A stretch of DNA of 64,000 nucleotides, taken from IMG/VR virus record IMGVR_UViG_3300025313_000944, positions 23,333 to 87,332 of that record; one strand, given 5' to 3'. How positions within the stretch are numbered: the first letter of the stretch is position 1; the number at the start of each line of letters is the position of its first letter. The notes beneath the pieces were generated by a model. The model did not search any database. It was not told the DNA's origin and was given only the letters and a program-made list of their open reading frames with translations. A program made the position numbers and the translations under genes. Of the stretch, positions 1 through 64,000 are shown piece after piece. The stretch is from a virus.

Positions 1-1
1 A

Positions 2-496
2 GAATTAGATAAAGTAGTTCAGGCTGCCAGTGATTTTACCAATTATCGGTTGTACATTGACAACCACACCGCCGGTGACGTATATTATCTAACTTCGGCT
101 ATCCGGCAATACGTGCAACAATTTGGCATCAAAGTAATCTTCATAGATTATTTGCAGAGGATACCCACGTTGGGGCAGGACTTAACCCAAGAGACAGGTA
201 AGATTACCACTATCCTTAAAACTTTGGCTACCTCACTTGGTATAACCATAGTCTTGGTTTGTCAGTTAAATAGAGATATAGAGCGCCGCCAAGGTAAACC
301 AATACTTTCAGATTTGCGGCAGAGTGGAAGAATAGAAGAAGATAGTGATGTAGTTCTGTTTATCCACCGCGATCCAGATGGAGACACACCAGAAGATACA
401 GAGGTAATCATTGGTAAAAATCGTAATGGTCCCATTGGTAGCTTTACACTTTATTTTGACCAACAAACTACAAAATTTATAGGTCGTGAGAGATGA
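2..496 (+). CDS. dnaB: Replicative DNA helicase DnaB, C-terminal part (5' truncated by window edge)
   Basis: The reading frame is open from base 2, so the gene starts before the window. What is visible is the C-terminal half of the RecA-like motor of a DnaB-family replicative helicase, which unwinds DNA at the fork. The Walker B-type strand IFIDYLQ is followed by VLVCQLNRDIERR and then SDLRQSGRIEEDSDVVLFIHR, which carry the polar and arginine residues conserved in DnaB. The tail IGKNRNGP is also typical. The Walker A loop would lie upstream, outside the window. It overlaps the next gene by 4 bases (ATGA), so the two are probably translationally coupled in a replication operon. Confidence 0.93.
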   Translation, partial: ELDKVVQAASDFTNYRLYIDNHTAGDVYYLTSAIRQYVQQFGIKVIFIDYLQRIPTLGQDLTQETGKITTILKTLATSLGITIVLVCQLNRDIERRQGKPILSDLRQSGRIEEDSDVVLFIHRDPDGDTPEDTEVIIGKNRNGPIGSFTLYFDQQTTKFIGRER

Positions 497-951
497 CCAA
501 AAAGATACCCAAACCTCAACCTAAGGATAGAGGAGGCAAATCAGCTAAACAGTCAGGTAATTATTTTGAATATATGGCTGAAGATTACTTTGATAAGTCG
601 AATATAGCCTCAGCTACCAGAATTGTAGGTTCTGGTGCCTTTGGTAAGATAAGTAGGGAGCCAAGATTGTTGGGTGATTTGCACATAGATTTCGACATAT
701 TGAACCACCCCATCTTGGCAGAATTAAAATTCGGCTATGGTGGCCCCACTCAAATAACGATCAAGAAGGAATGGATCGAAAAAATAACTCAAGAAGCCGA
801 ATTGACTAATAGATATCCAGCTTTGATATTTAAATTTAAAGGAGCCAGAGGAAAAAATTCTAGAATGATTGCCTTTTCTTGGGAAGTATTTATGTCTATT
901 ATGAAGGATTTAGCTGAGTATATTGCTTTTTTGGAGAAGAAAAATGGATGA
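493..951 (+). CDS. Holliday-junction-resolvase-like PD-(D/E)XK nuclease
   Basis: A 152-residue protein with the layout of Hjc-type or phage-type resolvases. A lysine-rich N-terminus is followed by a helix with a conserved acidic residue (GNYFEYMAEDYF, about residues 22-33), then GDLHID (about 61-66) and the AELKFGYGG core with an ExK pair (about 75-83). These would be the catalytic acidic and lysine residues that bind metal and cleave four-way junctions. The position directly after dnaB fits a role in recombination or debranching. It could instead be a less specific endonuclease of the same fold. The start overlaps the dnaB stop. Confidence 0.72.
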   Translation: MTKKIPKPQPKDRGGKSAKQSGNYFEYMAEDYFDKSNIASATRIVGSGAFGKISREPRLLGDLHIDFDILNHPILAELKFGYGGPTQITIKKEWIEKITQEAELTNRYPALIFKFKGARGKNSRMIAFSWEVFMSIMKDLAEYIAFLEKKNG

Positions 952-1144
952 GATTAAAGATATAGATATGCTTGAACCATACTCCATCGGGCTGGGTTTG
1001 GTAACTCTAACAATACCAACATTTGTAGCTTGGCAATTGGCAGAGGATTTGAAACAGGCTTTATTGGATGAATATGAGATGGTTCCTGGCATACCTACGC
1101 CGAACAATCCACAGCCAGCACCTAAGCTTAAACTTAAGGAGTAA
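944..1144 (+). CDS. Small protein of unknown function, 66 aa
   Basis: The start at 944 is chosen because GGAGAAG lies just upstream and the ATG overlaps the previous stop. The protein is acidic at the N-terminus, has a short hydrophobic stretch (LGLVTLTIPTFVAWQL) and ends in a Pro- and Lys-rich tail. No family is recognised. It sits between the nuclease and a coiled-coil protein in the replication operon. Confidence 0.6.
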   Translation: MDEIKDIDMLEPYSIGLGLVTLTIPTFVAWQLAEDLKQALLDEYEMVPGIPTPNNPQPAPKLKLKE

Positions 1145-1150
1145 TACACA

Positions 1151-1537
1151 ATGGCTTTTATGAACATAGAAAGTGGTCCCGGTTTCGATTATGATGACCT
1201 CTTCACCGCTTGGAAGCAAATGGCTAATCTGGAAGAGATGGTATCTGAACATACTCGGTTGTTAGATGCTGCACGAGCATTATTTAAGCAGCAATGTTTA
1301 GTCACCAGAGAATATTGGCACAATGATAAACAACCCTCTATGGAGTATTTGAAGCAAGTAATACATTACGTAGGTAATACCGAAGCAGATAGGGATTATC
1401 TCGAATTACGCGAGAAAGAATTGCAAAAATTGCAAAAGGCATTAATCGAAGCCAAAGGTCGTCTGGATGCTATGCACGAACAAATAAGGATTTGGCAATC
1501 GGCTGGCGCTAATGCGAGAAAGACATTAATAGAATGA
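1151..1537 (+). CDS. Coiled-coil protein of unknown function, 128 aa
   Basis: Mostly helical. The C-terminal half (about residues 75-120) is rich in Glu, Lys, Leu and Gln with heptad-like spacing, suggesting a coiled coil. The N-terminus is acidic (FDYDDLF). No enzyme motif is visible. It overlaps the next gene by 4 bases, as is usual in this operon. A structural or adaptor role in replication is possible but is a guess. Confidence 0.6.
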   Translation: MAFMNIESGPGFDYDDLFTAWKQMANLEEMVSEHTRLLDAARALFKQQCLVTREYWHNDKQPSMEYLKQVIHYVGNTEADRDYLELREKELQKLQKALIEAKGRLDAMHEQIRIWQSAGANARKTLIE

Positions 1538-1950
1538 GTGCTTTAGTGAGAGCTTTATTACACATCTACGCTGATCTAGAAAACCGTAATGAGGTCGATG
1601 ATTTCCTTTCGTGGAAGATCGACCTAGATCGGGCTTTCAAAATCTTATCTGAATCTAGGACCTTGACAGATATGGAACGCCAAGTGGTCATGATGGTGAG
1701 TACCGGTTGCTCAAACAACCAAGGTTCCAAAGAATTGGGCTTGCCGAGAACTAAGTATCTGGATTTATTGAGATCAGCCAGCATCAAGATGGCCGACTTT
1801 TTGGGCAAGGAATATTCTGATAATATAATCCTGACGAAGATTGAGCACCGACTAGGCAGAACCTTGAGTAATAGGGAGACCAGAAAAGTCTTGCATGCTC
1901 TAACTTCTGCAAATAGTGATTACAAAAAAGATGGCATATTGGGAGAATAA
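1534..1950 (+). CDS. Sigma-factor region-4-like helix-turn-helix protein
   Basis: A 138-residue protein with a central stretch LTDMERQVVMMVSTG followed by a turn, a second helix (NNQGSKELGLPRTKYLDLLR) and SASIKMADFLG. This is the pattern of sigma70 region 4 or LuxR-type HTH domains, which bind promoter DNA. No sigma region 2 is present, so it is unlikely to be a full sigma factor. It may be a phage transcription regulator or a small recruiter of host polymerase, and could recognise one of the repeated promoter-like elements near 31.8-32.1 kb. That link is inference only. Confidence 0.55.
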   Translation: MSALVRALLHIYADLENRNEVDDFLSWKIDLDRAFKILSESRTLTDMERQVVMMVSTGCSNNQGSKELGLPRTKYLDLLRSASIKMADFLGKEYSDNIILTKIEHRLGRTLSNRETRKVLHALTSANSDYKKDGILGE

Positions 1951-1952
1951 TT

Positions 1953-3461
1953 GTGGAACAAAAAGAAATCATCGATTCAATAAAAGCCAAGGTAGGTACC
2001 AGTCTGACATTAGCCGAAATCCCCAAATTGAGGTGTATCCACCGGCATGTAATCGAAGAGCACCCCATGTGTTTTTTAAACGGGGATATTAAATGGCCTA
2101 CAGACAAAGCATTTGAAAAATATAATGATGTGCCTTGGTTTATGTGGCCTGGGCATAAAATCGGTTACTTGGACATAGAAACCAGTGGACTAAACGTCAA
2201 CTTTGGTACCATGCTATCTTGGGCAATAAAAGAAAAAGGCGGTGGTATTCATTATGATGTAATCACCAAGGATGATATTTTTGATAGAAACATTCGTGAT
2301 TTAAAATTGGTAACCAGTTTGCTGGAAGAATTGAAAAAATATAGCATAGTGGTTACATATTATGGCTGTGTGACTCCTGGTCACAAGATTTTAACTAAAG
2401 ACCTACGTTGGGTCAATGTTGAAACTCTTAAGCCAGGAGATGAGTTATTGTCTTTTGAGGACAACCCATCAAAAAGATCAAGACAGTATACCGAAAGTGT
2501 TGTGATGAATAATGTTCCTATTGTAAAGGATGTTTTTGAAATCACGCTTTCTAATGGACAAAAGTTAGTAGCAACAGGAGACCACCCTTGGCTGGTTAAA
2601 AGACAACGTGTCTGGTGTTGGAGAAAAACAAGCGAATTACTGAATAAGGGTCAAGTAACTAAACTGGACAAGATCATAGATGTGTGGGAAGAATCTAATT
2701 CTAGAGAATCTGGATACTTAGCTGGATTCTTTGACTCTGAGGGTGGAGTTTACCAAGTAAATAGAAAAGATAGAGACGGAGAGTATACATTTTCCGTGTG
2801 GGCATCTCAGAATGAAGAAAGTAATGGGAACATAATTGATGAAGTTGTTAGAGCAGCAAGATCAGAAGGTTTTGAATTATTAGTTCATAGTTATGATAAA
2901 GAACACCCAAGGCAGATGTCTATAGGTGTGGGTGGATCGAAGCAAGAAAAATTGAAGTTTCTTGGTAAAATTAGACCACAGAAGTTAAAGAAACTGGACG
3001 TGAATATACTAGGGGAGATTGGTAGAGAAGATTCTATAGAAATAGTATCAATTATCCCATTGGGAAAACAGGTTGTTTGTGGTCTGGAAACGTCTAGTAA
3101 AACTTATATAGTGGATGGATTTGGTAGTCACAATACTAATTTCGACGTTCCCTTCATTCGCGCCAAAGCTTTGCATTATAACCTAGAGGGCTTAGAGTAC
3201 GGTTCCGCTTTCCATCTCGATCTTTACTTCACCATAAAAAGCAAATTTGCACTGAGCAGAAAATCTCTGGCAGTAGCCACAGAATATTTTGGCATACCCG
3301 GAAAGACACCTATAGAATATTCTGTGTGGTATGATGCACAATTTGGAGAGCCAGAAGAATTGGCTATAGTTCTAGAACACAATATTGCAGATGTAGAGAT
3401 AACTGAGAAACTTCACGACAAGATCACTCCCTATAGAAAGTGGCTACGTAAAAGTGTTTAA
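1953..3461 (+). CDS. DnaQ/YprB-like 3'-5' exonuclease interrupted by an intein
   Basis: The 502-residue precursor starts at GTG 1953. With residues 139-394 removed as an intein, the extein is about 246 aa and has the three exonuclease motifs of the RNase H-like DnaQ superfamily. ExoI is YLDIETSGL (about 72-80). ExoII is split by the intein and rejoins as YYG+TNFDVPFIRAK. ExoIII is EHNIADVEIT near the C-terminus. These acidic residues bind two metals for 3'-5' hydrolysis. The arrangement is closest to YprB-type RNase H-like domains. A proofreading or single-strand-degrading role in phage replication is likely. The gene overlaps the next small basic protein by 8 bases. Confidence 0.85.
   Translation: MEQKEIIDSIKAKVGTSLTLAEIPKLRCIHRHVIEEHPMCFLNGDIKWPTDKAFEKYNDVPWFMWPGHKIGYLDIETSGLNVNFGTMLSWAIKEKGGGIHYDVITKDDIFDRNIRDLKLVTSLLEELKKYSIVVTYYGCVTPGHKILTKDLRWVNVETLKPGDELLSFEDNPSKRSRQYTESVVMNNVPIVKDVFEITLSNGQKLVATGDHPWLVKRQRVWCWRKTSELLNKGQVTKLDKIIDVWEESNSRESGYLAGFFDSEGGVYQVNRKDRDGEYTFSVWASQNEESNGNIIDEVVRAARSEGFELLVHSYDKEHPRQMSIGVGGSKQEKLKFLGKIRPQKLKKLDVNILGEIGREDSIEIVSIIPLGKQVVCGLETSSKTYIVDGFGSHNTNFDVPFIRAKALHYNLEGLEYGSAFHLDLYFTIKSKFALSRKSLAVATEYFGIPGKTPIEYSVWYDAQFGEPEELAIVLEHNIADVEITEKLHDKITPYRKWLRKSV
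2367..3134 (+). mobile_element. In-frame intein with LAGLIDADG-type endonuclease motif (256 codons)
   Basis: The element begins with Cys (CVTPGHKIL, block A) and ends SHN, followed by Thr as the +1 extein residue. Block B is present as ATGDHPWL (TxxH). The end GLETSSKTYIVDGF plus GSHN gives blocks F and G, with the His-Asn pair needed for Asn cyclisation. In the middle, YLAGFFDSEGG is a LAGLIDADG motif; a second motif is not clear, so the endonuclease may be small or decaying. The insertion splits ExoII, the active-site motif of the exonuclease. That is the usual logic for inteins, because imperfect removal would inactivate the host protein. Confidence 0.9.
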
Positions 3462-3651
3462 TGTGTGGAAATATGAACGTCGGGAAAGAAAATTAGAATC
3501 TCGTAAGAAGAGAATACCTAAACATAGTAAGGAACTCGGTGAACTATATGCTAATGCGATACTCAAACGAGCCAAGGTGAAGCACCGCAAAAGTCGGGGA
3601 AACTCAGGCTTGACAAAGCAATCACCAGATGCTAATATAGAGGAAGATTGA
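3454..3651 (+). CDS. Small strongly basic protein, 65 aa
   Basis: It starts at GTG 3454, overlapping the exonuclease end. Residues 7-48 are rich in Arg and Lys (YERRERKLESRKKRIPKH, then KRAKVKHRKSRG), which suggests nucleic-acid binding. The C-terminal end is acidic. No family is recognised. Confidence 0.55.
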   Translation: MFNVWKYERRERKLESRKKRIPKHSKELGELYANAILKRAKVKHRKSRGNSGLTKQSPDANIEED

Positions 3652-3667
3652 AAAGGAGAAATAAAGA

Positions 3668-3790
3668 ATGAGTGAACATTTTGTAGCCCACTTTATTATA
3701 GTAGGCAACCAACTTCTCGACGTTGTTGGGGTATTATTGGTTGTTCTGGCTTACGAGGGCCTTAGGTTCTTGGTTAAAAACATATTCTAA
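3668..3790 (+). CDS. Small membrane peptide, 40 aa
   Basis: ATG at 3668 is preceded by AAAGGAGAAA. The 40-residue product has one long hydrophobic segment (VGVLLVVLAYEGLRFLV region), consistent with one membrane helix. Function unknown. It sits between the basic protein and the RNA ligase, and the next gene has its own AAGGAG site 6 bases after this stop. Confidence 0.6.
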   Translation: MSEHFVAHFIIVGNQLLDVVGVLLVVLAYEGLRFLVKNIF

Positions 3791-3803
3791 AAGGAGAAAT
3801 TTA

Positions 3804-4865
3804 ATGAGTTCTTTAGTGGTTGAGGTTTGTGAAGTTAAAAAGGTGGAGACACACCCTAATGCCGATAGGTTAGAATTAGCCATGGTCAAGGGTTGGCAAA
3901 CAATTATCGGCAAAGGAGATCACCAGGTTGGTGATTTAGTTATCTTCGTGCCACCTGATTCTATCTTGCCGGAAAATTTAATTAAGCGATTTAATATTAC
4001 TTATCTTAAGGGTAAGAATGGTAGAGTTGGTGTAGTAAAATTGCGGGGAGTATTCTCTTATGGTTTAATTCTACCCAACGAGGATAGTCACAGGTTGGGA
4101 ACCAACGTAGCCGATATTTACGGCATTATTAAATGGGAACCACCATCGGAAGTACACACAGTTGGTGGTCGCCGCAGCAGGAACCAGAAAGGCAATCCTA
4201 ACTTCTTTAAGTATACTGATATTGAGAATTACCGTAACTTCGAGGATGTCCTGCGGGAAGGTGAGCGAGTTGTGATCACCGAAAAAATTCACGGCACAAA
4301 TCTAAGGCTGGGGTGGGTAGAGAAGCCAATTGGTAACCTCCACAAATTTATTCGTAACCTGTTCAAGTTGGGACCAGTCTATGAATTTATAGTTGGTTCC
4401 CGCAACGTACAATACAATTACTATAGAGATATTACTTATTACGGCATCAATATCTATATACTTATGTCAGTTAGGTTGGGCTTGACTAGGCTGCCCAAAG
4501 GTTATACAGTCTATGGAGAAATCTATGGGCCAAGTATCCAAGATTTAACTTATAGTGCTCAGAAATTAGGTGTGGTTTTCTTCGACGTGATGTGGAAAGG
4601 TAGATACCTAGATTACACCGATGCTCGTATGTTTTTCAGCAGACAAGAATTGCCAACCGTGCCGATGTTATATGCAGGTCCTTGGAGCTACGAGAAAGGC
4701 CAAGAGTTGGTTACTGGCTTATCGAAGATGGACAACAAAACTATAAGAGAAGGCATCGTCATTCGCCCGGTTCACGAACGAGTTGACCCCAAACTTGGCC
4801 GAGTTATTGTCAAGCTAATAAATCCTGATTATCTCGTTCGCAAAGGTGCTTCGGAGAATAAATAA
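3804..4865 (+). CDS. RNA ligase of the DRB0094 (Rnl5-like) family
   Basis: The 353-residue protein starts at ATG 3804, chosen for the AAGGAG site; an upstream in-frame extension would run through the preceding small gene. An N-terminal OB-like domain (about 1-110) precedes a nucleotidyltransferase domain. Motif I is TEKIHGTN with the AMP-accepting Lys at about 161. Motif IIIa is VYGEIYG (Glu about 239). Motif IV is EGIVIRP (about 316-322) and motif V ends near VIVKLIN (Lys about 337). An N-terminal domain ahead of the ligase core is the mark of the Deinococcus DRB0094 group, which seals nicked RNA. In a phage it may repair host-cleaved tRNA or nicked RNA. There is no partner kinase/phosphatase nearby. 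Confidence 0.85.
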   Translation: MSSLVVEVCEVKKVETHPNADRLELAMVKGWQTIIGKGDHQVGDLVIFVPPDSILPENLIKRFNITYLKGKNGRVGVVKLRGVFSYGLILPNEDSHRLGTNVADIYGIIKWEPPSEVHTVGGRRSRNQKGNPNFFKYTDIENYRNFEDVLREGERVVITEKIHGTNLRLGWVEKPIGNLHKFIRNLFKLGPVYEFIVGSRNVQYNYYRDITYYGINIYILMSVRLGLTRLPKGYTVYGEIYGPSIQDLTYSAQKLGVVFFDVMWKGRYLDYTDARMFFSRQELPTVPMLYAGPWSYEKGQELVTGLSKMDNKTIREGIVIRPVHERVDPKLGRVIVKLINPDYLVRKGASENK

Positions 4866-5161
4866 TGAGAAGGTTTGTAATCCGCACAATCAAAAATGGG
4901 CAAGTAAAAATCTTTGGCAAGATATTTGAACCAGACAACAAATTTATGGAGTATGATGGTAGATTGGATGGCCTGCGCTATGCGTTTGGCTTGTATTATA
5001 CACCCATATTGTTGGATGAACAAACTGTTGGCTATGATATATTTTCTGTAAATCTTTGGGGACCAGAAGAAAACTACAAAAACCCAGTTACTCAGACGTG
5101 GGCAATTGATCCACAGATTGTGGAAGGTCATTATCCTTGGTTGATTTGGTGGAGAGTTTGA
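4865..5161 (+). CDS. Unknown protein, 98 aa
   Basis: Starts at TAATG overlap with the RNA ligase stop. Rich in Tyr and Trp with mixed beta/alpha content; the end HYPWLIWWRV is unusually aromatic. No family is recognised. Close coupling to the ligase suggests the same transcript but not necessarily the same pathway. Confidence 0.6.
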   Translation: MRRFVIRTIKNGQVKIFGKIFEPDNKFMEYDGRLDGLRYAFGLYYTPILLDEQTVGYDIFSVNLWGPEENYKNPVTQTWAIDPQIVEGHYPWLIWWRV

Positions 5162-6004
5162 ATGTTCTTTATGCCAGAGATCGAAGCCAGATACACGAGT
5201 GAGCAACTTTTGGCTTTGCCAAATTCTTACCTTAAAAGTAGGAAGAATGGTGAATATAGTTCAGCCTGTATTGTGTGTGGTGGTGAGGATAGGTTTCAAT
5301 TTTGGCCCAGTGTTGGTAATTATTTTTGCCGGCAATGTGGCTTGCGAGGATTTGTGGGTGATGCGCCGGCAATCAAAGATAAAACTTTGGCCAAGATCAT
5401 CAATGATAAGTTGACCAGCATAACTCCCGAAGTTGTAACTTGGCGGCAATACCATTATGACTTATTGATTAATGAATTGGCTTTAAATTATTGGTACAGA
5501 GAGTTGGGACCAGAAGCAGATAGGGCCATCGATCATTTTGGATTAGGATTTTGTGCAGACTATAAAGGTTTAGGTCCTAGTGTAACTATACCTATTAGTT
5601 ATTCTGACAAGGTTTACGTAATCAAACATCGTTTGTTGGCACCGCCCAAGGAGAAATACATAACTGAACCAAGTGGCCGAGGAGCTATGTTGCTCAACTT
5701 AGATGAAGCATTAATCTCGCCGAGAGTTATCATAACTGAGGGGGAAAAGAAAGCCATTAGATTGTGGCTGGAAGGTTATGTAGCAGTGTCACCTACCAAT
5801 GGGGCTGATGGTTTCCAAGATAATTGGGCTATCTTCTTCTTGGGCAAGGAGGTCTATGTTATCTTTGATCCAGATTCTAATGGGCAGAAAAATGCTAAAC
5901 GAGTTGCAGACTTGTTAGGTGGAAAGGTAATTGATTTACCGGATAAAGTAGATACTTGGATTAACAGTGGTGGTAATATTAAGGAAATTCTAGGAGAGTG
6001 GTGA
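5162..6004 (+). CDS. DnaG-like primase with zinc finger and TOPRIM domain
   Basis: A 280-residue protein with a four-cysteine zinc module (Cys 36, 39, 56, 59; CIVCGGEDRFQF then YFCRQCG), as in the CHC2 domain that reads primer start sites. A TOPRIM domain follows: VIITEGEKKAIRL (catalytic Glu about 193), PTNGADGF, and VIFDPDSNG (metal-binding Asp 236 and 238). It would make RNA primers for the DnaB helicase encoded at the left edge. It is short compared with bacterial DnaG, lacks the C-terminal helicase-binding domain, and resembles phage primases or single-domain TOPRIM primases. Confidence 0.82.
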   Translation: MFFMPEIEARYTSEQLLALPNSYLKSRKNGEYSSACIVCGGEDRFQFWPSVGNYFCRQCGLRGFVGDAPAIKDKTLAKIINDKLTSITPEVVTWRQYHYDLLINELALNYWYRELGPEADRAIDHFGLGFCADYKGLGPSVTIPISYSDKVYVIKHRLLAPPKEKYITEPSGRGAMLLNLDEALISPRVIITEGEKKAIRLWLEGYVAVSPTNGADGFQDNWAIFFLGKEVYVIFDPDSNGQKNAKRVADLLGGKVIDLPDKVDTWINSGGNIKEILGEW

Positions 6005-6005
6005 A

Positions 6006-6251
6006 ATGGACACAGGAAATTTTTGGCAATCGAAATATGACAATCTGGTTTCTAGTTTGACGGAGACGCAAAAGGAAGCTTTATCACAATGGTTGGATGG
6101 TACACCTTTGGTCGTTGAAAAATTTCCACACACCCAAGGTTGTAGTGTGGTAATTTATGGTGGAGATGAAGAAATAATTTTTGAATTTGATACAAAAGGA
6201 AATTTTGTAAGCCTTGATGCCTTTGAGGTGGGTAGGTTCGGATGGAAATAA
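6006..6251 (+). CDS. Unknown protein, 81 aa
   Basis: Starts right after the primase stop with GAGTGGTGAA upstream. Helical N-terminal half and a C-terminal half that looks beta-rich (SVVIYGGDEEIIFEFD). No motif is recognised. It overlaps the next gene by 10 bases. Confidence 0.55.
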   Translation: MDTGNFWQSKYDNLVSSLTETQKEALSQWLDGTPLVVEKFPHTQGCSVVIYGGDEEIIFEFDTKGNFVSLDAFEVGRFGWK

Positions 6252-6451
6252 TTCTATATAGTCTATTGGGATTGAGTTATTTGGTAATTTTTTCTCTGTT
6301 GGTGACCTTTGTCAATTTGGTGAAAGGTGAAATCTATTGGTTGAGTTTATTAATAATATTATTCTGGCCCATTACTCTGCCGATTTTATTTCTGGTTTCA
6401 TTGTTTCAGGTATTGTTGAGGAGATATATGGATGGACATCTATTTGGCTAG
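6242..6451 (+). CDS. Two-helix membrane protein, 69 aa
   Basis: Two long hydrophobic segments (about residues 3-27 and 33-60) separated by KGEIYW predict a small inner-membrane protein with two helices and a basic end. No family is recognised. It overlaps the deoxyribosyltransferase-like gene by 20 bases. Confidence 0.6.
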   Translation: MEIILYSLLGLSYLVIFSLLVTFVNLVKGEIYWLSLLIILFWPITLPILFLVSLFQVLLRRYMDGHLFG

Positions 6452-6875
6452 ACCGATAAATGGTTACTCTTATTTGGAAGTTATGGATTGGTATAAAAAG
6501 ACACGAGGAGAGTTGGAATACTTTTATACGATCTTATCACCTATGAGCAACAAAGAAGCCTTGAGAACAGAAACCAAATTCAGAGCACATGGATACGATA
6601 ATAATCCAGTCTCAACCAATCACGCTATCATAGAACGAGATAGGTGGATGGTTTCCAGAGCAGATGTTGTCTTTATGGATTTGAGTAACACGGCTGAAGT
6701 ATCTATCGGATGTATGATGGAACTGGCTTGGGCGCACCAGCTTGGTAAACACACCATTGTAGTTATGTCTGAAGATAATATACATCAACATGCTTTCGTT
6801 TTAGAGGCGGCTGATATTGTATTTACAACTTATGAAGATGCTATCTGGTATTTACAAGAGTTAATAGGAGGTTAA
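6432..6875 (+). CDS. Nucleoside 2-deoxyribosyltransferase-like protein
   Basis: A 147-residue Rossmann-like protein. The N-terminal YLARPINGY is the substrate-loop pattern of this family. RDRWMVSRADVVFMDLS follows in the middle, then EVSIGCMMELAWA with a Glu in the usual catalytic position. Family members exchange or hydrolyse bases on deoxyribonucleosides. Phage relatives are tied to nucleotide salvage or modified-base supply. Neighbours MazG, a DUF1599-like protein and the reductase support a dNTP-pool role. The exact substrate cannot be told from sequence. Confidence 0.75.
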   Translation: MDIYLARPINGYSYLEVMDWYKKTRGELEYFYTILSPMSNKEALRTETKFRAHGYDNNPVSTNHAIIERDRWMVSRADVVFMDLSNTAEVSIGCMMELAWAHQLGKHTIVVMSEDNIHQHAFVLEAADIVFTTYEDAIWYLQELIGG

Positions 6876-6876
6876 A

Positions 6877-7080
6877 ATGTGGGAATATTTAGCACCAGAA
6901 TATCCAGCAATTGTAGATGTGGAAAATGAACCGAGTATTCGTGAATGTTTATCTAGCTTTGAAAGAGATAGAGTTACAAATTTGTTAGACGAAATTCGTT
7001 CATTTATTATGAATAGTAAACCACTTCATGCATTATTTGCTTTAGATGAATTAATGAAAATTCTGAAGTTGGAGGATTAA
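6877..7080 (+). CDS. Small protein sharing ends with the next gene, 67 aa
   Basis: Begins MWEYLAPE and ends with RVTNLLDEIRSFIMN and LFALDELMKIL. The downstream protein begins MWEDLATG and ends with KVVNLLNEVRSCL and KFALDELEQIF. This looks like a tandem relative that lacks the central DUF1599-like domain. Function unknown. An AGGAGG site precedes the ATG. Confidence 0.6.
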   Translation: MWEYLAPEYPAIVDVENEPSIRECLSSFERDRVTNLLDEIRSFIMNSKPLHALFALDELMKILKLED

Positions 7081-7081
7081 G

Positions 7082-7561
7082 ATGTGGGAAGATTTGGCAA
7101 CTGGGGAAAGTGGCAATTTAGAATTAGAGCAAGCTTGGTTACGCAAAGCCAAAGAGGTGTTTGATCTCTTCTGTCAGAAACAGATCGGATATGGCCCCTT
7201 CAACATAGCTCAAACCAGAGAAACCGGTGTAACCATTCGATTGAATGACAAAATGAAACGGTTGCTCACGTTACATCTTGGTGACAGAGAAAGTCCATTG
7301 GAGGATGAAAGTCTGCGTGATACGGTTTTAGACATAGCTGATTATGGAATTATTTGGTTGTTGTGCCACGATGGTGATTGGCCGGAATATGAAGAGTTAG
7401 ATTTGTCCGGTTTCGGAGAAAACAAAGTTGTTAATTTATTGAATGAAGTACGTTCATGTCTTAGAGATCATGATTGTTCCCAACATGATCACGAATTGAG
7501 ATATGCAAAGTTTGCTTTAGATGAATTAGAACAAATCTTCGGAGAGAATGAAAATGGATGA
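7082..7561 (+). CDS. DUF1599-like (nucleotide-modification-associated) protein
   Basis: The first ~110 residues match the DUF1599 pattern: FCQKQIGYGPFNIAQTRETG, then RLNDKMKRLLTL, then ESLRDTVLDIADYGII. This helical family has been proposed to act in nucleotide or DNA modification and often neighbours such genes in phages. The last ~45 residues are a separate helical segment also present in the preceding small gene. The Asp and Glu residues could coordinate a metal as in all-alpha NTP pyrophosphatases. Assignment is from the motif pattern only. Confidence 0.65.
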   Translation: MWEDLATGESGNLELEQAWLRKAKEVFDLFCQKQIGYGPFNIAQTRETGVTIRLNDKMKRLLTLHLGDRESPLEDESLRDTVLDIADYGIIWLLCHDGDWPEYEELDLSGFGENKVVNLLNEVRSCLRDHDCSQHDHELRYAKFALDELEQIFGENENG

Positions 7562-7937
7562 GATACAAAAGGGAGTTTTAACTTTCCATAAAGAAACAGG
7601 TTTGTATTATGCCGATAAACCAACTATGTTACCTGAACGAGAAATGAATATCTCTATTCGTTTAATCGAGGAAGAGTTCGATGAGTACGTAGAAGCTTAT
7701 GAAAAAGACGATATAATTGGTATGGCTGATGCCTTAGGTGATCTACTGTATGTGGTGTATGGAGCCGCCGTCAGGTTGGGAGTGGATATGTCGAACATCA
7801 TGGAAGAAATCCAACGCAGTAATATGACCAAGACTGGCGGACATTTAGATGAGCGGGGAAAATTTATAAAACCGGAAACCTATTCTCCGCCAAGAATTCG
7901 GCAGGTGCTTGAATGGCAGGGGTGGGTAGAGAAATGA
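7554..7937 (+). CDS. MazG-like nucleotide pyrophosphohydrolase
   Basis: The ATG at 7554 is preferred over 7548 because it lies a normal distance from GGAGAG. The ~127-residue product has the all-alpha NTP pyrophosphatase signature: RLIEEEFDEYVEAYE with ExxE, then GMADALGDLLYVVYG with the ExxD-equivalent acidic pair, then NIMEEIQRSNM. These bind Mg and hydrolyse NTP or dNTP to the monophosphate. In phages MazG adjusts nucleotide or alarmone pools. It overlaps the preceding and following genes. Confidence 0.83.
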   Translation: MDEIQKGVLTFHKETGLYYADKPTMLPEREMNISIRLIEEEFDEYVEAYEKDDIIGMADALGDLLYVVYGAAVRLGVDMSNIMEEIQRSNMTKTGGHLDERGKFIKPETYSPPRIRQVLEWQGWVEK

Positions 7938-8134
7938 GAAAATTTATCTTGGGATTGTTAATGGTATTATTCTTAACTTCGGGAGTGAATGTGTCGCAAG
8001 GCTGTCAAGCTTATAAACAAGTGCGTGTATGCAGAGGCAACATCTGCGAATATAGGTGGGAATGTGTTAGGTACGCAAATAGGTACACCCCACCGTTGCG
8101 TCAACCCAGACCTAATAGAATACCCAGACGATAA
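7934..8134 (+). CDS. Small secreted cysteine-containing protein, 66 aa
   Basis: ATG 7934 overlaps the MazG stop (ATGA). An N-terminal signal sequence (MRKFILGLLMVLFLTSG) is followed by a short Cys-containing mature part and a Pro/Arg-rich tail. The Cys after SQG does not sit in a good lipobox, so simple secretion is more likely than lipidation. Function unknown. Confidence 0.6.
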   Translation: MRKFILGLLMVLFLTSGVNVSQGCQAYKQVRVCRGNICEYRWECVRYANRYTPPLRQPRPNRIPRR

Positions 8135-8151
8135 GTTGAAGGAAGATAATC

Positions 8152-8773
8152 ATGAAAAAGGAGAATGATGCCTTGGTGGATCAGAAATACAACATCGTGT
8201 TGGCCGATCCGCCATGGCGCTGAATGCTTCAAAAACTGGTCTATGTCTGAATTAGTCAAGCGTGGGGAAAAGTGGGCACGCAAGAATGGTAGAAGTCCTT
8301 ATCCTGTCATGCTGACAGAAGATATCGCTAAGTTGCCTGTATCTAATTTATCTGCGAAAGACAGTGTATTATTTCTGTGGGCAACTTATCCAAAACTTGA
8401 AGATGCTTTATATGTTATGAAAAGCTGGGGTTGGGAGTACAAAACGGTTGCCTTCTCGTGGGTAAAATTAAATCCATCTGGTGTAGGTTTCCACTTCGGG
8501 TTGGGGTACTGGACAAGGCAAAATCCTGAATTATGTCTACTGGGAACTAGAGGTCATCCCAAGCGGGTGAATAATTCTGTACCCAATTTGGTTATCTATC
8601 CGCGTGGAAAGCACAGTGCCAAGCCACCTGAAGTCAGAGATAGGATCGTTAAATTGATGGGTGATTTACCGCGCGTAGAGTTGTTTGCCACAGAGGTAGT
8701 AGAGGATTGGGATGCCATTGGAGATCAAATAGACGGTCATGATATTCGTGAGGTATTAAATGAAACCATTTAA
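8152..8773 (+). pseudogene. MT-A70-type adenine methyltransferase with a frameshift at the catalytic motif
   Basis: ATG 8152 opens a frame that reads YNIVLADPPWR, including the DPPW catalytic motif, then stops at TGA 8221. The rest of the family continues in another frame from about 8222: ECFKNWS, SPYPVMLTEDIAKLPV, VLFLWATYPKLEDALYVMK, TRQNPELCLLGTRG, and the end FATEVVEDWDAIGDQ. Joining the two frames (+1 shift, or two missing bases) restores a normal ~200-residue N6-adenine methyltransferase. Either a sequence error, a true mutation or recoding at CGC-TGA would explain this. All later motifs are intact, so decay, if real, is recent. Confidence 0.8.
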
Positions 8774-8972
8774 AGTACACTATAAGCTGAGTGAAGTTCT
8801 TAAGGGTGAACATTTCATTCAACGTGGATTAGTTCTTTACCGCAAGACTGAAGATGGTTACAAAGTGGTAGACACTGCTTTCGGGGAAGACCCCAACTTG
8901 GAAATTGAACAAGATGAAATAGTAGAAATAGTAAATCCACACGAGTGGTATTATACCACGGAGGAGAATTAG
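8760..8972 (+). CDS. Unknown acidic protein, 70 aa
   Basis: Overlaps the end of the methyltransferase gene by 14 bases. Likely beta-rich, with a strongly acidic C-terminal half (FGEDPNLEIEQDEIVEIV). No family is recognised. Confidence 0.55.
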   Translation: MKPFKVHYKLSEVLKGEHFIQRGLVLYRKTEDGYKVVDTAFGEDPNLEIEQDEIVEIVNPHEWYYTTEEN

Positions 8973-8973
8973 G

Positions 8974-9285
8974 ATGGCTACAGTAGAGGTTTTTAATTAT
9001 TTGAATGAAGTACCTGGTATACATTTGGCTTTACCAACGCGGTGTAAGTTGCCAGAATGTTATAGCATGGTTTATTTTCCATACCATGTTTGGCGGCTTA
9101 CTCTCAAGGAGAATAATTATTCGATGTTCTGGTTGTTTTGTTGTGAAGATCATAAAGCTAAATGGTTAGAGTTAATGTATAGTCAGTTCCACACTAGCAT
9201 GGGTATAATGCAGCATGCTATTATTAAAGAGTTGGAACGAGTAAAAAAGGCGGCTGAATTATTGGAGGTTGAAAGTAATGGTTGA
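8974..9285 (+). CDS. Unknown protein with Cys pairs, 103 aa
   Basis: Cysteines at CKLPEC and a FCCEDH segment could form a zinc site of the C-x4-C / C-x2-H kind. The C-terminus is a charged helix (KELERVKKAAELLEVE). No family is recognised. AGGAGA precedes the ATG. Confidence 0.55.
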   Translation: MATVEVFNYLNEVPGIHLALPTRCKLPECYSMVYFPYHVWRLTLKENNYSMFWLFCCEDHKAKWLELMYSQFHTSMGIMQHAIIKELERVKKAAELLEVESNG

Positions 9286-9424
9286 GTTGGCTTTATTTTT
9301 GGCTGGATTTTTTGTAGGGTCGTTCATCTTCGGTTGGTTATACGCCAACGAGCGTGATAAAGTTAAAGAATTGACTGTTTTACTTAACACCCGCTTGGGT
9401 GATATTGCTAGAAAGGTTAAATGA
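9278..9424 (+). CDS. Small single-helix membrane protein, 48 aa
   Basis: ATG 9278 follows GGAGGTTGAAAG. One N-terminal hydrophobic helix with glycines (LALFLAGFFVGSFIFGWLY), then a charged tail. It overlaps both neighbours by a few bases. Function unknown. Confidence 0.6.
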   Translation: MVELALFLAGFFVGSFIFGWLYANERDKVKELTVLLNTRLGDIARKVK

Positions 9425-9828
9425 TGATTAAAGAGTTGCTACTTACAGGGTTGGTATTAGCCAGTTGTGTGTCTTCTCAACCTCCAGTTAGCCCGGTACC
9501 AACACCGATTGTGTGTGATGTAGAGTGGGCTGATTTAGAGTATAGCATTCCGCTCTATCCGGCGGGAGAATACTTGCTTACCTTTGAAGCCAAATCCGTG
9601 GAACAATATGGTGAGCATGCTTTGGTAGTTGGTGTAGAAGTTAACACCGGTCAGGTAGTCGAGATGGGTGAGTATCAAGGTGAGTTGTTGATAGTTGGAA
9701 CCCTCTATACAGTACGAGCCATATTCATGTCCTCCCAAGATGGTAGACCTATCTTCGCTTTAATTGAGGTAGTTAAGGTGGAGAGTGTAGTTGAACCTAC
9801 GCCGGCTATTATAGGAGACCAGGTTTAA
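9421..9828 (+). CDS. Predicted lipoprotein, 135 aa
   Basis: A short signal sequence ends in the lipobox LVLASC (Cys about residue 16), followed by a Pro-rich linker and a ~100-residue mature domain that looks beta-rich. It would be membrane-anchored outside the cytoplasm. Phage lipoproteins often act in superinfection exclusion; nothing here proves that. It overlaps the start of the reductase gene by one base. Confidence 0.65.
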   Translation: MMIKELLLTGLVLASCVSSQPPVSPVPTPIVCDVEWADLEYSIPLYPAGEYLLTFEAKSVEQYGEHALVVGVEVNTGQVVEMGEYQGELLIVGTLYTVRAIFMSSQDGRPIFALIEVVKVESVVEPTPAIIGDQV

Positions 9829-11849
9829 TGGAGCATAAGCTTACGCCAATGGCAGAACAAATCCTACAGAAGAGATATGTTCATTCTGCTTTGGGAGAAA
9901 AGGATTGGAGTGACGTTGTCGAAAGAGTGTTGAATCATGTCATCCCACAAGAAAAAGATAAATACCGTGAGATTTTACTTGAACGCTATTTCGTACCCAA
10001 TAGCCCTACTCTTGTTAATGCTGGCTCCTCTAATCTTAGCCTTTCTGCTTGCTATGTTGTACCTTTCGAGGATTCATTAGAAGACATTGCACATACTAAA
10101 TATGCTTTTCTTAAAGTGTGCCAGAAAGGTGGTGGTTGTGGTACTACACTTTCTAATTTAAGACCTCAAGGAATGCCTGTTGCTGGTAGTGCTCACTCTA
10201 TAGCAGCAGGGCCGATTGGATTTTTTAGTTCTATTTGTAGAGATATGGAAATTATGTCGGAGACTAGGTTCAGACATATGGCCATGATGGGTACGATGAG
10301 TTGTTCTCATCCTGACATAGAGAAATTCATTTTGGCTAAAACTGAAGAAGGTACATTACCAACCACTAACATCTCAGTGATGGCTACAGATGAATTCATG
10401 CAAGCAGCCATTGATGGGGAAAATTGGTTAGCTGCGTTCTATGGCCCACACGATACGAGTATATCCAGAACCTTCAGTGCCAAGCGACTGTTAGATTTAA
10501 TAGCCAAACAGGCTTGGCTTAATGGTGAACCTGGTTTGCTGTTTGAAACCAGAATAAATGAAGACACACCATATAAATATTCTGGTCAATATATTTATGC
10601 AACCAATCCTTGCGGTGAACAACCGTTGCCACCATATGGTGTTTGCAATCTTGGCAGCATTGATCTCAGTAAATATTATAAATCATATATATCAGACTTG
10701 AGTAAAGTTATAGATTGGGAATTGTTGGGGCAGCACATAAGATTGGCTGTAGAATTTCTGGATAATATAATTGATGTTTCGGTTTGGCCTTTGCCGGAAA
10801 TAGAAGAGTGGGTTAAAGACAACCGCCCAATCGGTTTAGGTGTTATGGGTTTTGCCGATCTGTTACTAATGATGGGTATAGAATATGGAAGTTTGGAATC
10901 AATCAATTTGGCCGAAGATTTGGGTGAATTTATTTATGAGGTTGCCCACAAAAGAAGTATCGAGCTTGGTCAAGAAAGAAATATACCACAAGCATGTAAA
11001 GTATTGCCTGAACCTAGACGTAATGTTACTATAATCTCTGTGGCCCCAACGGGCACTATCAGTCTATTAGCCGGGTGTAGTTCTGGCATAGAGCCAATTT
11101 ATGCTCCTACAACAATTAGAACGGACAAGACAGGGACTTATACGCTAAGACATCCTTATGAGACAACATCTTATTTCAAGTCAGCTATAAATGATGATCC
11201 CAACAAAGTCGTTACGTGGAAAGAACACATCGACATTCAAGCAGCTTGGCAAAAGCATTGTGACAGCGGAATCTCCAAGACAATTAATTTCCCCAACACA
11301 GCCACAGTGGATGATATTCGGGATGCTTTTGTATATGCTTGGCGCTCTGGCTGTAAAGGCGTTGCGGTCTATCGAGATGGTTCCAGACAGGAACAAGTTC
11401 TGAGTCAGAAAAAATTTTGGCCAAAGAATGAGCCGGTTACACAGGAAATTACACCCAAAGAGAGACCCTATACTTTAGATTCAAAGACTGTCAAGGTGAC
11501 TAATGGTGGTGAGGGGAATGTTTACATCACGGTATCATACCAAGACGCTGCACCCAGAGAGGTTTTCGTCAATACTGCAAACCTACTTCTACATGAAGTT
11601 CAAGCCAGGGATGGCTTTGCTAGGTTATCTTCTTTGGCTTTGAAGTATGGTGTTCCAATCACAGAATTGATAAAAGAATTGAGACAAATTCCAGCCCAAT
11701 CTTTGAAATCTGTACCTCTAATGATAGCTAAAGTATTAGAAGAATTAGAAATGCCGCAGGGTACCTGCCCCAGTTGTAAAGTTGGGGTATTAGAAATGGT
11801 TGAAGGTTGCAAAAAATGTTCAACTTGTGGCTTTAGTGAGTGTAATTAA
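9828..11849 (+). CDS. nrdJ: Adenosylcobalamin-dependent (class II) ribonucleotide reductase
   Basis: A 673-residue class II reductase that makes dNTPs or dNDPs from ribonucleotides using B12 as radical source. SACYVV (Cys about 75) and GVCNLGS (Cys about 273) supply the redox pair. NPCGEQ (Asn 260, Cys 262, Glu 264) supplies the thiyl-radical Cys and its partners. APTGTISLLAG is the phosphate-binding region. The C-terminus has a Cys-rich zinc-ribbon-like module (CPSCKVG, CKKCSTCGF) typical of NrdJ for reductant transfer. There is no nrdB-like subunit, as expected. The phage therefore depends on host cobalamin and a thioredoxin or glutaredoxin. Confidence 0.95.
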   Translation: MEHKLTPMAEQILQKRYVHSALGEKDWSDVVERVLNHVIPQEKDKYREILLERYFVPNSPTLVNAGSSNLSLSACYVVPFEDSLEDIAHTKYAFLKVCQKGGGCGTTLSNLRPQGMPVAGSAHSIAAGPIGFFSSICRDMEIMSETRFRHMAMMGTMSCSHPDIEKFILAKTEEGTLPTTNISVMATDEFMQAAIDGENWLAAFYGPHDTSISRTFSAKRLLDLIAKQAWLNGEPGLLFETRINEDTPYKYSGQYIYATNPCGEQPLPPYGVCNLGSIDLSKYYKSYISDLSKVIDWELLGQHIRLAVEFLDNIIDVSVWPLPEIEEWVKDNRPIGLGVMGFADLLLMMGIEYGSLESINLAEDLGEFIYEVAHKRSIELGQERNIPQACKVLPEPRRNVTIISVAPTGTISLLAGCSSGIEPIYAPTTIRTDKTGTYTLRHPYETTSYFKSAINDDPNKVVTWKEHIDIQAAWQKHCDSGISKTINFPNTATVDDIRDAFVYAWRSGCKGVAVYRDGSRQEQVLSQKKFWPKNEPVTQEITPKERPYTLDSKTVKVTNGGEGNVYITVSYQDAAPREVFVNTANLLLHEVQARDGFARLSSLALKYGVPITELIKELRQIPAQSLKSVPLMIAKVLEELEMPQGTCPSCKVGVLEMVEGCKKCSTCGFSECN

Positions 11850-11850
11850 A

Positions 11851-12018
11851 ATGGGATTATTTAGTAAAGCTAAAGAAATTGAAATTGCTGTGGAAAAGAT
11901 TGCCAAAGCTCTACAGTCCGGTGTTGAAGAAGTTGCCGAGATACAACAAGCCTTGAATGATGTATCTAAAAGTTATGCCAAATTGAGTAAGATTTTGGAT
12001 AAGAAAGGTAAACAATGA
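11851..12018 (+). CDS. Small coiled-coil protein, 55 aa
   Basis: ATG 11851 begins right after the reductase stop. The sequence is a regular amphipathic helix (KEIEIAVEKIAKALQSG, then a second heptad-like run). No family is recognised. It overlaps the zinc-ribbon gene by 4 bases. Confidence 0.55.
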   Translation: MGLFSKAKEIEIAVEKIAKALQSGVEEVAEIQQALNDVSKSYAKLSKILDKKGKQ

Positions 12019-12212
12019 AAGATTATAAGGAAACAACTTCGTTTGAAATCTATGGGGAAGATGACCAACCACTATCTTTAGAATTTAAATGTCCAATTTG
12101 TGGTGATCATATTTATTGGGATGAAGACAAAGAAGGGGATGTTTGGATAGTTACTTGTCTTAATTGTTTCAATGCAATTGATGTTCATTTGAAATTGGTA
12201 TTGGAATGGTAA
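12015..12212 (+). CDS. Zinc-ribbon protein, 65 aa
   Basis: Two CxxC knuckles (CPICGDHIYW and CLNCFNA) spaced about 25 residues form a likely zinc ribbon. The N-terminus looks beta-stranded. Such mini zinc-ribbon proteins recur through this genome. Role unknown, possibly nucleic-acid or protein binding. Confidence 0.6.
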   Translation: MKDYKETTSFEIYGEDDQPLSLEFKCPICGDHIYWDEDKEGDVWIVTCLNCFNAIDVHLKLVLEW

Positions 12213-12213
12213 A

Positions 12214-12735
12214 ATGATTTGGTTCACTTCTGATCACCACCTAGGTCATGCCAACATAATCAAGTACTGTAATAGACCGTTCTCCAACGTAGAAGAAATG
12301 GACCAAGAGTTGATCCGGCGCTGGAATGAGGTGGTAAACCACAACGATATAGTTTATCACCTAGGAGATTTAACCTTGGGGGATGCCCGCGTTGCCCGAA
12401 ATTATGTGAAGCAATTGAATGGCAATATCCGAGTTCTAGGTGCAGATTATCACCACGACAAACGTTGGATACATGGTGCTCAGATCGAATCCAAAAGCGG
12501 AATAAAATTAACCGTGCTTCAGCCGGTAGAAGTCTTGCTGGGTTTGTTGGAAGTGCCCATAGTGTTATGTCACTTCCCATTCGCAATATGGGATAGAAAA
12601 CATTTCGGATCAATCCACCTCCACGGCCACAGCCATTGCAATTATAAAGGTGAAGGTAAAATCTTGGACGTTGGTGCAGATTGTTGGAGCTTTTATCCAA
12701 TGTCTCTAGATGAAATTAGAAAGAGGTTTGAATGA
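12214..12735 (+). CDS. Calcineurin-like metallophosphoesterase with an altered metal motif
   Basis: A 173-residue protein with the metallophosphoesterase order: TSDHHLGH (motif 1), YHLGDLT (motif 2), CHFPF (motif 4) and HLHGHSH (motif 5). The usual GNHD/E third motif is replaced around residue 75 by LGADYHHDK, so the Asn ligand is not in its normal place, although His-Asp follows. Relatives hydrolyse phosphodiesters or cyclic and modified nucleotides. It overlaps the HAD gene by 4 bases, suggesting the two act together. Confidence 0.78.
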   Translation: MIWFTSDHHLGHANIIKYCNRPFSNVEEMDQELIRRWNEVVNHNDIVYHLGDLTLGDARVARNYVKQLNGNIRVLGADYHHDKRWIHGAQIESKSGIKLTVLQPVEVLLGLLEVPIVLCHFPFAIWDRKHFGSIHLHGHSHCNYKGEGKILDVGADCWSFYPMSLDEIRKRFE

Positions 12736-13106
12736 AGATAGGAATTGATATTGATGGTACGCTGACCAAATACCCAGAATTCTTTATGGAGTTGGGTAGG
12801 TTATTTCGACAAGCGGGACACAAAGTTTATTTGATTACCGGGTTGGGTGAGGATGGTTTGAATAAACGCATAGATAAATATTGGGGCAACATTTTTTTGG
12901 ATGATTCCTTCTATGACCATATTTATACTACAGCTTATTATAATTCGGATGAGATAAAATTAATAGGTATAGAACCGGACAATGAGAAAATAGTTGGTAG
13001 ATTTAAACAAAGAATGTGCAAAGAGTTAGGTGTAGATATAATGTTTGATGACCAAGCTTCTACTCATAGAGAGTTTGGCGATGTGCCTATATTTGAGGTG
13101 AAATAA
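12732..13106 (+). CDS. HAD-superfamily phosphatase-like protein
   Basis: A 124-residue protein with motif I DIDGTLT near the N-terminus, motif II-like VYLITG, and motif IV-like DIMFDDQ. It is a small single-domain HAD hydrolase of the type often called 5'-nucleotidase or polynucleotide phosphatase in phages. It overlaps the metallophosphoesterase and the next gene, so the trio is co-translated. Substrate unknown; a nucleotide 5'-phosphate is the natural guess. Confidence 0.72.
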   Translation: MKIGIDIDGTLTKYPEFFMELGRLFRQAGHKVYLITGLGEDGLNKRIDKYWGNIFLDDSFYDHIYTTAYYNSDEIKLIGIEPDNEKIVGRFKQRMCKELGVDIMFDDQASTHREFGDVPIFEVK

Positions 13107-13864
13107 TGTCAGAACAAATTTATGTTAATGATTTAAGACTTGATGGTGATTCGACTTTTTCTCTTGTCCCACGCTGTACTACGTTTGAGGATATCAACCG
13201 GTACTTCTTTACTACTATTGATCGCCAGTATGGTTGGGATTTGGCTCCCAACGGGGAACTAGTTTTTAAGTTGGTCGGGTTTAGTATACGAACTGGCCCA
13301 TCTTTCTTTAATAAAGTTATGAAGCCAGACGCTACCCCATTGCCTGGGGTACTGATGAATGCTTACTACCCCAATTTTCAGGCAGACCCAAGTTGGGAGC
13401 CACTACCACGCTACGAAGCCCGTGCCTTCGGCGACTTTACGAATAGTGAGGGTGTTTGGGGATTGGCTATTGGGGGATTGCTTCTAAATTTAGAAGGTAG
13501 AAAAGGGCCACTGACGTTATGGCCGTTCATTGGTGCAAATAATACTCCACCTAGATACAGTGATGCCGTTCGCAATGTCGGTTGGTACCCAGCTACCGAC
13601 CACCTAGCGGTACACCCAGAGTGGCAAATCGTTATGAAGACGGGTGGTGTTACACCACCTAGTGGTAACACCGGTCTGTGGCTGTACAAAGATGGTCAAG
13701 CTTATGCTTTCATTCCGGCAATCGGCGGGCAACCACCCACCTCTGGATTTAATGGTCTGGCTTTCGACGATGGTACCAATCTAGCTTGGCACGTAGAAGG
13801 TCAGCTTGGTACGCCGGAAACAAGAAGCCTTTTCGCCAGAGTGAGAGGTTGGCTAAATGGTTAA
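13106..13864 (+). CDS. Unknown beta-rich protein, 252 aa
   Basis: No signal peptide. The middle has many Gly, Pro and aromatic residues (ATPLPGVLMNAYYPNF, GDFTNSEGVWGLAIGG, GNTGLWLYKDGQAYAF), suggesting an all-beta fold such as a carbohydrate-binding or virion domain. I cannot name a family. Its place at the end of the nucleotide operon is odd for a virion protein. Confidence 0.6.
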   Translation: MSEQIYVNDLRLDGDSTFSLVPRCTTFEDINRYFFTTIDRQYGWDLAPNGELVFKLVGFSIRTGPSFFNKVMKPDATPLPGVLMNAYYPNFQADPSWEPLPRYEARAFGDFTNSEGVWGLAIGGLLLNLEGRKGPLTLWPFIGANNTPPRYSDAVRNVGWYPATDHLAVHPEWQIVMKTGGVTPPSGNTGLWLYKDGQAYAFIPAIGGQPPTSGFNGLAFDDGTNLAWHVEGQLGTPETRSLFARVRGWLNG

Positions 13865-14120
13865 GAGAAAGTTGATGCCTTTCCCCAAAGCCGAGCAACC
13901 AATTGTCTTGGTAATAAATAGATTTGAAACTCTATGTGGAGAATGCAATAAGAATATAGACAGTATGGCTAAAGTCTGCAAATTTTGCGGAGCCAAGTTT
14001 ACCCATTCAACTACAACCTGTCCACTGACTTGGATGGTGAGCAATGTTCAAAACTTGAGAAAAGATTTGGCTTTTATATCCAAGGAAGAATTGGTAAACT
14101 TGGGAAAAATTTATTTGTAG
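13857..14120 (+). CDS. Zinc-ribbon protein, 87 aa
   Basis: Contains CGECNKNI and CKFCGAKF, a two-knuckle zinc ribbon similar to many zinc-ribbon domains, followed by a short helical tail. Last gene of the left plus-strand operon. A GGTAGCATACC site and a hairpin lie just downstream. Confidence 0.6.
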   Translation: MVKRKLMPFPKAEQPIVLVINRFETLCGECNKNIDSMAKVCKFCGAKFTHSTTTCPLTWMVSNVQNLRKDLAFISKEELVNLGKIYL

Positions 14121-14234
14121 TTTGAAAAAAATTCTGGGCAGAAAATCGTGCCTTTTATAGAATTCTGACTTTCTGTTTATCACCAAGCTTAGCTAATAGG
14201 TATAGCTATAAGATGCTATAGGAAGAGATAAAAC

Positions 14235-14245
14235 GGTAGCATACC
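14235..14245 (+). repeat. GGTAGCATACC dispersed site, copy at the convergent junction
   Basis: One exact copy of an 11-base partly palindromic sequence (GGTA-GCA-TACC). It recurs at 31821, 37094, 37173, 37302 and 37546, and in reverse as part of 37332-37343. The copies I noticed lie outside genes. This copy lies between the end of the left operon and the convergent terminator. Likely a protein-binding site. Confidence 0.6.
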
Positions 14246-14265
14246 CCAAGCGGCTATGGGCAAAA

Positions 14266-14299
14266 GAAAACCCCCACCCTACTTAGGGTGAGGGTTTGA
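14266..14299 (-). terminator. Convergent terminator hairpin
   Basis: 11-base arms (14270-14280 and 14285-14295, one mismatch) around a 4-base loop, GC-rich. On the minus strand the stem is followed by TTTTCTTTTG, so it best terminates the leftward operon. It may also slow the rightward one. Confidence 0.75.
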
Positions 14300-14302
14300 T
14301 CC

Positions 14303-14500
14303 CTACATATATGTATGTAATGAGGGCTCCCTATTGGTTCGACCTCTGTATTTTATAATCCAACCACTTGGTATCATTTGTTTGGATTTTGTCAAAGCTT
14401 CTTCTCTATCCTTTCCATCTTGGACTATCCAACCATGTTGGCCTGTATTTCCCCAACCGTGACCGCCGTCAACACACCTGATTAGGAACATGTAATTCAT
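14303..14500 (-). CDS. Small protein, 65 aa, last gene of the leftward operon
   Basis: ATG at 14500 is chosen because AAGGAGAAAAAA precedes it. The sequence MNYMFLIRCVDGGHGWG followed by an EEALTKSKQ helix and WIIKYRGR looks like a compact alpha/beta protein. No family is recognised. Confidence 0.55.
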   Translation of the reverse strand: MNYMFLIRCVDGGHGWGNTGQHGWIVQDGKDREEALTKSKQMIPSGWIIKYRGRTNREPSLHTYM

Positions 14501-14510
14501 TTTTTTCTCC

Positions 14511-14807
14511 TTAAGTATAGAATAGGTTGCCCGCTTCCGAGTTCCAGCGGTGCAACTTGACCACCTCTTTATAAATAGCACTTCTTTCAGCAGCGGTAGA
14601 TGGCTGACCACCTACAAAGAGTGGTTGATATTTTGCTTCGATTTCTCGTTGGAGTTCTAACAGCTTGGCCAAGTATTCCTCATTAGCCAGCATTAGGGTT
14701 TGGAAATCTTCAGCAGAGACCGGGACTGAGTAACCTTTTTCATCAACGGTGTCAATAACCAGGTAACTGTTATCCTTGGTGTCGATTGGTGCAAATTGCA
14801 AATCCAT
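14511..14807 (-). CDS. Helical protein, paralogue A, 98 aa
   Basis: Contains LMLANEEYLAKLLELQREIE and the stretch FVGGQPSTAAERSAIYKEV, which match the protein encoded at 15697-15993 along its whole length. The two are the same length (98 aa) and lie about 1.2 kb apart in the same operon, so one is a duplicate. Function unknown; predicted coiled coil. Confidence 0.65.
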   Translation of the reverse strand: MDLQFAPIDTKDNSYLVIDTVDEKGYSVPVSAEDFQTLMLANEEYLAKLLELQREIEAKYQPLFVGGQPSTAAERSAIYKEVVKLHRWNSEAGNLFYT

Positions 14808-14818
14808 TTTATTTCTTC

Positions 14819-15202
14819 TTATATGTCAAATATTCGTATGCCATCACGAGTGATAGTAATAGATGGCAACCCACTTTTTGAGCCAAACCCCACGTCCAAC
14901 TTGGCTGATGCATAGCTAGGAATGTAGATATGAATTTCAGCATGACCCTCGCCGGTTTCCTCCACCCAAATATTTAGCTGTTCGCGGTTGGCTCTCTTGA
15001 GATTATGTTGGAAAGTTGCAGTTTGTTGGTGGATATAATCTGCTGTTATGCGAGGTAGGAACTTCTCAAGAAAGTGTACCCATTCCTGCATCTCTGCCGG
15101 ATAGCACCTAGGACAGAAAGCTTGACCCAAGATGAAACTGGGGGGTCCACCGAACCTTTCAGAATTTTCCGCACCACACTTGTTGCACTCGTACTCTGGC
15201 AT
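14819..15202 (-). CDS. Zinc-finger protein, 127 aa
   Basis: An N-terminal zinc site (ECNKCGAEN and FCPRCYP) is followed by a helical segment and a beta-rich C-terminus (EIHIYIPSY, ITITRDGIRIFDI). No family is recognised. It shares a stop/start base with the next upstream gene. Confidence 0.6.
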   Translation of the reverse strand: MPEYECNKCGAENSERFGGPPSFILGQAFCPRCYPAEMQEWVHFLEKFLPRITADYIHQQTATFQHNLKRANREQLNIWVEETGEGHAEIHIYIPSYASAKLDVGFGSKSGLPSITITRDGIRIFDI

Positions 15203-15396
15203 TATGAACGTACCTCCGTAAAATCGTAGAATGTTTTCAGGACCATATCCATGACATGGTCCAAGTCACTACTTTCCGCAAAGTCAAGGTCGAATTCGCG
15301 CGGAAAATTCTCTACCGAATCATATACATATAGATACGGCATCATGATCTTGACCAATTTTTGCAGAAATTCTAGGTCTCTTTTTGAGCTTCTCAT
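15202..15396 (-). CDS. Small acidic helical protein, 64 aa
   Basis: ATG overlap with the neighbour. Helical, with an acidic stretch FDLDFAESSDLDH. No family is recognised. Confidence 0.55.
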   Translation of the reverse strand: MRSSKRDLEFLQKLVKIMMPYLYVYDSVENFPREFDLDFAESSDLDHVMDMVLKTFYDFTEVRS

Positions 15397-15687
15397 TCAG
15401 GCATTCCCATCGTAATTTGGTGTTGGGGTGGGTGTTACCGGAACCACCGGCTTGGCTGCTTGTGGAGGCCAAGTGAACCCCACAGATGGCTGCTCCCACC
15501 ATTCAGCTTTCTGCAATTCTAGAATGTAGTTATCACATAGTGATTGGTGTCCGGTGTCGGCCATGCACTTGTCCCAAATTCCGCGGTAGTATTCTTGCTC
15601 CATTTTATTTTCTGTCAGCCTACCCAACAGTAAGCCCAAGATTATACCCAAAACCACAGTGATGATTGATACTTTACCGAATTTCAT
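15397..15687 (-). CDS. Membrane-anchored protein, 96 aa
   Basis: One N-terminal membrane helix (VSIITVVLGIILGLLLG) is followed by an acidic and aromatic domain with two Cys (KCMADTGHQSLC), and a Pro/Thr-rich tail (PVVPVTPTPTPNY). Probably exposed outside the cytoplasm. AGGAGG precedes the ATG. Function unknown. Confidence 0.62.
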   Translation of the reverse strand: MKFGKVSIITVVLGIILGLLLGRLTENKMEQEYYRGIWDKCMADTGHQSLCDNYILELQKAEWWEQPSVGFTWPPQAAKPVVPVTPTPTPNYDGNA

Positions 15688-15696
15688 TTTAACCTC

Positions 15697-15993
15697 CTAA
15701 TGGTAATACAATCCCTTTTTGGCTGTATCGTTCAACTTGGTAAGTTCAGATAACTTATTGTCAATTGCATCTCTTTCTTGCCATGTGGCTGGTTGTCCTC
15801 CTTTAAGTTGTGGTTCATATTTGATTCTGATATTTTCTTGCAAATCCAGCAACTTGGTTAGGTATTCATCTTGGGCCAAGATTAGGGTACGGTAGTCTTC
15901 CAGCGAATTAAGAAATCGCTCCCAACCATTATCCGCCACGATCTCAATGATATCGCATTCTTTGGAGTCTATTTGTGCAAACCTGAATTTTAT
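15697..15993 (-). CDS. Helical protein, paralogue B, probably with an AUA start
   Basis: The nearest standard start (GTG 15939) would remove the first 18 residues. The frame remains open upstream and reads FRFAQIDSKE, which aligns with the start of paralogue A (LQFAPIDTKD). At the position matching the ATG of paralogue A there is ATA (15993-15991), 5 bases after AGGAGG. With ATA as start the protein is 98 aa, exactly the length of its paralogue. Either AUA is used as a rare start or an ATG mutated recently. Function unknown; predicted coiled coil. Confidence 0.6.
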   Translation of the reverse strand: MKFRFAQIDSKECDIIEIVADNGWERFLNSLEDYRTLILAQDEYLTKLLDLQENIRIKYEPQLKGGQPATWQERDAIDNKLSELTKLNDTAKKGLYYH

Positions 15994-15995
15994 TT

Positions 15996-16196
15996 TTACC
16001 TCCTACCCTCAGGGGTGACTGACACTAGGGGCACGTCTGGTACGCCAAATGTAGCCCTGTAATCCACAGTAACTTGGGACGTGATGGGATACGGTGCCTC
16101 GGTAAATTTTGGAATTCGTGGGTCTAAGTCACAGGCTAGCGACATTGCTAGCAATACCACCACAGCCAATAGAATCATTAGGTACTTTTTCACCAC
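15996..16196 (-). CDS. Predicted small lipoprotein, 66 aa
   Basis: MVKKYLMILLAVVVLLAMSL is a classic signal, ending in the lipobox MSLAC at about residue 22. The mature part is short and Pro-rich. It would be lipidated and held on the outer face of the membrane. Confidence 0.68.
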   Translation of the reverse strand: MVKKYLMILLAVVVLLAMSLACDLDPRIPKFTEAPYPITSQVTVDYRATFGVPDVPLVSVTPEGRR

Positions 16197-16390
16197 CAGC
16201 CTCCACTGTCTGAGTTGCCCCCACCGGATGAACTACCACCACTATCTTTACCTTGATCTTTACCTTGATCTTTACCCCCATCTTTTTCCGCAGGTGGTGG
16301 GGGTGGTGGCATAGCGCCGCCTTTACTTTCCTCGCCGGGTTTCGACCGCTCCCCTTGGTACTCATCCCACGTGATCTTGTCTTTAGACAT
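16190..16390 (-). CDS. Low-complexity Pro/Gly/Lys/Asp protein, 66 aa
   Basis: A run of six Pro is followed by tandem KDQG units (coded by an imperfect 12-base DNA repeat) and a Gly/Ser-rich tail ending GGWW. It is disordered by composition. Overlaps both neighbours. Function unknown. Confidence 0.5.
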   Translation of the reverse strand: MSKDKITWDEYQGERSKPGEESKGGAMPPPPPPAEKDGGKDQGKDQGKDSGGSSSGGGNSDSGGWW

Positions 16391-16499
16391 TCTTAAGCTC
16401 CTTTTTCCAAGTGATAACCGTGTTGCCTGTGCGGGTGTTCAGCACCCTGTCTATCTCGCGCCAACCGTACTTCTCTAGGATATGGTTCTCGACCGCCAT
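16383..16499 (-). CDS. Small protein, 38 aa
   Basis: ATG at 16499. Reads MAVENHILEKYGWREIDR, then VLNTRTGNTVITWKKELK. It overlaps the downstream start by 8 bases. The stretch around EKYGWREIDRV looks like a genuine protein. No strong ribosome site is visible. Confidence 0.45.
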   Translation of the reverse strand: MAVENHILEKYGWREIDRVLNTRTGNTVITWKKELKNV

Positions 16500-16500
16500 C

Positions 16501-16584
16501 TTACTTCTTGCCAACATTAGGAATTACCACACCAGTACCGCCACTACAGTGCAGATTTGGTGTCTGACATACCCATTTGTTCAT
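16501..16584 (-). CDS. Very small protein, 27 aa
   Basis: ATG at 16584 overlaps the preceding stop by 4 bases. Two Cys and a Gly-rich end (GGTGVVIPNVGKK). It fills an otherwise empty gap in a packed operon, which is the main support. Confidence 0.4.
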   Translation of the reverse strand: MNKWVCQTPNLHCSGGTGVVIPNVGKK

Positions 16585-16940
16585 TTCTTTGCCCACCTTT
16601 TCATTAGGTTGTAGCACGTGTTGTGTTGTTTGAGTAGAAAAGATAACCACCTATTTAAATCTTTGAATGGTGGTTCCTCACCGGGATCGGTCATGTAGGG
16701 GCACCACCATATCCACCAGTCTCCGTCTTCAGCCCAGTGTTTCTCACCCCAGTATGGTGAACTTTCTAGCAGCGGGCACAGGGCCTCCACCAACTTTTTG
16801 TGGAACCCGAAGTGCCACCGAACTCGCTTAGACCCCGTGTAAGTCTCGGTAGTGCAGTACACCCTCAGTGGTTGATCACCTGCATCTGAGCCGATTATGT
16901 CTGGGTATTCTCTGTGTAGAGTTAAGCTATCTCGGTTCAT
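16581..16940 (-). CDS. Unknown protein, 119 aa
   Basis: Very rich in Trp (GDWWIWWCPYMTD) with a helical C-terminus (LNRWLSFLLKQHNTCYNL). No family is recognised. Close spacing to neighbours supports expression. Confidence 0.55.
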   Translation of the reverse strand: MNRDSLTLHREYPDIIGSDAGDQPLRVYCTTETYTGSKRVRWHFGFHKKLVEALCPLLESSPYWGEKHWAEDGDWWIWWCPYMTDPGEEPPFKDLNRWLSFLLKQHNTCYNLMKRWAKK

Positions 16941-16943
16941 CTT

Positions 16944-17411
16944 TTACCATCCTATAGGGGCTAAATCCAGCAATCTAGTTTTGGCACAAAATAACCAATC
17001 TCGGTCATTCTTGGTGGTTTCTAAAGTGTCGGCAAAAACCACCGCCTTCGTAGCTGCTTCAAACCAGTCAGGCTTTATATCATCTGGTAGCTGGACGATG
17101 TGGCTACCTTCCCATAATGGGTACATACCTTTTTCCGGCCCGTTTGGTTCATTTAGAATCTTAATCACCTCAGCCGCAGCTACCTCACCCAGCGCCTCTC
17201 TACACAGACTTACCAATTCTTGCGTTGCCTCCTTGCGACGGGCAAATACTAACTCAACATCTTCCTGATAAACAGATACCAATTCCCCGTTTTGCCAGTG
17301 GTAGCCTGTACCAGCTACGAAGAATAGGTGAAATAGCACGTGCTTCTCGGTGGGAAAAAGCTCAGGGTAGTATTTCATTAACCGATCTTTAGTTTCCGCG
17401 TAAGATGCCAT
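16944..17411 (-). CDS. Unknown helical protein, 155 aa
   Basis: AGGAGG precedes the ATG at a normal distance. Helical with no clear motif; the middle (EATQELVSLCREALGEVAAAE) is a strong amphipathic helix. No family is recognised. Confidence 0.58.
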   Translation of the reverse strand: MASYAETKDRLMKYYPELFPTEKHVLFHLFFVAGTGYHWQNGELVSVYQEDVELVFARRKEATQELVSLCREALGEVAAAEVIKILNEPNGPEKGMYPLWEGSHIVQLPDDIKPDWFEAATKAVVFADTLETTKNDRDWLFCAKTRLLDLAPIGW

Positions 17412-17550
17412 GGTTACCTCCTAGATGGTGAACTTCTTTGAAATTAATAGATTCCACGTTTAAAAATTTCAACTTGTGCTTGCCGAGGAAAATGACAACC
17501 GACGTTGGTTTGTAATCTTTGTCGTAATGCACTATGATTCTAATCTGCAT
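17389..17550 (-). CDS. Small protein, 53 aa
   Basis: Opens at ATG 17550 inside the end of the upstream gene and reads MQIRIIVHYDKDYKPTSVV, then IFLGKHKLKFLNVESINF. It runs 23 bases into the next gene. The first 40 residues look like a beta-rich protein. The ribosome site is weak. Confidence 0.42.
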   Translation of the reverse strand: MQIRIIVHYDKDYKPTSVVIFLGKHKLKFLNVESINFKEVHHLGGNHGILRGN

Positions 17551-18305
17551 GTTTTATTCACCGGAAAGTCAATCTTATCCAATTCAGATTTGGGCATGTA
17601 CCACACCGCCGTGTGCTCCGGCCAAGTTCCGCTTGTTACGGACCATGGACCGCTATAAATATGTTTATCTGTAAAGTAAAGTTTATCTGTAAAGTAAAAT
17701 TTAAGATGCCTGTACCAATTGCTTAAACTTTGGTATTGAGTTCTTATTTTCAAACTGGATAAATCATAACCAAAAATTGAGCCGTCCAAGTCCTTGTGGT
17801 AATTTTCCCAAATACTGAGCAGTTCAAGTGAACATTCAATGTCAGGTTTGTAAACCGGGCACCAAACGTCCGGTGACACCTCGTAAGCTACGAAGTTCTG
17901 CACACCCCTCTGTCTGCTGGCTACCTCGTTGGGAACTCTATAGTTCTTGAAGATGTATATTGCCAGCTTGAGCAGGTCGAAGTTGTAACCACGACCTTCT
18001 CTCAGGTAACGTAGAATTGCGTGCAGCACCGGCCTAGGTGTGGTTGGATCAACGTCGGCCATTTCCTCAGCCGACTGTAAAACTATAGGTTGGTAGACTC
18101 CGTCTAGTATAGTGTTTGCTTTACCCACCCACTTGGCGAATTCGATTAGCTTTGCTGAATCCGGTGCCAATTTCCAGTAGCTAGAGACGGTGTGTATCCT
18201 GATTGAGTCTATTACCGAAACATTCTTGTAGAAGCACGTTGCAGTTTCGGCACAATGCGAGCTTACGTCTTGGCCGTTTACATGTACATAGTTGTAGCCA
18301 CTCAT
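17532..18305 (-). CDS. Unknown protein, 257 aa, next to the ATP-grasp gene
   Basis: No recognised domain. It overlaps the ATP-grasp stop by one base and may belong to the same pathway. Near the C-terminus the DNA carries an exact 18-base tandem duplication (about 17661-17696) giving FYFTDK-LYFTDK in the protein. The N-terminus (YVHVNGQDVSSHC) and many aromatics suggest an alpha/beta enzyme or a binding protein. Confidence 0.55.
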   Translation of the reverse strand: MSGYNYVHVNGQDVSSHCAETATCFYKNVSVIDSIRIHTVSSYWKLAPDSAKLIEFAKWVGKANTILDGVYQPIVLQSAEEMADVDPTTPRPVLHAILRYLREGRGYNFDLLKLAIYIFKNYRVPNEVASRQRGVQNFVAYEVSPDVWCPVYKPDIECSLELLSIWENYHKDLDGSIFGYDLSSLKIRTQYQSLSNWYRHLKFYFTDKLYFTDKHIYSGPWSVTSGTWPEHTAVWYMPKSELDKIDFPVNKTCRLES

Positions 18306-19168
18306 TAACCCTCTCCTATGAATAGGTAATCAGTATAAGATCGTGAATCAAGTAGCGGGTAATGCTCTCTCTCCCCGCTAAGTAACCAATCGAAATATTT
18401 AGCGTATTTACCCTGAGCATAATCTTCTAAAGTAGGTGAGGTGTTTACCTCACACACTACACATTGTGGATGATCCGGGCCATCCTCGGTTCTTGTCGGG
18501 TTAGCCATGATGTCTACCGCACCGTAATCCAAGCCGAGAACTTCTACAGCCTGAATTGCCAGCCTAATCTCGTCTATGGGCCAATTAGACCGCCTTAGCA
18601 CAACAAATTCAAAGTCATTGGTGGCGTGATTCCACACCGGTAGATTTACCTTATCTTCTTCACCCTCTCTCGGTCTCTTTTCGTTGACCAATAGAACTTT
18701 GCCATGAGCCACATGAACCCTGTATTCGTTTTGTTTCGGGTAGAACTCTGAGAAATACGAACCCACAAACGGTGGTGGCGTGTGGTGTAATTCGTCCTCA
18801 TCCTCGATCAGCCAAAAATTCTGACCACCTTGGTGAAACTGCGGCCTAAGAACTACCGGAAAGTTTAATGTCCAGTCTTGTATCGGCTTAGTCCAGACAA
18901 TGGTTTTGGGAACAGACACGCCAGCTTCTTGCAGCACCAGCCTTGCCCGGCCTTTGTCGCTGGCTAAGCCTATTCCCGACGATTGGTTGATTGTCTTTTT
19001 GGCGGGAATGTTAACACGACTTGCCCACCTAATCAACAATTCTACATTCTCAGGTGGGGCATCCCCTCTCCGCAAGCGCAACAATTGAATTTGGTCTTTG
19101 GTCTGCATCTTGTCGTAGATGCCTTGGACCGTCCTATGCCCGTTAGAAGCGCAAGTTAACAGGTTCAT
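18305..19168 (-). CDS. ATP-grasp ligase (RimK-like)
   Basis: A 287-residue protein with the ATP-grasp order. FPVVLRPQFHQGGQNFWLIE (103-122) is the small-subdomain ATP-binding loop, with Arg where Lys is more common. SEFYPKQNEYRVHV (140-153) follows. LDYGAVDI (213-220) and VVCEVNTSPT (237-246) carry the Mg-binding Asp, Glu and Asn. Such enzymes join a carboxylate, activated as acyl-phosphate, to an amine or peptide N-terminus. It lies with two amidoligases and three glutamine amidotransferases, so the product is probably a peptide-like or amidated compound. The N-terminal LLTCASNGH is shared with the next upstream gene. Confidence 0.85.
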   Translation of the reverse strand: MNLLTCASNGHRTVQGIYDKMQTKDQIQLLRLRRGDAPPENVELLIRWASRVNIPAKKTINQSSGIGLASDKGRARLVLQEAGVSVPKTIVWTKPIQDWTLNFPVVLRPQFHQGGQNFWLIEDEDELHHTPPPFVGSYFSEFYPKQNEYRVHVAHGKVLLVNEKRPREGEEDKVNLPVWNHATNDFEFVVLRRSNWPIDEIRLAIQAVEVLGLDYGAVDIMANPTRTEDGPDHPQCVVCEVNTSPTLEDYAQGKYAKYFDWLLSGEREHYPLLDSRSYTDYLFIGEG

Positions 19169-19401
19169 TCTAATACCTCCTCTACCTCTATGCTTATAAT
19201 CCTGTGGTTAGGTATCTCCAATAAGTTGGCAGCATGACCAGTCTCCAACAGAACATTTAGTTGGGTTCTCGTCAAATTACTATACGGCAGATTGGTTGTA
19301 AGTTCACCTATAGGCATTTTATAGGTGACCGTAACAATCCATTTACTTTTTTCCTCTCTGCCCGCGCTGTGACCATTATTAGCACAAGTTAGTATTTTCA
19401 C
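19165..19401 (-). CDS. Unknown protein sharing its N-terminus with the ATP-grasp enzyme, 78 aa
   Basis: GTG 19401 is chosen because AGAGGT lies upstream. The start KILTCANNGH closely matches LLTCASNGH at the start of the neighbouring ATP-grasp ligase. The rest (WIVTVTYKMPIGELTTNLPY, then an alpha/beta end) is unlike it. It overlaps both neighbours by 4 bases. Confidence 0.55.
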   Translation of the reverse strand: MKILTCANNGHSAGREEKSKWIVTVTYKMPIGELTTNLPYSNLTRTQLNVLLETGHAANLLEIPNHRIISIEVEEVLE

Positions 19402-19979
19402 TTCAAATACCTCTGTAGATAGGCTATGATTTGATGTAACTGACCCAGCACTTCTGGGTGCCATTGAACTGACACCACCGGTTTGTCTGGGTGCCAGATA
19501 GCTTCTATGATGCCGTCTTCAGCCACCGCTGCTACTTCCCAACTTGGCGGCACATCTTTGACGGCCTGGTGGTGCATAGAGTTGGCGCGAATGATTCTGG
19601 TGCCAAAAATTTCTTGCAGAATATTAGGCCCGGTTACGTGAACTGGGCCATGATGATGCCACCCAATCACCACACCATCAAGCTCTATATCTTGGTAGAG
19701 ACTACCACCAGCAGCGGCGGCGATGATTTGGTGCCCCCTACAGATGCCTACCATGGGGTGGTTCAATTCCAACAACCTTTTAGCTAGGTCGAATTCTCGT
19801 TTGTCGATGGCTGGCATCCACGGCCTAGAATGTGTATTCTCTTCCCCATACAGGCTGGGGTCGATATCCATACCCCCAGGGAACACCCAAGGTAAGTCGA
19901 GCGGTGGATTTTCTAGAAATTCTTGGTATTCTGCCTGTGTATAGTTTCTAGCAGGCCAGTCTGAATAATAAAAATTCAT
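19398..19979 (-). CDS. Class I glutamine amidotransferase / peptidase C26-like
   Basis: A 193-residue GATase domain. Oxyanion-loop region VFPGGMDIDP (about 32-41), nucleophile elbow GICRGHQ (Cys about 80), and QWHPE (His about 173, Glu about 175) complete the catalytic triad. NSMHHQAV is typical of the gamma-glutamyl hydrolase/PuuD branch. It would hydrolyse glutamine or a gamma-glutamyl amide, supplying ammonia to a ligase or trimming a gamma-glutamyl intermediate. Adjacent to the ATP-grasp gene. A second copy lies at 26005. Confidence 0.87.
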   Translation of the reverse strand: MNFYYSDWPARNYTQAEYQEFLENPPLDLPWVFPGGMDIDPSLYGEENTHSRPWMPAIDKREFDLAKRLLELNHPMVGICRGHQIIAAAAGGSLYQDIELDGVVIGWHHHGPVHVTGPNILQEIFGTRIIRANSMHHQAVKDVPPSWEVAAVAEDGIIEAIWHPDKPVVSVQWHPEVLGQLHQIIAYLQRYLK

Positions 19980-20722
19980 TATAAGTCCCTAGCCAATTCC
20001 AGCACCGCAGGTGGTGCTACTTCTTGCTCGCCGAAGAGAGACCACGCACCATAAGGCTCGTACCAGCCTCCATAGCTACAGCAAGCCTTAATTCTTTTGG
20101 CAAAAACTTGGTAACTGTTATTGATATTGCCCTCCAACCTGAGTTCAAAGACACCAAACCTGTTGCAGCGGTTACACTTACCCACCTGTGGTAGTAAGCT
20201 GAGAATTTCTTCTTTGTCTAAGAACAAGGCTGCCATGTAACCATCAAGGCCATCGTGATCTTCCACCATGGACCTGCGCCTGATGAAGAATGGGTGCAAT
20301 TCTGCCAAGGTGAATTCACCCAACAAAAAGCTCATAGCCCCGTCCCAAGTATCTTCACACCAATCTTCCTCTTGCTGTAATAAGCCCATATCTGCCAGTA
20401 CCTTGAGGAGCAGGTGGTCGAATTCCCACCACCCATCTTCGTAGCAGCCTCGGATGATACCAGCCGCAGCGTGTACCGCGGCCAGGTGGATGTCAGCAAG
20501 CTTGAGGGTTACTTTGTTTGACTCGAAAAAATCATCGAATTTTTTCTCGGCCTGCATGCCGAAGCTATTAACCAATGCTATGCGGTCATCTATTCCACCC
20601 CAGTTGGGTGAGTAGATGGTTAACAGCGCAGGTGAGTGGCTTCTTATTTGCCGTAGCATAGTTTCGCGGCAGGAGGTCGAGGACACTGCCGTACTGATGT
20701 AAAATTTGGTCGTCATTTCCAA
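19979..20722 (-). CDS. Unknown protein with C-terminal Cys cluster, 247 aa
   Basis: No family is recognised. The middle is helical and rich in Trp, Asp and Glu (CYEDGWWEFDHLLLKVL). Near the C-terminus CNRCNRFGVF with a later ACC suggests a zinc site. It overlaps the amidoligase by 10 bases and so probably serves the same pathway. Confidence 0.55.
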   Translation of the reverse strand: MEMTTKFYISTAVSSTSCRETMLRQIRSHSPALLTIYSPNWGGIDDRIALVNSFGMQAEKKFDDFFESNKVTLKLADIHLAAVHAAAGIIRGCYEDGWWEFDHLLLKVLADMGLLQQEEDWCEDTWDGAMSFLLGEFTLAELHPFFIRRRSMVEDHDGLDGYMAALFLDKEEILSLLPQVGKCNRCNRFGVFELRLEGNINNSYQVFAKRIKACCSYGGWYEPYGAWSLFGEQEVAPPAVLELARDL

Positions 20723-21618
20723 GCCTCCATAATATAGTTTTTCGGTGGTGCGGGTGCTTGTACACCGAAAAATTCAGAAACATTAGAAAATAATTGCTTG
20801 GCCGCTTCTGGATCACAGTTGTTTATGGTGGGTACCACTCGCCCAAAGTCTAATTGATTGATAAATTCAAACGGGTTATAACCATCTTCGATTAAAACGT
20901 GCACCATTTTAGCCAGACCCAGTAGACCGGCAGTTAATTCAGGATTGGTACTGGCCACACTACTGGGGGTGCGGTATTCTACACCCCAAGGCTGGATACG
21001 GAACTTTCCAGCCCGACCATACATCTGCCTACGTTGGCGGCCTAGGTCGGTGCTCTCGATCAGTACATCATATAACCCTAACGTACAGTCGAGTAGCATC
21101 ACCAAGCCTTGGACCTTGTTCATGTCCTTGTGAATTTCACTGATAGAGAAGTGAATGTGAAATCCGCCTGTCCGCCAAGTTATCTTGCGTGGGTCTTGCC
21201 AGGGACAGGTGGACAGGTCATACAAGCACTTGTCCGGCGAGCAGCCCAGTACCCTAAGTTCGGGGTGGTCTACCAAGTCTCTTGGGTCTAAGTAAACCAG
21301 CGGTGCTGCTGATAAGATATAACCGTTGTCATCAGCTAGTTTCCAAGCCTCACGCAAACCTTCGTAGAGGTGTTGCATCAGGCTATCCACCTCTCGCTCC
21401 GGTGTAACTGGGACCTCCAAAGCCAACCCATCCTCAGTCAGCTTGGAGTTTGCCAGCGTCACCTCGGCTGTCCAGTAGCCACCGTCGGCGATGTCTGAAC
21501 CTATTTCTTTGAAGATCGGCCTGTGTTGCTTGGAAGCAACTAGTACATCTTTAGCCGGCTTGGCCAAGCCTGATGGAGACTGGTAAAAATATTCACAATC
21601 TAAGCCTATCAAGTTCAT
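20713..21618 (-). CDS. Amidoligase, COOH-NH2 ligase family (phiEco32-like type)
   Basis: ATG 21618 is chosen for the GAGGATAAA site. The 301-residue protein fits the glutamine-synthetase-fold amidoligase pattern: LIGLDCEYFY (3-12), an acidic beta segment with AEVTL, LGCSPDKCLYD (124-134), GGFHIHFS (151-158), LLDCTLGLYD (175-184) and YGRAGKFRIQPWGVEYRT (200-217). These His, Glu and Arg residues would bind ATP and metal. The superfamily makes amide or isopeptide bonds. It lies in a run with ATP-grasp and GATase genes; a distant second amidoligase lies at 26739. Confidence 0.75.
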   Translation of the reverse strand: MNLIGLDCEYFYQSPSGLAKPAKDVLVASKQHRPIFKEIGSDIADGGYWTAEVTLANSKLTEDGLALEVPVTPEREVDSLMQHLYEGLREAWKLADDNGYILSAAPLVYLDPRDLVDHPELRVLGCSPDKCLYDLSTCPWQDPRKITWRTGGFHIHFSISEIHKDMNKVQGLVMLLDCTLGLYDVLIESTDLGRQRRQMYGRAGKFRIQPWGVEYRTPSSVASTNPELTAGLLGLAKMVHVLIEDGYNPFEFINQLDFGRVVPTINNCDPEAAKQLFSNVSEFFGVQAPAPPKNYIMEAWK

Positions 21619-21619
21619 T

Positions 21620-22255
21620 TTATCCTCTACCCGTATTGTATGTAGTTGTTGTGGGACCTGCCCACCTAATATATTGTCGGACACTCTCTCTTGCTTGCGC
21701 CATACCTTCTAAATTTTCTGAACTTGGTTGTTCTAGTTCATCGTCTGGTTCATCATCCTCTTCTAAATCTAGTGACGCTGGTTCTGGCTCCGTGACAGAG
21801 TGCCTCGGCTTGATAATAGTGATGACGGGGTTGTATTTCTCCTCTATTTTGCGCAAGTTCGTGGCTTGACATTCTCTGACCAAGGCGCACGTTTTGCAAG
21901 CAACTTTATGTACACAGTTGGGGCAAACTATAGCCGCGTATCTGGCACACCAACCCAGCTTGTCGGTGATGTTGCCACACCGGCAGACATCTATTAGATC
22001 GAAATCCACAAGTTGCCCGCCGGTGCCACAGCTTGTGCACGTTATAAATTCTATGTCGTGCACGGTTACGTTGTGCAATTTCTTCTTGGAAGAAAGGTTG
22101 AAGTTGGTAATCCTGTCCTCCGCCGACAAGCCTTGGGTTTCTAACAGAGCTTTGGTGGCTTGTCCCATCAGTTGTAGGCTGAGGCATTCCAGTAACAAGT
22201 CAGCCTTAACCGCACCTTTGATGTCAGTGCCACCACACGTTTTACACCTAAGCAT
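21620..22255 (-). CDS. Multi-zinc-finger protein, 211 aa
   Basis: Cys pairs at CKTCGG near the N-terminus, TCTSCGTG, CRCGN, CPNC and CKTC predict two or more zinc sites. A strongly acidic linker (LDLEEDDEPDDELEQ) precedes the C-terminus. It could be a scaffold or nucleic-acid-binding protein. It stops one base before the amidoligase start, so the two are co-transcribed. Confidence 0.6.
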   Translation of the reverse strand: MLRCKTCGGTDIKGAVKADLLLECLSLQLMGQATKALLETQGLSAEDRITNFNLSSKKKLHNVTVHDIEFITCTSCGTGGQLVDFDLIDVCRCGNITDKLGWCARYAAIVCPNCVHKVACKTCALVRECQATNLRKIEEKYNPVITIIKPRHSVTEPEPASLDLEEDDEPDDELEQPSSENLEGMAQARESVRQYIRWAGPTTTTYNTGRG

Positions 22256-22601
22256 TTAAATACCTCCTGACCGATGTATCGTTTATATATCTAACCTCTT
22301 TGGGGTCGAGCCTTAGTATCGGAGCCACCATATATTTGTCGATAAATAAATCACTCCTGATTAATACATTATTATCCTTGTCCAGCTCCATGACCACGAA
22401 CCTGCCCGCCCACACGTTTCTGGCGGTGGGCCACATGTAATTGGTAAAGATGATGGTTTCGACCTCGCCATCTTCAATCAGGCTTATATAATAGCCTAGT
22501 AGATTGCGGTTGACCTGCATACCACCTGCCCCACCTGTAACTACCATGGGTGACAGCTTGGTGCTTTGCCGAAACTCACTTAGCAATTGCTTTATATTCA
22601 T
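22248..22601 (-). CDS. Unknown protein, 117 aa
   Basis: Mixed alpha/beta. The middle (YYISLIEDGEVETIIFTNYMW) is strand-rich and Ile/Val-rich. No recognised motif. Overlaps both neighbours. Confidence 0.52.
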   Translation of the reverse strand: MNIKQLLSEFRQSTKLSPMVVTGGAGGMQVNRNLLGYYISLIEDGEVETIIFTNYMWPTARNVWAGRFVVMELDKDNNVLIRSDLFIDKYMVAPILRLDPKEVRYINDTSVRRYLNA

Positions 22602-22945
22602 TGGGGTTTATCCCTCGGCAGGAATACCAACTCCACTCTACTCTTTAATTTCTGGCTGGTTTCTACCGTCCATTTTCTGCTAATGCGTTCTGTTTCTTCT
22701 CCTTCCACGAATACCTTTATTCTGTTGGGGAAGAAAACCACACCGTTTATGTTGAATGGGCAAGACTTACCATAAAATGAGTGGGTTTTTCCTCTGAATT
22801 TGTAAACCTTACCTTGTGATAGTTGCTTGGCGGTATCGACAAACCGAAAATTTAACAAATCTTTTTCGGTTACAATCTCCACCTTGACTACTTGGTCATT
22901 AAAATTGCTTTCTAACATCTGGTAGTGGAGGTCCTTAATCTTCAA
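22598..22945 (-). CDS. Unknown protein, 115 aa
   Basis: Beta-rich, with VVKVEIVTEKD and GVVFFPNRIKVFVEGE. No family is recognised. Similar in size to the next gene and coupled to it by a 4-base overlap. Confidence 0.52.
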   Translation of the reverse strand: MKIKDLHYQMLESNFNDQVVKVEIVTEKDLLNFRFVDTAKQLSQGKVYKFRGKTHSFYGKSCPFNINGVVFFPNRIKVFVEGEETERISRKWTVETSQKLKSRVELVFLPRDKPQ

Positions 22946-23627
22946 CCTGCACCTCCGCAGCCTTGAACATATTTTCCAACATGGTCTTGTACGCCCTAGC
23001 TGTTACACCATAGAAGGCCGATTTTAACTTGTTTTGAGTCTCGGCGGTGTCGATAGTTTGTAGGTGGCCACTTAACACTAGCGAGAACAGCCCATAGGTT
23101 ATTAGACCCAACATATCATCTGCCTTTTTTAGACTCAAAGTAGTCACACCTAAATCACGAACGGCGATGTAAGCCAAGGCTACCAAAGCCATTATGCCGG
23201 TGATCTTCCACTTCTGGTCTGGTTCATCTTCAAACCAGATTGTGCAATCGTTCTTATCGAAGTCGGTTTTGAGCAGCTCTACTACCAGTTTATCTATCGA
23301 ATCCACCGTGTGCTGCACACTCTTGTTGAAGACCGTACCCGAATCGAACACCACCCGCACGATCTCCCCGTGCCGGTTGAAGGTTACGATACTTTGGTTG
23401 TCGTCCCAAGCAGGTACCAACAACTTGTCCTTTATCTTGGGAAAGCTTTGTGTTCCCCGCAAGGTTCTATCGTCTTGGGTGGCTATAAATGCTGGCATAC
23501 CGTCGATGTCTACCACAAGTCCGCGCTCAAAAGCCAAACCTGTGACAACGTGATCGACGAAAGCTTTGGTATCCAGCAAATTTCTATCGTAAGAACTCTC
23601 AGCTAAAAACTTGTCAATTGTCCACAT
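22935..23627 (-). CDS. Unknown protein, 230 aa
   Basis: An N-terminal half with strands and Asp-rich turns, and a C-terminal half with hydrophobic helices (GIMALVALAYIAV). No family is recognised. It overlaps the RuvB-like ATPase by 14 bases, suggesting a partner role. Confidence 0.52.
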   Translation of the reverse strand: MWTIDKFLAESSYDRNLLDTKAFVDHVVTGLAFERGLVVDIDGMPAFIATQDDRTLRGTQSFPKIKDKLLVPAWDDNQSIVTFNRHGEIVRVVFDSGTVFNKSVQHTVDSIDKLVVELLKTDFDKNDCTIWFEDEPDQKWKITGIMALVALAYIAVRDLGVTTLSLKKADDMLGLITYGLFSLVLSGHLQTIDTAETQNKLKSAFYGVTARAYKTMLENMFKAAEVQVED

Positions 23628-24354
23628 ATACTTCCCTACCTCTAGGTGTAATTCTGATCAGTTGTTTTTGTAAGAGAAAAGGTTCTATCTCTTCCTCCAC
23701 GGTTTCTCTCGGCAATCCCAAGCTGGCTGAAATAACTCTGGCTGAAACTGGTCCTCTCTTACTAACAAATTCTAAATAACTCCTATCATTGCCGGTGAAG
23801 CCAGCAGCTTGGTAGCCTAGAGTTTCCAGCATTTGGTCATACTCGGTTTGTGTTGCCTGAGAATATCTGTAGTATTGCTCCAAACTTATTACCTCTTTGG
23901 CCAACGTGACCGCCACTCTAGGTGAACCTCTACACCTAATTGATATCCTGTTAGCAGCCAAGTCACTGATCGGAACGTGAACCTTGGCTATTTGGGCCAA
24001 CTGTATTTCAGTGTATGGTTCCAGCCACAGTTCTATCATTCTGGACCTGAGCGGCTCGCTGACCGGTGCGCCGGTAGTAGTACAACCTATAAGGGTACTA
24101 TAGGCATACCACGCCTCCTCATTGGGGAGCCGGTGTATCTCGTCGATAATTACCGGCTCCCCATCTTCAGGAGGGTATAATCTACCGGTGCATAGGTTGT
24201 AGTAGTATGCCTCTCTTGCAACTTGGTTGGCATACCACTTGGCTAGTAAGGTTTTACCGCTGCCGGGTGGACCACGAAACAGAGCGTTTTGGTGATTCTT
24301 GGTGGCTACCCACACTCTGATTCTAGTTTGTATGATTTCCTGTCCAATTATCAT
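23614..24354 (-). CDS. RuvB-like AAA+ ATPase
   Basis: ATG 24354 overlaps the preceding stop (TAATG). The 246-residue protein has Walker A GPPGSGKT (28-35), Walker B VIIDEIHRL (68-76), an arginine-finger region PLRSRMIELWL, and a C-terminal winged helix close to RuvB (SASLGLPRETVEEEIEP, then LIRITPRGREVY). RuvB drives Holliday-junction branch migration. This one is shorter than the ~330-residue bacterial protein and has no RuvA beside it. Together with the nuclease at 493 it could process replication or recombination intermediates. Confidence 0.82.
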   Translation of the reverse strand: MIIGQEIIQTRIRVWVATKNHQNALFRGPPGSGKTLLAKWYANQVAREAYYYNLCTGRLYPPEDGEPVIIDEIHRLPNEEAWYAYSTLIGCTTTGAPVSEPLRSRMIELWLEPYTEIQLAQIAKVHVPISDLAANRISIRCRGSPRVAVTLAKEVISLEQYYRYSQATQTEYDQMLETLGYQAAGFTGNDRSYLEFVSKRGPVSARVISASLGLPRETVEEEIEPFLLQKQLIRITPRGREVYVDN

Positions 24355-25628
24355 TATGTACCAGCTATCAAGGCTAGGTCTTGTAAATCTATGACCTCGT
24401 TGTGGAAATAAGGAACGTCGAAATCTCGGCCTAATACCTCCTTTGCCAGTACATACAAACTCTCTACCGTTATCAACCCACTCATGTGGGAAGCGGTAGA
24501 GAAAGCCAACCACAACTGTTCTTTCTCCTCATTCGGAGCCAGCTCTGGTTTGGTTTCCCAAGCCCACTTCAATAGGTCGGTTAGCTCCCCAATTTCTATA
24601 GCCTCATAATTAGCCACACTTAACAGATCGTGGCCGGTCAGTTCTTTCAACGTCAGGCGGTGGGTTTCCTCACTCACCTTGGGGGACAGCCCAAACAACT
24701 TGACCAACGCCTCTACTCTGGCAATAGCCTCTTCCACATCTATTTCACCAGCAATGGTTTGGTAATCTTCAACATCATAGTTGGCTTGCCAACCATAATT
24801 ATACTTGGTGGTTGTGTTGGTATATTTTTTGGGTGGGTCATTTACGTTCTTCACTTCCTTGAATTCAGCAATGGTTTGCAACTCACCTTTATTTAAAACG
24901 TGAAGGCTATATTCTGGCAGAGCTTTGGGTTTCTCTACTACCTCTAGCAGAGGCAGGTTGAACGCAGCCAAGCCAAAGTTGACTGCCTCGGCTAAATCAC
25001 TCAAATTGGCCTCGGTTGTGTTTAAGAGCAAGCCATAATTGGTGTTCATAGTATACAAGGTACGATTACCGCGTACCACGAACACCTCCGGTCGGCCAAG
25101 TTGCCGGATGAGTAAGGAATATTCAGCCTCACCCACCTGTTTTAACACCTCTACTAATTTATCTTCGACCTTAGCCCCACCCAATTGGTTGGCCAAGTAG
25201 GCCGTGAAAACATGGCTGTCGGTGGCATCCCTTAGATTAACTTCTTTGGCCAGACGGTCATGCTCCTTGAAAATACCGTTGTGCATGACCAACACCCCAC
25301 CCACTACGAATGGGTGGGCGTGCTCCGTTGGATGGTTTTGGCCGTACTGCACCCGCCACTCTGTCGAGGCGTTCCTGACGTGACCAATCAAGGTATCCTT
25401 GTAGCCATCTACTTTTTGGAACCAGTTGTGCCACGGTTCCAAAAATACTAACTCCTTGGCGGGCTTGCCAATCTTGAGGAATGGTAATCTATCTACCGTG
25501 TTGGCTGAGATGCCTATTCCGTTGGTGTTGCCCAGCCTAGCCGACAACAAAGTTAATACTCCGAACACATATAAGTCATTGACCTCAACTATAGGGTCAC
25601 GTTTTGACATGGCAATTAATCTGCACAT
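24354..25628 (-). CDS. Class II glutamine amidotransferase (Ntn hydrolase)
   Basis: A 424-residue protein starting MCRLIAM, so Cys2 would be the N-terminal nucleophile after Met removal. GHVRNASTEW (Arg and Asn of the glutamine site), PFVVGGVLVMHNGIFKEHDRL and TDSHVF complete the class II signature. It would release ammonia from glutamine. About 200 C-terminal residues are not the usual synthase partner domain and are unassigned, with a helical end. It lies with the amidoligases and ATP-grasp ligase. Confidence 0.85.
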   Translation of the reverse strand: MCRLIAMSKRDPIVEVNDLYVFGVLTLLSARLGNTNGIGISANTVDRLPFLKIGKPAKELVFLEPWHNWFQKVDGYKDTLIGHVRNASTEWRVQYGQNHPTEHAHPFVVGGVLVMHNGIFKEHDRLAKEVNLRDATDSHVFTAYLANQLGGAKVEDKLVEVLKQVGEAEYSLLIRQLGRPEVFVVRGNRTLYTMNTNYGLLLNTTEANLSDLAEAVNFGLAAFNLPLLEVVEKPKALPEYSLHVLNKGELQTIAEFKEVKNVNDPPKKYTNTTTKYNYGWQANYDVEDYQTIAGEIDVEEAIARVEALVKLFGLSPKVSEETHRLTLKELTGHDLLSVANYEAIEIGELTDLLKWAWETKPELAPNEEKEQLWLAFSTASHMSGLITVESLYVLAKEVLGRDFDVPYFHNEVIDLQDLALIAGT

Positions 25629-25993
25629 AATTTCTCCTGCAAAACCCTGCGGTGGATTTCAGACCGCCAAGGTCTTTCCTGTGTTCTTTCTTCTATTTCC
25701 ACTTTATAATGCCACTCCATATTGTCCGGTATTTTGGTCCACGCCATTGGCTGAACTTTGTGGTCGGGAAAGTCAATGCCTAGTTCTTTGCACAAATTTT
25801 TGACATAAGAAGCACCCATGTCCACCCAACCACAGCCGTTCCAAAATGCAGGAATGGTGTGGGTCTCACCTCTAGCGGAATTGTGCAACCCTCTGTATCT
25901 ATCCTCTGCTGTATACTCGGTGGTAATAAGAGCTTCCCACCCCGCATCTTCATCGAAGTATAGCTGACCATCAATCAATTCCAAGTTTACCAT
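25616..25993 (-). CDS. Unknown protein, 125 aa
   Basis: ATG 25993 is chosen for the AAGGAAAA site. A beta-rich, acidic N-terminus (LELIDGQLYFDEDAGW) is followed by ALITTEYTAEDRYRGL and a charged helix. No family is recognised. Overlaps the amidotransferase start by 13 bases. Confidence 0.52.
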   Translation of the reverse strand: MVNLELIDGQLYFDEDAGWEALITTEYTAEDRYRGLHNSARGETHTIPAFWNGCGWVDMGASYVKNLCKELGIDFPDHKVQPMAWTKIPDNMEWHYKVEIEERTQERPWRSEIHRRVLQEKLCAD

Positions 25994-26004
25994 TTTTATT
26001 TTCC

Positions 26005-26628
26005 TTAGCTTAAAATATGGGCGAGTAGGTATTCGGATATACCATCGTAAATTTCTTCTGGGTGCCATTGTACACCAGCTATTGGCAAATCCTCATGAAG
26101 CACGGCCTCTACTATATCGTCCCCCGAATAGCTAATTGGTCTTAACTCTACCCCCAATTCGCCCACAGCTTGGTGGTGCATGCTATTCACCTTTATGCTT
26201 TTCCTTGCTCCTAGTGCAAAACTTACCTCATGTACAAGTTGGGTTCTTGGGTCTGAGTGTGGGTGACTTAGTAAATTCTGTATCAGAGTGCCACCAAAGT
26301 GCACATTTAGGGTTTGCAGTCCACGACAAATGCCGAAGATGGGAAGCTTGGCTTTGACCAAGCTCGGTAAGATGTTGATATCGAAATACTCCAAGTGTTG
26401 GTCGCTATCATACAAGATGAAATTAGGCGCTTGCCGATAGCGCATTGTATTCAGGTCACTACCACCCGGTAGGACCACCAACCCAAAAAATCTGACTATA
26501 TCTTCGGCGGTGGCAGTTGGTGGTATGGGGTAAACTGGACCCCATTGGCTCAAATACTCCATGTATGGGGCACCTACACCGAAAAAGCTGTCTTGGTAAG
26601 AAACCCGACCTGCTATGCCAATATTCAT
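26005..26628 (-). CDS. Second class I glutamine amidotransferase / peptidase C26-like
   Basis: A 207-residue paralogue of the enzyme at 19398. VVLPGGSD (51-58), GICRGLQ (Cys about 101), NSMHHQAV and QWHPEE (His about 189, Glu about 191) give the full catalytic set. Two copies in one operon suggest two different amide substrates, or one supplying ammonia and one trimming. A small membrane peptide gene lies just upstream. Confidence 0.86.
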   Translation of the reverse strand: MNIGIAGRVSYQDSFFGVGAPYMEYLSQWGPVYPIPPTATAEDIVRFFGLVVLPGGSDLNTMRYRQAPNFILYDSDQHLEYFDINILPSLVKAKLPIFGICRGLQTLNVHFGGTLIQNLLSHPHSDPRTQLVHEVSFALGARKSIKVNSMHHQAVGELGVELRPISYSGDDIVEAVLHEDLPIAGVQWHPEEIYDGISEYLLAHILS

Positions 26629-26629
26629 T

Positions 26630-26716
26630 TTAGCACCCCCTCAGAACCAAGAGTATTATTACAAGTACCACCAAATATAGAAACCATAGGTAGAGTTGTC
26701 CTTCGTTTAATCTCAT
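26630..26716 (-). CDS. Tiny membrane peptide, 28 aa
   Basis: ATG 26716 follows AAAAGGAGAAAA. The product is a single hydrophobic helix (LYLWFLYLVVLVIILLVL). It ends one base before the amidotransferase start. Good ribosome site, hence a likely real gene; role unknown. Confidence 0.6.
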   Translation of the reverse strand: MRLNEGQLYLWFLYLVVLVIILLVLRGC

Positions 26717-26738
26717 TTTATTTTCTCCTTTTATTCTT

Positions 26739-27821
26739 TTAATCGTAGTAACCATTGTCCCAAATGGACCGAATAAATTCTCTGTCAACCACCGGCGGTA
26801 CCAAGCGACTGTCCATAGCTTCCAGATTCACGTAGGCGCTCTGGTTCCTACATAGATGATTTATCTGTGGGCCTTGAACACCTAGTTGCCAGTCCGATTT
26901 AGACCACAACCGGTACAGCTTATCCAAGGTGTAGTCCTCCATAGGAACCACAGCCAGTAGGTCTTCCAACGTATAATCTTCGTAGGTTTTCCCCAAAGGA
27001 AAGCGAGGGATATCCAATTCCACCGGTTTGGCGTAGGCGGCTCTAACCACCGCCAGACACAGGTGTACCCAAGCTTCCACGTTTTTGAAATCCAGTGTTT
27101 GATTAAAACACCGGAATTCGATAGTGCCTTGCCTTAGAAGTGGCACCGGGTTTAGCCAGTAATAGCGTGGCGGTATCCACTTGCTTCTCTGCTGGTCGGC
27201 TCTACCCCAAGCCTGCAATACCTCTTCGGTAGAATTAGCATACATGATTATTCTGTCAACATCGAAGCATTGCCGCCAATGCTCATTACCATCTTTAACA
27301 TATTGTGGACCAGCACCGGTCAATGGCCGACAGTACATGTAATCGTTATGACTGATACCACGATGGTACAACAACTCAGCCACAGAAAGTCTGAACATAG
27401 GCGCTTCTATCCTAGTAGCAATTTCCAGGATGTTCTTAATGACCTCGACCGGTGGTAATGTTCCCATGTAAACGTGGACATGTACTGAGGTCAAAGTCGA
27501 GAGGTACTCTCCGTACCTCTTCAGTAGCTTGGTTAAAGCTTGAATATCCTCTCTGAACTTGGCTGAGGTTAGTTTACTGTAGACAGGTGAAACCAGTTCC
27601 CCGCCGACTTGGCGGGATGGCAGGATGTCAAGCAACGAATCTCCACGGTCTACCTCTAGGCGGATACCATCTACCTCTAGTCCCCGCTTGGTGCAGGAGC
27701 CATCTCGCGTCAGAGACCAACCCCTCAGATCAGATTTCTTGGGGGGCCAATGACCGTCGATGTCGAAGCTGTTGAATTCGTACTCTACGCCGAAGCTACT
27801 ACCTATTTCGTAGATTGCCAT
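26739..27821 (-). CDS. Amidoligase of the Amidoligase_2 type
   Basis: ATG 27821 is chosen for the AAGGAGC site; the frame is open further up without a good start. The 360-residue protein begins with FGVEYEFNSF (10-19), the Glu-rich strand of this superfamily. WSLTRDGSC, GGELVSPV (73-80), SVHVHVYM (112-119) and GTIEFRCFNQTLD (232-244) follow in the family's order. These residues form the ATP and metal site for carboxylate-amine ligation. It is clearly distinct in sequence from the first amidoligase at 20713. Confidence 0.78.
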   Translation of the reverse strand: MAIYEIGSSFGVEYEFNSFDIDGHWPPKKSDLRGWSLTRDGSCTKRGLEVDGIRLEVDRGDSLLDILPSRQVGGELVSPVYSKLTSAKFREDIQALTKLLKRYGEYLSTLTSVHVHVYMGTLPPVEVIKNILEIATRIEAPMFRLSVAELLYHRGISHNDYMYCRPLTGAGPQYVKDGNEHWRQCFDVDRIIMYANSTEEVLQAWGRADQQRSKWIPPRYYWLNPVPLLRQGTIEFRCFNQTLDFKNVEAWVHLCLAVVRAAYAKPVELDIPRFPLGKTYEDYTLEDLLAVVPMEDYTLDKLYRLWSKSDWQLGVQGPQINHLCRNQSAYVNLEAMDSRLVPPVVDREFIRSIWDNGYYD

Positions 27822-27831
27822 GTTTTGCTCC

Positions 27832-28293
27832 TTAACTATGTACCAAATACAACCATACTTCACTGTTTATTCCAGCATGGTACAGTTTGGATTTAGCTTG
27901 ACGATGCTTGGCTGCCAACTCCATAATGTCATACCCACCGAATCGAGGCCGTTGAACCCGCACTGTTGTGCCAGAATAGTCATCGGATAATTCGGCCAAA
28001 GTTACACCAAGTATTCCATTAAGGACACCACCCTTGGGGGCATAATAACTGACATGCAGATCGAGGCCGTGTTCTTCCTTGAACCAATCTTGATACCAGT
28101 CGAGGTCGTATTCCAATACGCCAAATTTGAGAAGTTCAACCTCTTTGGTCTCTAAAGCTGGCTCGCCTTGGCTGTCGTGCAAGTAATAAATATTTGCACC
28201 CAATACAATGCTTTTCTTAATCTTGATCTGTTTGATAGTAGGTTTAAGGTAATCTTCAGCCCGCACGCCTACCATCAAAGTTACCTCGCTCAT
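27832..28293 (-). CDS. Unknown protein, 153 aa
   Basis: ATG 28293 follows AAGGAGATTAAA. Alpha/beta content with no recognised motif (LDWYQDWFKEEHGLD, then VRVQRPRFGGYDIMELA). Just upstream of the amidoligase in transcription order. Confidence 0.55.
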   Translation of the reverse strand: MSEVTLMVGVRAEDYLKPTIKQIKIKKSIVLGANIYYLHDSQGEPALETKEVELLKFGVLEYDLDWYQDWFKEEHGLDLHVSYYAPKGGVLNGILGVTLAELSDDYSGTTVRVQRPRFGGYDIMELAAKHRQAKSKLYHAGINSEVWLYLVHS

Positions 28294-28370
28294 TTTAATC
28301 TCCTTGAAATACTGGTCCAAAAGCGGACCGTGAAATAGATTAACCCGATTAACAAGGCTATCTCAATCAT
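28290..28370 (-). CDS. Tiny membrane peptide, 26 aa
   Basis: ATG 28370 lies 8 bases inside the end of the methyltransferase gene. The product is a single hydrophobic helix (IALLIGLIYFTVRFW) and its stop overlaps the next ATG by 4 bases (ATGA). It fits the operon's packing but is short. Confidence 0.48.
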   Translation of the reverse strand: MIEIALLIGLIYFTVRFWTSISRRLK

Positions 28371-29136
28371 TGGGGTACTTTCTGCGTGGCTTGACCAAGA
28401 TAGCGTAAGATTTCCTATTTTCCATTGGAAGCTTCAACCAATCCCTAAATGCAGACCAAGCATACATTGGTAGGGTTTCTACTATTACAGCACCAACTTT
28501 AGCTGTTCGGTAAATATGCTTATATAGGTTCAGCATATTCATCTCACGGCTTATGGGTTGGTACATATAAATTATGTCATAAGGCTTGAAATCATGCTCG
28601 AAAGCATCTCCCAAAATGAAGGTTGGCCTCGGTTTGTTGGGGTAGAGATCCATGAACTTCTTGCTTAGGAACTTACCGGCGTAATAACTATCGGGTGTGT
28701 ATTCTATCCCGTAGGCCGTCAAGTTGAAGTAATCGCTGGCCAAGAAAGCTTTGTCCCCGATACCAGAACCCACATCTATGAATTTTTTAGCTCTAGGCTT
28801 TGTGAGCAAGGCAGCACTGATGGCAACTACGAAATCGGCAGGCGGCAGTGGTATGTAGGCGTAGTCACCACGCTTATAGGCTAATTCGTCTTTGATATCC
28901 GAGCATGACAACCTATCTGGTTCTAAACCAAATATCAACTTCAAGGCCGCGGTCAGAGACCTGTTCAGTGCTGAGTAATAATATTCTGCCTTACCCTCCT
29001 TGGCCCAGTCCAATAAGAACCAATAGTCTGCTATGCTCACATTTTTGAAGTCAACATTGGTCGTGCACTTGGCACACATGTAAAACTTGCTAGACAAGGC
29101 CCTCATCTCACCACATTCTCTGCATTTTCCAGCCAT
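28363..29136 (-). CDS. Zinc-finger-fused class I SAM methyltransferase
   Basis: An N-terminal zinc site (Cys 5, 8, 21, 24; CRECGE and CAKC) precedes a Rossmann methyltransferase. KFIDVGSGIGDKAFLAS is the SAM-binding motif I, YGIEYTPDSYYAG gives the acidic ribose-binding residue, and ILGDAFEHDFKPYDIIYM covers motifs II-III. No NPPY or DPPY motif, so it is not a typical DNA N-methyltransferase. The target may be a protein or small molecule. It is close in the operon to the amidoligase. Confidence 0.78.
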   Translation of the reverse strand: MAGKCRECGEMRALSSKFYMCAKCTTNVDFKNVSIADYWFLLDWAKEGKAEYYYSALNRSLTAALKLIFGLEPDRLSCSDIKDELAYKRGDYAYIPLPPADFVVAISAALLTKPRAKKFIDVGSGIGDKAFLASDYFNLTAYGIEYTPDSYYAGKFLSKKFMDLYPNKPRPTFILGDAFEHDFKPYDIIYMYQPISREMNMLNLYKHIYRTAKVGAVIVETLPMYAWSAFRDWLKLPMENRKSYAILVKPRRKYPND

Positions 29137-29199
29137 GATAACCCTCCTGAGGGGCTAATCAAAATTTGTAATTTCTTACTTGACATAACCTCTGGTGGT

Positions 29200-29487
29200 T
29201 TATTCTTCCTCGAAACCAGCCTCGCAGGTTTCACAGAGGTTGTTGTCGTTTAGTGGTTCGAGTTCACCACATTCCTCACATAGCTGTATTTCCCAACTCT
29301 CCACCGTATCCTTACCCACCACCAGAAGATTATCATAGTATTCAGGGTCTTGGAATATTACCAATCCTTCCGGTGTAATGCACGCAGGTAATCTATCTGA
29401 CTTTATATTTGCGCGGATAGCTTGGTCGGTGCTCTCCACCGGCCTAATTTTTTGGGAATGAATAACCTCATGGTGCCATTTAAACAT
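29200..29487 (-). CDS. Zinc-ribbon protein, 95 aa
   Basis: ATG 29487 follows AAGGAGAAA. The C-terminus holds CEECGELEPLNDNNLCETCE, a compact four-Cys ribbon. The same layout is found, frameshifted, at 31192-31484. Both proteins start with a His-His-containing segment (FKWHHEV here, FKHHYDV there). Confidence 0.62.
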   Translation of the reverse strand: MFKWHHEVIHSQKIRPVESTDQAIRANIKSDRLPACITPEGLVIFQDPEYYDNLLVVGKDTVESWEIQLCEECGELEPLNDNNLCETCEAGFEEE

Positions 29488-29713
29488 TAGATTTCTCCTT
29501 TTTAACCACAATATTTTCTTCTTTTAGAAACTCTAAGATGCTATCGGCCAAGCCTATGTTCGAGGCGATCTGCACATCGGTTACTACCATACAGTCAGTA
29601 GACCAAGTGGTTACTCCGAAGAAAAATTGAATCTTGAGCATTTGGTCTATATCCTCTAGGGCTTGTCGCAACCCTTGGCGGTCGTCGGCTTGTATAGCTG
29701 CAATTAGTATCAT
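29480..29713 (-). CDS. Unknown protein, 77 aa
   Basis: A short alpha/beta protein beginning MILIAAIQADDRQG, with a charged Lys-rich end. Preceded by GGAGGTAGA. No family is recognised. Confidence 0.52.
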   Translation of the reverse strand: MILIAAIQADDRQGLRQALEDIDQMLKIQFFFGVTTWSTDCMVVTDVQIASNIGLADSILEFLKEENIVVKKEKSNV

Positions 29714-29738
29714 TCTACCTCCATTTTTAGTAAGGCTT

Positions 29739-29924
29739 TCATAAGGTCATGAACCCACAAATTCTAATAAGAACCCCAAGGCATGCCATAAACCAGAGTG
29801 CCGCCAACCAAGCTAGTAGAGGGTAACCAGTGGATGCGGCTAAAAATAGCGGGGCGACAGTTATTGAAACAAACAAGCCTAGTGCTAGCCCGGCAGCAGC
29901 ACCTTTACAGACATGTTTCAACAT
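29739..29924 (-). CDS. Two-helix membrane protein, 61 aa
   Basis: Hydrophobic segments at about residues 8-32 and 36-57, rich in Ala and Leu, predict two membrane helices. AGGAGG precedes the ATG. Function unknown; small two-helix proteins can be holins but nothing nearby supports that. Confidence 0.58.
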   Translation of the reverse strand: MLKHVCKGAAAGLALGLFVSITVAPLFLAASTGYPLLAWLAALWFMACLGVLIRICGFMTL

Positions 29925-29933
29925 TTTAACCTC

Positions 29934-30302
29934 CTATAGTACAAACATAACTTCCACCTCGGTAGGTGGTCGAATAATAGTTACACGTTCTTTGGGTGCA
30001 GGCAACAGCGGTCGGTCGAATTGGTACTCAGGGTTGATGATAGTTTCCCGCACCAAACCCATCACGAAGTAATCCCGCCGCAAGATGTCAGGTGTATCCC
30101 GTACCACCTTGGAGTTTTGCAAAGCGTATTCGATTAGCTTGTTGAACAGTTCCCAGTTGGTAGACGAGTACACCAACTGGAACTCTTTACCCTCGTTGTA
30201 GACGTGGGTGACCTTCTGACCATCCTCGAAAATATCGGCTGCGAATGAGAGAACATCCTTGGTCTCTTCTGGATAGGTTCTCAAGTTTCTGATGTTGTAC
30301 AT
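29934..30302 (-). CDS. Unknown protein, 122 aa
   Basis: Alpha/beta with VLSFAADIFEDGQKVTHVYN. No recognised family. A GGAGGGG site sits just before the ATG. Confidence 0.52.
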   Translation of the reverse strand: MYNIRNLRTYPEETKDVLSFAADIFEDGQKVTHVYNEGKEFQLVYSSTNWELFNKLIEYALQNSKVVRDTPDILRRDYFVMGLVRETIINPEYQFDRPLLPAPKERVTIIRPPTEVEVMFVL

Positions 30303-30323
30303 GTTACCCCTCCAAAAACTTTC

Positions 30324-30392
30324 TCAGTTGCCCAAGTTTGGCGTATACAAAAACTTGGGTTGATCCACCTCATTTAGCAACTTTGTTAACAT
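30324..30392 (-). CDS. Very small peptide, 22 aa
   Basis: GGAGGGTAAAATG gives a strong start at 30392. The product MLTKLLNEVDQPKFLYTPNL is short. Its gap location makes it plausible, or it is a translational bridge to the next gene. Confidence 0.4.
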   Translation of the reverse strand: MLTKLLNEVDQPKFLYTPNLGN

Positions 30393-30401
30393 TTTACCCT
30401 C

Positions 30402-30737
30402 CTAATCTGGGTAACTTGGGAAGTAGTTTGTGTCCAAGCTGTGCTCGATCACCATGTATCTAGCAACCTGTGCTTGCTGTGCTTGGCCCCTGTAGACAAA
30501 ACCATCCCAAGCCACGACCCCATAGTAGTGAGGTCTTACTTCTGTGATTTCCTTGACCGACGGTGGGTCACCCGTCTTGTCATACCTACTACCACGATCA
30601 TACCCTATGCCGTGGCTCAAGAATATCTCGGCAGCCTCTTGCACCGAGTCCGCCAAGACAATCGGATCGTGGTAATAATTATGTGGGTCGTCCCTATCTA
30701 CATCAGTACTTCTGCTCATGAAAACGTAGAGATTCAT
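30402..30737 (-). CDS. Unknown protein, 111 aa
   Basis: Starts MNLYVFMSRSTDVDRDD with an alternating beta/alpha pattern (VLADSVQEAAEIFLSHG). No recognised motif. Weak AGAGGT-like site upstream. Confidence 0.52.
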   Translation of the reverse strand: MNLYVFMSRSTDVDRDDPHNYYHDPIVLADSVQEAAEIFLSHGIGYDRGSRYDKTGDPPSVKEITEVRPHYYGVVAWDGFVYRGQAQQAQVARYMVIEHSLDTNYFPSYPD

Positions 30738-30749
30738 TTTTATACCTCT

Positions 30750-30971
30750 TTATCCCCTAATAGATATTACCAGTGTGCTATTCTCAACTACCCCCCAAGC
30801 CACATCTTTTAATTCAAATTCTAAGGGTGGAAAATAGCCATTCCTAAAAGACAGCAGGTACTTGGAGGGCTTGGTTAATTTGGCGTGAAAAACATCGAAG
30901 GTGTTGAAATCTGCGTAGACTTCTTTACCTAAGAATTGGTCCAATAGTTCATGTGTAATTTCTTGTGACAT
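30750..30971 (-). CDS. Unknown protein, 73 aa
   Basis: ATG 30971 is preferred; an alternative TTG start lies at 30995, and neither has a strong ribosome site. Beta-rich (AKLTKPSKYLLSFRNGY, then a hydrophobic end). No family is recognised. Confidence 0.48.
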   Translation of the reverse strand: MSQEITHELLDQFLGKEVYADFNTFDVFHAKLTKPSKYLLSFRNGYFPPLEFELKDVAWGVVENSTLVISIRG

Positions 30972-30985
30972 TTTACATCTTTTAC

Positions 30986-31189
30986 TTATTTCCAAGCTTG
31001 GGTAGGAAATATAGCCACCGCTGAGGTGACCGTTGCTTTTTCCTGTTGGGCAATAGCATACGCATATACTTTGGTGAATGTAACACTGTGCCTACCAAAC
31101 CCAGTTTCAAACTCATCCAACCGAAAATCGTAGAATAGCGGAGTTTTACCTTTATATTTGACTATTGCGTATAGCTTTATTTGTGCCAT
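30986..31189 (-). CDS. Unknown protein, 67 aa
   Basis: Beta-rich short protein (IKLYAIVKYKGKTPLFYDF) with a preceding AAGGAGGC site. No family is recognised. Stops just before the TTG/ATG region of the next gene. Confidence 0.52.
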   Translation of the reverse strand: MAQIKLYAIVKYKGKTPLFYDFRLDEFETGFGRHSVTFTKVYAYAIAQQEKATVTSAVAIFPTQAWK

Positions 31190-31191
31190 TT

Positions 31192-31484
31192 TTATTCTGC
31201 CTCCTTATAGTTAACACAATCCTCACAGATGCCATTCTCATTTAGCGGTTGAATATCATCACAATTGTTGCACATTCTGAATTCGATGTGTTGGTAGGTA
31301 TTCGTAGTTATATCGACTGCTGTGAGACCCCAAGGGTTGTCAGCATTGGCTACCAACAGCTTGTCTCCCACCCGAATTGGTGCGTCATAGCCAACATCCG
31401 TTATTTTCTTCAGTGCGGCTTCAAAGGTTGGAGTAAGACTTTGCTTTCCGCCAGAACGTCGTAGTGGTGCTTAAATTTTGCCAT
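31192..31484 (-). pseudogene. Zinc-ribbon gene with an apparent frameshift
   Basis: ATG 31484 reads MAKFKHHYDVLAES and stops after 24 codons. In a second frame, without its own start, the sequence continues as FEAALKKITDVGYDAPIRVG, then HIEFRMCNNCDD and CEDCVNYKEAE. The joined product would match the zinc-ribbon protein at 29200 in its start (FKHHYDV / FKWHHEV) and its ribbon (CNNCDDIQPLNENGICEDC / CEECGELEPLNDNNLCETC). A base insertion or deletion within the first ~70 bases explains it. First gene of the leftward operon; AAGGAG lies upstream. Confidence 0.6.
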
Positions 31485-31499
31485 TTCCGTTTTTATTCT

Positions 31500-31745
31500 C
31501 CTTGAAAAATTTTTGCCTAAATAATTGGCCCTGTTACCTCGAAACCGAGGCCGGTGAGAAACACAAAATCCTAGCGCAACCACGGTCCGGTCAAGAACCT
31601 AGGTCGGCTAGGATTTCATTAGAAACCACAATTGATGGTTCCGAGATTGGTGGTAGCAATCTTGGGTGGTACTGACCCCACATAATTCATATCTCTCAGG
31701 TTCTACGATAATTTGGTGCAAACTGGTTAATTCCAGTGTCTAACT
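31500..31745 (-). promoter_or_regulatory. Long structured 5' leader of the leftward operon
   Basis: About 260 bases separate the leftward start site (near 31745) from the first ATG (31484). Two perfect 10-base arms (31566-31575 and 31607-31616) enclose a 31-base loop. Closer to the gene, CCTCG and CGAGG pair around GTTT, beside a GTTACC-type repeat (31504-31550) also seen in the 36.7-37.5 kb field. A 23-codon open frame (31619-31690) could be a leader peptide. A regulatory RNA is possible but no known riboswitch class is recognised. Confidence 0.45.
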
Positions 31746-31751
31746 GTAGGA

Positions 31752-31780
31752 ATTGTAGCACGAGGTACTTTGGCTGTCAA
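31752..31780 (-). promoter_or_regulatory. Leftward sigma70-type promoter
   Basis: On the minus strand TTGACA (31775-31780) and TACAAT (31752-31757) are 17 bases apart, with TGC before the -10 (extended -10). This is near-consensus and points at the leftward operon. Confidence 0.8.
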
Positions 31781-31820
31781 GCAGTAGATTTACCTATAGC
31801 AATCTATAGCTTAACTAGCT

Positions 31821-32018
31821 GGTAGCATACCTAGGCAGGGAGAAAGCACATATATAATGAAACACGGTAATTAACCGCAAATTGCGTATTCGGTGCACTA
31901 AATTAAATTAACTGGGTGACATACCAAGGCAGGGCGTGAAGCATATATAATGAAGGCCGGTGAACGACCGTGATTTACGTATTAGGTACGTTATTTTTAC
32001 CTTGAGCGGTAGCATATC
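31821..32018. repeat. Tandem ~94-bp repeat in the divergent control region
   Basis: Two full units and the start of a third begin at 31821, 31915 and 32008. Each starts with a GGTAGCATACC-like site (exact, GGTGACATACC and GGTAGCATATC), then AGGCAGGG. Next comes a conserved block AAGC-(AC)ATATATAATGAA, a CGGT-N5-ACCG inverted repeat, and CGTATT-GGT. The TATATAATGAA block also appears at 37648-37666. The unit lies between divergent promoters, so it is probably regulatory, such as operators or an origin-like element. Confidence 0.7.
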
Positions 32019-32039
32019 TTGGACTGCTGACCAGCTCTA

Positions 32040-32100
32040 GGTAGCCTACCCAAACTCGGTGAAACTGGTTCTTGACAATGCACTCACCGTGTGCTATAGT
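32040..32100 (+). promoter_or_regulatory. Rightward extended sigma70-type promoter with upstream block
   Basis: TTGACA (32072-32077), 17-base spacer, TATAGT (32095-32100) with TGC just before it. Upstream lie GGTAGCCTACC (32040-32050) and GGTGAAACTGG. The same architecture recurs at 37094-37150, and in part at 33276-33320. It drives the 32170 operon. Confidence 0.82.
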
Positions 32101-32127
32101 AGACCTAGTGATTGGAGTATTGGCAAC

Positions 32128-32145
32128 CCACCCCTAGCTGGGTGG
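32128..32145 (+). promoter_or_regulatory. 5' leader hairpin upstream of the 32170 gene
   Basis: CCACCC (32128-32133) pairs with GGGTGG (32140-32145) around a 6-base loop, just after the transcription start and before the GGAGGTGAG ribosome site. May protect the mRNA 5' end. Confidence 0.45.
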
Positions 32146-32169
32146 AACTAGCTCATTGGAGGTGAGCAA

Positions 32170-32391
32170 ATGAGAACGATTAGATGCCCTCGCTGCGGTA
32201 ACTTTCACACGATTGGGCAGAATAGTGCCGACTTGATCTGCCCCACCTGTAGAGACCGAGAGTACCAAGAAACGTTGAGTCACCGAGTCGTCCCTCGCAA
32301 ACCAGGGTTGTATTTTCTGTCAGCCCCGGTCGGTTGGGTTCGTATCAATAACGATGACAACCAAGATGAGGTGAATAATGTCGAAATTTGA
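32170..32391 (+). CDS. Zinc-ribbon protein, 73 aa
   Basis: CPRCGNFHTIGQ with CPTCRDREYQ near the N-terminus forms a zinc ribbon, followed by a beta-rich stretch (PGLYFLSAPVGWVRI) and an acidic tail. Starts after GGAGGTGAG. First gene of the rightward operon; overlaps the next gene by 14 bases. Confidence 0.62.
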   Translation: MRTIRCPRCGNFHTIGQNSADLICPTCRDREYQETLSHRVVPRKPGLYFLSAPVGWVRINNDDNQDEVNNVEI

Positions 32392-33295
32392 TGATCTCAT
32401 CAATATGGCGGTAAAACTTGGTTACTCAATAGAAGCTGAGGAAAAAAAGAGAAGCAAAGCGGCTGCGGTTAGCCGCAAGGCCGGCAAGAAGAAGCGCCAG
32501 CCCGGTGTCAGAAAGTTTGGTGAGGATACTTACCTAACCAGTAAGCTTCTCTACAAGATAATGGATAGAACCGACAAAACTGTCCATTATGTGGCGGGCA
32601 TAGGTGCCGCCGAAAAGTTGGTGGAAGGGTTAAAGACTGAGGAACACAACCTAGTTCTATTTACCACTAACACTTCAGGTGACAAGCTGGTGGCACCTAA
32701 GCACTACCAATGTATCGTATCCAGCAACGGCAAAGCCGGTTATGCTTCCTTCTTCCGACCAACAACCGAGTGGCGGCGGGCAAAAATCCACAATAAAGAT
32801 GGAGCACCTGAATGGGGATTAATACAAATCCTGCCTTGGCCAATAGCACCGGGTGGGTTCTATTTCCTGCTAAAAGACATTCAGGGCGGGGAGAAAGAAG
32901 TCACCGAGGAAGAGCAACGGAAAGTTATAGTTGCCGGTCCTTACCGTGTGGCTGAGGAAAAATATTTGCAGGAATTGTCCAAAGGGGATAGGTTGGTAAT
33001 CGAGGACATCTTGGATGACCGGGCTTTGTTGGACGCCGTTGAATTGGTTCTGAATTGCCACTTCTCGGAATTGTCCACTAGGAGGGCACTGGACATCCTA
33101 CGCAAAGGTACGACCAGATATGCTCATGACCCGACCGAAATAGCAGAAGGTTCCAGCCGGGCTCAGAGAGACCAGCAGACGATAGAGAACCAGCAAACGG
33201 TGATCGACCGGCAAGCTAAAGAGATAGAGAGATTGAGTCTTATAGTCACCCAACAACTGGGAATAATCCAAGGTCTGGGTGAAACTACTGCTTGA
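32378..33295 (+). CDS. Unknown protein with basic N-terminus and C-terminal coiled coil, 305 aa
   Basis: Residues about 22-45 are rich in Lys and Arg (KKRSKAAAVSRKAGKKKRQ). The central ~150 residues are alpha/beta without a named motif. The last ~45 residues form a Gln/Glu-rich heptad run (QQTIENQQTVIDRQAKEIER). A DNA-binding regulator or a replication-associated protein is possible. The stop codon lies in the -35 box of the next promoter (33292). Confidence 0.55.
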   Translation: MSKFDDLINMAVKLGYSIEAEEKKRSKAAAVSRKAGKKKRQPGVRKFGEDTYLTSKLLYKIMDRTDKTVHYVAGIGAAEKLVEGLKTEEHNLVLFTTNTSGDKLVAPKHYQCIVSSNGKAGYASFFRPTTEWRRAKIHNKDGAPEWGLIQILPWPIAPGGFYFLLKDIQGGEKEVTEEEQRKVIVAGPYRVAEEKYLQELSKGDRLVIEDILDDRALLDAVELVLNCHFSELSTRRALDILRKGTTRYAHDPTEIAEGSSRAQRDQQTIENQQTVIDRQAKEIERLSLIVTQQLGIIQGLGETTA

Positions 33296-33320
33296 CACTG
33301 AGCTTACCCGATGCTAATCT
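33276..33320 (+). promoter_or_regulatory. Promoter embedded in the end of the 32378 gene
   Basis: TTGACA (33292-33297), 17-base spacer and TAATCT (33315-33320) with TGC before it. Preceded by GGTGAAACT, as in the two sister promoters. The TGA stop of the upstream gene overlaps the -35 box. A short perfect hairpin (33339-33358, 8-base arms, loop AAGC) lies at the start of the transcript. Confidence 0.7.
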
Positions 33321-33338
33321 AAGACTGTAGCAGTAGAC

Positions 33339-33358
33339 AGGCCGGTAAGCACCGGCCT
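33339..33358 (+). promoter_or_regulatory. 5' leader hairpin of the 33394 gene
   Basis: AGGCCGGT pairs with ACCGGCCT around AAGC, about 12 bases after the predicted start of transcription. Only weak T-richness follows, so it may be a stabiliser or an attenuator rather than a terminator. Confidence 0.5.
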
Positions 33359-33393
33359 AATTTATTGATTTTACCAACAGGAGGGTAAATCAA

Positions 33394-33984
33394 ATGGCCG
33401 ACAAACAACAGAATAGTGGTGACGGACAAGCCACCAAGGTCTCGGTGAGACCCCTGAAATATGCCTACAAACCCATCGTGCCTGGGTTTGTAGGCATATT
33501 TCAGGGTCCCACCGACGACGACCTGATGGGCAAGGAAATCCGCGAGCTTACCTTGGTTCTGCCACCGACCGAGAAGGGGGCAGAGGCTACCAGAATCGAA
33601 TTCTGGAAGGATAGCAAAGAGGTAAAGCAGGACGGCAAGTTGCTTCTACCGCCTCACTACAATGAGTGGTTGCGCTTGCTGGTAGCCCACGCGGTGGCTG
33701 GGTGGACGATGAAGGGTTCTGGTTACGCTTTGAGTGTGGCCATGAACACCGAGTCCTTCAAAGAGGACATCAAAAAGCTGGTTGACCGCGGCGCGGTGGT
33801 GGAAGCCCGGTACGCCAAGCAGGAAAAGTGGATTTATGCACCGTTCAAGTCTCTTTACGAATACGCGGTGCTCCACGCCAGCCTGCTTAAGACCACCGCC
33901 GAACGGTGGCCAGCCGAGACAAAGGTGGCCGAGGAGATTATCTCTGGCGAACCTGAGCGCGTTGAAGTCGAGTTTTCTCTGTAG
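33394..33984 (+). CDS. Unknown protein containing a long inverted repeat in its gene, 196 aa
   Basis: Starts after GGAGGGTAAATCAA. A disordered N-terminus (ADKQQNSGDGQATK) is followed by an alpha/beta domain. No family is recognised. The bases 33452-33506 form a perfect 24-base inverted repeat around a 7-base loop, inside the coding sequence for residues about 20-38. Its own promoter suggests high expression. Confidence 0.6.
   Translation: MADKQQNSGDGQATKVSVRPLKYAYKPIVPGFVGIFQGPTDDDLMGKEIRELTLVLPPTEKGAEATRIEFWKDSKEVKQDGKLLLPPHYNEWLRLLVAHAVAGWTMKGSGYALSVAMNTESFKEDIKKLVDRGAVVEARYAKQEKWIYAPFKSLYEYAVLHASLLKTTAERWPAETKVAEEIISGEPERVEVEFSL
33452..33506. repeat. Perfect 24-bp inverted repeat within a coding region
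   Basis: Arms 33452-33475 and 33483-33506 match base for base with a 7-base loop (33476-33482). The transcript would form a very strong hairpin inside the 33394 gene, about 60 bases after the start codon. No T-run follows. It could be a regulatory RNA structure or an assembly fold-back. Confidence 0.85.
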
Positions 33985-34045
33985 TAACCTGCTGGTGCTT
34001 GGGACTGGTTGTCCCCGCCACTACACAAATCACTTTGATAGCGGT

Positions 34046-34133
34046 AGGACATAGCCAGAAATGGTTGTGTCCTGCTCTGAGCCTTACACTTAGTTTTTTG
34101 GGTTGTTTAATTAGCACCTAAGTGTAAGGCTCA
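34046..34133. promoter_or_regulatory. Structured intergenic RNA element
   Basis: Two helices in tandem: 34046-34073, a 12-pair stem (two G-U pairs) closed by a GAAA tetraloop, and 34078-34133, a perfect 16-base inverted repeat around a 24-base loop containing six T. No protein frame is seen in 33985-34171. It may be a terminator/antiterminator pair, a processed leader or a small RNA. Confidence 0.55.
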
Positions 34134-34171
34134 AGGTAGGACATAATCAACCTTAAAGGAGGTGAAACTGA

Positions 34172-34588
34172 ATGACTATAAATACAACCAATGCCAAGGT
34201 ACTTAAGGCTCGTAAGAGAATGAGCAGGTCAGATTTTGGCCACCGAAAATTGGTAGTCGAGTGTGCAGTTTGTGGTGGTCGCAAGAGGTTTAGATCACCT
34301 AGTAATCTTTGTGAAGCCTGCAAATACCTGCTGAACCAAGGCAGCTTTGATGAGAAGTTGCAAGCCATGGTCACCAACAGACAGGTGGTCCGACGCCGCA
34401 AATTTAGGAGCAGAAAGTTTGCCCAGCCACTACCAGTCAAGCAGTATAAATCAGTATTCAGGGCATATGTACCAACAGTAGAGGTACAAGGCATACCAAT
34501 AGTGGTGGGCCAAGACCAGTGGGATGAGTTATTGGCCACTAATGATGGCGGTAACTGGTCAACCTTTCAACCCAATGGAGGTGAATAA
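34172..34588 (+). CDS. Zinc-finger protein with basic region, 138 aa
   Basis: Strong start (AAAGGAGGTGAAACTG). Residues about 30-50 hold CAVCGGRKRFRSPSNLCEAC, a four-Cys zinc site with Arg/Lys between the knuckles. A basic run (RRRKFRSRKF) and a beta-rich C-terminus follow. Probably binds nucleic acid. The same TAGGACA-AACCTT leader motif precedes this gene and the one at 35782. Confidence 0.6.
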   Translation: MTINTTNAKVLKARKRMSRSDFGHRKLVVECAVCGGRKRFRSPSNLCEACKYLLNQGSFDEKLQAMVTNRQVVRRRKFRSRKFAQPLPVKQYKSVFRAYVPTVEVQGIPIVVGQDQWDELLATNDGGNWSTFQPNGGE

Positions 34589-34590
34589 AG

Positions 34591-34797
34591 ATGTGGTCAT
34601 GCCCAACACACCCGCAAATTAGGTTTGCTGCCAACAGGCCAGACACCTGCCAGCAAATAGTATCAACCGTATGTGACAAGTGTCAAGAAGCAAACCCGGT
34701 AAGTCAGTTTGGGTTTCACCCCTATGGTTGTGGTGGTAATGTAGTAGCTATTCGCTGTAGGAGAAAATTGGAGGTAGATAAAGATGAAGGAGATTGA
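34591..34797 (+). CDS. Cys-rich small protein, 68 aa
   Basis: Cysteines at WSCPTH, TVCDKCQEAN and GCGG suggest a zinc fold. Coupled to the upstream gene, overlapping the next by 14 bases. No family is recognised. Confidence 0.55.
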   Translation: MWSCPTHPQIRFAANRPDTCQQIVSTVCDKCQEANPVSQFGFHPYGCGGNVVAIRCRRKLEVDKDEGD

Positions 34798-35047
34798 CGA
34801 GTACAATTCTAGGTTTATCAGTGGTGTAGGCATTGCCGCCAGCAGAGTCAGGTTGTTGCTGAAAGAATGCTTACCAATCCACGGCTCATTGGTCTACAAC
34901 GGCTTGGTGGCAGAGTGCCCCAAACGGACGCCTTACCAGTCGTTCAGGTATTGGACACAAGCCTTGCGAGCGGTTGAAGGTCTGCACGCGGCACCGGCAC
35001 TTCTGGAACGTCTCGGAACCGATGCGGTCCACCAGATGTCTGATTAG
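34784..35047 (+). CDS. Unknown protein, 87 aa
   Basis: A GGAGGTAGATAAAG site precedes the ATG. Helical with several Arg and Leu; no recognised motif. Last gene before the 35160 terminator. Confidence 0.5.
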   Translation: MKEIDEYNSRFISGVGIAASRVRLLLKECLPIHGSLVYNGLVAECPKRTPYQSFRYWTQALRAVEGLHAAPALLERLGTDAVHQMSD

Positions 35048-35089
35048 ACTAAAAACATAGGTAAAATAGCTATTTCAAGCGAAAAAACC

Positions 35090-35113
35090 GGGGGAAATGG
35101 GAAGGTTTCCCCC
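35090..35113 (+). terminator. Possible hairpin, weak terminator
   Basis: GGGGGAAA pairs with TTTCCCCC around an 8-base loop. There is no T-tail, so function is uncertain; it may act with the stronger hairpin at 35160. Confidence 0.35.
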
Positions 35114-35159
35114 ACCGCCATTATCCAGCTTTTATCTCATTGTTCACCTCCTTTCTTGA

Positions 35160-35203
35160 GCCCACCTAGGGTCTTGCCAACCTTAGGTGGGCATTTTCTT
35201 TTT
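35160..35203 (+). terminator. Rho-independent terminator
   Basis: GCCCACCTA pairs with TAGGTGGGC, with ATTTTCTTTTT on the 3' side. It lies between the 34784 gene and the next ribosome site. Confidence 0.75.
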
Positions 35204-35223
35204 ATAGAAAGGAGGTACACGAA

Positions 35224-35319
35224 ATGCCCGTAATCGTTATTGTAGTAATCTTGGTAGCCATTGTAGTTGTGCCAATCGCCGCAGCCTTGCTCGATGGCTA
35301 CCTGTTGGGAGGTGAATAA
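35224..35319 (+). CDS. Small membrane peptide, 31 aa
   Basis: AAAGGAGGTACACGA precedes the ATG. A single Val/Ile-rich membrane helix (VIVIVVILVAIVVVPIAAAL). Followed directly by a second membrane peptide. Confidence 0.62.
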   Translation: MPVIVIVVILVAIVVVPIAAALLDGYLLGGE

Positions 35320-35320
35320 A

Positions 35321-35419
35321 GTGGACTTGGTGACTGTTCTTTCATATTTGGTAGTATTGGAGGCCGTCATATTCCTAGCTTACGCGGCTGACACGTGGCT
35401 AGAATGGTGGTACCGCTAA
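35321..35419 (+). CDS. Small membrane peptide, 32 aa
   Basis: GTG 35321 with GGGAGGTGAATAAA upstream. One hydrophobic helix (VTVLSYLVVLEAVIFLAY) and an aromatic C-terminus (WLEWWYR). Overlaps the next gene by one base (TAATG). Confidence 0.58.
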   Translation: MDLVTVLSYLVVLEAVIFLAYAADTWLEWWYR

Positions 35420-35754
35420 TGCAATACCTCAAGGTAGCAATGGTACTCGTAGCCACTTGGAGGTTTTACCGACTCGTGGCGGTGGACACCGGACCTAAAT
35501 GCCTGCTGCGTAAGTTTAGGTGTTGGGTGGGTGTCAGGTACAACGGGGATTGGTCGGAGTGGAGCACCGAGAATGGGTCATTGGCTGAAATGATCACGTG
35601 CTGTAAGTGTGCTCCGGTGTGGTGGGGGGCAGCCTTTACACTCTTGTATCTATTTGCATCAGATACCTTGTTCTTCCTTATAACCCTACCATTGATAGCT
35701 AGTGCGTTCACCTTGGTGTTTGAAAACATTGTGTATGCACCAAGGGAAAAATAA
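35419..35754 (+). CDS. Membrane protein resembling DUF1360, 111 aa
   Basis: The pattern ATWRFYRLVAVDTGP, an Arg-rich stretch, and CCKCAPVWWGAAF followed by two hydrophobic segments fits the DUF1360 family of phage and bacterial membrane proteins, whose role is unknown. ATG 35419 is chosen because it overlaps the previous stop. Confidence 0.6.
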   Translation: MQYLKVAMVLVATWRFYRLVAVDTGPKCLLRKFRCWVGVRYNGDWSEWSTENGSLAEMITCCKCAPVWWGAAFTLLYLFASDTLFFLITLPLIASAFTLVFENIVYAPREK

Positions 35755-35781
35755 TAGGACAACCTTTAAGGAGGTACTCAA

Positions 35782-36642
35782 ATGTCTAGCAAGCACAACC
35801 GAATATTTGTGGTACTGGTGATCTTGGCTCTCTTATTCAGTTTGGCATCGGTGGCCTACGCCGAAAAACCAGACAATGATGGGGAACACGGTAACTCCGG
35901 CCAACACGATCCCGACGATGATGGCCGAGGCCCCGACCGGGGTGAGGGTAAGCCGGATGACACCGATGGTGATCACAACAATGGTTCAGGCAATGACCCC
36001 GATCATTGCGACGACAACGAGGGTCGGTGTGGAAATGACGGAGATGAAGGTGGACCCGAAGCTACCGAGGAACCACTTGCTGACGAGCCTACCCAAGAAG
36101 CTACTCAGGAACCTACACCAGAAGAGACAAGTGTGCCTGAGGTGACGGAGCAGCCAACTGAGGAGGCTACGCCTGAAGTTACACCTTTGCCGGAGGAGAC
36201 ACCCACACCTGAGGTAACTGAGCAGCCTGAGCTTCCGCCACCTTACACACCTACTGAGCTACCACAACCACCACAGACACCCAGAGGTGGTATCCCAGAT
36301 CGAGACTGCTGGCCAACCGATGCCGATAGTTACACTTGTGGTGGTGACGAAGATACCGGACACAACAATAATGACACCTTTGTTCCGGTGATCGACGAAG
36401 TCGTGGTAGAACAGGGCTTGGAGCCGTTGCCTATGGCGGGTGTTACAGAATTACCTACCTTGGGTTATGGACCTCCGCCAAATAGCTTGTACTTGAATAC
36501 GGTGTTTGTCTTAATTGCCTTGGCTTTTTGGGCGGGATCGCTGACAACCACCGTTGGTATCTACTTCTTAGCGCCGCGGCCTAAAGCCACCAAGCAGGAA
36601 ATGCCTTACCTCGTTCTAGATAACGGTGATGATCTCTGGTAG
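35782..36642 (+). CDS. Secreted, membrane-anchored Thr/Pro/Glu-rich protein, 286 aa
   Basis: A signal peptide (FVVLVILALLFSLASVAYA) is followed by an Asp/Gly-rich region (DPDDDGRGPDRGEG, possibly calcium-binding), then repeats of PEVTEQPTEEATPEV-type sequence, and a C-terminal membrane helix (LNTVFVLIALAFWAG). This looks like an exposed cell-surface protein anchored by its C-terminus. Such tails are common in Chloroflexota proteins. It could alter the host surface during infection. Confidence 0.65.
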   Translation: MSSKHNRIFVVLVILALLFSLASVAYAEKPDNDGEHGNSGQHDPDDDGRGPDRGEGKPDDTDGDHNNGSGNDPDHCDDNEGRCGNDGDEGGPEATEEPLADEPTQEATQEPTPEETSVPEVTEQPTEEATPEVTPLPEETPTPEVTEQPELPPPYTPTELPQPPQTPRGGIPDRDCWPTDADSYTCGGDEDTGHNNNDTFVPVIDEVVVEQGLEPLPMAGVTELPTLGYGPPPNSLYLNTVFVLIALAFWAGSLTTTVGIYFLAPRPKATKQEMPYLVLDNGDDLW

Positions 36643-36668
36643 TAACCATACACAAGGTAGTTGAGTAC

Positions 36669-36698
36669 AGCCCGCAAGAAATTGCGGGCTTTCTTTTT
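36669..36698 (+). terminator. Strong rho-independent terminator
   Basis: AGCCCGCAA pairs perfectly with TTGCGGGCT around GAAA, followed by TTCTTTTT. Ends the 32170-36642 operon. Confidence 0.92.
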
Positions 36699-36954
36699 GA
36701 CCAAAACCAAGTCGGTACTTCAAAGTTTTTCTCCATCAGAAATATTTCCGCGCAAATACCCAAGCCTGTTACCTCGGAAACCTTGTGGGTACCCAACCTA
36801 GCAATAGATGAGACTACAACTGTAGACTAAGCTACCTACCAACTTTTCGCGGGAAAGATATCTTGGTTAATATAATATCTATAATAGAGTACTACTATCT
36901 TGGTAACAAAATGACTGTTTAAAATCAACACACGGTCTTGGATTAGACTACCGG

Positions 36955-37009
36955 CTATTTAAAATGAGGATTACTATTTAAAATGAGGATGGCTATTTAA
37001 AATGAGGAT
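36955..37009 (+). repeat. Three 19-bp direct repeats (iteron-like)
   Basis: CTATTTAAAATGAGGAT begins at 36955, 36974 and 36993, spaced exactly 19 bases. A fourth, weaker start (CTGTTTAAAAT) lies upstream near 36914. A nearly two-turn spacing on an AT-rich background suggests a protein-binding array, possibly a replication origin. Confidence 0.8.
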
Positions 37010-37024
37010 TGGTTCGGCGGTAGA

Positions 37025-37062
37025 TTACCGGCCGGCCGGTAAGTCTTACACTCTGTAAGACT
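37025..37062. repeat. 18-bp palindrome plus adjoining hairpin
   Basis: TTACCGGCCGGCCGGTAA (37025-37042) is a perfect palindrome. It is followed at once by AGTCTTACA-CTC-TGTAAGACT (37042-37062), a perfect 9-base hairpin. Both sit next to the iterons. Confidence 0.75.
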
Positions 37063-37093
37063 TCATCTAAACTACACTAGTCTACTATATACT

Positions 37094-37150
37094 GGTAGCA
37101 TACCTTAGGTGAAACTGGTACTTGACAAATAAAGTACCATGTGCATAGCG
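37094..37150 (+). promoter_or_regulatory. Degenerate copy of the 32040 promoter unit
   Basis: GGTAGCATACC, GGTGAAACTGG, then TTGACA (37122-37127), with TGTGC 12 bases on and ATAGCG at the -10 position (37145-37150). The -35 half is intact and the -10 is poor. No gene lies close downstream, so it may be a decoy or regulated promoter. Confidence 0.5.
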
Positions 37151-37301
37151 GTATCTTGTAAGTTTATTTCTAGGTAGCATACCAAACAAGATTTTGCCGC
37201 AAAAGTAGAAGTCACCCTTGTTTGGTATCTTTACTATATGTAGAACGGTACCACACCGTCAAGATATTTCCCACAAAAAGTCAAGTACAGCAAACTTGCT
37301 T

Positions 37302-37343
37302 GGTAGCATACCTACCCCTAGCTTGGAAGTCAGGTATGCTACC
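37302..37343. repeat. Inverted pair of GGTAGCATACC sites
   Basis: GGTAGCATACCT (37302-37313) faces AGGTATGCTACC (37332-37343) across 18 bases, a perfect 12-base inverted repeat made from the dispersed site. Confidence 0.7.
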
Positions 37344-37740
37344 TATTCAAATTATTTCACTCCAAATATTTTCCGCCCAAAGAGTTAAGCCCGTTACGTA
37401 TAGGGACAAGACGGTACCACACCTAACTTTGCTGCAAAGATTGGCTTGGTATTATTTTACCGCTAATAAAATCTTTCCAAGTAAGTTGGCCTGTTACCTA
37501 GAGAGTGGGTGAAGTAAAGTTTGTGAGTAATTTCACTTATACTTCGGTAGCATACCGGGCTCTTATCCTGGGACTTCGTGAAATCTTTCACACAAGGGCT
37601 GGGCGCCGTTTCCTTGTCCAGCAAAAGCTTTTTGGATACTCCCCTGCTTGAAGCACATATATAATGAAGTAACTTGTAAAATGTAGATTTAATTATATAA
37701 CTGACATGTAAAGTTGATAGTTTATCGAATATCCAATGAC

Positions 37741-37763
37741 TTCTATTTGTGAAAGGTGTCACA
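37741..37763 (+). repeat. Left imperfect direct repeat of the moron-like cassette
   Basis: TTCTATTTGTGAAA followed by GGTGTCACA. A matching copy, TTCTATTTGTGAAA then AGGTGCACA, lies at 39410. The pair encloses the promoter, genes and terminator of the cassette. Confidence 0.55.
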
Positions 37764-37781
37764 TACTTTATGTTAATTATT

Positions 37782-37805
37782 CAGATGTGAATTAATTCAC
37801 ATCTG
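37782..37805. repeat. Perfect 24-bp palindrome
   Basis: The left half CAGATGTGAATT pairs with its exact reverse complement with no loop. It lies about 20 bases upstream of the -35 box of the cassette promoter, so it may be an operator. Confidence 0.7.
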
Positions 37806-37824
37806 TAATCTCAGTAATTCTTAG

Positions 37825-37853
37825 TTGACAAGCAGTCCATAGTAGGATATACT
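37825..37853 (+). promoter_or_regulatory. Sigma70-type promoter of the moron-like cassette
   Basis: TTGACA (37825-37830), 17-base spacer, TATACT (37848-37853). A leader of about 180 bases follows before the first gene at 38044. Confidence 0.8.
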
Positions 37854-38043
37854 GTGGACAATCGAATATGACAAAAAACGGAAACGCGAACACTAGGCTC
37901 CCAGGACTTCCAAGAACGCTAGGGGAGAAAACGAAAGACACTCCGCCTAGACTGAAGGAAGACAGGAAAGTTAGATTGAATCGCGTGGGAATAAACAGAC
38001 GGGAAATTAATCATTCAGAGGTTTTGTATCTCAGGAGTAGACA

Positions 38044-38190
38044 ATGATAAGTAAAGGGGAGTTAATCGTGAGACTTCTCAACGGGGAAATTGAACTCCCC
38101 AAAGATTGGCGTCTAACACGCGCAGATACGATTAGGGCCCTGCTTTACACTCAGGATAATCGTATCCCCAAATTACTCGTAGGAGAATAA
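38044..38190 (+). CDS. Small protein, 48 aa
   Basis: ATG 38044 follows CAGGAGTAGACA. Reads MISKGELIVRLLNGEIELPK, then DWRLTRADTIRALLY, and ends with LLVGE. Its compact basic/acidic mix suggests a folded small protein. No family is recognised. Confidence 0.55.
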   Translation: MISKGELIVRLLNGEIELPKDWRLTRADTIRALLYTQDNRIPKLLVGE

Positions 38191-38193
38191 ACA

Positions 38194-38223
38194 ATGGAAA
38201 AGATACTAGATGCACTCCAATGA
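38194..38223 (+). CDS. Micro-ORF, 9 aa (possible leader peptide)
   Basis: AGGAGAATAAACA precedes ATG and the frame reads MEKILDALQ. Too short to support a protein role; the good ribosome site is the only reason it is listed. It may couple or stall translation before the 38267 gene. Confidence 0.25.
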   Translation: MEKILDALQ

Positions 38224-38266
38224 GCTAACTTTGTGTCTTAACAAAACTTTAGTCGAGAGAGGATAA

Positions 38267-38887
38267 GTGAACAAAATGGCTACAAAAGTAGAACAAGTTG
38301 TAAAATCGATTATGTCCCTTGGGGCGTTTGCGAGAATTGCGCAATTGCACAACCGCGCTTCACAGAAAAATTACATAGGCCAGCTTGTGCAAAACCAAGG
38401 AACGGAGTTCAATCTGGGCTCCGTCAATTTCAAAGGCTACAATTGGCAGAGTGAAAAATCGTCTCTGGACAAATCCGCAAAGAGCAGGGGATTATCCCTC
38501 ACCTGGCCGAAAGTGTTTGAGACTATCAGTCAATTGAAAACTGAGACATCGTTCACTCGCAAGATGACAGCTTATCTAGTCGCGATGTTTGCGACTAAAC
38601 TCAGCTGGCGTGATTGGCTCACAAGTCAATTCCTTATTTTTGCTTTCCACAACGACGCGGGGGAATTCGACGGGAACAAATGGGAAGCCTGGGCTCAAGC
38701 CAACGAGTACAGCATTGTGCTGCGCGACAAGCAAGGCGAAGTAGAATCCGAATTTGTCCCTTCCGCTAAACTGCTTGGTGCCTTAATCACTGCATCAGAG
38801 GAGTTAGCTAAGGTAGCAAACTACTCTTCCCACGATAATGTATCTGCTAGATCAGCAGATATCGATATCAACAAGTTGTTTGAATAA
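38267..38887 (+). CDS. Unknown protein of the moron-like cassette, 206 aa
   Basis: GTG 38267 is preferred, with GAGGATAA upstream; ATG 38276 is an alternative. Mostly helical, with no recognised motif. Codon use seems different from neighbouring genes. It is flanked by the cassette promoter and two lipoprotein genes, which suggests a host-directed role such as exclusion or defence. Unproved. Confidence 0.55.
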   Translation: MNKMATKVEQVVKSIMSLGAFARIAQLHNRASQKNYIGQLVQNQGTEFNLGSVNFKGYNWQSEKSSLDKSAKSRGLSLTWPKVFETISQLKTETSFTRKMTAYLVAMFATKLSWRDWLTSQFLIFAFHNDAGEFDGNKWEAWAQANEYSIVLRDKQGEVESEFVPSAKLLGALITASEELAKVANYSSHDNVSARSADIDINKLFE

Positions 38888-38941
38888 AATCAAAATGGGG
38901 ACTATGACAGTCCCCTAACTTCAATAAGAGAGAATAGTCCG

Positions 38942-39103
38942 ATGAACAAGATTGTTTTGATCATTTTGATGTTTCTGTCTTTCGTGTTGTTTGCTTGTAA
39001 AGACCAAAATTCTTGGTCTTGTACGACGTTAGACGGAACGCCAGTGCCGCCGAATTGCACCCCTGACATTATCCCCACTCCACAGATGGGGATAGAGAAG
39101 TAA
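38942..39103 (+). CDS. Predicted lipoprotein, 53 aa
   Basis: ATG 38942 begins a signal (IVLIILMFLSFVLFAC) with lipobox LFAC at residues about 16-19. A short Cys-containing mature part with Pro follows. AGAGAGAATAG lies upstream. Likely cell-surface exposed. Confidence 0.65.
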   Translation: MNKIVLIILMFLSFVLFACKDQNSWSCTTLDGTPVPPNCTPDIIPTPQMGIEK

Positions 39104-39149
39104 ACAACTTAAATCCAACGAAACTAGGATAAAGAGGTAGGAATAAGCT

Positions 39150-39338
39150 ATGTCACCCAAGACTAAGAGAAACTTCATTCTCGTGTTAGTTCCTGTCGTT
39201 ATGTTCCTTGCGCAGTTAGCCTGTATAGATGACGGGCCCCCAGTCAGTGTTGTTGTTCCTACTCCTATCATTGTTCCCAACGGAGGGGGAGTGATGGGCT
39301 GGGTAGCATGTGAGACTGGGATTGATAAGTGTGATTAA
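39150..39338 (+). CDS. Predicted lipoprotein, 62 aa
   Basis: Signal FILVLVPVVMFLAQLAC ends in a good lipobox (Cys about 25). The mature part is Pro- and Gly-rich (PVSVVVPTPIIVPNGGG) with a Cys pair at the end. Second lipoprotein of the cassette. Phage-encoded lipoproteins of this size commonly block DNA entry by related phages. Confidence 0.65.
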   Translation: MSPKTKRNFILVLVPVVMFLAQLACIDDGPPVSVVVPTPIIVPNGGGVMGWVACETGIDKCD

Positions 39339-39370
39339 TCCCAATACTACAATAGAATAGTACATTGAGA

Positions 39371-39410
39371 CAGAGCCAAGCCTTAATTGCTTGGCTCTTT
39401 TTTATTTTAT
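39371..39410 (+). terminator. Strong rho-independent terminator
   Basis: GAGCCAAGC (39373-39381) pairs perfectly with GCTTGGCTC (39389-39397) around a 7-base loop, followed by T6. Ends the cassette. Confidence 0.92.
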
Positions 39411-39430
39411 TCTATTTGTGAAAAGGTGCA
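39410..39430 (+). repeat. Right imperfect direct repeat of the moron-like cassette
   Basis: TTCTATTTGTGAAA followed by AGGTGCACA, matching the copy at 37741. It lies just after the cassette terminator. Confidence 0.55.
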
Positions 39431-39744
39431 CAAGATAGTACCCGGTGTCACAATAGTGTGAATATTATCACAAGCCCCCCCCCTTCGTGAAAAAATTCAC
39501 GAGTAGAACACCGGTTCTACGGGGTGTGGACGTTGATTATGGTTAAAGAGTTTTTGGTTAATAACTTTACATAATATATATTGCAGGCATTAGACATGGT
39601 GTTTGTAATTATTACTCGACATAATATTTTATGTAAATACCGGTTAACAACCAGATTAAAATATTGGTACTACTCCTAATACCAGGTAAAACATCGCTTC
39701 CCCCGAAAGTTTAATTAAGTTGTATTCAATTTAACGTGACCAAT
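39431..39744. other. Noncoding AT-rich stretch between convergent operons
   Basis: No gene is supported. It contains two small hairpins (TGTGAATATTATCACA near 39458 and CGTGAA/TTCACG near 39486-39502), a run of nine C (39475-39483) and AT-rich palindromic bits. I see no clear terminator for the leftward operon here. Confidence 0.6.
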
Positions 39745-39912
39745 TTAGTGTTTCAGTTTCTCTACGTACTTCTGAAGCATAACTTTGAACCTCTTAGAAC
39801 CAGCTCCTTCTTCGGCTTGGGCTAGAAGTTGTCTGGTGTAGGCCAACAGAAGTTCACGACTATCCCTGAGTTCGTCTAGAAGTTTATCTTTAACTTCATC
39901 ATACTCATCCAT
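39745..39912 (-). CDS. Small helical protein, 55 aa
   Basis: ATG 39912 with GGGGTAAAG upstream. Reads MDEYDEVKDKLLDELRDSRE and continues as a charged helix. Last gene of the leftward late operon, directly after the coiled-coil membrane protein. Function unknown. Confidence 0.55.
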   Translation of the reverse strand: MDEYDEVKDKLLDELRDSRELLLAYTRQLLAQAEEGAGSKRFKVMLQKYVEKLKH

Positions 39913-39914
39913 CT

Positions 39915-40226
39915 TTACCCCTTGGTCATGGCCGCCAATAAAGTTCTTATGGTCGCGGTTACTTCTTGTACCACAGCCGTGACTTCATCTTTAACCTTCA
40001 GCAAGGTTTGCAGGTGGGCTTCTTGCATCTCTAATTTCTCTTCTTGGAGTTCTTTGACTTCTTCTATGTGTTTTTGCAAGATAGCTTGGATTTGGTCACG
40101 CAAAGCTTCTACTCGTTTGTAGAGGTGCATGATGACCAGGATGTTGATAGCCGTGATCAAACCCAAGATACCTTTGTCCAAAAATTTTTCTAAGAATTGG
40201 TCTAACACTGTTTTTCCTTTCTTCAT
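39915..40226 (-). CDS. Membrane protein with coiled coil, 103 aa
   Basis: ATG 40226 is chosen for GGAGGTAT. One hydrophobic helix (GILGLITAINILVIMHLYK) precedes a long charged helix (about 40-85). The layout resembles small holin-accessory or tail-associated membrane proteins, but no lysis gene lies nearby. Confidence 0.55.
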   Translation of the reverse strand: MKKGKTVLDQFLEKFLDKGILGLITAINILVIMHLYKRVEALRDQIQAILQKHIEEVKELQEEKLEMQEAHLQTLLKVKDEVTAVVQEVTATIRTLLAAMTKG

Positions 40227-40281
40227 ATACCTCCGCCCAAGGTTAATTAAATTGGTCAACCAAATTGATACAATTTAGTGG

Positions 40282-41865
40282 TTAAGTTACTTCGTAAGTT
40301 CCATTGAAATAAATTAAATCCCCGTTAGCCAGAGCAAAGCTGGGGTTTGATCCCACGTAACCAGCTTGATTGATGATAACTCGCCAATCGGTGGTTCCCT
40401 CGGCAAACAAGATACCCACATAGTTGGCCGTACCGGTGTCATTAACCCGGGCAAAGCCAAGTGGCATGATGGCATTTACGCCCCGTATGGCTGCTGGTTG
40501 TCCACCGATGATGATGTCGCTCCCACCAGTACCGGCGCTGGTGATAGTTAACACAGCGTCCAAATGGCAAATCTTATTGACGACTTTATATTTGCATACG
40601 TTAGCTGTTAATGTCACTGAGACGCCCTGTGTAACAGTTGGCGTCCAGGCATTCCAACCTGTCAAGGTCTTGGTTTCACCGCTACCATCCTGGTATTGTC
40701 CTCTGGCTGTACCCGCCGTGATAGTCACAGTTCCGGTGACTTTAACACCGCCCCGCAATTCGAGAGTAGCATTAGCGTTATTGAGTGTGATCCCACCACT
40801 GACTAGTCCACCTTCTACCACGACTGTAATGGTATCCGTACCAACGATGGAAATAGCCAATGATCCACTCTCATCGTCAGGTATGAAGGTACAACCTTTA
40901 AAGTTTATAGTTTTGGTGCCGCTGGCCGAGTTGGCTCTAAAAGCGTGCATGGGGCCAGGTGGAGTGCCACCACCCGCCCCCACAGCGTTGAATTCACAAT
41001 CCTCTATGTAGCTAGTAAAACTATCAGTGGTGCCAATTGATAATGCCGCAGCATTGCTGGACGCTGTGCTGGCAGTAAGTTTAGTTAATATGTGAGTTAA
41101 TTGGTGTTCTTTGGAAGCACCCGACAAAAATATCGTACCAAAATTGCCTGCCGTGCTATTATTTATGATAGCCCGTCGTTGACCTGTGCCTCTGATTTGC
41201 AACGACTTGTTGAAAGTCAGGGCCTCGTTGTATGTCTCAGAGTTAATTAAAATCGACTGACCATCTGAAGCTCCGGTGATAGCTGCACCAATGCTGGTGT
41301 AAGCTCCACTACCGGAAGTATCTACCGTGAGAATATCGGTATATGGCCAATTCCCGGCAGGGATAGTAACATCGGTCTGGTTATTACCAGAATCGTCAGT
41401 TACAGTAACGCCGGCACCGGTGAAGTTTAGTTTGGTTCTTTGGGGCAAACTAACCCCCTCATCTTGGATGACGTGTCCACTGCCACCGCCACCTGCGGTT
41501 AACAAGGCAGTGTCGATACCTTCTAGGTGTTGGTTTAAATTGCCGGAAGCCGTGACCGTATAGTTTGCAGGCACGTAACTGGGTTTGATAGTTTGACCAA
41601 CCCGAATCCGATTTAAATTATGCAGCAGAGAAGCGGCTTGTCCAGCCGGAATGATGGCATTACCAGATTCGGTTACGTCGAAAGTAATATCCGTTTGTGT
41701 CAATTTGCCGACAAAGGGTTGGATCGGTCCACCCACCCCACCACCAGAACCTCTAACTCCACCCAATACAATACGTTGGTTTTGTAAGCTACCTAACGTA
41801 AGTGTTAGATTATTCTGGCGTATTAAATTTAGTATGCGTTGTTCAAAATCGAGATAGTCTATCAT
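40282..41865 (-). CDS. Tail fibre / receptor-binding protein with beta-helix domain, 527 aa
   Basis: The N-terminal ~150 residues are Gly-rich and virion-like. The middle (about 180-390) has pectin-lyase-type beta-helix features: GSGAYTSIGAAITGASDGQS, then LINSETYNEALTFNKSLQ, then IRGTGQRRAIINNST. The C-terminus is a distinct beta-rich domain. It probably contacts the host surface and might bind or cut a polysaccharide; no catalytic residues can be fixed from sequence. It overlaps its neighbour by 4 bases. Confidence 0.65.
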   Translation of the reverse strand: MIDYLDFEQRILNLIRQNNLTLTLGSLQNQRIVLGGVRGSGGGVGGPIQPFVGKLTQTDITFDVTESGNAIIPAGQAASLLHNLNRIRVGQTIKPSYVPANYTVTASGNLNQHLEGIDTALLTAGGGGSGHVIQDEGVSLPQRTKLNFTGAGVTVTDDSGNNQTDVTIPAGNWPYTDILTVDTSGSGAYTSIGAAITGASDGQSILINSETYNEALTFNKSLQIRGTGQRRAIINNSTAGNFGTIFLSGASKEHQLTHILTKLTASTASSNAAALSIGTTDSFTSYIEDCEFNAVGAGGGTPPGPMHAFRANSASGTKTINFKGCTFIPDDESGSLAISIVGTDTITVVVEGGLVSGGITLNNANATLELRGGVKVTGTVTITAGTARGQYQDGSGETKTLTGWNAWTPTVTQGVSVTLTANVCKYKVVNKICHLDAVLTITSAGTGGSDIIIGGQPAAIRGVNAIMPLGFARVNDTGTANYVGILFAEGTTDWRVIINQAGYVGSNPSFALANGDLIYFNGTYEVT

Positions 41866-43445
41866 GCGAATTCTAGGTCCGTTGCCGTAATAGTAGGAAG
41901 ATTAGTATCCCTGTTTTCCCAAACCAAGCCGCCATCCGAAGAATAATCCACGATATTTGTTGCCGGATTTAAAGCCCCGATAAAAGTATGTTCTTCTTTC
42001 CTAGTTTGGCTTTCTGCAATCATATTTGTGGTAGAAAGCAAATGCCAACCACTAACTGTTGAATAAGAATAAGCCTTGTCAGCAGCCAAACCAGAAGTAG
42101 TTATAGTTACAATGATATTATCCGGGTTTGGAAGATCAGCATTTCGTAAACTAAATAATGTTGAAGCTTCTATAACATTTACACCACTAGGTGCTGACCA
42201 GCCGGTGAATGTCAAGCCTTGATCGTAACTACGCCGTACCAAATCACCATCTATATTACCAAAACAATGCACACCTTCATTTTGTGCAGAATGTACGCCC
42301 GGATGTACACCGGATACTGTAGAGGTTAGGATTTCTCTAACTTCAGTTAAACCGGAATCGACCCGCCAATACTCGGCTGTCTTGGCATACTTACCCAAAG
42401 TTGAGCAATAGACATAATTTCTATTTCTGTCGATGGATAATTTCTGTGAGCTACGAATATCACCGGTGCCCATTCCACCGCCCAAAGGCGTACGTTTCCA
42501 AACTACTCTGGTTGGTGTCGAGCTGCGTATGTAATTGAATAAAGCACTGTTGTAGCCCACTAATAACCAAGAGACATTTACAGTGGTACCTGCTGTTCTA
42601 TCTGTTACCCAACCACTGGTACCCAAGTAACGCACGATTTGGCTGCTGCCACCTATCTTGCCAACTGCCCACCAATAACCGTGCCAAGGTAGAATATATA
42701 AATTTTGGCCCAGCAATGTATCCGTCAAAAATTCAATAGATGCACTAGAAAAATTAGTAGTGGCAAACCATTGATCCAGATCGCCGGTTTTGGTACCAAG
42801 AAAATAATCTCCCATACCTAGTTCTACGTTGGTTATATCGGAGCTAATTGTTAACCAAGTGTTTATGGAATGAGGATAGCTAACTACAGGTGTGCCAGCA
42901 GCACCGCCCTCACCTGCTGCATACATACGAGTGCTAGTAGCAACTGCCTTACTGAATGTCTTCAGTGCAACAGAGCCACGATATGCTTCAAACCAATTTA
43001 TGCCATCGTAACTTCCAATTATATATTCATATTGGTTGGGAACTGTAGCAAAGCCAACTTGAATGAGTCCTCTAGAGTTGGCTACTAGGCCACTTGGAGA
43101 AAAGCCAGCCGAACCAAAACCACCAAATGAAATACCAGTAACGTCACCGGGTATTGCGGCTGATCCTATACTATTTGTCCAGTCGAACACCTTGGTGAAG
43201 CCAGCACTGGGGGTATATTTCCAAATTCTATCTAGTGAATGTGAAATATAAATAGCATCTTGCCAAAGAGCCATGCCTTTATAATTGCCGGCACTGTCTG
43301 GTACTGTACCTATTAGAGCTTTATTATAACTTGTGGTTTCATTTATAGTATATAACTCACCATTTTGGGTCAGAGCATATACCTCGCCATTATAATGTAC
43401 CCAACCTACCAAGTTGCTAGTGAATGATTCCCAATCAGTCCACAT
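41862..43445 (-). CDS. Tail-associated beta-propeller (Asp-box) protein, 527 aa
   Basis: Repeated Asp-box-like units, including SYDQGLTFTGW and SSDGGLVWENRD near the C-terminus, predict a sialidase-type propeller. About 500 residues without a membrane anchor. Its place between tail fibre and hub genes argues for a host-binding or glycan-binding role. Catalytic activity is not shown. Confidence 0.6.
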   Translation of the reverse strand: MWTDWESFTSNLVGWVHYNGEVYALTQNGELYTINETTSYNKALIGTVPDSAGNYKGMALWQDAIYISHSLDRIWKYTPSAGFTKVFDWTNSIGSAAIPGDVTGISFGGFGSAGFSPSGLVANSRGLIQVGFATVPNQYEYIIGSYDGINWFEAYRGSVALKTFSKAVATSTRMYAAGEGGAAGTPVVSYPHSINTWLTISSDITNVELGMGDYFLGTKTGDLDQWFATTNFSSASIEFLTDTLLGQNLYILPWHGYWWAVGKIGGSSQIVRYLGTSGWVTDRTAGTTVNVSWLLVGYNSALFNYIRSSTPTRVVWKRTPLGGGMGTGDIRSSQKLSIDRNRNYVYCSTLGKYAKTAEYWRVDSGLTEVREILTSTVSGVHPGVHSAQNEGVHCFGNIDGDLVRRSYDQGLTFTGWSAPSGVNVIEASTLFSLRNADLPNPDNIIVTITTSGLAADKAYSYSTVSGWHLLSTTNMIAESQTRKEEHTFIGALNPATNIVDYSSDGGLVWENRDTNLPTITATDLEFA

Positions 43446-44803
43446 TACACGATCTCCACGTTAGTCCAAGTCAAGCCATTATTGGTGGTTTTGTGCAAAA
43501 AAACTTGGCCATCGGTCACGTCGTCCATTAATATATAAACTACACCCGAAGATATTGGGTCCATTTCTACATCTGTCCAATCGGTGACTACCACACCCGC
43601 CGGCAAAGTAGGCGTCTTATTTGACCAAGTATTACCACCCACACTGGTGTAATATACCCCACTCCTAGTGGCGGCCCACACCACATCAGCATTGGCAGAG
43701 ATACCTCTGACGTAACGAGAATCACCGGAGGGAATATTGCCGGTAACGTTTGTCCAAGTTAAACCAAGATTGGTAGATTTCCAAACACCTTGTCCATCTG
43801 TGCCGGCGTATAAAGTAATGGCAACGGTGATAGAGTAACCCCAAATAAATGGACAAAATTCATCTAGAGTCAAAGTCATCACGTAACCAGAGTTATCCAT
43901 CCTAGATTCGACTGTAGTTATCAAACTATTGCTTTTACTGTAGCTACTCCAAGATTCAGAAATACTAACTTCTTGGCCGATGTGATATTCAGGGTTAGGC
44001 AATACCTGAACTTGTTTGGTATCCCCCAAAACGGCAAAGTATGTAATCATTTTGTCGGCTAAATCTTGAGCATAAGATAAAGTTTCTACATAACGAGTGG
44101 CTACTACCGCAGTTTTAATTCTATCATCTAATTCACTAATTGTAATGGTAGCTACGGCAGAAATCGGGTACTTGCCGAAAACAATAGCTTTATTACGGGT
44201 TGGTTCAATGGTTGTGTCTCTGTGAAAATTCAACATATTTGAACCAGAAGCTATATTTTCGGGTGCTGTGCCGCTGAATTGATCCCCAAAATGAATGAGA
44301 CCCTCAGCATCCGAGTACATATAGAAGCCGCCGATAACCAACAATTCGCGGATGACATCCATAGCTGAAGAGTATTCCCAAGAAATACCATCGTCATTGG
44401 CATTACTTGGTACGATACGATTGTAGGTAGTATCGAAAGTATACGAAACACCAGCCAGATCACAGAAGAAGCCAATCCAATATTCAGCCGTTTCTCCTGT
44501 GCTTTCGTAAATTTGATCCAACCAATAATCCACCAGCTTGATAGATGGGTCAGAAATTTCCACAATATAACTGATAGGCATTCTACCTATATCTACGTTA
44601 GTTACGTAGCCGGTGAATACTTTGGTACCTTGCTCATGAATAACTGCCGTGTCGTATACAGTCGGGTCATTTGGCATATTGGAAGCAAATTCGACCGTAG
44701 CTGTAGACATAGTATCACACAAACTATGCCGTCTAGAAATTGAAGTTACGTAGGCACTGTAATTAGTTCCGCCAAGGACCACTTGAGGTTGTAGATTTAT
44801 CAT
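43445..44803 (-). CDS. Tail hub/baseplate-like protein fused to an Asp-box region, 452 aa
   Basis: The first ~330 residues resemble a siphoviral tail hub protein and parallel the neighbour at 44800 (GYVTNVDIGRMPISYIVEIS, then DVIRELLVIGGFYMYSD and IHFGDQ). The last ~120 residues hold Asp-box units (GQGVWKSTNLGLTWTN, FLHKTTNNGLTWTN). This suggests a hub protein that gained a propeller end. Confidence 0.62.
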   Translation of the reverse strand: MINLQPQVVLGGTNYSAYVTSISRRHSLCDTMSTATVEFASNMPNDPTVYDTAVIHEQGTKVFTGYVTNVDIGRMPISYIVEISDPSIKLVDYWLDQIYESTGETAEYWIGFFCDLAGVSYTFDTTYNRIVPSNANDDGISWEYSSAMDVIRELLVIGGFYMYSDAEGLIHFGDQFSGTAPENIASGSNMLNFHRDTTIEPTRNKAIVFGKYPISAVATITISELDDRIKTAVVATRYVETLSYAQDLADKMITYFAVLGDTKQVQVLPNPEYHIGQEVSISESWSSYSKSNSLITTVESRMDNSGYVMTLTLDEFCPFIWGYSITVAITLYAGTDGQGVWKSTNLGLTWTNVTGNIPSGDSRYVRGISANADVVWAATRSGVYYTSVGGNTWSNKTPTLPAGVVVTDWTDVEMDPISSGVVYILMDDVTDGQVFLHKTTNNGLTWTNVEIV

Positions 44804-45759
44804 TTCGTGAGATTAAGACGCATGATGTACGTGTTGGTTAGCGAGTGGGTAATGTCATGTATGAAAAAGTCACCACTAGCCCCACTGAAACTTTCTGTAA
44901 CCGTTACAGTTTGGCGAGCATGGCGTTGGTATTGTCCGATAGTTTCTAGGCTGCAAGTCTCGGTTAATTTATTCCACTTGCTCAAATTGTAGCTAGCAGT
45001 GGTATTGGCCATAGATTGAGTATCAATCAAGTGGGATGAGATCACTGCCGTCTTGTAAAATCCAGCAGGTAAATATGGACTGGAAGCCGAAGATACCGCG
45101 GCGACAGGTGGTATGCCAAAGACCACTACTTTATTACGCAAGTTATCGGTATTCCTCGAACGATGTGCAGTTAAAATAGTACCGCTGCTTCCGGTTACGT
45201 AGCTGGCAACTGGTGCACCGCTAGGCGTTGGGTCGATATCGGCGAAATGAACGGTTCCAGAAGTATCGGCGTAGACGTGCCAAGCTACCACGTCAGACAC
45301 CATCTTGATAGCATCCCAGGCAAAAATTAATTGAAACTCTACAGGCATCTCACCAGTAGCGAAAGTAAAACCGGGCGATGCACCACTGAAAGAAATAATA
45401 CCAGCCTCGTTAAGCAAATCTTCGATTAAATCTTCGGCAGAGATATTGGTGCGGCTCCAAGGATTATCCAAGTCAGTAGAGACGATTAAGTGCTCGACTG
45501 CTTTGATCAAGACATCTTGAGCTTCGATAGTGTATTGGCCGGGCAATCTGTCGGCAGCAATGTCTTGGATGTAACCTTGAAAGACAGTGCCATTAGATGA
45601 ATCGAAACCAATATTGACAGTAATCAAATCACCCAAACCAAGACTGCCATAATTTGGCGTAACAATAGTACACCTAGAGCTTGGCTGTTCATACGATTCA
45701 AATACATCAATGCTGATAGCTTCGATGCCGCCGGTAATACTGTAGGTAATATTATCCAT
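44800..45759 (-). CDS. Tail hub-like protein, 319 aa
   Basis: Shares the domain pattern of the first part of the 43445 gene: GYIQDIAADRLPGQYTIEAQ, then AWDAIKMVSDVVAWHVYAD and VHFADID, then RNKVVVFG. Tandem duplication of a tail hub gene is likely. An 8-base overlap joins it to the HNH gene. Confidence 0.62.
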   Translation of the reverse strand: MDNITYSITGGIEAISIDVFESYEQPSSRCTIVTPNYGSLGLGDLITVNIGFDSSNGTVFQGYIQDIAADRLPGQYTIEAQDVLIKAVEHLIVSTDLDNPWSRTNISAEDLIEDLLNEAGIISFSGASPGFTFATGEMPVEFQLIFAWDAIKMVSDVVAWHVYADTSGTVHFADIDPTPSGAPVASYVTGSSGTILTAHRSRNTDNLRNKVVVFGIPPVAAVSSASSPYLPAGFYKTAVISSHLIDTQSMANTTASYNLSKWNKLTETCSLETIGQYQRHARQTVTVTESFSGASGDFFIHDITHSLTNTYIMRLNLTK

Positions 45760-46285
45760 TTTCTATCGGCCATTTATTTGCTATTTTCAAACATTGTTTT
45801 ACAAAATTTTGGCCGTGCAATTTATTTTTCATTTTGTTACACATCCAACAGCAAGGTATGGCATTTTCGTAAGTGTAATCACCAGTATTATCTACTCTGT
45901 CTACACCGCTATAAACAAATCCTGGATATTCCCCCATAACTTGGCTTGGTGGATTACCGCAATAGAAGCATTCTAATTCCAGCAAAGAACAAAATGCTTC
46001 AAATGGTAGTTCAAATTTATAATTACGTTCTTTTGCTTGTTTTATGTATCTTCTAAATACACGCCTTTTTGCCGCCCCAAAATTTGGTAATGTGCGCAAT
46101 TTGTAATGACAAGTTCTGCAAGATTTGGTATTTCCGGCTAATAAATTGCAAGTCAAAATTTCACGCTCTATACCGCAATTACAACGACATAAGTGTGTTT
46201 GGTTATCATCTTTTGACTTGCCAAGACTCAATACAACCCATTCACCGATTTTGGTTCCGTTTGGCAATACCTTAACTTTCGACAT
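45752..46285 (-). CDS. HNH homing endonuclease, 177 aa
   Basis: An N-terminal zinc site (CRCNCG, CRTCHY) and a C-terminal HNH-type core: CFYCGNPP, VYSGVDRVDNTGDYTYENA, then CCWMCNKMKN. The basic middle (AKRRVFRRYIKQAKER) would bind DNA. Free-standing HNH genes like this insert between structural genes and spread by cutting empty alleles. It sits in the tail module between the 46287 gene and the hub gene. Confidence 0.82.
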   Translation of the reverse strand: MSKVKVLPNGTKIGEWVVLSLGKSKDDNQTHLCRCNCGIEREILTCNLLAGNTKSCRTCHYKLRTLPNFGAAKRRVFRRYIKQAKERNYKFELPFEAFCSLLELECFYCGNPPSQVMGEYPGFVYSGVDRVDNTGDYTYENAIPCCWMCNKMKNKLHGQNFVKQCLKIANKWPIENG

Positions 46286-46286
46286 A

Positions 46287-46640
46287 TTATACCTTTTGAA
46301 GCCTTGCCTGCACCCTAGCTACCACATATGAGCTGGTTGGTCGTTTTATATCAGTTAAATGATTAGATATTTTTAGGTCTCGAATTTTTACATTGTGGCT
46401 ATTGCCTTCCCAATCAACCAAAACTACCGTGGTCCCATTTTTGAAGACACCTTCCAGATTGCTCCATTGGTCGGTGGGATCGAGCAACCAAAAGTTTATC
46501 TCCCGAAATTGGCTGGTATAGCCAGCATTGTGTAGAACGGTTTCAGTACCATCTAAAACGTGTAATTCACCCAAGACCGGTTCTGCCGTCCAATAACTGT
46601 CGGTAAATATATAGATAGTTTGTGAGTTAAGCGAACTCAA
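46287..46640 (-). CDS. Tail protein of unknown type, 117 aa, TTG start
   Basis: Begins TTG 46640 as (M)SSLNSQTIYIF. The start codon lies inside a hairpin (TTGAGTT-CGCTT-AACTCA). A short upstream frame begins with the same SSLNSQ. Beta-rich with LDPTDQWSNLEGVFKNG. Its location after the tape measure suggests a distal-tail-type or tail-completion protein. Confidence 0.58.
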   Translation of the reverse strand: MSSLNSQTIYIFTDSYWTAEPVLGELHVLDGTETVLHNAGYTSQFREINFWLLDPTDQWSNLEGVFKNGTTVVLVDWEGNSHNVKIRDLKISNHLTDIKRPTSSYVVARVQARLQKV

Positions 46641-46749
46641 TAGACCCCGTCCCCCGCTGATAATCAGCGATCTTTAATACTGTAGCCATAAATCTATAGA
46701 AGTCGTGGGTTGATTTTATCCAATTGATTTGTGAATTGAGGGAACTCAT
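46627..46749 (-). CDS. Small ORF repeating the next gene's N-terminus, 40 aa
   Basis: ATG 46749 overlaps the tape-measure stop and follows GGAGGTG. It reads MSSLNSQINWIKSTHDFY and ends SIEFA. Its first seven residues equal those of the downstream gene, with only synonymous base differences apart from the start codon. Could open the hairpin over the next start, i.e. translational coupling. Confidence 0.5.
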   Translation of the reverse strand: MSSLNSQINWIKSTHDFYRFMATVLKIADYQRGTGSIEFA

Positions 46750-49700
46750 TGAATCACACCTCCGCCTGCACTGCCCCTAGCTCTGGCTGCACTACGTAAA
46801 GTTCTACTTTGACGTACACTAATTGCTCTAGTAACTGCTTGACCATCTAATGTAATGGGTGGTATGGTCAGGGTGATATCGGCGTTAATGGGTGGTACGT
46901 CCACGTTGATATTGGCTTGCGAAATTGTTTTGGCTACCACTCCACCGATTTCAGCCATAGTGCTACCGGTACCCTTGACAGCTTGGGTAGCTTCATATAT
47001 GGTTTGACCGATATCTACCATAGAGGCACCACCCGTCTCAGCACGTCGGGTAGTCTCGTAGATAGTTGGTCCGATCTGTAGCATACTACTGGCGGCCTCC
47101 AACATTTTGTCTCCGGCCATATCCATCTTGTTAGCTGGTTGCTCGAAACCTTGCGATAAGAGTGAGCCATATCTATTTACCTCTTCCCCACCTGTTGGTG
47201 CACCACCAGGAAAGCCCGGCCCACCAGCACCGCCCTTGGGGGCATAATATAGCGATTGCAACGGTACCATGACCGTAGCACCAGCAGGAATATTCCACAT
47301 ACCTTCGAGTTGTTTCTTCTCAACTTCAGTCAAATCCTCGATAGCAAAACGTAGAGCTTCCTGAGTAGTTATCAACCGGTGAAATACATTTTCCTCGCCA
47401 ATGACCAAGTTGAAAGGTTGAACCTCGGCCTGTTCTTGATAGCCGGGTACACCCTTGAGGTATTGTTCCCAACCTCTAACTCGTTTGGTAAGTTCTGGTA
47501 TTTGTTCAGGTTTCAAATCTTTTAATCGTTGAAGACTAAAATTACTTAATTCTTTTTGGGCATCTTTCCAACGCTGGATTTGTTCATTGACGAATGGCTG
47601 TTGTACATCATCTATAGCGCGGTAAATACCTTCAAAATGGGCTACCCATTCAGAAATTGATCCCGTCATTTCTTCCGGCGTGATGCCAAGCTGCTCACGA
47701 TAATTTTCTTGTTCTGCCTTAGCTGCTGCTAAAATTTGTTCAAATTCTCGTTGAGTACCCTCGAAATCGGTGAAGCCAAGAAATCTAAATGGCTCTGCGC
47801 TTTCCAAGGCTGTGGCTTGGTTATATAGAATTTGCATTTCTTTTTGGACACTCTTAAGTCTGCGCCCATATTCCTCGACGTTAGCTACATCTTCACCGGC
47901 CATAGCTTTAGCGAGAACGTCTTCGAGTTCTGTAGCTTGGGTAACCAAAGCCATAAAATCATCTCTGGTTTCAGGGGCCATCTCGATGAAGCGCAACATA
48001 AAATCATCTATAAATTCATTGCCAACCTGGGTAGCGTTTTGAAAAGCTTCAAAAGCGACGGGGCCAACATCTTGAACTTCTTTGGCGGCATCCCGTAAGT
48101 CTGTGTAGACTTTTTTAGTTATGTCACCGGCGGCCCATTTGCGCTGAGCTTCCCATACACTCTCTTCTATTTTACGATTGGTGCCTAAAGTTTCACTCAG
48201 ATCGTTTAATTGTTTAATTTCTATGGCACGCTCATCGTTCAAAGCCTGCACGGCTTCTTGTTGTCTGGCTGTGGTTTCACCCAGTGCTACGAGTTGCTTT
48301 TCATAGTCTGTTATGGCTTTAGCAGCATCCATAGCAGCTTGGACATTTTCTTCAAATTCTATAGCCCTGCCGGCGGGAGCCATAGTGGTTCTTAAAAGTC
48401 TTTCAGCCGCTCGTGGTTCCTCCCTATAGGTTTTCATGAACTCTTCGGCCCGTTGGCCAGCTTTTTCTGGTTCAAATACGCGAGCAAATAAACCGGCTGG
48501 TGATAATCTATTTTCTAATTCTTGAGTTGCAAATTTGGCCGCTTCCGCCAATTCATCTTTATTCAAAGATAGTACGTCGGCAGTGCGTATGCGATTTCTT
48601 TCCATAAATCCAATTAGAGCATTACCTACTGCATCACCAATAGCTGCACCGATAATAGGTCCAGCCGGGGTTAGGGCACCGATAATAGCGCCGGCAATGG
48701 TGCTACCAACCCGAATACCTTTTTCTTCCATAGTACCCTGTGTACCTAATTGTGATAAAGCATAGGTAGCTGCAAGTGCCATTTGAGGAGTAGCAAGTTG
48801 GCCTATTGTTCTACCGACCCCACCAGTCGCTTGTGTTGGTTGAGATTGTCTTCCAGACATAAATCCAGCGGAGGTCCACAAACCTTGACCAGCTTGTGCA
48901 CCTGTTGTTGGTTGTGGTCCCATTTTTCCAGAAACCCAACTACCAAGTGCTGGTCCGTATTTTGATAAAATAGACATAGCTACGCCGAGAGCGATTAACC
49001 TAGTTGTAGCCGGTCCTAATACCTCGGTTAAGCTCGTGATGTTTTGCACTACAACGTCCAGAATATCCACGATGGATTTAGCCAGATCAAGCAAGCCACC
49101 ATCAGTACCCAATGTTTGAACCAATTCGGTGAAAGATGTAGATAATTCATTTAGAGCATTGGTCAATGTTTGTGACTTGGCTGCCATAGCCGCTTCCATA
49201 GCTGCATTTCTATTATTTACGTTTCCGAACTTTTCAGCTTTAGCAGTTATTTGATCCCAAGATTGAATGATGGCCGCGATGTCTGGTCCACCACGAGGAC
49301 CACCACCAAGGGCATAGGTTAATTGCCTGAAGGCAGCATCACTTATAGCTCCTACCCTTCGGCGAGCAGCGATGTCCTCCATGATTTCATCCCAGTCACG
49401 CATTTGGCCATTGATGTCTTCGACTGCAATACCAACCTTGCGCAGAGCCTCGATACCAGTTTCACTTTGGATGGTAGTTAACATACGACGAACTGAATTA
49501 CCAACTTCGGCGGATGACTTACCTGTGCTTTCAGCCAAAGTTGTGGCTACTGCGGTTAACTGAGCTATATCCAATCCTGCGGATAGTGCTTCTGCACCGG
49601 TGATAGAGAAAGTTTCTCCCAAGTCTTGTAGACTGACTACACCACCCTGTACGGCCACTAACCAAGTACCCATGACTTCTTCGCCACGCCCGAACGTTTG

Positions 49701-50750
49701 AGCTATGCTTTCTTGACTTCCAGATGCGGCTTGTGAGGCAATGCCTACTTGCTTTAATGCACCTACCAATAAGTCCATCGATTCTCTGGCGCTTAAGCCG
49801 GATAACCTAGAGAACAACATGGCATCGTTCAATAGCTGGGTGGAAGTTCTGAGCCTGATTTCTTCGTTGCCCAAAGAAGACGTTGCTCGCAAAGCATCGT
49901 CGTAAACCGAAATTACATCGCGCACCGCAGTACCGGTTTCCCTGGCAACGATTGTAGAACTCTCGAAGAAGCGATTTAATTGTTCCGCATTTTGCCCGAC
50001 ATTTCCCATAGTAAACGAGATGTCAGACATAACGTCGTCAATTTCGTGCAGGGTATCGAATACTTGAGTTAGCTGGCTCAATGCTCCATAAACAACACCC
50101 ACAGCTATGGCCCATTCTAATACCTTGACGATATTGCGAGTGATCATGTCCGTGAAACCACGGAAACGAGTAGCAGAACTACCTATAGCATTACCATATT
50201 TATCGAAAGCGAAAGTAGCTCGTTGTATGACGCCGGGTATTTTACTTGACTCAAAGGCAAATTCTTGGGTACCTGTGATGGGGTCGATCATCACTCGCTT
50301 AAGATTACTCAAGCTAAGCCCGTACTTATCCAAATATTTTGTGGCATTAGCAGCAGCGTTGGTAGTTAAACCAAAATTCTGAATAAATCTGGTTTGTTGA
50401 GCTTCTACTATTTTTTGCTGTTCTGCCAATTTGGCAGCAAGTACTGGGTCTGTTGGTAAAGCGCGTTCTTCTTTTTGGGCAGCAATTGGAGCACCTGGGA
50501 GACCACGTTGCCAACGTAGTTGACCTGCGGCTCGTTGTTGCTGCTCAAGTTGCCTGAGGGCGGCTGTGTAACGGTGCAGTTCGTCAGTAGCTCTGCGATA
50601 TTGGGCTGGATCACCGGTTATAGAACGACCAGAGACATTAACTGAACTCACGATGCGTTCAAGTTCGCGGAATAAACTAGCAGTTTTTCCGGCTTCGAGA
50701 TTGATATCTCGGACTAAATTTCTAATTCTGTCTAAGTTTGAGACGGCCAA
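46746..50750 (-). CDS. Tail tape-measure protein (TP901-like), 1334 aa
   Basis: TTG 50750 follows AAGGATAACC. The N-terminal ~500 residues are the TP901-type tape-measure region (ETGTAVRDVISVYDDALRAT, then SLGNEEIRL; SGLSARESMDLLVGALKQVG; STGKSSAEVGNSVRRML). Gly/Ala hydrophobic stretches (about 600-720) and long helical coiled coil follow. It sets tail length: at ~0.15 nm per residue the tail would be about 200 nm, a rule of thumb rather than a measurement. It follows the frameshifted chaperone, the standard order. Confidence 0.88.
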   Translation of the reverse strand: MAVSNLDRIRNLVRDINLEAGKTASLFRELERIVSSVNVSGRSITGDPAQYRRATDELHRYTAALRQLEQQQRAAGQLRWQRGLPGAPIAAQKEERALPTDPVLAAKLAEQQKIVEAQQTRFIQNFGLTTNAAANATKYLDKYGLSLSNLKRVMIDPITGTQEFAFESSKIPGVIQRATFAFDKYGNAIGSSATRFRGFTDMITRNIVKVLEWAIAVGVVYGALSQLTQVFDTLHEIDDVMSDISFTMGNVGQNAEQLNRFFESSTIVARETGTAVRDVISVYDDALRATSSLGNEEIRLRTSTQLLNDAMLFSRLSGLSARESMDLLVGALKQVGIASQAASGSQESIAQTFGRGEEVMGTWLVAVQGGVVSLQDLGETFSITGAEALSAGLDIAQLTAVATTLAESTGKSSAEVGNSVRRMLTTIQSETGIEALRKVGIAVEDINGQMRDWDEIMEDIAARRRVGAISDAAFRQLTYALGGGPRGGPDIAAIIQSWDQITAKAEKFGNVNNRNAAMEAAMAAKSQTLTNALNELSTSFTELVQTLGTDGGLLDLAKSIVDILDVVVQNITSLTEVLGPATTRLIALGVAMSILSKYGPALGSWVSGKMGPQPTTGAQAGQGLWTSAGFMSGRQSQPTQATGGVGRTIGQLATPQMALAATYALSQLGTQGTMEEKGIRVGSTIAGAIIGALTPAGPIIGAAIGDAVGNALIGFMERNRIRTADVLSLNKDELAEAAKFATQELENRLSPAGLFARVFEPEKAGQRAEEFMKTYREEPRAAERLLRTTMAPAGRAIEFEENVQAAMDAAKAITDYEKQLVALGETTARQQEAVQALNDERAIEIKQLNDLSETLGTNRKIEESVWEAQRKWAAGDITKKVYTDLRDAAKEVQDVGPVAFEAFQNATQVGNEFIDDFMLRFIEMAPETRDDFMALVTQATELEDVLAKAMAGEDVANVEEYGRRLKSVQKEMQILYNQATALESAEPFRFLGFTDFEGTQREFEQILAAAKAEQENYREQLGITPEEMTGSISEWVAHFEGIYRAIDDVQQPFVNEQIQRWKDAQKELSNFSLQRLKDLKPEQIPELTKRVRGWEQYLKGVPGYQEQAEVQPFNLVIGEENVFHRLITTQEALRFAIEDLTEVEKKQLEGMWNIPAGATVMVPLQSLYYAPKGGAGGPGFPGGAPTGGEEVNRYGSLLSQGFEQPANKMDMAGDKMLEAASSMLQIGPTIYETTRRAETGGASMVDIGQTIYEATQAVKGTGSTMAEIGGVVAKTISQANINVDVPPINADITLTIPPITLDGQAVTRAISVRQSRTLRSAARARGSAGGGVIQ

Positions 50751-50752
50751 GG

Positions 50753-51034
50753 TTATCCTTCTACTTCATCGATTAACAAGTCGAAACTTGTTTGCTTGCG
50801 ACTTAATATCCTATCAAACCATTCCTCAAGTGCTTCCGAATCGAAATAAATATCTTCGGGGGGTCGCTTATCCTTGGGCAACTCCATAAATGAATCTATG
50901 TTTTCCCTCCATCTTATTACCGTAGCTACCGTATGTGGATAATCGTAAGAACTAGTTGGTAACTCTTTGTGCAGCGGTATATTTAATTGCCGAGTGATAC
51001 GCCAGAGGGAAAGGAGTGCATCACTGGCTGCTAA
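50753..51034 (-). CDS. Tail-assembly chaperone extension (gpT-like), made by -1 frameshift
   Basis: An open frame of 93 codons without its own suitable start follows the gpG-like gene in the -1 frame: LAASDALLSLWRITRQLN, then VIRWRENIDSFMEL and ALEEWFDRILSRKQ. It stops 3 bases before the tape-measure start. It would be translated as a fusion with the upstream protein (about 330 aa in all). This is the normal way siphophages make a short and a long chaperone. Confidence 0.78.
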   Translation of the reverse strand, partial: LAASDALLSLWRITRQLNIPLHKELPTSSYDYPHTVATVIRWRENIDSFMELPKDKRPPEDIYFDSEALEEWFDRILSRKQTSFDLLIDEVEG

Positions 51035-51744
51035 TTTTTTAGTTTCTCAGGTGTTAATTTTAAAGTATTGTAACCACGTACCAATTGCTCTTTGACCTGC
51101 GTAGCTAATTCATCGAATTCGTTGTAGTCTTTGAAATAATGGATGATGCAATCCTCATCTTCATAAGTGCCAAGATAAGCTGAATAGTGCATTAGAACTT
51201 CGTTAATTACGTTGCCGCAGATTCGATCTTCCATAGCTTTGCGAGCCAACTTCTTGATTTCGTCGTCACCTAATTTCTCTAACTTTTCGACGTGTTGTTT
51301 GCGGTATTGCTCGACAACTTTGAGAATTTCCTGAGAACGTTTCTCGTCGTATTCATCTACTTGGTGTTCGTATTCCTCAAGCTGTTCCAAGCTGGCATCT
51401 GAACCCGGTGATTTAGGCATCTGTAATTTGACTTCGTTATTAGCTTTCTCGTACAGCTTGGGGAATTCTTCCAGCAGAATAATATTTAACAATTGTTCTT
51501 TACTAATTGTTTCCAGACTTTCTTCGAGTGCAAAATATTCTACACCCTCTGGATTACGCATAGCCAACCTTGTTTCTCGACTTTTGCGGATAGCCCGCAG
51601 TCGAGCTTCCTCGTATTCCTTATCGTTAATTACTCGTTGATAAACTCTGGCTACCTCTTGATTTCTATGATCGAAGATAGGTAATGATTGCTTCCAGCGG
51701 AATAGCGCTGAAATATTTACTCGTTTTACGTTTCGTTTACCCAA
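51031..51744 (-). CDS. Tail-assembly chaperone (gpG-like), 237 aa
   Basis: TTG 51744 with TAGGAGGATAAA upstream. Highly charged and helical (YEHQVDEYDEKRSQEILK and similar). The end LTPEKLKN runs straight into the slippery sequence before TAG. Position between major tail and tape-measure genes fits the chaperone that binds the tape measure. Confidence 0.75.
   Translation of the reverse strand: MGKRNVKRVNISALFRWKQSLPIFDHRNQEVARVYQRVINDKEYEEARLRAIRKSRETRLAMRNPEGVEYFALEESLETISKEQLLNIILLEEFPKLYEKANNEVKLQMPKSPGSDASLEQLEEYEHQVDEYDEKRSQEILKVVEQYRKQHVEKLEKLGDDEIKKLARKAMEDRICGNVINEVLMHYSAYLGTYEDEDCIIHYFKDYNEFDELATQVKEQLVRGYNTLKLTPEKLKN
51034..51040 (-). promoter_or_regulatory. Slippery heptamer for -1 frameshift
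   Basis: On the minus strand the codons CTA AAA AAT TAG contain A-AAA-AAT just before the stop. Slipping back one base gives TTA GCA and opens the 93-codon frame. A structured or SD-like stimulator was not identified. Confidence 0.7.
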
Positions 51745-51756
51745 TTTATCCTCCTA

Positions 51757-51792
51757 ACAAAAAGAGGGGGCCATGTTTTAAGCACAGCCCCC
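51757..51792 (-). terminator. Terminator after the major tail gene
   Basis: GGGGGC pairs with GCCCCC across 15 bases, followed on the minus strand by TCTTTTTGTT. Likely limits read-through from the highly expressed tail gene into the chaperone genes. Confidence 0.7.
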
Positions 51793-51807
51793 AGTTTTAT
51801 GTTAAAT

Positions 51808-53839
51808 CTAGTTTCTGTTGCCAGAATAGACGATACATGCACCGGTGGTGCTGCGGAATGCAAACGTCTGTGTAGCATTACCGCCGACGTTGGTACTATG
51901 ACCATCTGACGTGATGGTGACCTGTGGAATGTAGACAGTTTTCAAAACCACACCACTGGCGCTTGGTGTATTACACGCCAGAGATGGGTTAAGTATTTCG
52001 ACCAATAGGGAAATTCCAGAAGCGGTGAATTCACAACCTCGGAATTCCGTATCAGCCGGAGCTAGACTACCGGTAGCAAATAAAGCCACCAATTCAGTAT
52101 CGGTATCCAAAACCGAAATGTCACCTTCGACCATGGGCACACCAGTAACGTAGCCAACTATTTCAGTATTACCCATTTCCTCTACCCGCGTCACAGGTAG
52201 AGTGCCGCGAATAGTAAGCGATTGAACTCGCGGAATACTATTAGCTTTCAGGTAAACCGGAATGTTCTTGCCACGTACAGCAGCCGGAATGGTGCTATCG
52301 CTGATGTCGGTCCAGTTAGTACCGGCAGGATTAGCATGATATACTAGCACTACATTGCTGGTAGCAGCTTCACCAAGCGTGACCTGATTGGTGCCACCAT
52401 TGTAAGTGTACTCACCAGCACCCAGCCCGGAGGTAACTTCGTCAAAGTATACCCCATCTATGATTACAGATAGAAGGTAATCCAGATTTTTGAGCTGAAT
52501 AGGTGTTTGGCTGAGTGTGTACGGTCCTGTGCCGGAAACAGCCGGAGTATCAATGATAACGTCGTATTTCAACCAACGTTTGTCACTGCCCTCAGCCGTA
52601 TATTCTTCAGTGGCTTCACCATCTACAGAGTACGTAAACGTGAAACCATTGATACGACATTTGCGCAGGTGCATACTTTTGGCGATATCTTCGAGGTTGG
52701 CGTCTTTAATTTCAGCCACCACGTCAATATCTCCTAGTTGGTTGATATCAACACCAGCAGTTGGATAAGGTGTGGTTGTCGTGCCAGTCAAGGCAGCGAA
52801 TAACTTAATCGACACATCCATAGCTTGGAAGGTGATCGTCACTTCTGGCAAATCGGTGGTAGTACCGGCGTGTTGGCGGTTTCCCAACTCATCCACATCC
52901 GTGGTTGGCAGGTTCATAGGTGCATCCAATCGTTGTATACGACCAGCGTCATAGGAACCTAATGGGCCGACAATTACCGGTTTAACTTCTTTGACATGTT
53001 GTTACTCCGCAAATGCGGGGGTGGTTGTAACCACCTCTACACTTTCATTTGTTATATGTGTAGATCGGACTATACCATCACCCCAAAGGGTGCCTCTTGG
53101 TAGTCTCTACGGGCTTCCCATTTTTGGGCTGTCCCTCGGTATTGCCCTCTTCAGGGGGTTCACCGATATTCGAGGTTTGCTATACCCATTTCTGGAAGAT
53201 GCTCCATTTACGCCCAAGGTAAATTTCTGCACTGTCATATAAAATACTCTTGAGTTTTAGAACATCTGACTTTCTATGAATGTACACTTTAAAACAATTT
53301 GCATGCTTTTCGTCATGTCTATAATGGTATTCTAACCCCAATATGGACAAATGTTTCTCTAGACCAATGATGAAATCTCTACTACCTGATATAAAATCAC
53401 ATCTGTATGATGGTCTATCATGTTGTTTATAAATTGTCCCATCACCATCAAAATAGCCTCTTATGAAATGTCTGTTTGCCCAATCTGGATATAATATATC
53501 TAAAGATTTTCTAGGGTGTAAACCCAATTGGGTCAATCTATCGTAGGCATAATCAGAATAAATTTGCAACTGGAAATTCTTATCTGCATTTGTTCCAATT
53601 TTATAATCAGTTTGTAAAACTTTTTGCATTTTTTCCAAAATTTCACAATCTTTGGACACAAATGAGAATTTCTTTTTGGGGTTGGTATGCAAATTTCCAT
53701 CGGCATAGAGAAATCCAAGGACGTATTGTGTACTTTGGTTTGTAAGATCATCAAAGAATTGTTCGTTGATAATTTTCGTCTTAACAAACGTCATCGTATA
53801 GTCCCCCTAAGTTGAGGAGATGGCTACTCTTTTCGCCAT
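51808..53839 (-). CDS. Major tail (tube) protein, split by a group I intron
   Basis: Exon 1 is 53839-53818 (ATG GCG AAA AGA GTA GCC ATC T) with GGAGAT upstream. Exon 2 is 52994-51808. Joined, they give 402 codons in frame: MAKRVAIFKEVKPVIVGPLG and on. Exon 2 alone has no start near its 5' end. The product is beta-rich and repetitive (TVYIPQVTITSDG, VLVYHANPAG), and lies between head-tail joining genes and the chaperones, so it is the tube protein. Without splicing, translation stops a few codons into the intron. Confidence 0.75.
52995..53817 (-). mobile_element. Group I intron (about 823 nt) encoding a homing endonuclease
   Basis: The exon 1 end UCUCCU can pair with AGGGGG just downstream (P1, with a U-G pair at the splice site). 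The core lies after the endonuclease gene. A Q-like AAUACCGAGGGACAGCC and R-like GUAGAGACUA are followed by the S-like GGUAUAGUCCGAUCU, where UAUAGUC pairs with GACUA (P7). The element ends with G (52995). Boundaries were placed by reading-frame continuity and should be checked by cDNA. Confidence 0.78.
53180..53794 (-). CDS. LAGLIDADG homing endonuclease inside the intron, 204 aa
   Basis: Two LAGLIDADG-type motifs, YVLGFLYADGNL (about 24-35) and FIRGYFDGDGTI (about 111-122), with acidic residues for metal-dependent DNA cleavage. It starts after GGGGGACTATACG in the intron 5' part and stops upstream of the ribozyme core. It would cut the uninterrupted tail gene and spread the intron. Confidence 0.88.
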   Translation of the reverse strand: MTFVKTKIINEQFFDDLTNQSTQYVLGFLYADGNLHTNPKKKFSFVSKDCEILEKMQKVLQTDYKIGTNADKNFQLQIYSDYAYDRLTQLGLHPRKSLDILYPDWANRHFIRGYFDGDGTIYKQHDRPSYRCDFISGSRDFIIGLEKHLSILGLEYHYRHDEKHANCFKVYIHRKSDVLKLKSILYDSAEIYLGRKWSIFQKWV

Positions 53840-53880
53840 TTGTTATCTCCTATATAGTTGATTGCCACTCGTTTAGCCAT
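53824..53880 (-). CDS. Upstream mini-ORF repeating the tail gene's N-terminus, 18 aa
   Basis: ATG 53880 reads MAKRVAINYIGDNKWRKE, then TAG. The first seven codons equal those of exon 1 (MAKRVAI) with synonymous base changes only. It overlaps the true start. Perhaps a leader for coupling or a duplication footprint. Confidence 0.45.
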   Translation of the reverse strand: MAKRVAINYIGDNKWRKE

Positions 53881-53917
53881 TTAGTTCTATACTCCCAATT
53901 TCGATTTTACACTTTGG

Positions 53918-54382
53918 CTAAACCGCAGTGTAATATCCCGTAAAATCTACTATGGCTCTCCAATACTCGTTGGGGGATAAATCTGGAAATACGTAGACTA
54001 CTGTATTTCTAACTTCACCGGTGAGTACCAGAGTGCCAATGTGTGGGGCTACGACTGGGGGGAAACCCACATCGTAGTTATAGACCTTGACGTTGTTACT
54101 GTCGAGGTCGGTTTGTATTTGGTAAGCTATATCATCTCGCTGTGCTTTATTTTTGCCGTAAACATCCACGATGTAGAAATAGTGGGCCAGATTAGCACCC
54201 GCCAATTCAAAAGGACGCAGTACGATAGGTTGGCGTTCCACCGCTACAGCCGGAAGCGCAATGTCACCGCTCGGCCTGCCGTCTGCACCTACAGGATAGC
54301 CATCGTAAACATTTACCAGAGATGGCAATAAATCACGCAGATGATAGTAAATAGAGAGATCGACTTTTCGATTAATTTGCAT
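53918..54382 (-). CDS. Tail terminator/completion-like protein, 154 aa
   Basis: Alpha/beta, with VYDGYPVGADGRPSGDIALP and GTLVLTGEVRNTVVYVFPD. The size and place upstream of the major tail gene match tail-terminator proteins. The assignment rests on gene order more than on motifs. Confidence 0.5.
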   Translation of the reverse strand: MQINRKVDLSIYYHLRDLLPSLVNVYDGYPVGADGRPSGDIALPAVAVERQPIVLRPFELAGANLAHYFYIVDVYGKNKAQRDDIAYQIQTDLDSNNVKVYNYDVGFPPVVAPHIGTLVLTGEVRNTVVYVFPDLSPNEYWRAIVDFTGYYTAV

Positions 54383-55164
54383 TATAGAGCTTCTTTAATT
54401 CGTGCTTTGTAGCCTGCAACCTTATAACCGGTGCGGCTATCATAAACGTGGCTATATAATTTCCCACCTTTACCTGCATACCATCTCGACCATCTAATGT
54501 ATTGAACACTGATTGTGGTTATGCTATTTTCCAATTCTTGCACCATAGCTCGCTCGAAATCTCTGGCGAGCAATTCTTCGTAGTATTTTAATAATTGTGT
54601 ACCGCCCACTGCTGATTGTGTTTTGGCCAAGAAATATTGGCCTTTAGATTGGGGGTAGGCTGATATACCAGTTCCGTATTCCAAAAAATACCAATAGGGT
54701 GCAATCTCTTTGCCACCCAAAACTGCGAAACGATCTTTAATAGTTTCCTCGTAATCTTCCTGCCTATAAACCGCAAAGCGCCAATAATTATAAGCTTGTC
54801 TTTCAGATGCTTGTTTGGCACCTGTGGCTTCTCTACGCATCTCGTTGGCAATTTGTTGGGCTGCCAACCATTGTTCTCTGGCTGCTTCGGGTTGTTCTGT
54901 TGCCACGACGATTTCGCCATTCGAGAATTGTATTCTGGCTGGATCGGTGAAGTAGACAATCAAAGATGCTTTTAGAAGCTCGTTTTGAAATTCAGGTGTC
55001 TTGTCTATGGCCTCGATCAAATTATCTCTGAGAGTAGCTCTGGCTTCGATTATAGCCAAACCGATAGCTTCTTGCGGAAATACGTTGGCAGCCTGCTCGA
55101 AGCCTTGGGCGGTTCTATGTAGTGCATCGAAAGCTTTAGCAGTTTCTCCAAACCCTTCAGCCAT
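54382..55164 (-). CDS. HK97-gp10-like head-tail joining protein, 260 aa
   Basis: Helical N-terminus, then APYWYFLEYGTGISAYPQ, a motif typical of gp10-like proteins (WYFLEYGT). The C-terminal helix is basic. Between connector genes and tail terminator, the usual place. Confidence 0.58.
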   Translation of the reverse strand: MAEGFGETAKAFDALHRTAQGFEQAANVFPQEAIGLAIIEARATLRDNLIEAIDKTPEFQNELLKASLIVYFTDPARIQFSNGEIVVATEQPEAAREQWLAAQQIANEMRREATGAKQASERQAYNYWRFAVYRQEDYEETIKDRFAVLGGKEIAPYWYFLEYGTGISAYPQSKGQYFLAKTQSAVGGTQLLKYYEELLARDFERAMVQELENSITTISVQYIRWSRWYAGKGGKLYSHVYDSRTGYKVAGYKARIKEAL

Positions 55165-55175
55165 TGTAGGCAGTC

Positions 55176-55400
55176 CTAAAGATAATCCTGGCCCTCAACG
55201 TCGATTCCAAGCATTAAGCGAATCACATCACGGTAAAAATCATTCATATAATCTAATACGGTTTTACGTATCAATTGGTATTCTCTATTGTATCTTTCCG
55301 GCGGTAAAGCTATTTCCAATTCGGAAAGCATAGCCGCTAAATATCTATTTTTCTTACGTCTAATTCGAGTGACTGTATTCCACAGTTCAAATACTTCCAT
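55176..55400 (-). CDS. Unknown small virion-region protein, 74 aa
   Basis: Helical and basic (TRIRRKKNRYLAAMLSELE). Overlaps the upstream gene by one base. No family is recognised. Confidence 0.5.
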   Translation of the reverse strand: MEVFELWNTVTRIRRKKNRYLAAMLSELEIALPPERYNREYQLIRKTVLDYMNDFYRDVIRLMLGIDVEGQDYL

Positions 55401-55840
55401 TAACCTTCTTCCTTTAACAAGATTCTAATCCTGTTTATTTCCGGCTTTCCCCGTAAAGAATAACGATGTATCAACATGCGTACACCATCTACCAATACGT
55501 ATTTGGTAGTATCCACGATGTTCAAGATGCTGCCAGTATATTCAACTGTAACTGTACAATCGCCTTCGTGCACTATACCAGCCGTGGTGAATTTGGGTTC
55601 CTCGAAGGGTGCCCACCGTACATGGGAATTCAGAACGTGACCAGAGTAAATTATAAACCAATAAACTCCACCGCAGGTTACACAAAATGGATCAGTCGAT
55701 GTATTGTTGATTGGATCGAGAGAACAAGTCGAACAACCTGAAGTTGTGGCTATGGTGTAGAAAGTTGCATCTCTGCCGATAGCTTCGCGGATAGCATCAA
55801 TCGTATCTTTGGTATCTGAGGGGAAAGTAATAGTTACCAT
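55400..55840 (-). CDS. Head-tail connector-like protein with zinc site, 146 aa
   Basis: ATG 55840 overlaps the glycosyltransferase stop (TGATG). The middle has CSTCSLDPINNTSTDPFCVT, a possible zinc ribbon common in head-tail stopper proteins, followed by beta strands. Function inferred from gene order. Confidence 0.5.
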   Translation of the reverse strand: MVTITFPSDTKDTIDAIREAIGRDATFYTIATTSGCSTCSLDPINNTSTDPFCVTCGGVYWFIIYSGHVLNSHVRWAPFEEPKFTTAGIVHEGDCTVTVEYTGSILNIVDTTKYVLVDGVRMLIHRYSLRGKPEINRIRILLKEEG

Positions 55841-57015
55841 CACACCAATTCCTGCAAATGTTGATGCCAAAGTTTGGCAACACTAATCCAATTAAATTGG
55901 GGTTGCTGAGTATATTCAAACATCTTGGCAGCGTGTAAATAACGTAATTCTTTGTCGTAATAATATGTATTCAAAGCCTCGACAACATCATCTTCATGTA
56001 TAATACCGCCCTCAGTATTAATCTTCAGGTTGGATAGGTATTGTCTGGCTGGCAAAAGCAGTCCACGGTCTTTGAATATTTCCGCTGTAGCAGCAAAGCC
56101 GGGCACTATTTGGGGCACTCCACAAGCTGCTTGCTCAAAATTGACCAAACCCCAACCTTCACCAGAACTTGTATTCAATCCAATATCTGCCGTGTTATAA
56201 ATGATATTCAATAATTCTTCTGATACCGTACTTCCAGGGGTAAGATTGGGATCAGTCAATATCAATTTATTTGCACTTTCGATGCCATTGAGTTTACATT
56301 CTCGCATCATTAAAGGTATGATACTCCAACCTGCATCTACCAAGCCCATATGTAGATACAATCTGGCGTCTGGCTTGTTTTTCGCAAATTTGCAAAATGC
56401 TTTGATGGTAGTATCTATACGCTTCCTAGGTTGGTTTCGATTAGCATTGAAGACGATGAAATCTTCATCCTTTAAACCATTCAGGCTTTGGCGAGCTTCA
56501 CTTTTATTGACTGGAAAATATATATTGGTATCGACACCGTGTGGTACGATTGAAACTTTGCGCCGAAACCCAGCTTCCCGCAAAACTTGCTTGGCAAATT
56601 CTGTATAAACTAATACTTTATCCACTCGATAAAGTGGGTCCATCCATTCTGGATCATAACCATAAGCGTCTACTGGAAAGTAAATAGCCGTTTTGAAGTT
56701 TTCCAATTTAGCTTCTTTCAAGATATATAAGTAATCCAGTATTACCCATATATCGTTGAATAGAACTACAACTTCAGGCTTTATAGCCTTAACGATAGTT
56801 TCCAACCGTTTGTAACCTAGTTGATCTCCACCCAACACAGCCGGGTAAATCTTGTATGGGTAGTTGTGTGGATCACCGTGATAATTAACACCCAATACGT
56901 GGATGTCATACATACCTGTGTTGAACAATCCATTCAATACGTTGTGTGAAACGCGGCTGAACCCGGTTTGTGTTACTGCGTCGCCACACCATAGCAGACG
57001 AACGTTACTTTTCAT
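55840..57015 (-). CDS. Glycosyltransferase, GT4-like (GT-B fold), 391 aa
   Basis: ATG 57015 is chosen as start. GT-B features: LLWCGDAVTQTGFSRVSHNV in the N-domain, VSIVPHGVDTNIYFP between domains, and the C-domain ADIGLNTSSGEGWGLVNFEQ with an E-x7-E-type pair. It transfers a sugar from a nucleotide-sugar. First of a seven-gene cluster interrupting the head-tail module. Confidence 0.85.
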   Translation of the reverse strand: MKSNVRLLWCGDAVTQTGFSRVSHNVLNGLFNTGMYDIHVLGVNYHGDPHNYPYKIYPAVLGGDQLGYKRLETIVKAIKPEVVVLFNDIWVILDYLYILKEAKLENFKTAIYFPVDAYGYDPEWMDPLYRVDKVLVYTEFAKQVLREAGFRRKVSIVPHGVDTNIYFPVNKSEARQSLNGLKDEDFIVFNANRNQPRKRIDTTIKAFCKFAKNKPDARLYLHMGLVDAGWSIIPLMMRECKLNGIESANKLILTDPNLTPGSTVSEELLNIIYNTADIGLNTSSGEGWGLVNFEQAACGVPQIVPGFAATAEIFKDRGLLLPARQYLSNLKINTEGGIIHEDDVVEALNTYYYDKELRYLHAAKMFEYTQQPQFNWISVAKLWHQHLQELV

Positions 57016-57721
57016 TGTATGATTTTGCCTTTTCCCTTTCTTCGTCGCTGCCGGGGTAAAATCCCCACTTCTCGTAGAAATACTTTCTATTGGCATTGAA
57101 TTGATTATGAAGTGGTGGAATTCCAGCCTCTTTTACTGTACGCGAACCGTAATGTGCAAACCAAGCCCACAGATCACACGAGGCATCTATACCTTCCCCA
57201 CGCATGCGATGGTGGTAATCGTTATCCTCGAAGTAAGCTATCTTGAAACCTTCATCGAATAAACCTACTCGTGTTATGGTGGGAACAGTCAACCCAAAAC
57301 AACTGAAATTCATAGCTCGACTATATCTAGGTATTGGCTTGGTGCAATACATCAAGGTACTGGGGTTGTTACCCACGTTGGTTCCACTGACAGCATCCTT
57401 ACCCTCTACGAATAAAGTTTCTAACATTCTGTCGAAAGCTTCTTCGTGCATAACCAAATCATTATTCAAAATGAAGATAGCTTCACAATCATCGTGGGAT
57501 AATCCCCAATAAATAATTTGATTCCAAGATTTAGCCACGCCGAGATTTTCTTGATTGAAAATATAATCGTAACCTGACTTTTCGATCCACTCCTTAGTTT
57601 CATCCCCTGAGCCATTGTCTATTACCAACAACTTCCAAGGGTGGTTCATTTCAATACTTTCCACCGTACCAACTAAGTACTTTTTCAAGTTGATGGTTGG
57701 TACACCAATATAGACTGTCAT
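57005..57721 (-). CDS. Glycosyltransferase, GT2-like (GT-A fold), 238 aa
   Basis: ATG 57721 with AAGGAGTAAAGGA upstream. GT-A motifs: KLLVIDNGSGD, NLGVAKSWNQII, IFILNNDLVM (Asp metal ligand), YFEDNDYHHRM. It would add a sugar to a growing glycan. Overlaps the neighbouring genes. Confidence 0.85.
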   Translation of the reverse strand: MTVYIGVPTINLKKYLVGTVESIEMNHPWKLLVIDNGSGDETKEWIEKSGYDYIFNQENLGVAKSWNQIIYWGLSHDDCEAIFILNNDLVMHEEAFDRMLETLFVEGKDAVSGTNVGNNPSTLMYCTKPIPRYSRAMNFSCFGLTVPTITRVGLFDEGFKIAYFEDNDYHHRMRGEGIDASCDLWAWFAHYGSRTVKEAGIPPLHNQFNANRKYFYEKWGFYPGSDEEREKAKSYNEK

Positions 57722-57725
57722 TCCT

Positions 57726-58946
57726 TTACTCCTTAAAAAATATCCATGTGGGCCACTGTTCATTCGTTGCGTAGAGTGTATGTTTCTTGTCTTTCAGAAA
57801 ATCGAACACTGCGCTCCGCACACCGAATTCACTGCCACAAATATTTTCCCCATCCAAAAAATCGTGTCCTGCCACCAAACCACCACTACGTACCTTTGGA
57901 TACCAAGTTTGTAAGTCTTCTGTAGTGCTGGTATATGAATGGTTGGCATCTATATACACAAAGTCTAAATCACCAATTATATTGGCTGCATCCTTAGAAA
58001 AAGCTTTTATAACATTGTAACGACCAACGAAGGGGGCTAATCGTTCCAAAGTTTCTGTATAATTAGCATTGTGTGCCTCATCTGAAACGTTAGAAATATC
58101 CTTGTAATTAGGAACATACTTCCAAGCATCAATTATGTGTAGTTTCTCCAACCAAGTATTATGCAATAAATATTCGGCGTATTCGCCTTTTTGCGTGCCA
58201 ATTTCTGCCCCAACTTTATAACCACGTTGACTTATTAATCTGTGTAAATCATTACGTGTGATAATCTCGCTTGGTGCAATAACCCAATTAACTCGCTTCA
58301 GAATATCGTAGCGACCTGGATTGCCAGCGAAGTGATAGATATAAGCTGTCATTGCAGCAAAATTGGAAGGAAATTGGTAGTTCCATTCTTGTCCCAAATC
58401 GTGATAGCCACCCAATTGGCTATAGATAGCCATATTCAAAGGTATCTGATCCCACCACTGGGTATTCGTACCCAGAAACAAATTGTAGGCTATCTTATAT
58501 AACTCGGTGTGGAATTCCCTATTTATCAGCACCACACCCGCATTGCAGAAGTCTCGACTGATTAAATCGACATCTAATCTGCCTTCCACCTCTTTGAGCG
58601 ATAATACCTGTTGGATATCTCTATATGCTATTTGCACATTTACGTTGTATGCGGGTGGAAAGTGTGATTGTTGATTCTTGACTGCGTATAGAAATCTGGG
58701 ATCACACAGCTTAAATGGGTTGGGGGTATCACTCCTCACGACTATATCTGAATCCAGAACCAAAATTCTATCGTGATCACACAAGTCGAAAGCCAACAAC
58801 TTCACGGCTGAATGATGGTGTTTGGTTGGATGCTGCTTGATTTCTATAAAATCACATTCCCACCTTCGTGCAGCATCCTTCATGCTCTGTCTGGTATTTT
58901 CTGACATCACGTCGTTGGTGTTGATGACTAAGATAGTTTCAGACAT
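57726..58946 (-). CDS. Fusion of a GT8-like glycosyltransferase and a SAM methyltransferase, 406 aa
   Basis: N-terminal half: DRILVLDSDIVV (DxD at 65-67), FCNAGVVLINREF, WDQIPLNMAIY and HFAGNPGRYD are GT8-type marks. C-terminal half: GYKVGAEIGTQKGEYAEYL and LDFVYIDANHSYTSTTEDL with GHDF are typical of Methyltransf_24. One protein could add a sugar and methylate it. Confidence 0.8.
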   Translation of the reverse strand: MSETILVINTNDVMSENTRQSMKDAARRWECDFIEIKQHPTKHHHSAVKLLAFDLCDHDRILVLDSDIVVRSDTPNPFKLCDPRFLYAVKNQQSHFPPAYNVNVQIAYRDIQQVLSLKEVEGRLDVDLISRDFCNAGVVLINREFHTELYKIAYNLFLGTNTQWWDQIPLNMAIYSQLGGYHDLGQEWNYQFPSNFAAMTAYIYHFAGNPGRYDILKRVNWVIAPSEIITRNDLHRLISQRGYKVGAEIGTQKGEYAEYLLHNTWLEKLHIIDAWKYVPNYKDISNVSDEAHNANYTETLERLAPFVGRYNVIKAFSKDAANIIGDLDFVYIDANHSYTSTTEDLQTWYPKVRSGGLVAGHDFLDGENICGSEFGVRSAVFDFLKDKKHTLYATNEQWPTWIFFKE

Positions 58947-59692
58947 TCCAGCACCTCTTCTACTGTCGGATTGATTGGATAGAAATTATTTTCACTTCTA
59001 ACTACGTGGCGCATGTCCCAATGAATTGAGTCATGTGGAGATACTTTGGGGAAATCGAACCCATTAGCTAACACTAACATGGCTGACATAATGCCAACGA
59101 AGCCAACTGACTTAGCCAACCAAGTTGTAGTCTCTAGCATATCTAAACCGGTCTTGTCGATTGCATTACCCTCGACTGCATCACCCCAACCGCCAACTTG
59201 AATTACCTTGATGGGTGATTTTTCTATAATTTCTTGGAACAATCCAGCATAAGTTGTCTTGCCTCTGGGGGCTACACAAATGTATGGCTCGTCTAGAGTT
59301 TCAAAATCTGGATATTCATATTTAACTTCTATACCATTGTGTGCTTGAATTCCAGCGAGCATGGCGATATAGTTTGGTAGTGGCCTGTCAGGAACCTGTC
59401 TATAGCCGAGTTGCCAAACTGTGTCATACAAGTTAATATCTACTGGAATATACCAAGGCTGAACCCCTAAGTCCATACGTTCCACCGCATAATTGTCTGG
59501 CATGAAGAAATTGTCGATGAAGGACTGGTGCTCGAACAACCTCTTTAGTGGTTCACAATATTTGCTGGTGTAAAAATCACAGGTGGTTTTTCTATGATTA
59601 CAAATCCAACGCATGGCTGGCATCACGTACAGAGAATCACCGATTTTACCTGGGTGAGTGAAGGCCAACCTGCCCTTTTCAATAAGTCCCAT
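58928..59692 (-). CDS. GT9-like (heptosyltransferase-type) glycosyltransferase, 254 aa
   Basis: GKIGDSLYVMPAMRWI near the N-terminus and IKVIQVGGWGD with TTWLAKSVGFVGIMSAMLV near the C-terminus fit the GT9 pattern. The donor is unknown. Overlaps its neighbours by 1-19 bases. Confidence 0.72.
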   Translation of the reverse strand: MGLIEKGRLAFTHPGKIGDSLYVMPAMRWICNHRKTTCDFYTSKYCEPLKRLFEHQSFIDNFFMPDNYAVERMDLGVQPWYIPVDINLYDTVWQLGYRQVPDRPLPNYIAMLAGIQAHNGIEVKYEYPDFETLDEPYICVAPRGKTTYAGLFQEIIEKSPIKVIQVGGWGDAVEGNAIDKTGLDMLETTTWLAKSVGFVGIMSAMLVLANGFDFPKVSPHDSIHWDMRHVVRSENNFYPINPTVEEVLECLKLS

Positions 59693-60303
59693 TAACCTCT
59701 CCTATAAATATCATTAAACATAATGCGTTCTATTTTATTGTAACCTCTGGCGGTGAGGTATTCATCTTGTTCTATATTGTGGGGTTCGAGATTTGCAGCA
59801 TCGTAATAAAGGTTCTCTACCGCAATTACTTTCAATCCCCATCTATCCAAATTGATTCCACGTAGAACATCTAATTCTGAACCCTCCGTGTCTATGGCCA
59901 AGAAATCCACATGATCTACTTTGGCAACGTTCTCTATGAACCAATCCAAGGTGCGTACTTTTACTTTGATAGTGGTCAGATGTTGTGGGTGGTCGTAATA
60001 AATTAGACCCGTCCCCCCAGCCTCTCCATTTGGTCCGTGTCCAAGATTATATATATAGAAATCTACATTATCTTTGTTTTCCGTACCCATAGCATAATTA
60101 TACACATTTTTGCGGCTAACAAGCATCTCTTGGCAATGTGGGTTTGGTTCTATGCAGAATACTTCCCAACCTTTTTCTTCTAATAAATAACTATTATTGA
60201 GCCAAGTTGCGTGGTAAGCTCCTACATCTATACAGATACCTTTATAATTTTTATCAAACAAGTCTAGAACGAATTCAGCCACACCTTCGGTATTATAATC
60301 CAT
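59692..60303 (-). CDS. FkbM-type methyltransferase, 203 aa
   Basis: GICIDVGAYHATWLNN (SAM motif I), VFCIEPNPHCQEML, and HVDFLAIDTEGSELDVLRG are the FkbM-family marks. These often O-methylate sugars. Overlaps the sulfotransferase. Confidence 0.82.
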   Translation of the reverse strand: MDYNTEGVAEFVLDLFDKNYKGICIDVGAYHATWLNNSYLLEEKGWEVFCIEPNPHCQEMLVSRKNVYNYAMGTENKDNVDFYIYNLGHGPNGEAGGTGLIYYDHPQHLTTIKVKVRTLDWFIENVAKVDHVDFLAIDTEGSELDVLRGINLDRWGLKVIAVENLYYDAANLEPHNIEQDEYLTARGYNKIERIMFNDIYRRG

Positions 60304-60991
60304 TGAATAATTTCAACCCAAACTCGTACAATTCTAAATCGTATTCATTAGCCAATTCTAATTTTTGCAAAGTGGAAGCATCTAAATTATTTGCTGGGTG
60401 CCTAGGTTTTTCATTGTTCACTTGAATTAAGGGCAATCCAACAAAGTCACTCAAACATTGTAATGATTTATCAAACTGTTCTTTAATTCCCACGAAAGGA
60501 AACGTAGTTAATCTGGCTTTGGCTTTCGTTAAATCTTCTTTGGTGGGTCGTATTTTGGTTGAGAAATCTACTGCGCATTTAATTTCTGCAATATCGAAGT
60601 CTGAAGCCAACATTCTGGTTTGTTGGTTAGCCATAACTGTAAACCAAAATGGATTGTCCAACAATTCAGATAAAGTATGATTGTCCAAATCTTCTTTGTT
60701 TGGGCCGGCCCACAACCCTTTGGTCATATAATAATTAGATACACATCTATTTATTGGCTCACCCAGTATGGTAATGAATGTAGGATTGCCTTTCAATAAT
60801 CTAATCAAGGGGTAATAAGAATGTCCTCCGATTAGATCGTAAGTATCCAAATCTATGGCCTCTACAAAATATTCCCAATTTCTGTAAGGGCAAACTGTCT
60901 TACCTACTTCTCGATAAGCATTAGCCAAAGCCACACCAAGTGAAGTACCTGCCGTTCTCGGCAAGTGAATAAATACCAATTGATTATCCAT
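60293..60991 (-). CDS. Sulfotransferase-like protein, 232 aa
   Basis: FIHLPRTAGTSLGVAL is the 5'-phosphosulfate-binding loop of PAPS-dependent sulfotransferases, and GEPINRCVSNYYM is the 3'-phosphate motif. It could add sulfate to a glycan. Uncommon in phages. Confidence 0.78.
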   Translation of the reverse strand: MDNQLVFIHLPRTAGTSLGVALANAYREVGKTVCPYRNWEYFVEAIDLDTYDLIGGHSYYPLIRLLKGNPTFITILGEPINRCVSNYYMTKGLWAGPNKEDLDNHTLSELLDNPFWFTVMANQQTRMLASDFDIAEIKCAVDFSTKIRPTKEDLTKAKARLTTFPFVGIKEQFDKSLQCLSDFVGLPLIQVNNEKPRHPANNLDASTLQKLELANEYDLELYEFGLKLFNGL

Positions 60992-61211
60992 ACGTTTTTT
61001 CGGTAACAGTTATATCTTCATTACCAAGCAATTCGTCGATGACCCGGATCAACTGATTGCGCCTAGCATTTAACTTTAAAGCTTTGCGAGCTGCCTCAGC
61101 TACAACGTGGTCATCCTCGTTGGCATAATCTTCCTGAACCATGAAAAGTTTTACATTGTTCGTGATGAGTTCATCCAAAAGCATTCCAAAACTCTTCATC
61201 ATTATACCCAT
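60984..61211 (-). CDS. Small unknown protein within the glycan cluster, 75 aa
   Basis: ATG 61211 lies 5 bases after AAGGTGAG. Helical (FGMLLDELITNNVKLFMVQ, AAEAARKALKLNARRNQLI). No family is recognised; perhaps an accessory of the nearby transferases. Confidence 0.5.
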   Translation of the reverse strand: MGIMMKSFGMLLDELITNNVKLFMVQEDYANEDDHVVAEAARKALKLNARRNQLIRVIDELLGNEDITVTEKTYG

Positions 61212-62407
61212 ATCTCACCTTCTTGAGTAATTAATCTCGGCTTGGGTAACATCACCAAGACTTTTCCGCCATTATCAATGTAACTCTGCAATTTTGGCAG
61301 TATGTTGTCAGCAAATTGCCAGATCAACAACACGATATAATCTGGATTAGCATCTAAAATTTCTTTTTCTGGTACGATGGGAATATTAGTTCCGACCATC
61401 TTTAGCCCAAACTTATCAGGATGTATCTCGCCAATAGCTTTTATCTTGGAATTATCCAACCCGAAATATTGTAGGACCGTGTTGGCTTTGGTACTGGCCC
61501 CCAAACCGCAGATTGACTTATTTTTATTTGATTCGAAGAATTGATTAACTTTTTGCTTTAATTCTTGAACTCGCTTGGCAAATTCTTGCAATGAGTCATC
61601 ACGCAATTCCAAAAATTCTTTTATTAGCATGCACACGAGGTGTGGTTGTATGCCCCTCTCACCGGTGTGACAGGCATAAACCCGCAGGCTACCACCGTTG
61701 ACTTTGTTGTACTCAGCATCGAAAATTTCCAACCCAACTTGATCGAAGAGATCGAGTAGATTATCTAAAGAATAATATTCTAAATGTTCGGCGCAAATAT
61801 TATCGAAGCCATTAGTTTTTAGCATAGATAAGAGGTCCATGATTTGCACCACAAATATACCGCCAGCAGCCAATGAATTTTTAACATCTTGTAGAAATTT
61901 CAATGGGTCTGGTAAATCGTAGAACATGGCGATAGCAGTAATAACTTTGGCTGGTTTGCAATCTCTTGGCAATACTTCATACGAAAAATAATCATTTATG
62001 AAAGCATTACAATGTTTCTCTGCCTCTATCCGCAAATTGTAAGCTGGGTCAATTCCAACTTTATAGATATAATCGGGGTAGAAATTTAATAATGATCCAT
62101 CATTGGTACCGATGTCCACAACTATATGCCCCGGTTCAAGCGTAACATATTTTTGAACACTATCTACAATATCACTAAGAGCTGTCACCATTGAGCCATT
62201 CAAAGCACTGCGGTACCAATAGTACCGATACATTTTATCCAAATCTGCGGTGTCCATCAGTTGGGCTAATCTACATTTTGAACACAACCCTAACCGTAAT
62301 GGAGCCTTTTCAAGCTGCTCATCACCACATATAAAAGTAGATGGGTAGATTTCTCCCAAATCTAAAACCTGCTTTAATTCTCCCTTACAAACCCTGCAAC
62401 CTTCCAT
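61202..62407 (-). CDS. Sugar C-methyltransferase-like protein with zinc domain, 401 aa
   Basis: An N-terminal zinc site (CRVCKGE, CSKCRLAQ) as in Methyltransf_13, then VVDIGTNDGSLLNFYP (SAM motif), and a C-terminal Rossmann-like domain (CGLGASTKANTVLQY, VLLIWQFADNI). This three-part layout matches NDP-hexose 3-C-methyltransferases. It would make a branched sugar. The last cluster gene next to the connector gene. Confidence 0.8.
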   Translation of the reverse strand: MEGCRVCKGELKQVLDLGEIYPSTFICGDEQLEKAPLRLGLCSKCRLAQLMDTADLDKMYRYYWYRSALNGSMVTALSDIVDSVQKYVTLEPGHIVVDIGTNDGSLLNFYPDYIYKVGIDPAYNLRIEAEKHCNAFINDYFSYEVLPRDCKPAKVITAIAMFYDLPDPLKFLQDVKNSLAAGGIFVVQIMDLLSMLKTNGFDNICAEHLEYYSLDNLLDLFDQVGLEIFDAEYNKVNGGSLRVYACHTGERGIQPHLVCMLIKEFLELRDDSLQEFAKRVQELKQKVNQFFESNKNKSICGLGASTKANTVLQYFGLDNSKIKAIGEIHPDKFGLKMVGTNIPIVPEKEILDANPDYIVLLIWQFADNILPKLQSYIDNGGKVLVMLPKPRLITQEGEIWV

Positions 62408-62417
62408 TCAATTCTCC

Positions 62418-62948
62418 TTAGAAATTTTCACTCTCATACCGATTCGGTGGAAAACGAAAACCTAGAAGCTCCCCCTTTTTCGAGCGAGCCAATCTCTGTC
62501 TACGTTCTGGTACCAGCTTATTTAATTCTTCCCAGTCTCTAATCAAGCTGGCTTCCTGCATCTTGGCACCAGTCATATTACTGAATGAAACTTCGTCATC
62601 CCGCCATGATACAGCATTACTGCCAACTGTATAGATTAAACCGGATTTAAGAGCGATTGCAGCAGCCAATAAGATAGGTCGTTCATCCCCGTACATAATT
62701 ATTGGCGGTGAGGCGTGTGTGAATACATCGGTGCTGCTTCTGGCCACATCCCAGTTCTCGGTGCTTGCATTATAAGTTGGCACATAACGACTGTTCCAAC
62801 GCGGCATAAGCATCTTTAGCCCAGCCAGAAGTACCAATTTTAATGTATCATTTGAATACGTAAAGGTAGAACCGGTATCTCCTAAGTGTATTCTTAAGTA
62901 ATCTGTAAGGTAATCGAGGTCACTCGTGTATGTAAGTTCAACAGCCAT
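62418..62948 (-). CDS. Head-tail connector (adaptor-like) protein, 176 aa
   Basis: Helical N-terminus (LDYLTDYLRIHLGDTGS), PILLAAAIALKSGLIY, and ASLIRDWEELNKLVPERRQ. Fits small adaptor proteins that follow the capsid. Assigned by pattern and position, not by a firm motif. Confidence 0.55.
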   Translation of the reverse strand: MAVELTYTSDLDYLTDYLRIHLGDTGSTFTYSNDTLKLVLLAGLKMLMPRWNSRYVPTYNASTENWDVARSSTDVFTHASPPIIMYGDERPILLAAAIALKSGLIYTVGSNAVSWRDDEVSFSNMTGAKMQEASLIRDWEELNKLVPERRQRLARSKKGELLGFRFPPNRYESENF

Positions 62949-62960
62949 AAAATATTCCCC

Positions 62961-63236
62961 CTAGAATTGGGTTTTGAGCACCGTAAAAGTAGCTTCTATG
63001 GCAGCATTTGGTGTCGTAGTTTCCAGCCGGTAATGCCATTGACCTTCACCGCTCGCGACAAGATCAACATAATAACTACCAACCGCACTTTTAACCAATT
63101 CTGCATTTACCCCATAAGTATAAGCCGTCTTATCCCCGTTTGATTTCTTATATCGGAATATTACGGTAGTTGGATCGACGGCTGGGCTCAAAGTAAATGA
63201 GCAACGAACAGCATTTCCTGTAAAATATTGGTTCAT
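62961..63236 (-). CDS. Small beta-rich virion-like protein, 91 aa
   Basis: Short strands, GNAVRCSFTLSPAVDP, VIFRYKKSNG and GEGQWHYRLETTTPNAA. This resembles Ig-like or head-decoration domains. No family is recognised. Confidence 0.5.
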   Translation of the reverse strand: MNQYFTGNAVRCSFTLSPAVDPTTVIFRYKKSNGDKTAYTYGVNAELVKSAVGSYYVDLVASGEGQWHYRLETTTPNAAIEATFTVLKTQF

Positions 63237-63238
63237 GT

Positions 63239-63520
63239 TTAATTAACGTCCTCGGCAGTTATCGTAGTTGTTACTACGTTAGAATCTTGCACAGTTGTTA
63301 TAAATGCATCTCCTGCGGTTGGTGTAGTAACTCTGGCATCTGAAGCAATCAAGGTAGTAATTAAAGCATCACTTGAACTAAAACCATATATGGCTACGTC
63401 TGCTCCGGCGATCTTCATTGGAACCAAAATTATAACTTGTGAGATTATAATTTTGCCGCCGGATTCCAGTAATAGATGACTACCAGATTCCAACAATAAA
63501 AAGTAGTTTATAGTCGTCAT
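63239..63520 (-). CDS. Small repetitive virion-like protein, 93 aa
   Basis: Contains LLLESG twice in tandem near the N-terminus (LLLESGSHLLLESGG), a common phage virion motif, then a Thr/Ala-rich beta region (ALITTLIASDARVTTPTAG). Function unknown. Confidence 0.52.
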   Translation of the reverse strand: MTTINYFLLLESGSHLLLESGGKIIISQVIILVPMKIAGADVAIYGFSSSDALITTLIASDARVTTPTAGDAFITTVQDSNVVTTTITAEDVN

Positions 63521-63714
63521 GGGTCTGCTATAATCAACATCTGTGGCACATTGCCACGTGCCGTCACAAGCACTGAGATGTCCAGCCGCACGCGGAATTC
63601 AGCCTGCCACTCGGCAACGAAAGCATCGTACTTGATCTTGGCCGCATTGACCCGTGCCTGCTGCTCTTCTTGCAGCAAGCGGCGGGCCTGGGCGGGGGTG
63701 ATTACGGTATCCAT
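63517..63714 (-). CDS. Unknown protein, 65 aa, GC-richer coding
   Basis: Helical, Gln/Glu/Ala-rich (ARRLLQEEQQARVNAAKIKY). The DNA here is more GC-rich than in most of the window. No family is recognised. Confidence 0.48.
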   Translation of the reverse strand: MDTVITPAQARRLLQEEQQARVNAAKIKYDAFVAEWQAEFRVRLDISVLVTARGNVPQMLIIADP

Positions 63715-63971
63715 GCTGTATTCGCCTTTCCCCGCAAGCGGGCCAGCAGGTTTTGCAGACCCGTGATCTCGGCGTTGGTCAGATGCGGGATTAAATTCCC
63801 TTGCCTGATCTCGATGCTGCCATCCGATAATTTCAGTTGCACGCGGTAGGTGGCTGCTTGCGGTGTACCCTCCGCATTGGTCGGGGAGGGATCAAACAGG
63901 GTGATCTCCATATCCTCCACACTCACAGGTGTGGGCGCAACAGGTCGGGCCGGAAGGGGTGAATCTGCCAT
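63702..63971 (-). CDS. Unknown protein, 89 aa, GC-richer coding
   Basis: ATG 63971 is chosen because AGGAG then lies at a normal distance; an earlier ATG is too close. Proline-rich start (ADSPLPARPVAPTPVS), then MEITLFDPSPT and a helical end. No family is recognised. Confidence 0.48.
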   Translation of the reverse strand: MADSPLPARPVAPTPVSVEDMEITLFDPSPTNAEGTPQAATYRVQLKLSDGSIEIRQGNLIPHLTNAEITGLQNLLARLRGKANTAWIP

Positions 63972-64000
63972 AAATTTCATCTCCTATGCTGAAGGTGCAC

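Follow-up and report, generated by a model that had tools for sequence, protein, structure and literature searches.

The window analyzed here is a stretch of 64,000 nucleotides, bases 23333-87332 of the 87,332-base record of the studied virus (G000). Copies and variants of one 11-mer, GGTAGCATACC, lie at an operon junction near 14.25 kb, in a divergent control region (31371-32170) and in the long noncoding stretch that follows 36643. The junction is that of the replication and amidoligase operons, and a lone copy there precedes a terminator.

14235-14245, plus strand: exact lone copy of GGTAGCATACC, in the intergenic region where two operons converge, 22 nt ahead of the terminator; its positional equivalent in the relative G018 is at 66990
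14268-14297, no strand assigned: bidirectional terminator hairpin AAACCCCCACCCTACTTAGGGTGAGGGTTT, predicted from an inverted repeat and its fold

The amidoligase operon (17532-28320, minus strand) carries RimK/ATP-grasp-like, amidoligase, COOH-NH2 ligase and glutamine amidotransferase genes, and is common to the relatives G016, G018, G023 and G032.

In the divergent control region, one exact copy and three variants are located between a leftward (31780-31752) and a rightward (32072-32100) promoter. The sites at 31821 and 31915 each belong to a copy of a repeated unit of ~93 bp, and both are followed 20-21 nt later by TATAATGAA.

31751-31794, minus strand: predicted class I promoter of the leftward amidoligase operon
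31821-31831, plus strand: exact copy, located upstream of the leftward promoter; it ends 21 nt short of the TATAATGAA box, its centre being at about -39
31843-31862, plus strand: class II promoter-like element AAGCACATATATAATGAA, found also at 31936-31955 and 37650-37669
31915-31925, plus strand: variant GGTGACATACC (2 mismatches), in the second ~93-bp copy of the promoter unit that holds the 31821 site
32008-32018, plus strand: variant GGTAGCATATC (1 mismatch)
32040-32050, plus strand: variant GGTAGCCTACC (1 mismatch), centred near -62 relative to the rightward promoter
32058-32101, plus strand: predicted class I promoter of the small rightward operon

The stretch after 36643 contains five exact copies, grouped around a predicted promoter at 37108 and beside three 19-bp direct repeats. 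The inverted pair at 37302 and 37333 forms a strong hairpin when folded (z = -4.1).

36953-37010, plus strand: three 19-bp direct repeats GGCTATTTAAAATGAGGATT, noncoding, possible iterons
37019-37029, plus strand: degenerate site GGTAGATTACC, adjoining the 19-bp repeats
37094-37104, plus strand: exact copy, centred near -57 relative to the promoter at 37108
37108-37151, plus strand: predicted class I promoter with a poor -10 box
37173-37183, plus strand: exact copy, near +22 relative to the promoter at 37108
37247-37257, plus strand: related palindrome GGTACCACACC, with a second copy at 37413-37423
37302-37312, plus strand: exact copy, left arm of the inverted pair
37333-37343, minus strand: exact copy reversed, right arm of the inverted pair
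37546-37556, plus strand: exact copy

Around this cluster, inspection by eye also suggested two likely small unlisted genes (37869-38191; products of about 59 and 48 aa) directly downstream of a strong promoter (37825-37853). Secreted proteins are predicted at 35782-36642 and 39150-39338, the first with Pro/Thr/Glu-rich stretches (by eye).

These sites had been noticed in an earlier sequence-only reading, and its coordinates all proved correct, both for the exact copies (14235, 31821, 37094, 37173, 37302 and 37546 on the plus strand, 37333-37343 on the minus strand) and for the variants at 31915, 32008 and 32040. Genes were called with a simple coding-potential caller, which gave 102 genes and 81% coding DNA. 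In the whole 87.3 kb record GGTAGCATACC has seven exact copies, with no extra one in the 23.3 kb outside the window. The same reading had described the sites as all noncoding; indeed, the seven exact copies fall outside called genes and none is coding (binomial p = 7e-6 for a noncoding fraction of 0.184), so that equal density inside genes was not seen. A purely mechanical ORF with a TTG start (37222-37512) covers the exact copies at 37302 and 37333 together with some of the cluster; as the gene caller did not pick it, this stretch was counted as noncoding. When the noncoding 11-mers of the virus were ranked by copy number, GGTAGCATACC came at the top with 7 copies; in 100 second-order Markov sequences of equal noncoding length, no 11-mer exceeded 3 copies. 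Genes hold degenerate forms only, such as GGTATCATACC at 11531, GGTATTATACC at 8947 and GGTACATTACC at 10350. Enrichment in noncoding DNA was also found for the looser pattern GGT-N5-ACC (22 noncoding versus 26 coding occurrences, Fisher p = 1.6e-5).

The core GGTA-N3-TACC is palindromic, as had been claimed, but its centre GCA is fixed. Since the centre is fixed and the plus strand carries six of the seven exact copies (nine of ten when variants are counted), GGTAGCATACC is best described as an oriented site.

Promoters were identified by comparing the noncoding DNA of the virus with itself. Five predicted class I promoters (3596, 32058, 33278 and 37108 on the plus strand, 31794 on the minus strand) share the consensus GGTGAAACTnnTnCTTGACA-N7-TnACCnnrTGC-TAnnnT, in which the inverted half-sites GGTRA and TNACC flank the -35 box (TTGACA). 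Those lying outside the regions described above, with a nearby degenerate site, are the following.

3576-3586, plus strand: degenerate site GGTGAAGCACC; relative to the promoter at 3596, its centre is near -64
3596-3639, plus strand: predicted class I promoter (GGTGAAACTnnTnCTTGACA-N17-TAnnnT), preceding the gene for RNA ligase
33278-33321, plus strand: predicted class I promoter

The neighbourhood of promoters, terminators and hairpins reported earlier was thus recovered, in the form of promoters predicted at 31.8-32.1 and 37.1 kb and of the terminator at 14.25 kb. Three class I promoters have a site or degenerate site near -57, -62 and -64, respectively, and one has a site at +22. Taken together, the site-promoter distances (-57, -62, -64, -68 and +22) are not in phase with the DNA helix, an arrangement more in keeping with repression than with contact activation. 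At five promoters in G000 and at least four in G018, TTGACA is flanked by inverted GGTxA/TxACC half-sites. In G000 the promoter half-site GGTGA and the GGTAGC of the 11-mer are not identical; therefore it is not certain that a single protein would recognize both. A second repeated noncoding element, CAAGAAATAAAGTTT, is found around 4687-4870 (locus L009, left of the window), with one copy further left; it occupies the other divergent control region, the one without GGTAGCATACC.

Relatives, a large uncultured group, were gathered through the portal protein. The exact 11-mer was present in none of 44 other related viral records. Several copies are present in the record G001, which was rejected as independent evidence because it represents the same virus, with 3 differences in the first 26.9 kb. 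The first 137 bases of the studied record and window positions 63864-64000 match at 98.5% identity along 137 bp, and G001 crosses the join; a circular or terminally redundant genome, recorded nearly in full, is therefore probable.

In G018 (80,112 bases; portal 42% identical), the top noncoding 11-mer is a different word, GGTATCTAACC, which has 8 of 11 letters in common with GGTAGCATACC. Its seven copies are all noncoding (p = 4e-7) and all on one strand. Their clusters, one at 0.56-1.3 kb and the other at 79.1-79.4 kb, are interspersed with genes of the small rightward operon and lie around early-type promoters; one lone site, at 66990, follows the replication operon and precedes a terminator hairpin by 18 nt. 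The two viruses thus have in common clusters in the rightward operons and a lone site 18-22 nt before the terminator at the junction of the replication and amidoligase operons. Gene order (RNR, amidoligase-type genes and the homologue of the 32378 gene, at 76139 in G018) is syntenic there and supports the equivalence of these positions. Conservation in related phages, as a check on the earlier reading, therefore failed for the exact letters and held for the arrangement, in G018 and with a changed word. Moreover, G018 promoters carry GGTTAA and TTAACC around TTGAC, and GGTAA half-sites are found at the matching divergent promoters of G023. The G018 region matching the 37 kb cluster displays GGTTA half-sites recurring at 16 and 18-19 bp steps.

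Outside G018, GGTATCTAACC was found once each in G004, G030 and G032. Counts of GGTA-N3-TACC in 16 relatives were at control level in most. Another repeated noncoding word, AGTACAAAATA, occurs in G036 (L133-L136; five of six copies noncoding) and is likewise concentrated outside genes in G016 (L115-L119), where the signal is weaker. Megablast against phage records gave no match, the 32378, DNA polymerase and RNR proteins used as queries brought up no relative, and a scan of genome contigs for site plus promoter returned two single matches, about the chance expectation, with no further copies.

A candidate regulator is encoded next to the replication genes.

1534-1950, plus strand: sigma-region-4/LuxR-like HTH protein, candidate regulator

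The 1534 protein, named in the sequence-only reading as one to test for binding, gave on its own a weak LuxR-type match (E = 0.008). A profile built with its syntenic homologues (G004, G016, G018 at 59855-60220, G023, G036 and G047) matched solved sigma-region-4 and NarL-type HTH domains (best E = 4e-5). The family is kept at the same gene position in relatives; the G023 homologue seems to have lost part of the HTH. No GGTAGCATACC site lies near the start of the operon of 1534 itself. From its sequence, we regard this HTH-family protein as a candidate regulator only. In a subset of proteins scanned for a repressor with HTH plus Stoperator domain, it was the only one to turn up. Integrases/resolvases (PF00589, PF00239), HTH_3 repressors (PF01381) and ParA-type ATPases (AAA_31) gave no match in G000, G018 and G023, a search that small divergent proteins could escape. 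Thus, the site set cannot be taken as an immunity system.

Altogether, the word is repeated, restricted to noncoding DNA, biased in orientation, placed near promoters and terminators, and matched in G018 by a changed word in the same layout; it is in all likelihood regulatory and operator-like. We consider it likely that GGTAGCATACC is the recognition site of a sequence-specific phage transcription regulator, serving as operators and stoperator-like sites, and that the most probable effect is to block initiation and read-through. Binding by a protein and its action by repression over activation are inferred, with the 1534 protein as no more than a candidate. The regulator would bind at several sites near the divergent early-type promoters (31.75-32.1 kb) and in the promoter region around 37.1 kb, and also, at 14.25 kb, on the lone copy that precedes the terminator; there it would repress initiation and perhaps block elongation or read-through; its targets are most likely early phage genes. 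A repressor of initiation, perhaps also of elongation, fits because the sites are repeated and confined to noncoding DNA, are unphased relative to promoters, and include one after a start and lone ones before terminators. Between relatives, its specificity may have drifted while the site layout was kept.

The proposal of an operator or stoperator made in the sequence-only reading can be retained for the operator part, which agrees with the noncoding restriction, the predicted promoters and the G018 layout. The stoperator part stands partially: a single prevailing orientation and a lone pre-terminator site are found in both phages, but most sites lie in long control regions rather than in short gene gaps. 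Against the operator reading, the exact word is private to the studied virus, and the sites at 31821 and 31915, at about -39 of a TATAAT box without a -35 element, would suit an activator too.

Indeed, an activator box replacing the -35 element at phage-specific promoters would explain why these two sites end 20-21 nt before TATAATGAA. The third TATATAATGAA box (37650) has no good site and the other sites stand at -57, -62, +22 or far from any promoter, so that this explanation appears improbable. Slightly better placed, though still unlikely, is a replication origin at 37.0-37.6 kb, in which the 11-mers and 19-bp repeats would be initiator iterons and the scattered copies autoregulatory. The direct repeats beside the cluster and the stepped GGTTA half-sites of G018 agree with it; the distant sites, at promoters and in front of a terminator, do not, no initiator protein was recognized, and GC skew turns at operon boundaries rather than at the cluster.

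An element acting in RNA, GGUAGCAUACC as a small protein-bound hairpin in transcripts, could account for the presence of almost all copies on the transcribed strand and for the strong 37302/37333 hairpin. We judge it very improbable: copies fold differently, most stretches have folds hardly better, if at all, than those of shuffled sequences, the sites at 31821 and 31915 are upstream of promoter-like boxes, and Rfam gave no match. Centromere-like (parS) sites of an extrachromosomal prophage would combine clustered palindromes with scattered copies as here, but with no ParA-type ATPase match in G000, G018 and G023 this explanation is largely refuted and retains hardly any probability.

Returning to the operator-like reading, a bolder form of it would be that an apparently non-integrating phage family maintains a genome-wide operator/stoperator network in which the word varies, the layout is fixed and the regulator, perhaps the sigma-region-4/LuxR-like protein conserved in the replication operon, is of a kind so far not linked to such sites; we find this doubtful. 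If the operator-like reading is true, dispersed operator networks, best known so far from temperate actinobacteriophages and SPbeta, also occur in a large uncultured phage group with no recognized lysogeny module. G000 and G018, with the same layout and different words, would then be a ready system for finding the regulator through matched changes in protein and site.

Operators of the lambda cI type are palindromic sites at divergent promoters, and in this respect resemble those of G000. Unlike in lambda, no HTH_3 repressor was found, the half-sites are closer together and sites extend outside one immunity region. Another likeness is to the stoperators of cluster A mycobacteriophages (L5, TipsytheTRex), many short oriented sites at promoters and gene gaps with a related word per genome (PMC6550527, PMC9283540). 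As in cluster A, the sites of G000 are dispersed, short, near-identical and noncoding, are found at promoters and at gene ends or intergenic positions (31.8-32.1, 37.1 and 14.25 kb), lie mostly in one orientation (in G018 as well) and, between G000 and G018, use genome-specific yet related words. L5 has more than 20 asymmetric 13-bp sites per genome, bound by a monomer of a known repressor, whereas in G000 the seven exact sites are 11-bp quasi-palindromes whose asymmetric centre is fixed; most of them lie in long control regions, and no repressor or integrase was found. The SPBRE of Bacillus phage SPbeta is a repeated intergenic element at many promoters, bound by MrpR (PMC10516654). It differs in being a 15-bp element of a prophage with a recombinase-fold repressor, whereas the 11-bp word belongs to a virus with no integrase-family match. 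SPBRE was nevertheless recognized from sequence years before its repressor (PMC10516654), and thus provides a precedent for GGTAGCATACC as a dispersed phage element seen before its repressor.

Follow-up and report, generated by a model that had tools for sequence, protein, structure and literature searches.

Introduction

A 'peptidoglycan modification cassette' of phages was named in passages of PMC5498523, which cites Iyer and Hardies et al. 2013. Those passages give RIO-1/HP1, phiEco32, 7-11, PA11, tf, LUZ24, PaP3 and CW02 as carriers, and treat host cell-wall modification by the cassette purely as a hypothesis, a guess dating from 2009. The literature searched yielded neither an experiment on a cassette of this kind nor, since the 2009 prediction, any report of its product.

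The locus described here is from an unclassified 87-kb phage genome fragment (IMG/VR record IMGVR_UViG_3300025313_000944), of which a stretch of 64,000 nucleotides was analysed (the window). Six enzymes are encoded on its minus strand between 18305 and 27821. Three are ligases, namely a COOH-NH2 ligase (PF14395), an amidoligase (PF12224) and an ATP-grasp ligase of RimK-like type; the others are glutamine amidotransferases (GATases), two of class I (Peptidase_C26) and one a class II domain. The original prediction regarded this set as fuller than the known ones and as a possible new pathway. The cluster is assigned here, with high confidence, to the known phage amidoligase cassette, as a divergent and rearranged member with ATP-driven gamma-glutamyl/isopeptide-type chemistry. 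The target is kept apart from this assignment.

Occurrence of the cassette in phages

The survey comprised 160 IMG/VR loci, 80 recruited by the COOH-NH2 ligase and 80 by the ATP-grasp ligase. COOH-NH2 ligase, Amidoligase_2, ATP-grasp, class II GATase and class I GATase were found together in 94 of the 160. With the COOH-NH2 ligase alone as bait, the 80 loci contained Amidoligase_2 (76), class II GATase (75), ATP-grasp (73) and class I GATase (70), with all five in 64; recruitment by ATP-grasp yielded all five in 30. The set was also present in the named phages UFV-P2, ECBP2, Zobellviridae HSd1 and T5S1, and Lbo-JY46. Recurrence in other phages, proposed beforehand as a check, was thus observed, and the cassette is widespread, extending to phages of Pseudomonas, E. 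coli, Salmonella, Vibrio and one cyanobacterium. The same counts, with PMC5498523, make the five families the common form of a known cassette and not an enlarged one.

All genes were on one strand in the dereplicated complete loci (n=83). A class I GATase or a gamma-glutamyl cyclotransferase was present in 79 of these 83, the cyclotransferase occurring in many cassettes. The two were negatively associated (Fisher p=0.013), an association that was not significant by independent pairs, allowing for ancestry. Because they are negatively associated and one or the other is almost always present, an overlap in function is suggested. Their near-universal presence suggests that the pathway passes through, or ends in, a gamma-glutamyl amide, which gives a testable handle.

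A small conserved protein was found between the COOH-NH2 ligase and Amidoligase_2 in 103 surveyed loci; it is common but not universal, and was not counted as a defining feature. The 'hypothetical' protein between these genes in named phages was considered as a class I GATase and shown by alignment to belong to a separate family. The survey also reveals one more uncharacterised family, encoded between the amidoligase genes.

Identification of the cassette enzymes

All six enzymes of the original prediction were recovered at their predicted positions, five with Pfam (E=1.6e-5 to 1.4e-38) and the class II GATase with PHROG 14519 and a family profile (Table 1). Family-invariant residues were kept in all six; loss of catalytic residues from the amidoligases or GATases, which had been named as an argument against a pathway, was not seen. 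As a set for amide or isopeptide bonds, the genes look functional by family and by conserved catalytic residues. The gene set is real and, judged from sequence, probably functioning.

Table 1. Genes of the cassette and its surroundings in the window.
Coordinates	Strand	Feature	Length (aa)	Evidence or remark
17532-18305	-	Protein of no assigned family		Start overlaps ATP-grasp stop codon by 1 base
18305-19168	-	RimK-like ATP-grasp ligase, core cassette member	287	Pfam RimK E=1.6e-5
19398-19979	-	Class I GATase / Peptidase_C26 copy a, additional copy	193	Pfam Peptidase_C26 E=1.4e-38
19979-20722	-	Protein of no assigned family, between COOH-NH2 ligase and GATase a
20713-21618	-	COOH-NH2 ligase (phiEco32-like type 2)	301	PF14395 E=9e-14; PHROG 3815
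21620-22255	-	Cys-rich protein of no assigned family
22248-22601, 22598-22945, 22935-23627	-	Three small proteins of no assigned family
23614-24354	-	RuvB-like AAA+ ATPase		Pfam RuvB_C E=3e-14, RuvB_N E=2.5e-6; NCBIfam RuvB E=8e-33, below cut-off
24354-25628	-	Class II (Ntn) GATase domain + C-terminal part of no assigned function	424	PHROG 14519 E=1e-5
26005-26628	-	Class I GATase / Peptidase_C26 copy b, ordinary cassette copy	207	Pfam Peptidase_C26 E=1.6e-31
26739-27821	-	Amidoligase_2 enzyme	360	PF12224 E=4e-13; PHROG 2443
28363-29136	-	Putative Zn-ribbon/methyltransferase		Methyltransf_31 E=3e-4, below gathering cut-off; PADLOC mad2 E=1.2e-9

The ATP-grasp ligase is of the RimK-like type that characterises the cassette. 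It matched PHROG 2599 ('ribosomal protein S6 glutaminyl transferase', E=7.5e-25), its closest solved relatives were RimK and cyanophycin synthase, and MptN, LysX and CofF were weaker NCBIfam matches than RimK. All invariant residues were kept, including K72, R108, E148, K164, D219, E240 and N242.

Both amidoligases are of the cassette types (PF14395 and PF12224) with invariant residues retained, which in Amidoligase_2 include E27/E29, D54, E89, H128/H130, Y234 and E249-F-R251 (numbering from 27863). The likely starts are ATG 21618 for the COOH-NH2 ligase (earlier frame 20713-21684) and ATG 27821 for Amidoligase_2 (earlier frame 26739-27863), and these starts remove overlaps. The AlphaFold2 model of the COOH-NH2 ligase (pLDDT 81) matched glutamine synthetase, gamma-glutamylmethylamide synthetase and YbdK best in the PDB, and the Amidoligase_2 model (pLDDT 66) matched YbdK, bifunctional glutathione synthetase, GmaS and GshA. 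The two enzymes had been called unrelated; they are not demonstrably so, the best matches of both models being ligases of the glutamine-synthetase/GCS fold, though profile-profile comparison gave only a short HxH-motif match (probability 19%). In the ligase tree the window's ligase was on a long branch and its placement was not trusted.

The class II GATase had no Pfam match at E<=0.001. It matched, at E~1e-31, a profile built from phage class II GATases, with 24354-25628 itself among the seeds; the PHROG 14519 match is independent of that profile. Cys2, His83/Arg85, His105-Pro-Phe, Asn117-Gly118 and Asp137-Ser138 are retained, and the protein was accepted as the class II GATase of the cassette. 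Its strong divergence and the absence of a C-terminal CxxC...CxxC that most relatives have count against membership. Glutamine-fructose-6-phosphate transaminase (GlmS) was rejected as an identity: only the N-terminal ~190 residues matched GlmS models and there are no sugar isomerase domains. A SIS domain was found in none of 23 relatives.

The place of the class I GATase and/or cyclotransferase is filled by two class I GATases. Catalytic residues are retained in copy a (Cys80, His174, Glu176) and copy b (Cys101, His189, Glu191). In the tree, copy a formed a deep, poorly placed branch, and copy b grouped with the sole GATase of three surveyed cassettes (L086, L104 and L106) and Lbo-JY46 8827-9459 (5 rows, 99/96 support). 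The best NCBIfam match of copy b was NF045546, gamma-glutamyl-CDP-amidate hydrolase (Cj1417-type), at E=1.9e-17; this identity was rejected at 64 bits against a curated cut-off of 250 bits. Solved relatives of the cassette enzymes include PuuD (gamma-Glu-GABA hydrolase) and EgtC. Among the surveyed loci, more than one class I GATase was found only in the window and in Lbo-JY46. It is improbable that the second copy in these two phages adds a step and yields a gamma-glutamyl product different from that of the standard cassette, possibly with lineage-specific neighbour genes as partners.

Gene layout and neighbouring genes

The cassette genes overlap or nearly touch and are part of a longer leftward unit, whose predicted ends lie roughly at a promoter-like site (31780) and at a terminator-like 13-pair hairpin (14297-14268). 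As in the one leftward operon of the original prediction, the genes are co-oriented within this unit. They form a same-strand block, though one interrupted by other genes. At 9.6 kb, the stretch from first to last core gene is the longest among the 83 complete cassettes (median 4.9 kb). This span and the interruption by the RuvB-like and unassigned genes argue against membership, as does the lack of the small protein common between the amidoligases in most relatives, for which no match was found anywhere in the record. A gamma-glutamyl cyclotransferase was found neither in the window nor elsewhere in the record. A further argument against membership is that identities to cassette relatives are only ~20-40%. 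Single-protein scans of IMG/VR gave no close relatives, no near-identical phage DNA was found, one terminase family searched gave no match, and structural proteins gave weak matches only.

Several neighbours had been proposed as pathway partners (17532, 19979, 21620 and 22248-23627), which is not supported; across the other 166 surveyed loci, homologues of these genes were absent. Pfam, PHROG and NCBIfam gave no match for 17532-18305 or 19979-20722, Pfam and PHROG none for 21620-22255, and no significant Pfam match for the three small proteins; within the survey, 19979-20722 and 21620-22255 occurred only in the window genome. The RuvB-like ATPase was missing from the gene list of the original prediction and is probably outside the pathway. 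For the 'zinc-finger methyltransferase' at 28363, a weak methyltransferase match and Cys pairs at the N-terminus stand; a tie to the pathway is not supported, no homologue being present in the surveyed cassettes.

A new pathway, with three ammonia-handling enzymes and with the unassigned genes and methyltransferase as further steps, is judged very unlikely. The rarity of two class I GATases and the tight overlap of cassette genes with unassigned neighbours speak for it. It is opposed by the commonness of the five families, by the same class I GATase duplication in Lbo-JY46, and by the extra genes, one of them RuvB-like, that lack homologues in any other cassette.

Proposed chemistry and target

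For the cassette, the general chemistry is likely to be the ATP-driven making of gamma-glutamyl or isopeptide bonds, together with hydrolysis of glutamine or of gamma-glutamyl bonds. We infer the reactions and their order as follows. The genes would be expressed as one leftward transcription unit. ATP-grasp, COOH-NH2 ligase and Amidoligase_2 would each convert a carboxylate to an acyl phosphate with ATP and join it to an amine, so that three ligases in succession could form gamma-glutamyl or isopeptide-type bonds. The class II GATase would supply ammonia from glutamine or cleave a gamma-glutamyl amide. The pair of class I GATases, both C26-type, may hydrolyse gamma-glutamyl amides in product trimming or recycling, possibly the job of the cyclotransferase in cassettes carrying one.

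The published guess of the host cell wall as target, with a block on superinfection, is possible rather than probable, and gamma-glutamyl modification of small molecules or proteins comes close to it in likelihood. A reading that is likewise possible, short of probable, replaces wall modification by the synthesis and breakdown of a gamma-glutamyl small molecule, either a peptide like glutathione or a gamma-glutamyl amine. It would fit the closeness of both amidoligase models to small-molecule gamma-glutamyl ligases (GmaS, YbdK, GshA-type), the resemblance of the class I GATases to PuuD, the sub-threshold NF045546 match of copy b and the frequency of the cyclotransferase; the models match these ligases at superfamily level (TM 0.3-0.44), too broadly to fix the substrate, and no such phage metabolite was found in the literature searched.

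Attachment of glutamate or of amines to a protein of the host or the virion, similar to RimK polyglutamylation, is doubtful. The ATP-grasp ligase is closest to RimK and the hydrolases could act as erasers, but RimK-like enzymes also use small molecules (as do MptN, LysX and CofF, matched more weakly), and neighbour clustering showed no protein target gene travelling with the cassette. Modification of phage DNA bases is highly improbable: cassettes are often near primase/helicase and DNA polymerase genes, but this nearness presumably reflects general early/middle placement in these phages, and inspection by eye of the cluster list picked out no genes for base modification (hydroxymethyl-pyrimidine or 7-deazaguanine pathways) among recurring neighbours.

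Comparison with known systems

The window shares with the peptidoglycan modification cassette a gamma-glutamyl-type COOH-NH2 ligase, a second amidoligase, an ATP-grasp ligase and a glutamine amidotransferase, in a same-strand cluster of the early/middle region. It differs in having two class I GATases instead of the gamma-glutamyl cyclotransferase, in lacking the usual protein between the amidoligases and in being twice as spread out. Its phage carries a long tail-tape-measure gene, in contrast to a podovirus.

Pseudomonas phage UFV-P2 and LUZ24-like phages (PMC3890496) share COOH-NH2_lig, Amidoligase_2, class II GATase and ATP-grasp, with a gamma-glutamyl cyclotransferase in place of the class I GATases. 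Zobellviridae phage T5S1-k141_444551 (PQ867842) has class I and class II GATases, COOH-NH2 ligase, Amidoligase_2 and ATP-grasp, with no cyclotransferase annotated; unlike the window, it has one class I GATase, a compact layout and the small intervening protein. In the cyanophage Lbo-JY46 of Leptolyngbya (PP438436, cluster 20819-29306; cassette alone compared), a cyclotransferase is present, the ATP-grasp and class II GATase are longer and the order is contiguous. It shares with the window the COOH-NH2 ligase, ATP-grasp, class II GATase and Amidoligase_2, and has two clear class I GATases and a weak third match, one of them 38% identical to window 26005-26628.

Layout of the gene cluster

The window (bases 23333-87332 of a virus record totalling 87,332 bases) carries a tightly packed leftward gene run on the minus strand, from ~31.2 to 14.3 kb. 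A strong promoter-like site (31780-31752) and a terminator-like hairpin of 13 pairs (14297-14268) were found for this run; such patterns barely exceed chance in number. The original prediction was accurate in its enzymes: an ATP-grasp ligase, two amidoligases, and two class I and one class II glutamine amidotransferases (GATases) are present. A RuvB-like ATPase that it did not list also lies within the cassette, its ATG overlapping the stop codon of the class II GATase. The cassette enzymes fall in known PHROGs phage families (2599, 7218, 3815, 14519, 2443), and several further proteins of the cluster gave no database match.

The small protein and the adjoining ATP-grasp gene have similar starts (27/39 bases; KILTCANNGH / NLLTCASNGH), which by sequence may reflect a partial duplication. 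The methyltransferase-like protein weakly matched the MADS defence protein mad2 (E=1.2e-9). The glycosyltransferase block adjoins tail-module genes and looks like a phage glycan or capsular-sugar module.

Features of the window and of two surveyed loci
Feature	Position	Strand	Family
RNA ligase with PHA02142 OB-fold domain	3723-4865	+	
RimK-like ATP-grasp ligase	18305-19168	-	
Small protein	19165-19401	-	
Class I GATase, copy a	19398-19979	-	Peptidase_C26 type
COOH-NH2 ligase	20713-21618	-	PF14395
RuvB-like AAA+ ATPase	23614-24354	-	
Class II GATase domain	24354-25628	-	
Class I GATase, copy b	26005-26628	-	C26 type
Amidoligase	26739-27821	-	PF12224
Methyltransferase-like protein	28363-29136	-	
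Glycosyltransferase block	55840-62407	-	GT1/GT4, GT2, FkbM, Methyltransf_24, C-methyltransferases
~200-residue unannotated family, example	L007:8692-9267		
~200-residue unannotated family, example	L008:10774-11433		

Recurrence of the gene set

Profiles built from seed proteins were used to scan 80 IMG/VR loci with a COOH-NH2 ligase and 80 with an ATP-grasp, plus annotated stretches of named phages; a few loci came from one contig or near-identical contigs. The gene set recurred, with all five families in 64/80 loci recruited by the COOH-NH2 ligase and 30/80 recruited by ATP-grasp; since recruitment was via one family, these counts reflect linkage conditional on that family rather than abundance. 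The former loci contained Amidoligase_2 (76/80), class II GATase (75/80), ATP-grasp (73/80) and class I GATase (70/80). After dereplication, 83 loci had the complete ligase/GATase core; their cassette genes all shared one orientation and spanned 4.0-9.6 kb (median 4.9), the window being the widest. Neighbour clustering yielded only three other families of comparable frequency: DNA primase/helicase, DNA polymerase and a ~200-residue unannotated protein. The last sits between the two amidoligases (profile matches in 103 loci) and was not found in the window.

Two cassettes (L084 and L086) each have two class II GATases (636-658 and 424 aa), one on either side of the amidoligase. At 2772-6981 of Leptolyngbya phage Lbo-JY46, nicotinate phosphoribosyltransferase and PRPP synthetase genes lie immediately upstream of the cassette.

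The window is distinctive in its second class I GATase. Copy b grouped with the single class I GATase found in each of three cassettes (L086, L104, L106) and with one from Lbo-JY46 (support 99/96), and is therefore the ordinary cassette enzyme; copy a formed a deep branch of uncertain placement. The duplication is not confined to the window, since Lbo-JY46 carries two clear copies of the class I enzyme along with a weak third match. Gamma-glutamyl cyclotransferase was searched for in the window and not found. Among 83 cassettes, a class I GATase stood alone in 47 and a cyclotransferase in 10; 22 carried both enzymes and 4 lacked both. This distribution (Fisher p=0.013) is consistent with partly interchangeable gamma-glutamyl-cleaving roles, but the association lost significance once ancestry was allowed for.

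Enzyme integrity and structure

For each enzyme, an alignment with 22-32 phage and IMG/VR relatives was used to record where the window differs at positions conserved in >=85% of the relatives. Known catalytic residues are kept: Cys-His-Glu in both class I GATases; Cys2, Arg85, Asn117-Gly118 and, in a separate alignment, Asp137-Ser138 in the class II GATase; the E-x-N motif and invariant Lys/Arg in the ATP-grasp; and Glu, HxH and ExR motifs in both amidoligases. Of the set, the class II GATase has diverged furthest and is without the C-terminal Cys pairs present in most relatives.

The best solved matches of the COOH-NH2 ligase model (pLDDT 81) were glutamine synthetase, gamma-glutamylmethylamide synthetase (GmaS) and YbdK, and those of the PF12224 model (pLDDT 66) were YbdK, bifunctional glutathione synthetase and GmaS. 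On these matches the two enzymes resemble gamma-glutamyl-type ligases sharing a single superfamily fold, at low TM-scores (0.3-0.44); profile comparison did not join their sequence profiles.

Proposed pathway

It is established that glutamine-synthetase-like and ATP-grasp ligases use ATP to turn a carboxylate into an acyl phosphate, which they then pass to an amine. Glutamine or gamma-glutamyl amides are the substrates that class II GATase domains hydrolyse. The C26 enzymes, with PuuD (gamma-Glu-GABA hydrolase) as a solved relative, hydrolyse gamma-glutamyl amides. Given this enzymology, the likeliest pathway is one in which the ligases would make successive gamma-glutamyl or isopeptide bonds that would then be trimmed; we infer both step order and acceptor. 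The cell wall and a small metabolite are about equally likely acceptors, a protein is less likely and DNA the least.

Comparison with the published cassette

The cluster had been suggested as a possible new pathway, a reading that the analysis does not support. The same cassette, recurrent in IMG/VR loci, has already been described as the 'Peptidoglycan Modification Cassette' of RIO-1-like phages, conserved in phiEco32, 7-11, PA11, tf, MR299-2, LUZ24, PaP3 and CW02, with a suggested role in cell-surface alteration against superinfection (PMC5498523). That idea is restated in PMC10580990 and PMC11318856, which cite Iyer et al. 2009, and the same genes are listed for UFV-P2 (PMC3890496). No experiment on the product or target was found in the open-licence papers searched. 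The window cluster is a new, divergent member of this known, still uncharacterised phage system. The RIO-1-like cassette comprises a gamma-glutamyl amidoligase, a second amidoligase, an ATP-grasp, a gamma-glutamyl cyclotransferase and a glutamine amidotransferase (PMC5498523); no such cyclotransferase was found in the window, which has two class I GATases.
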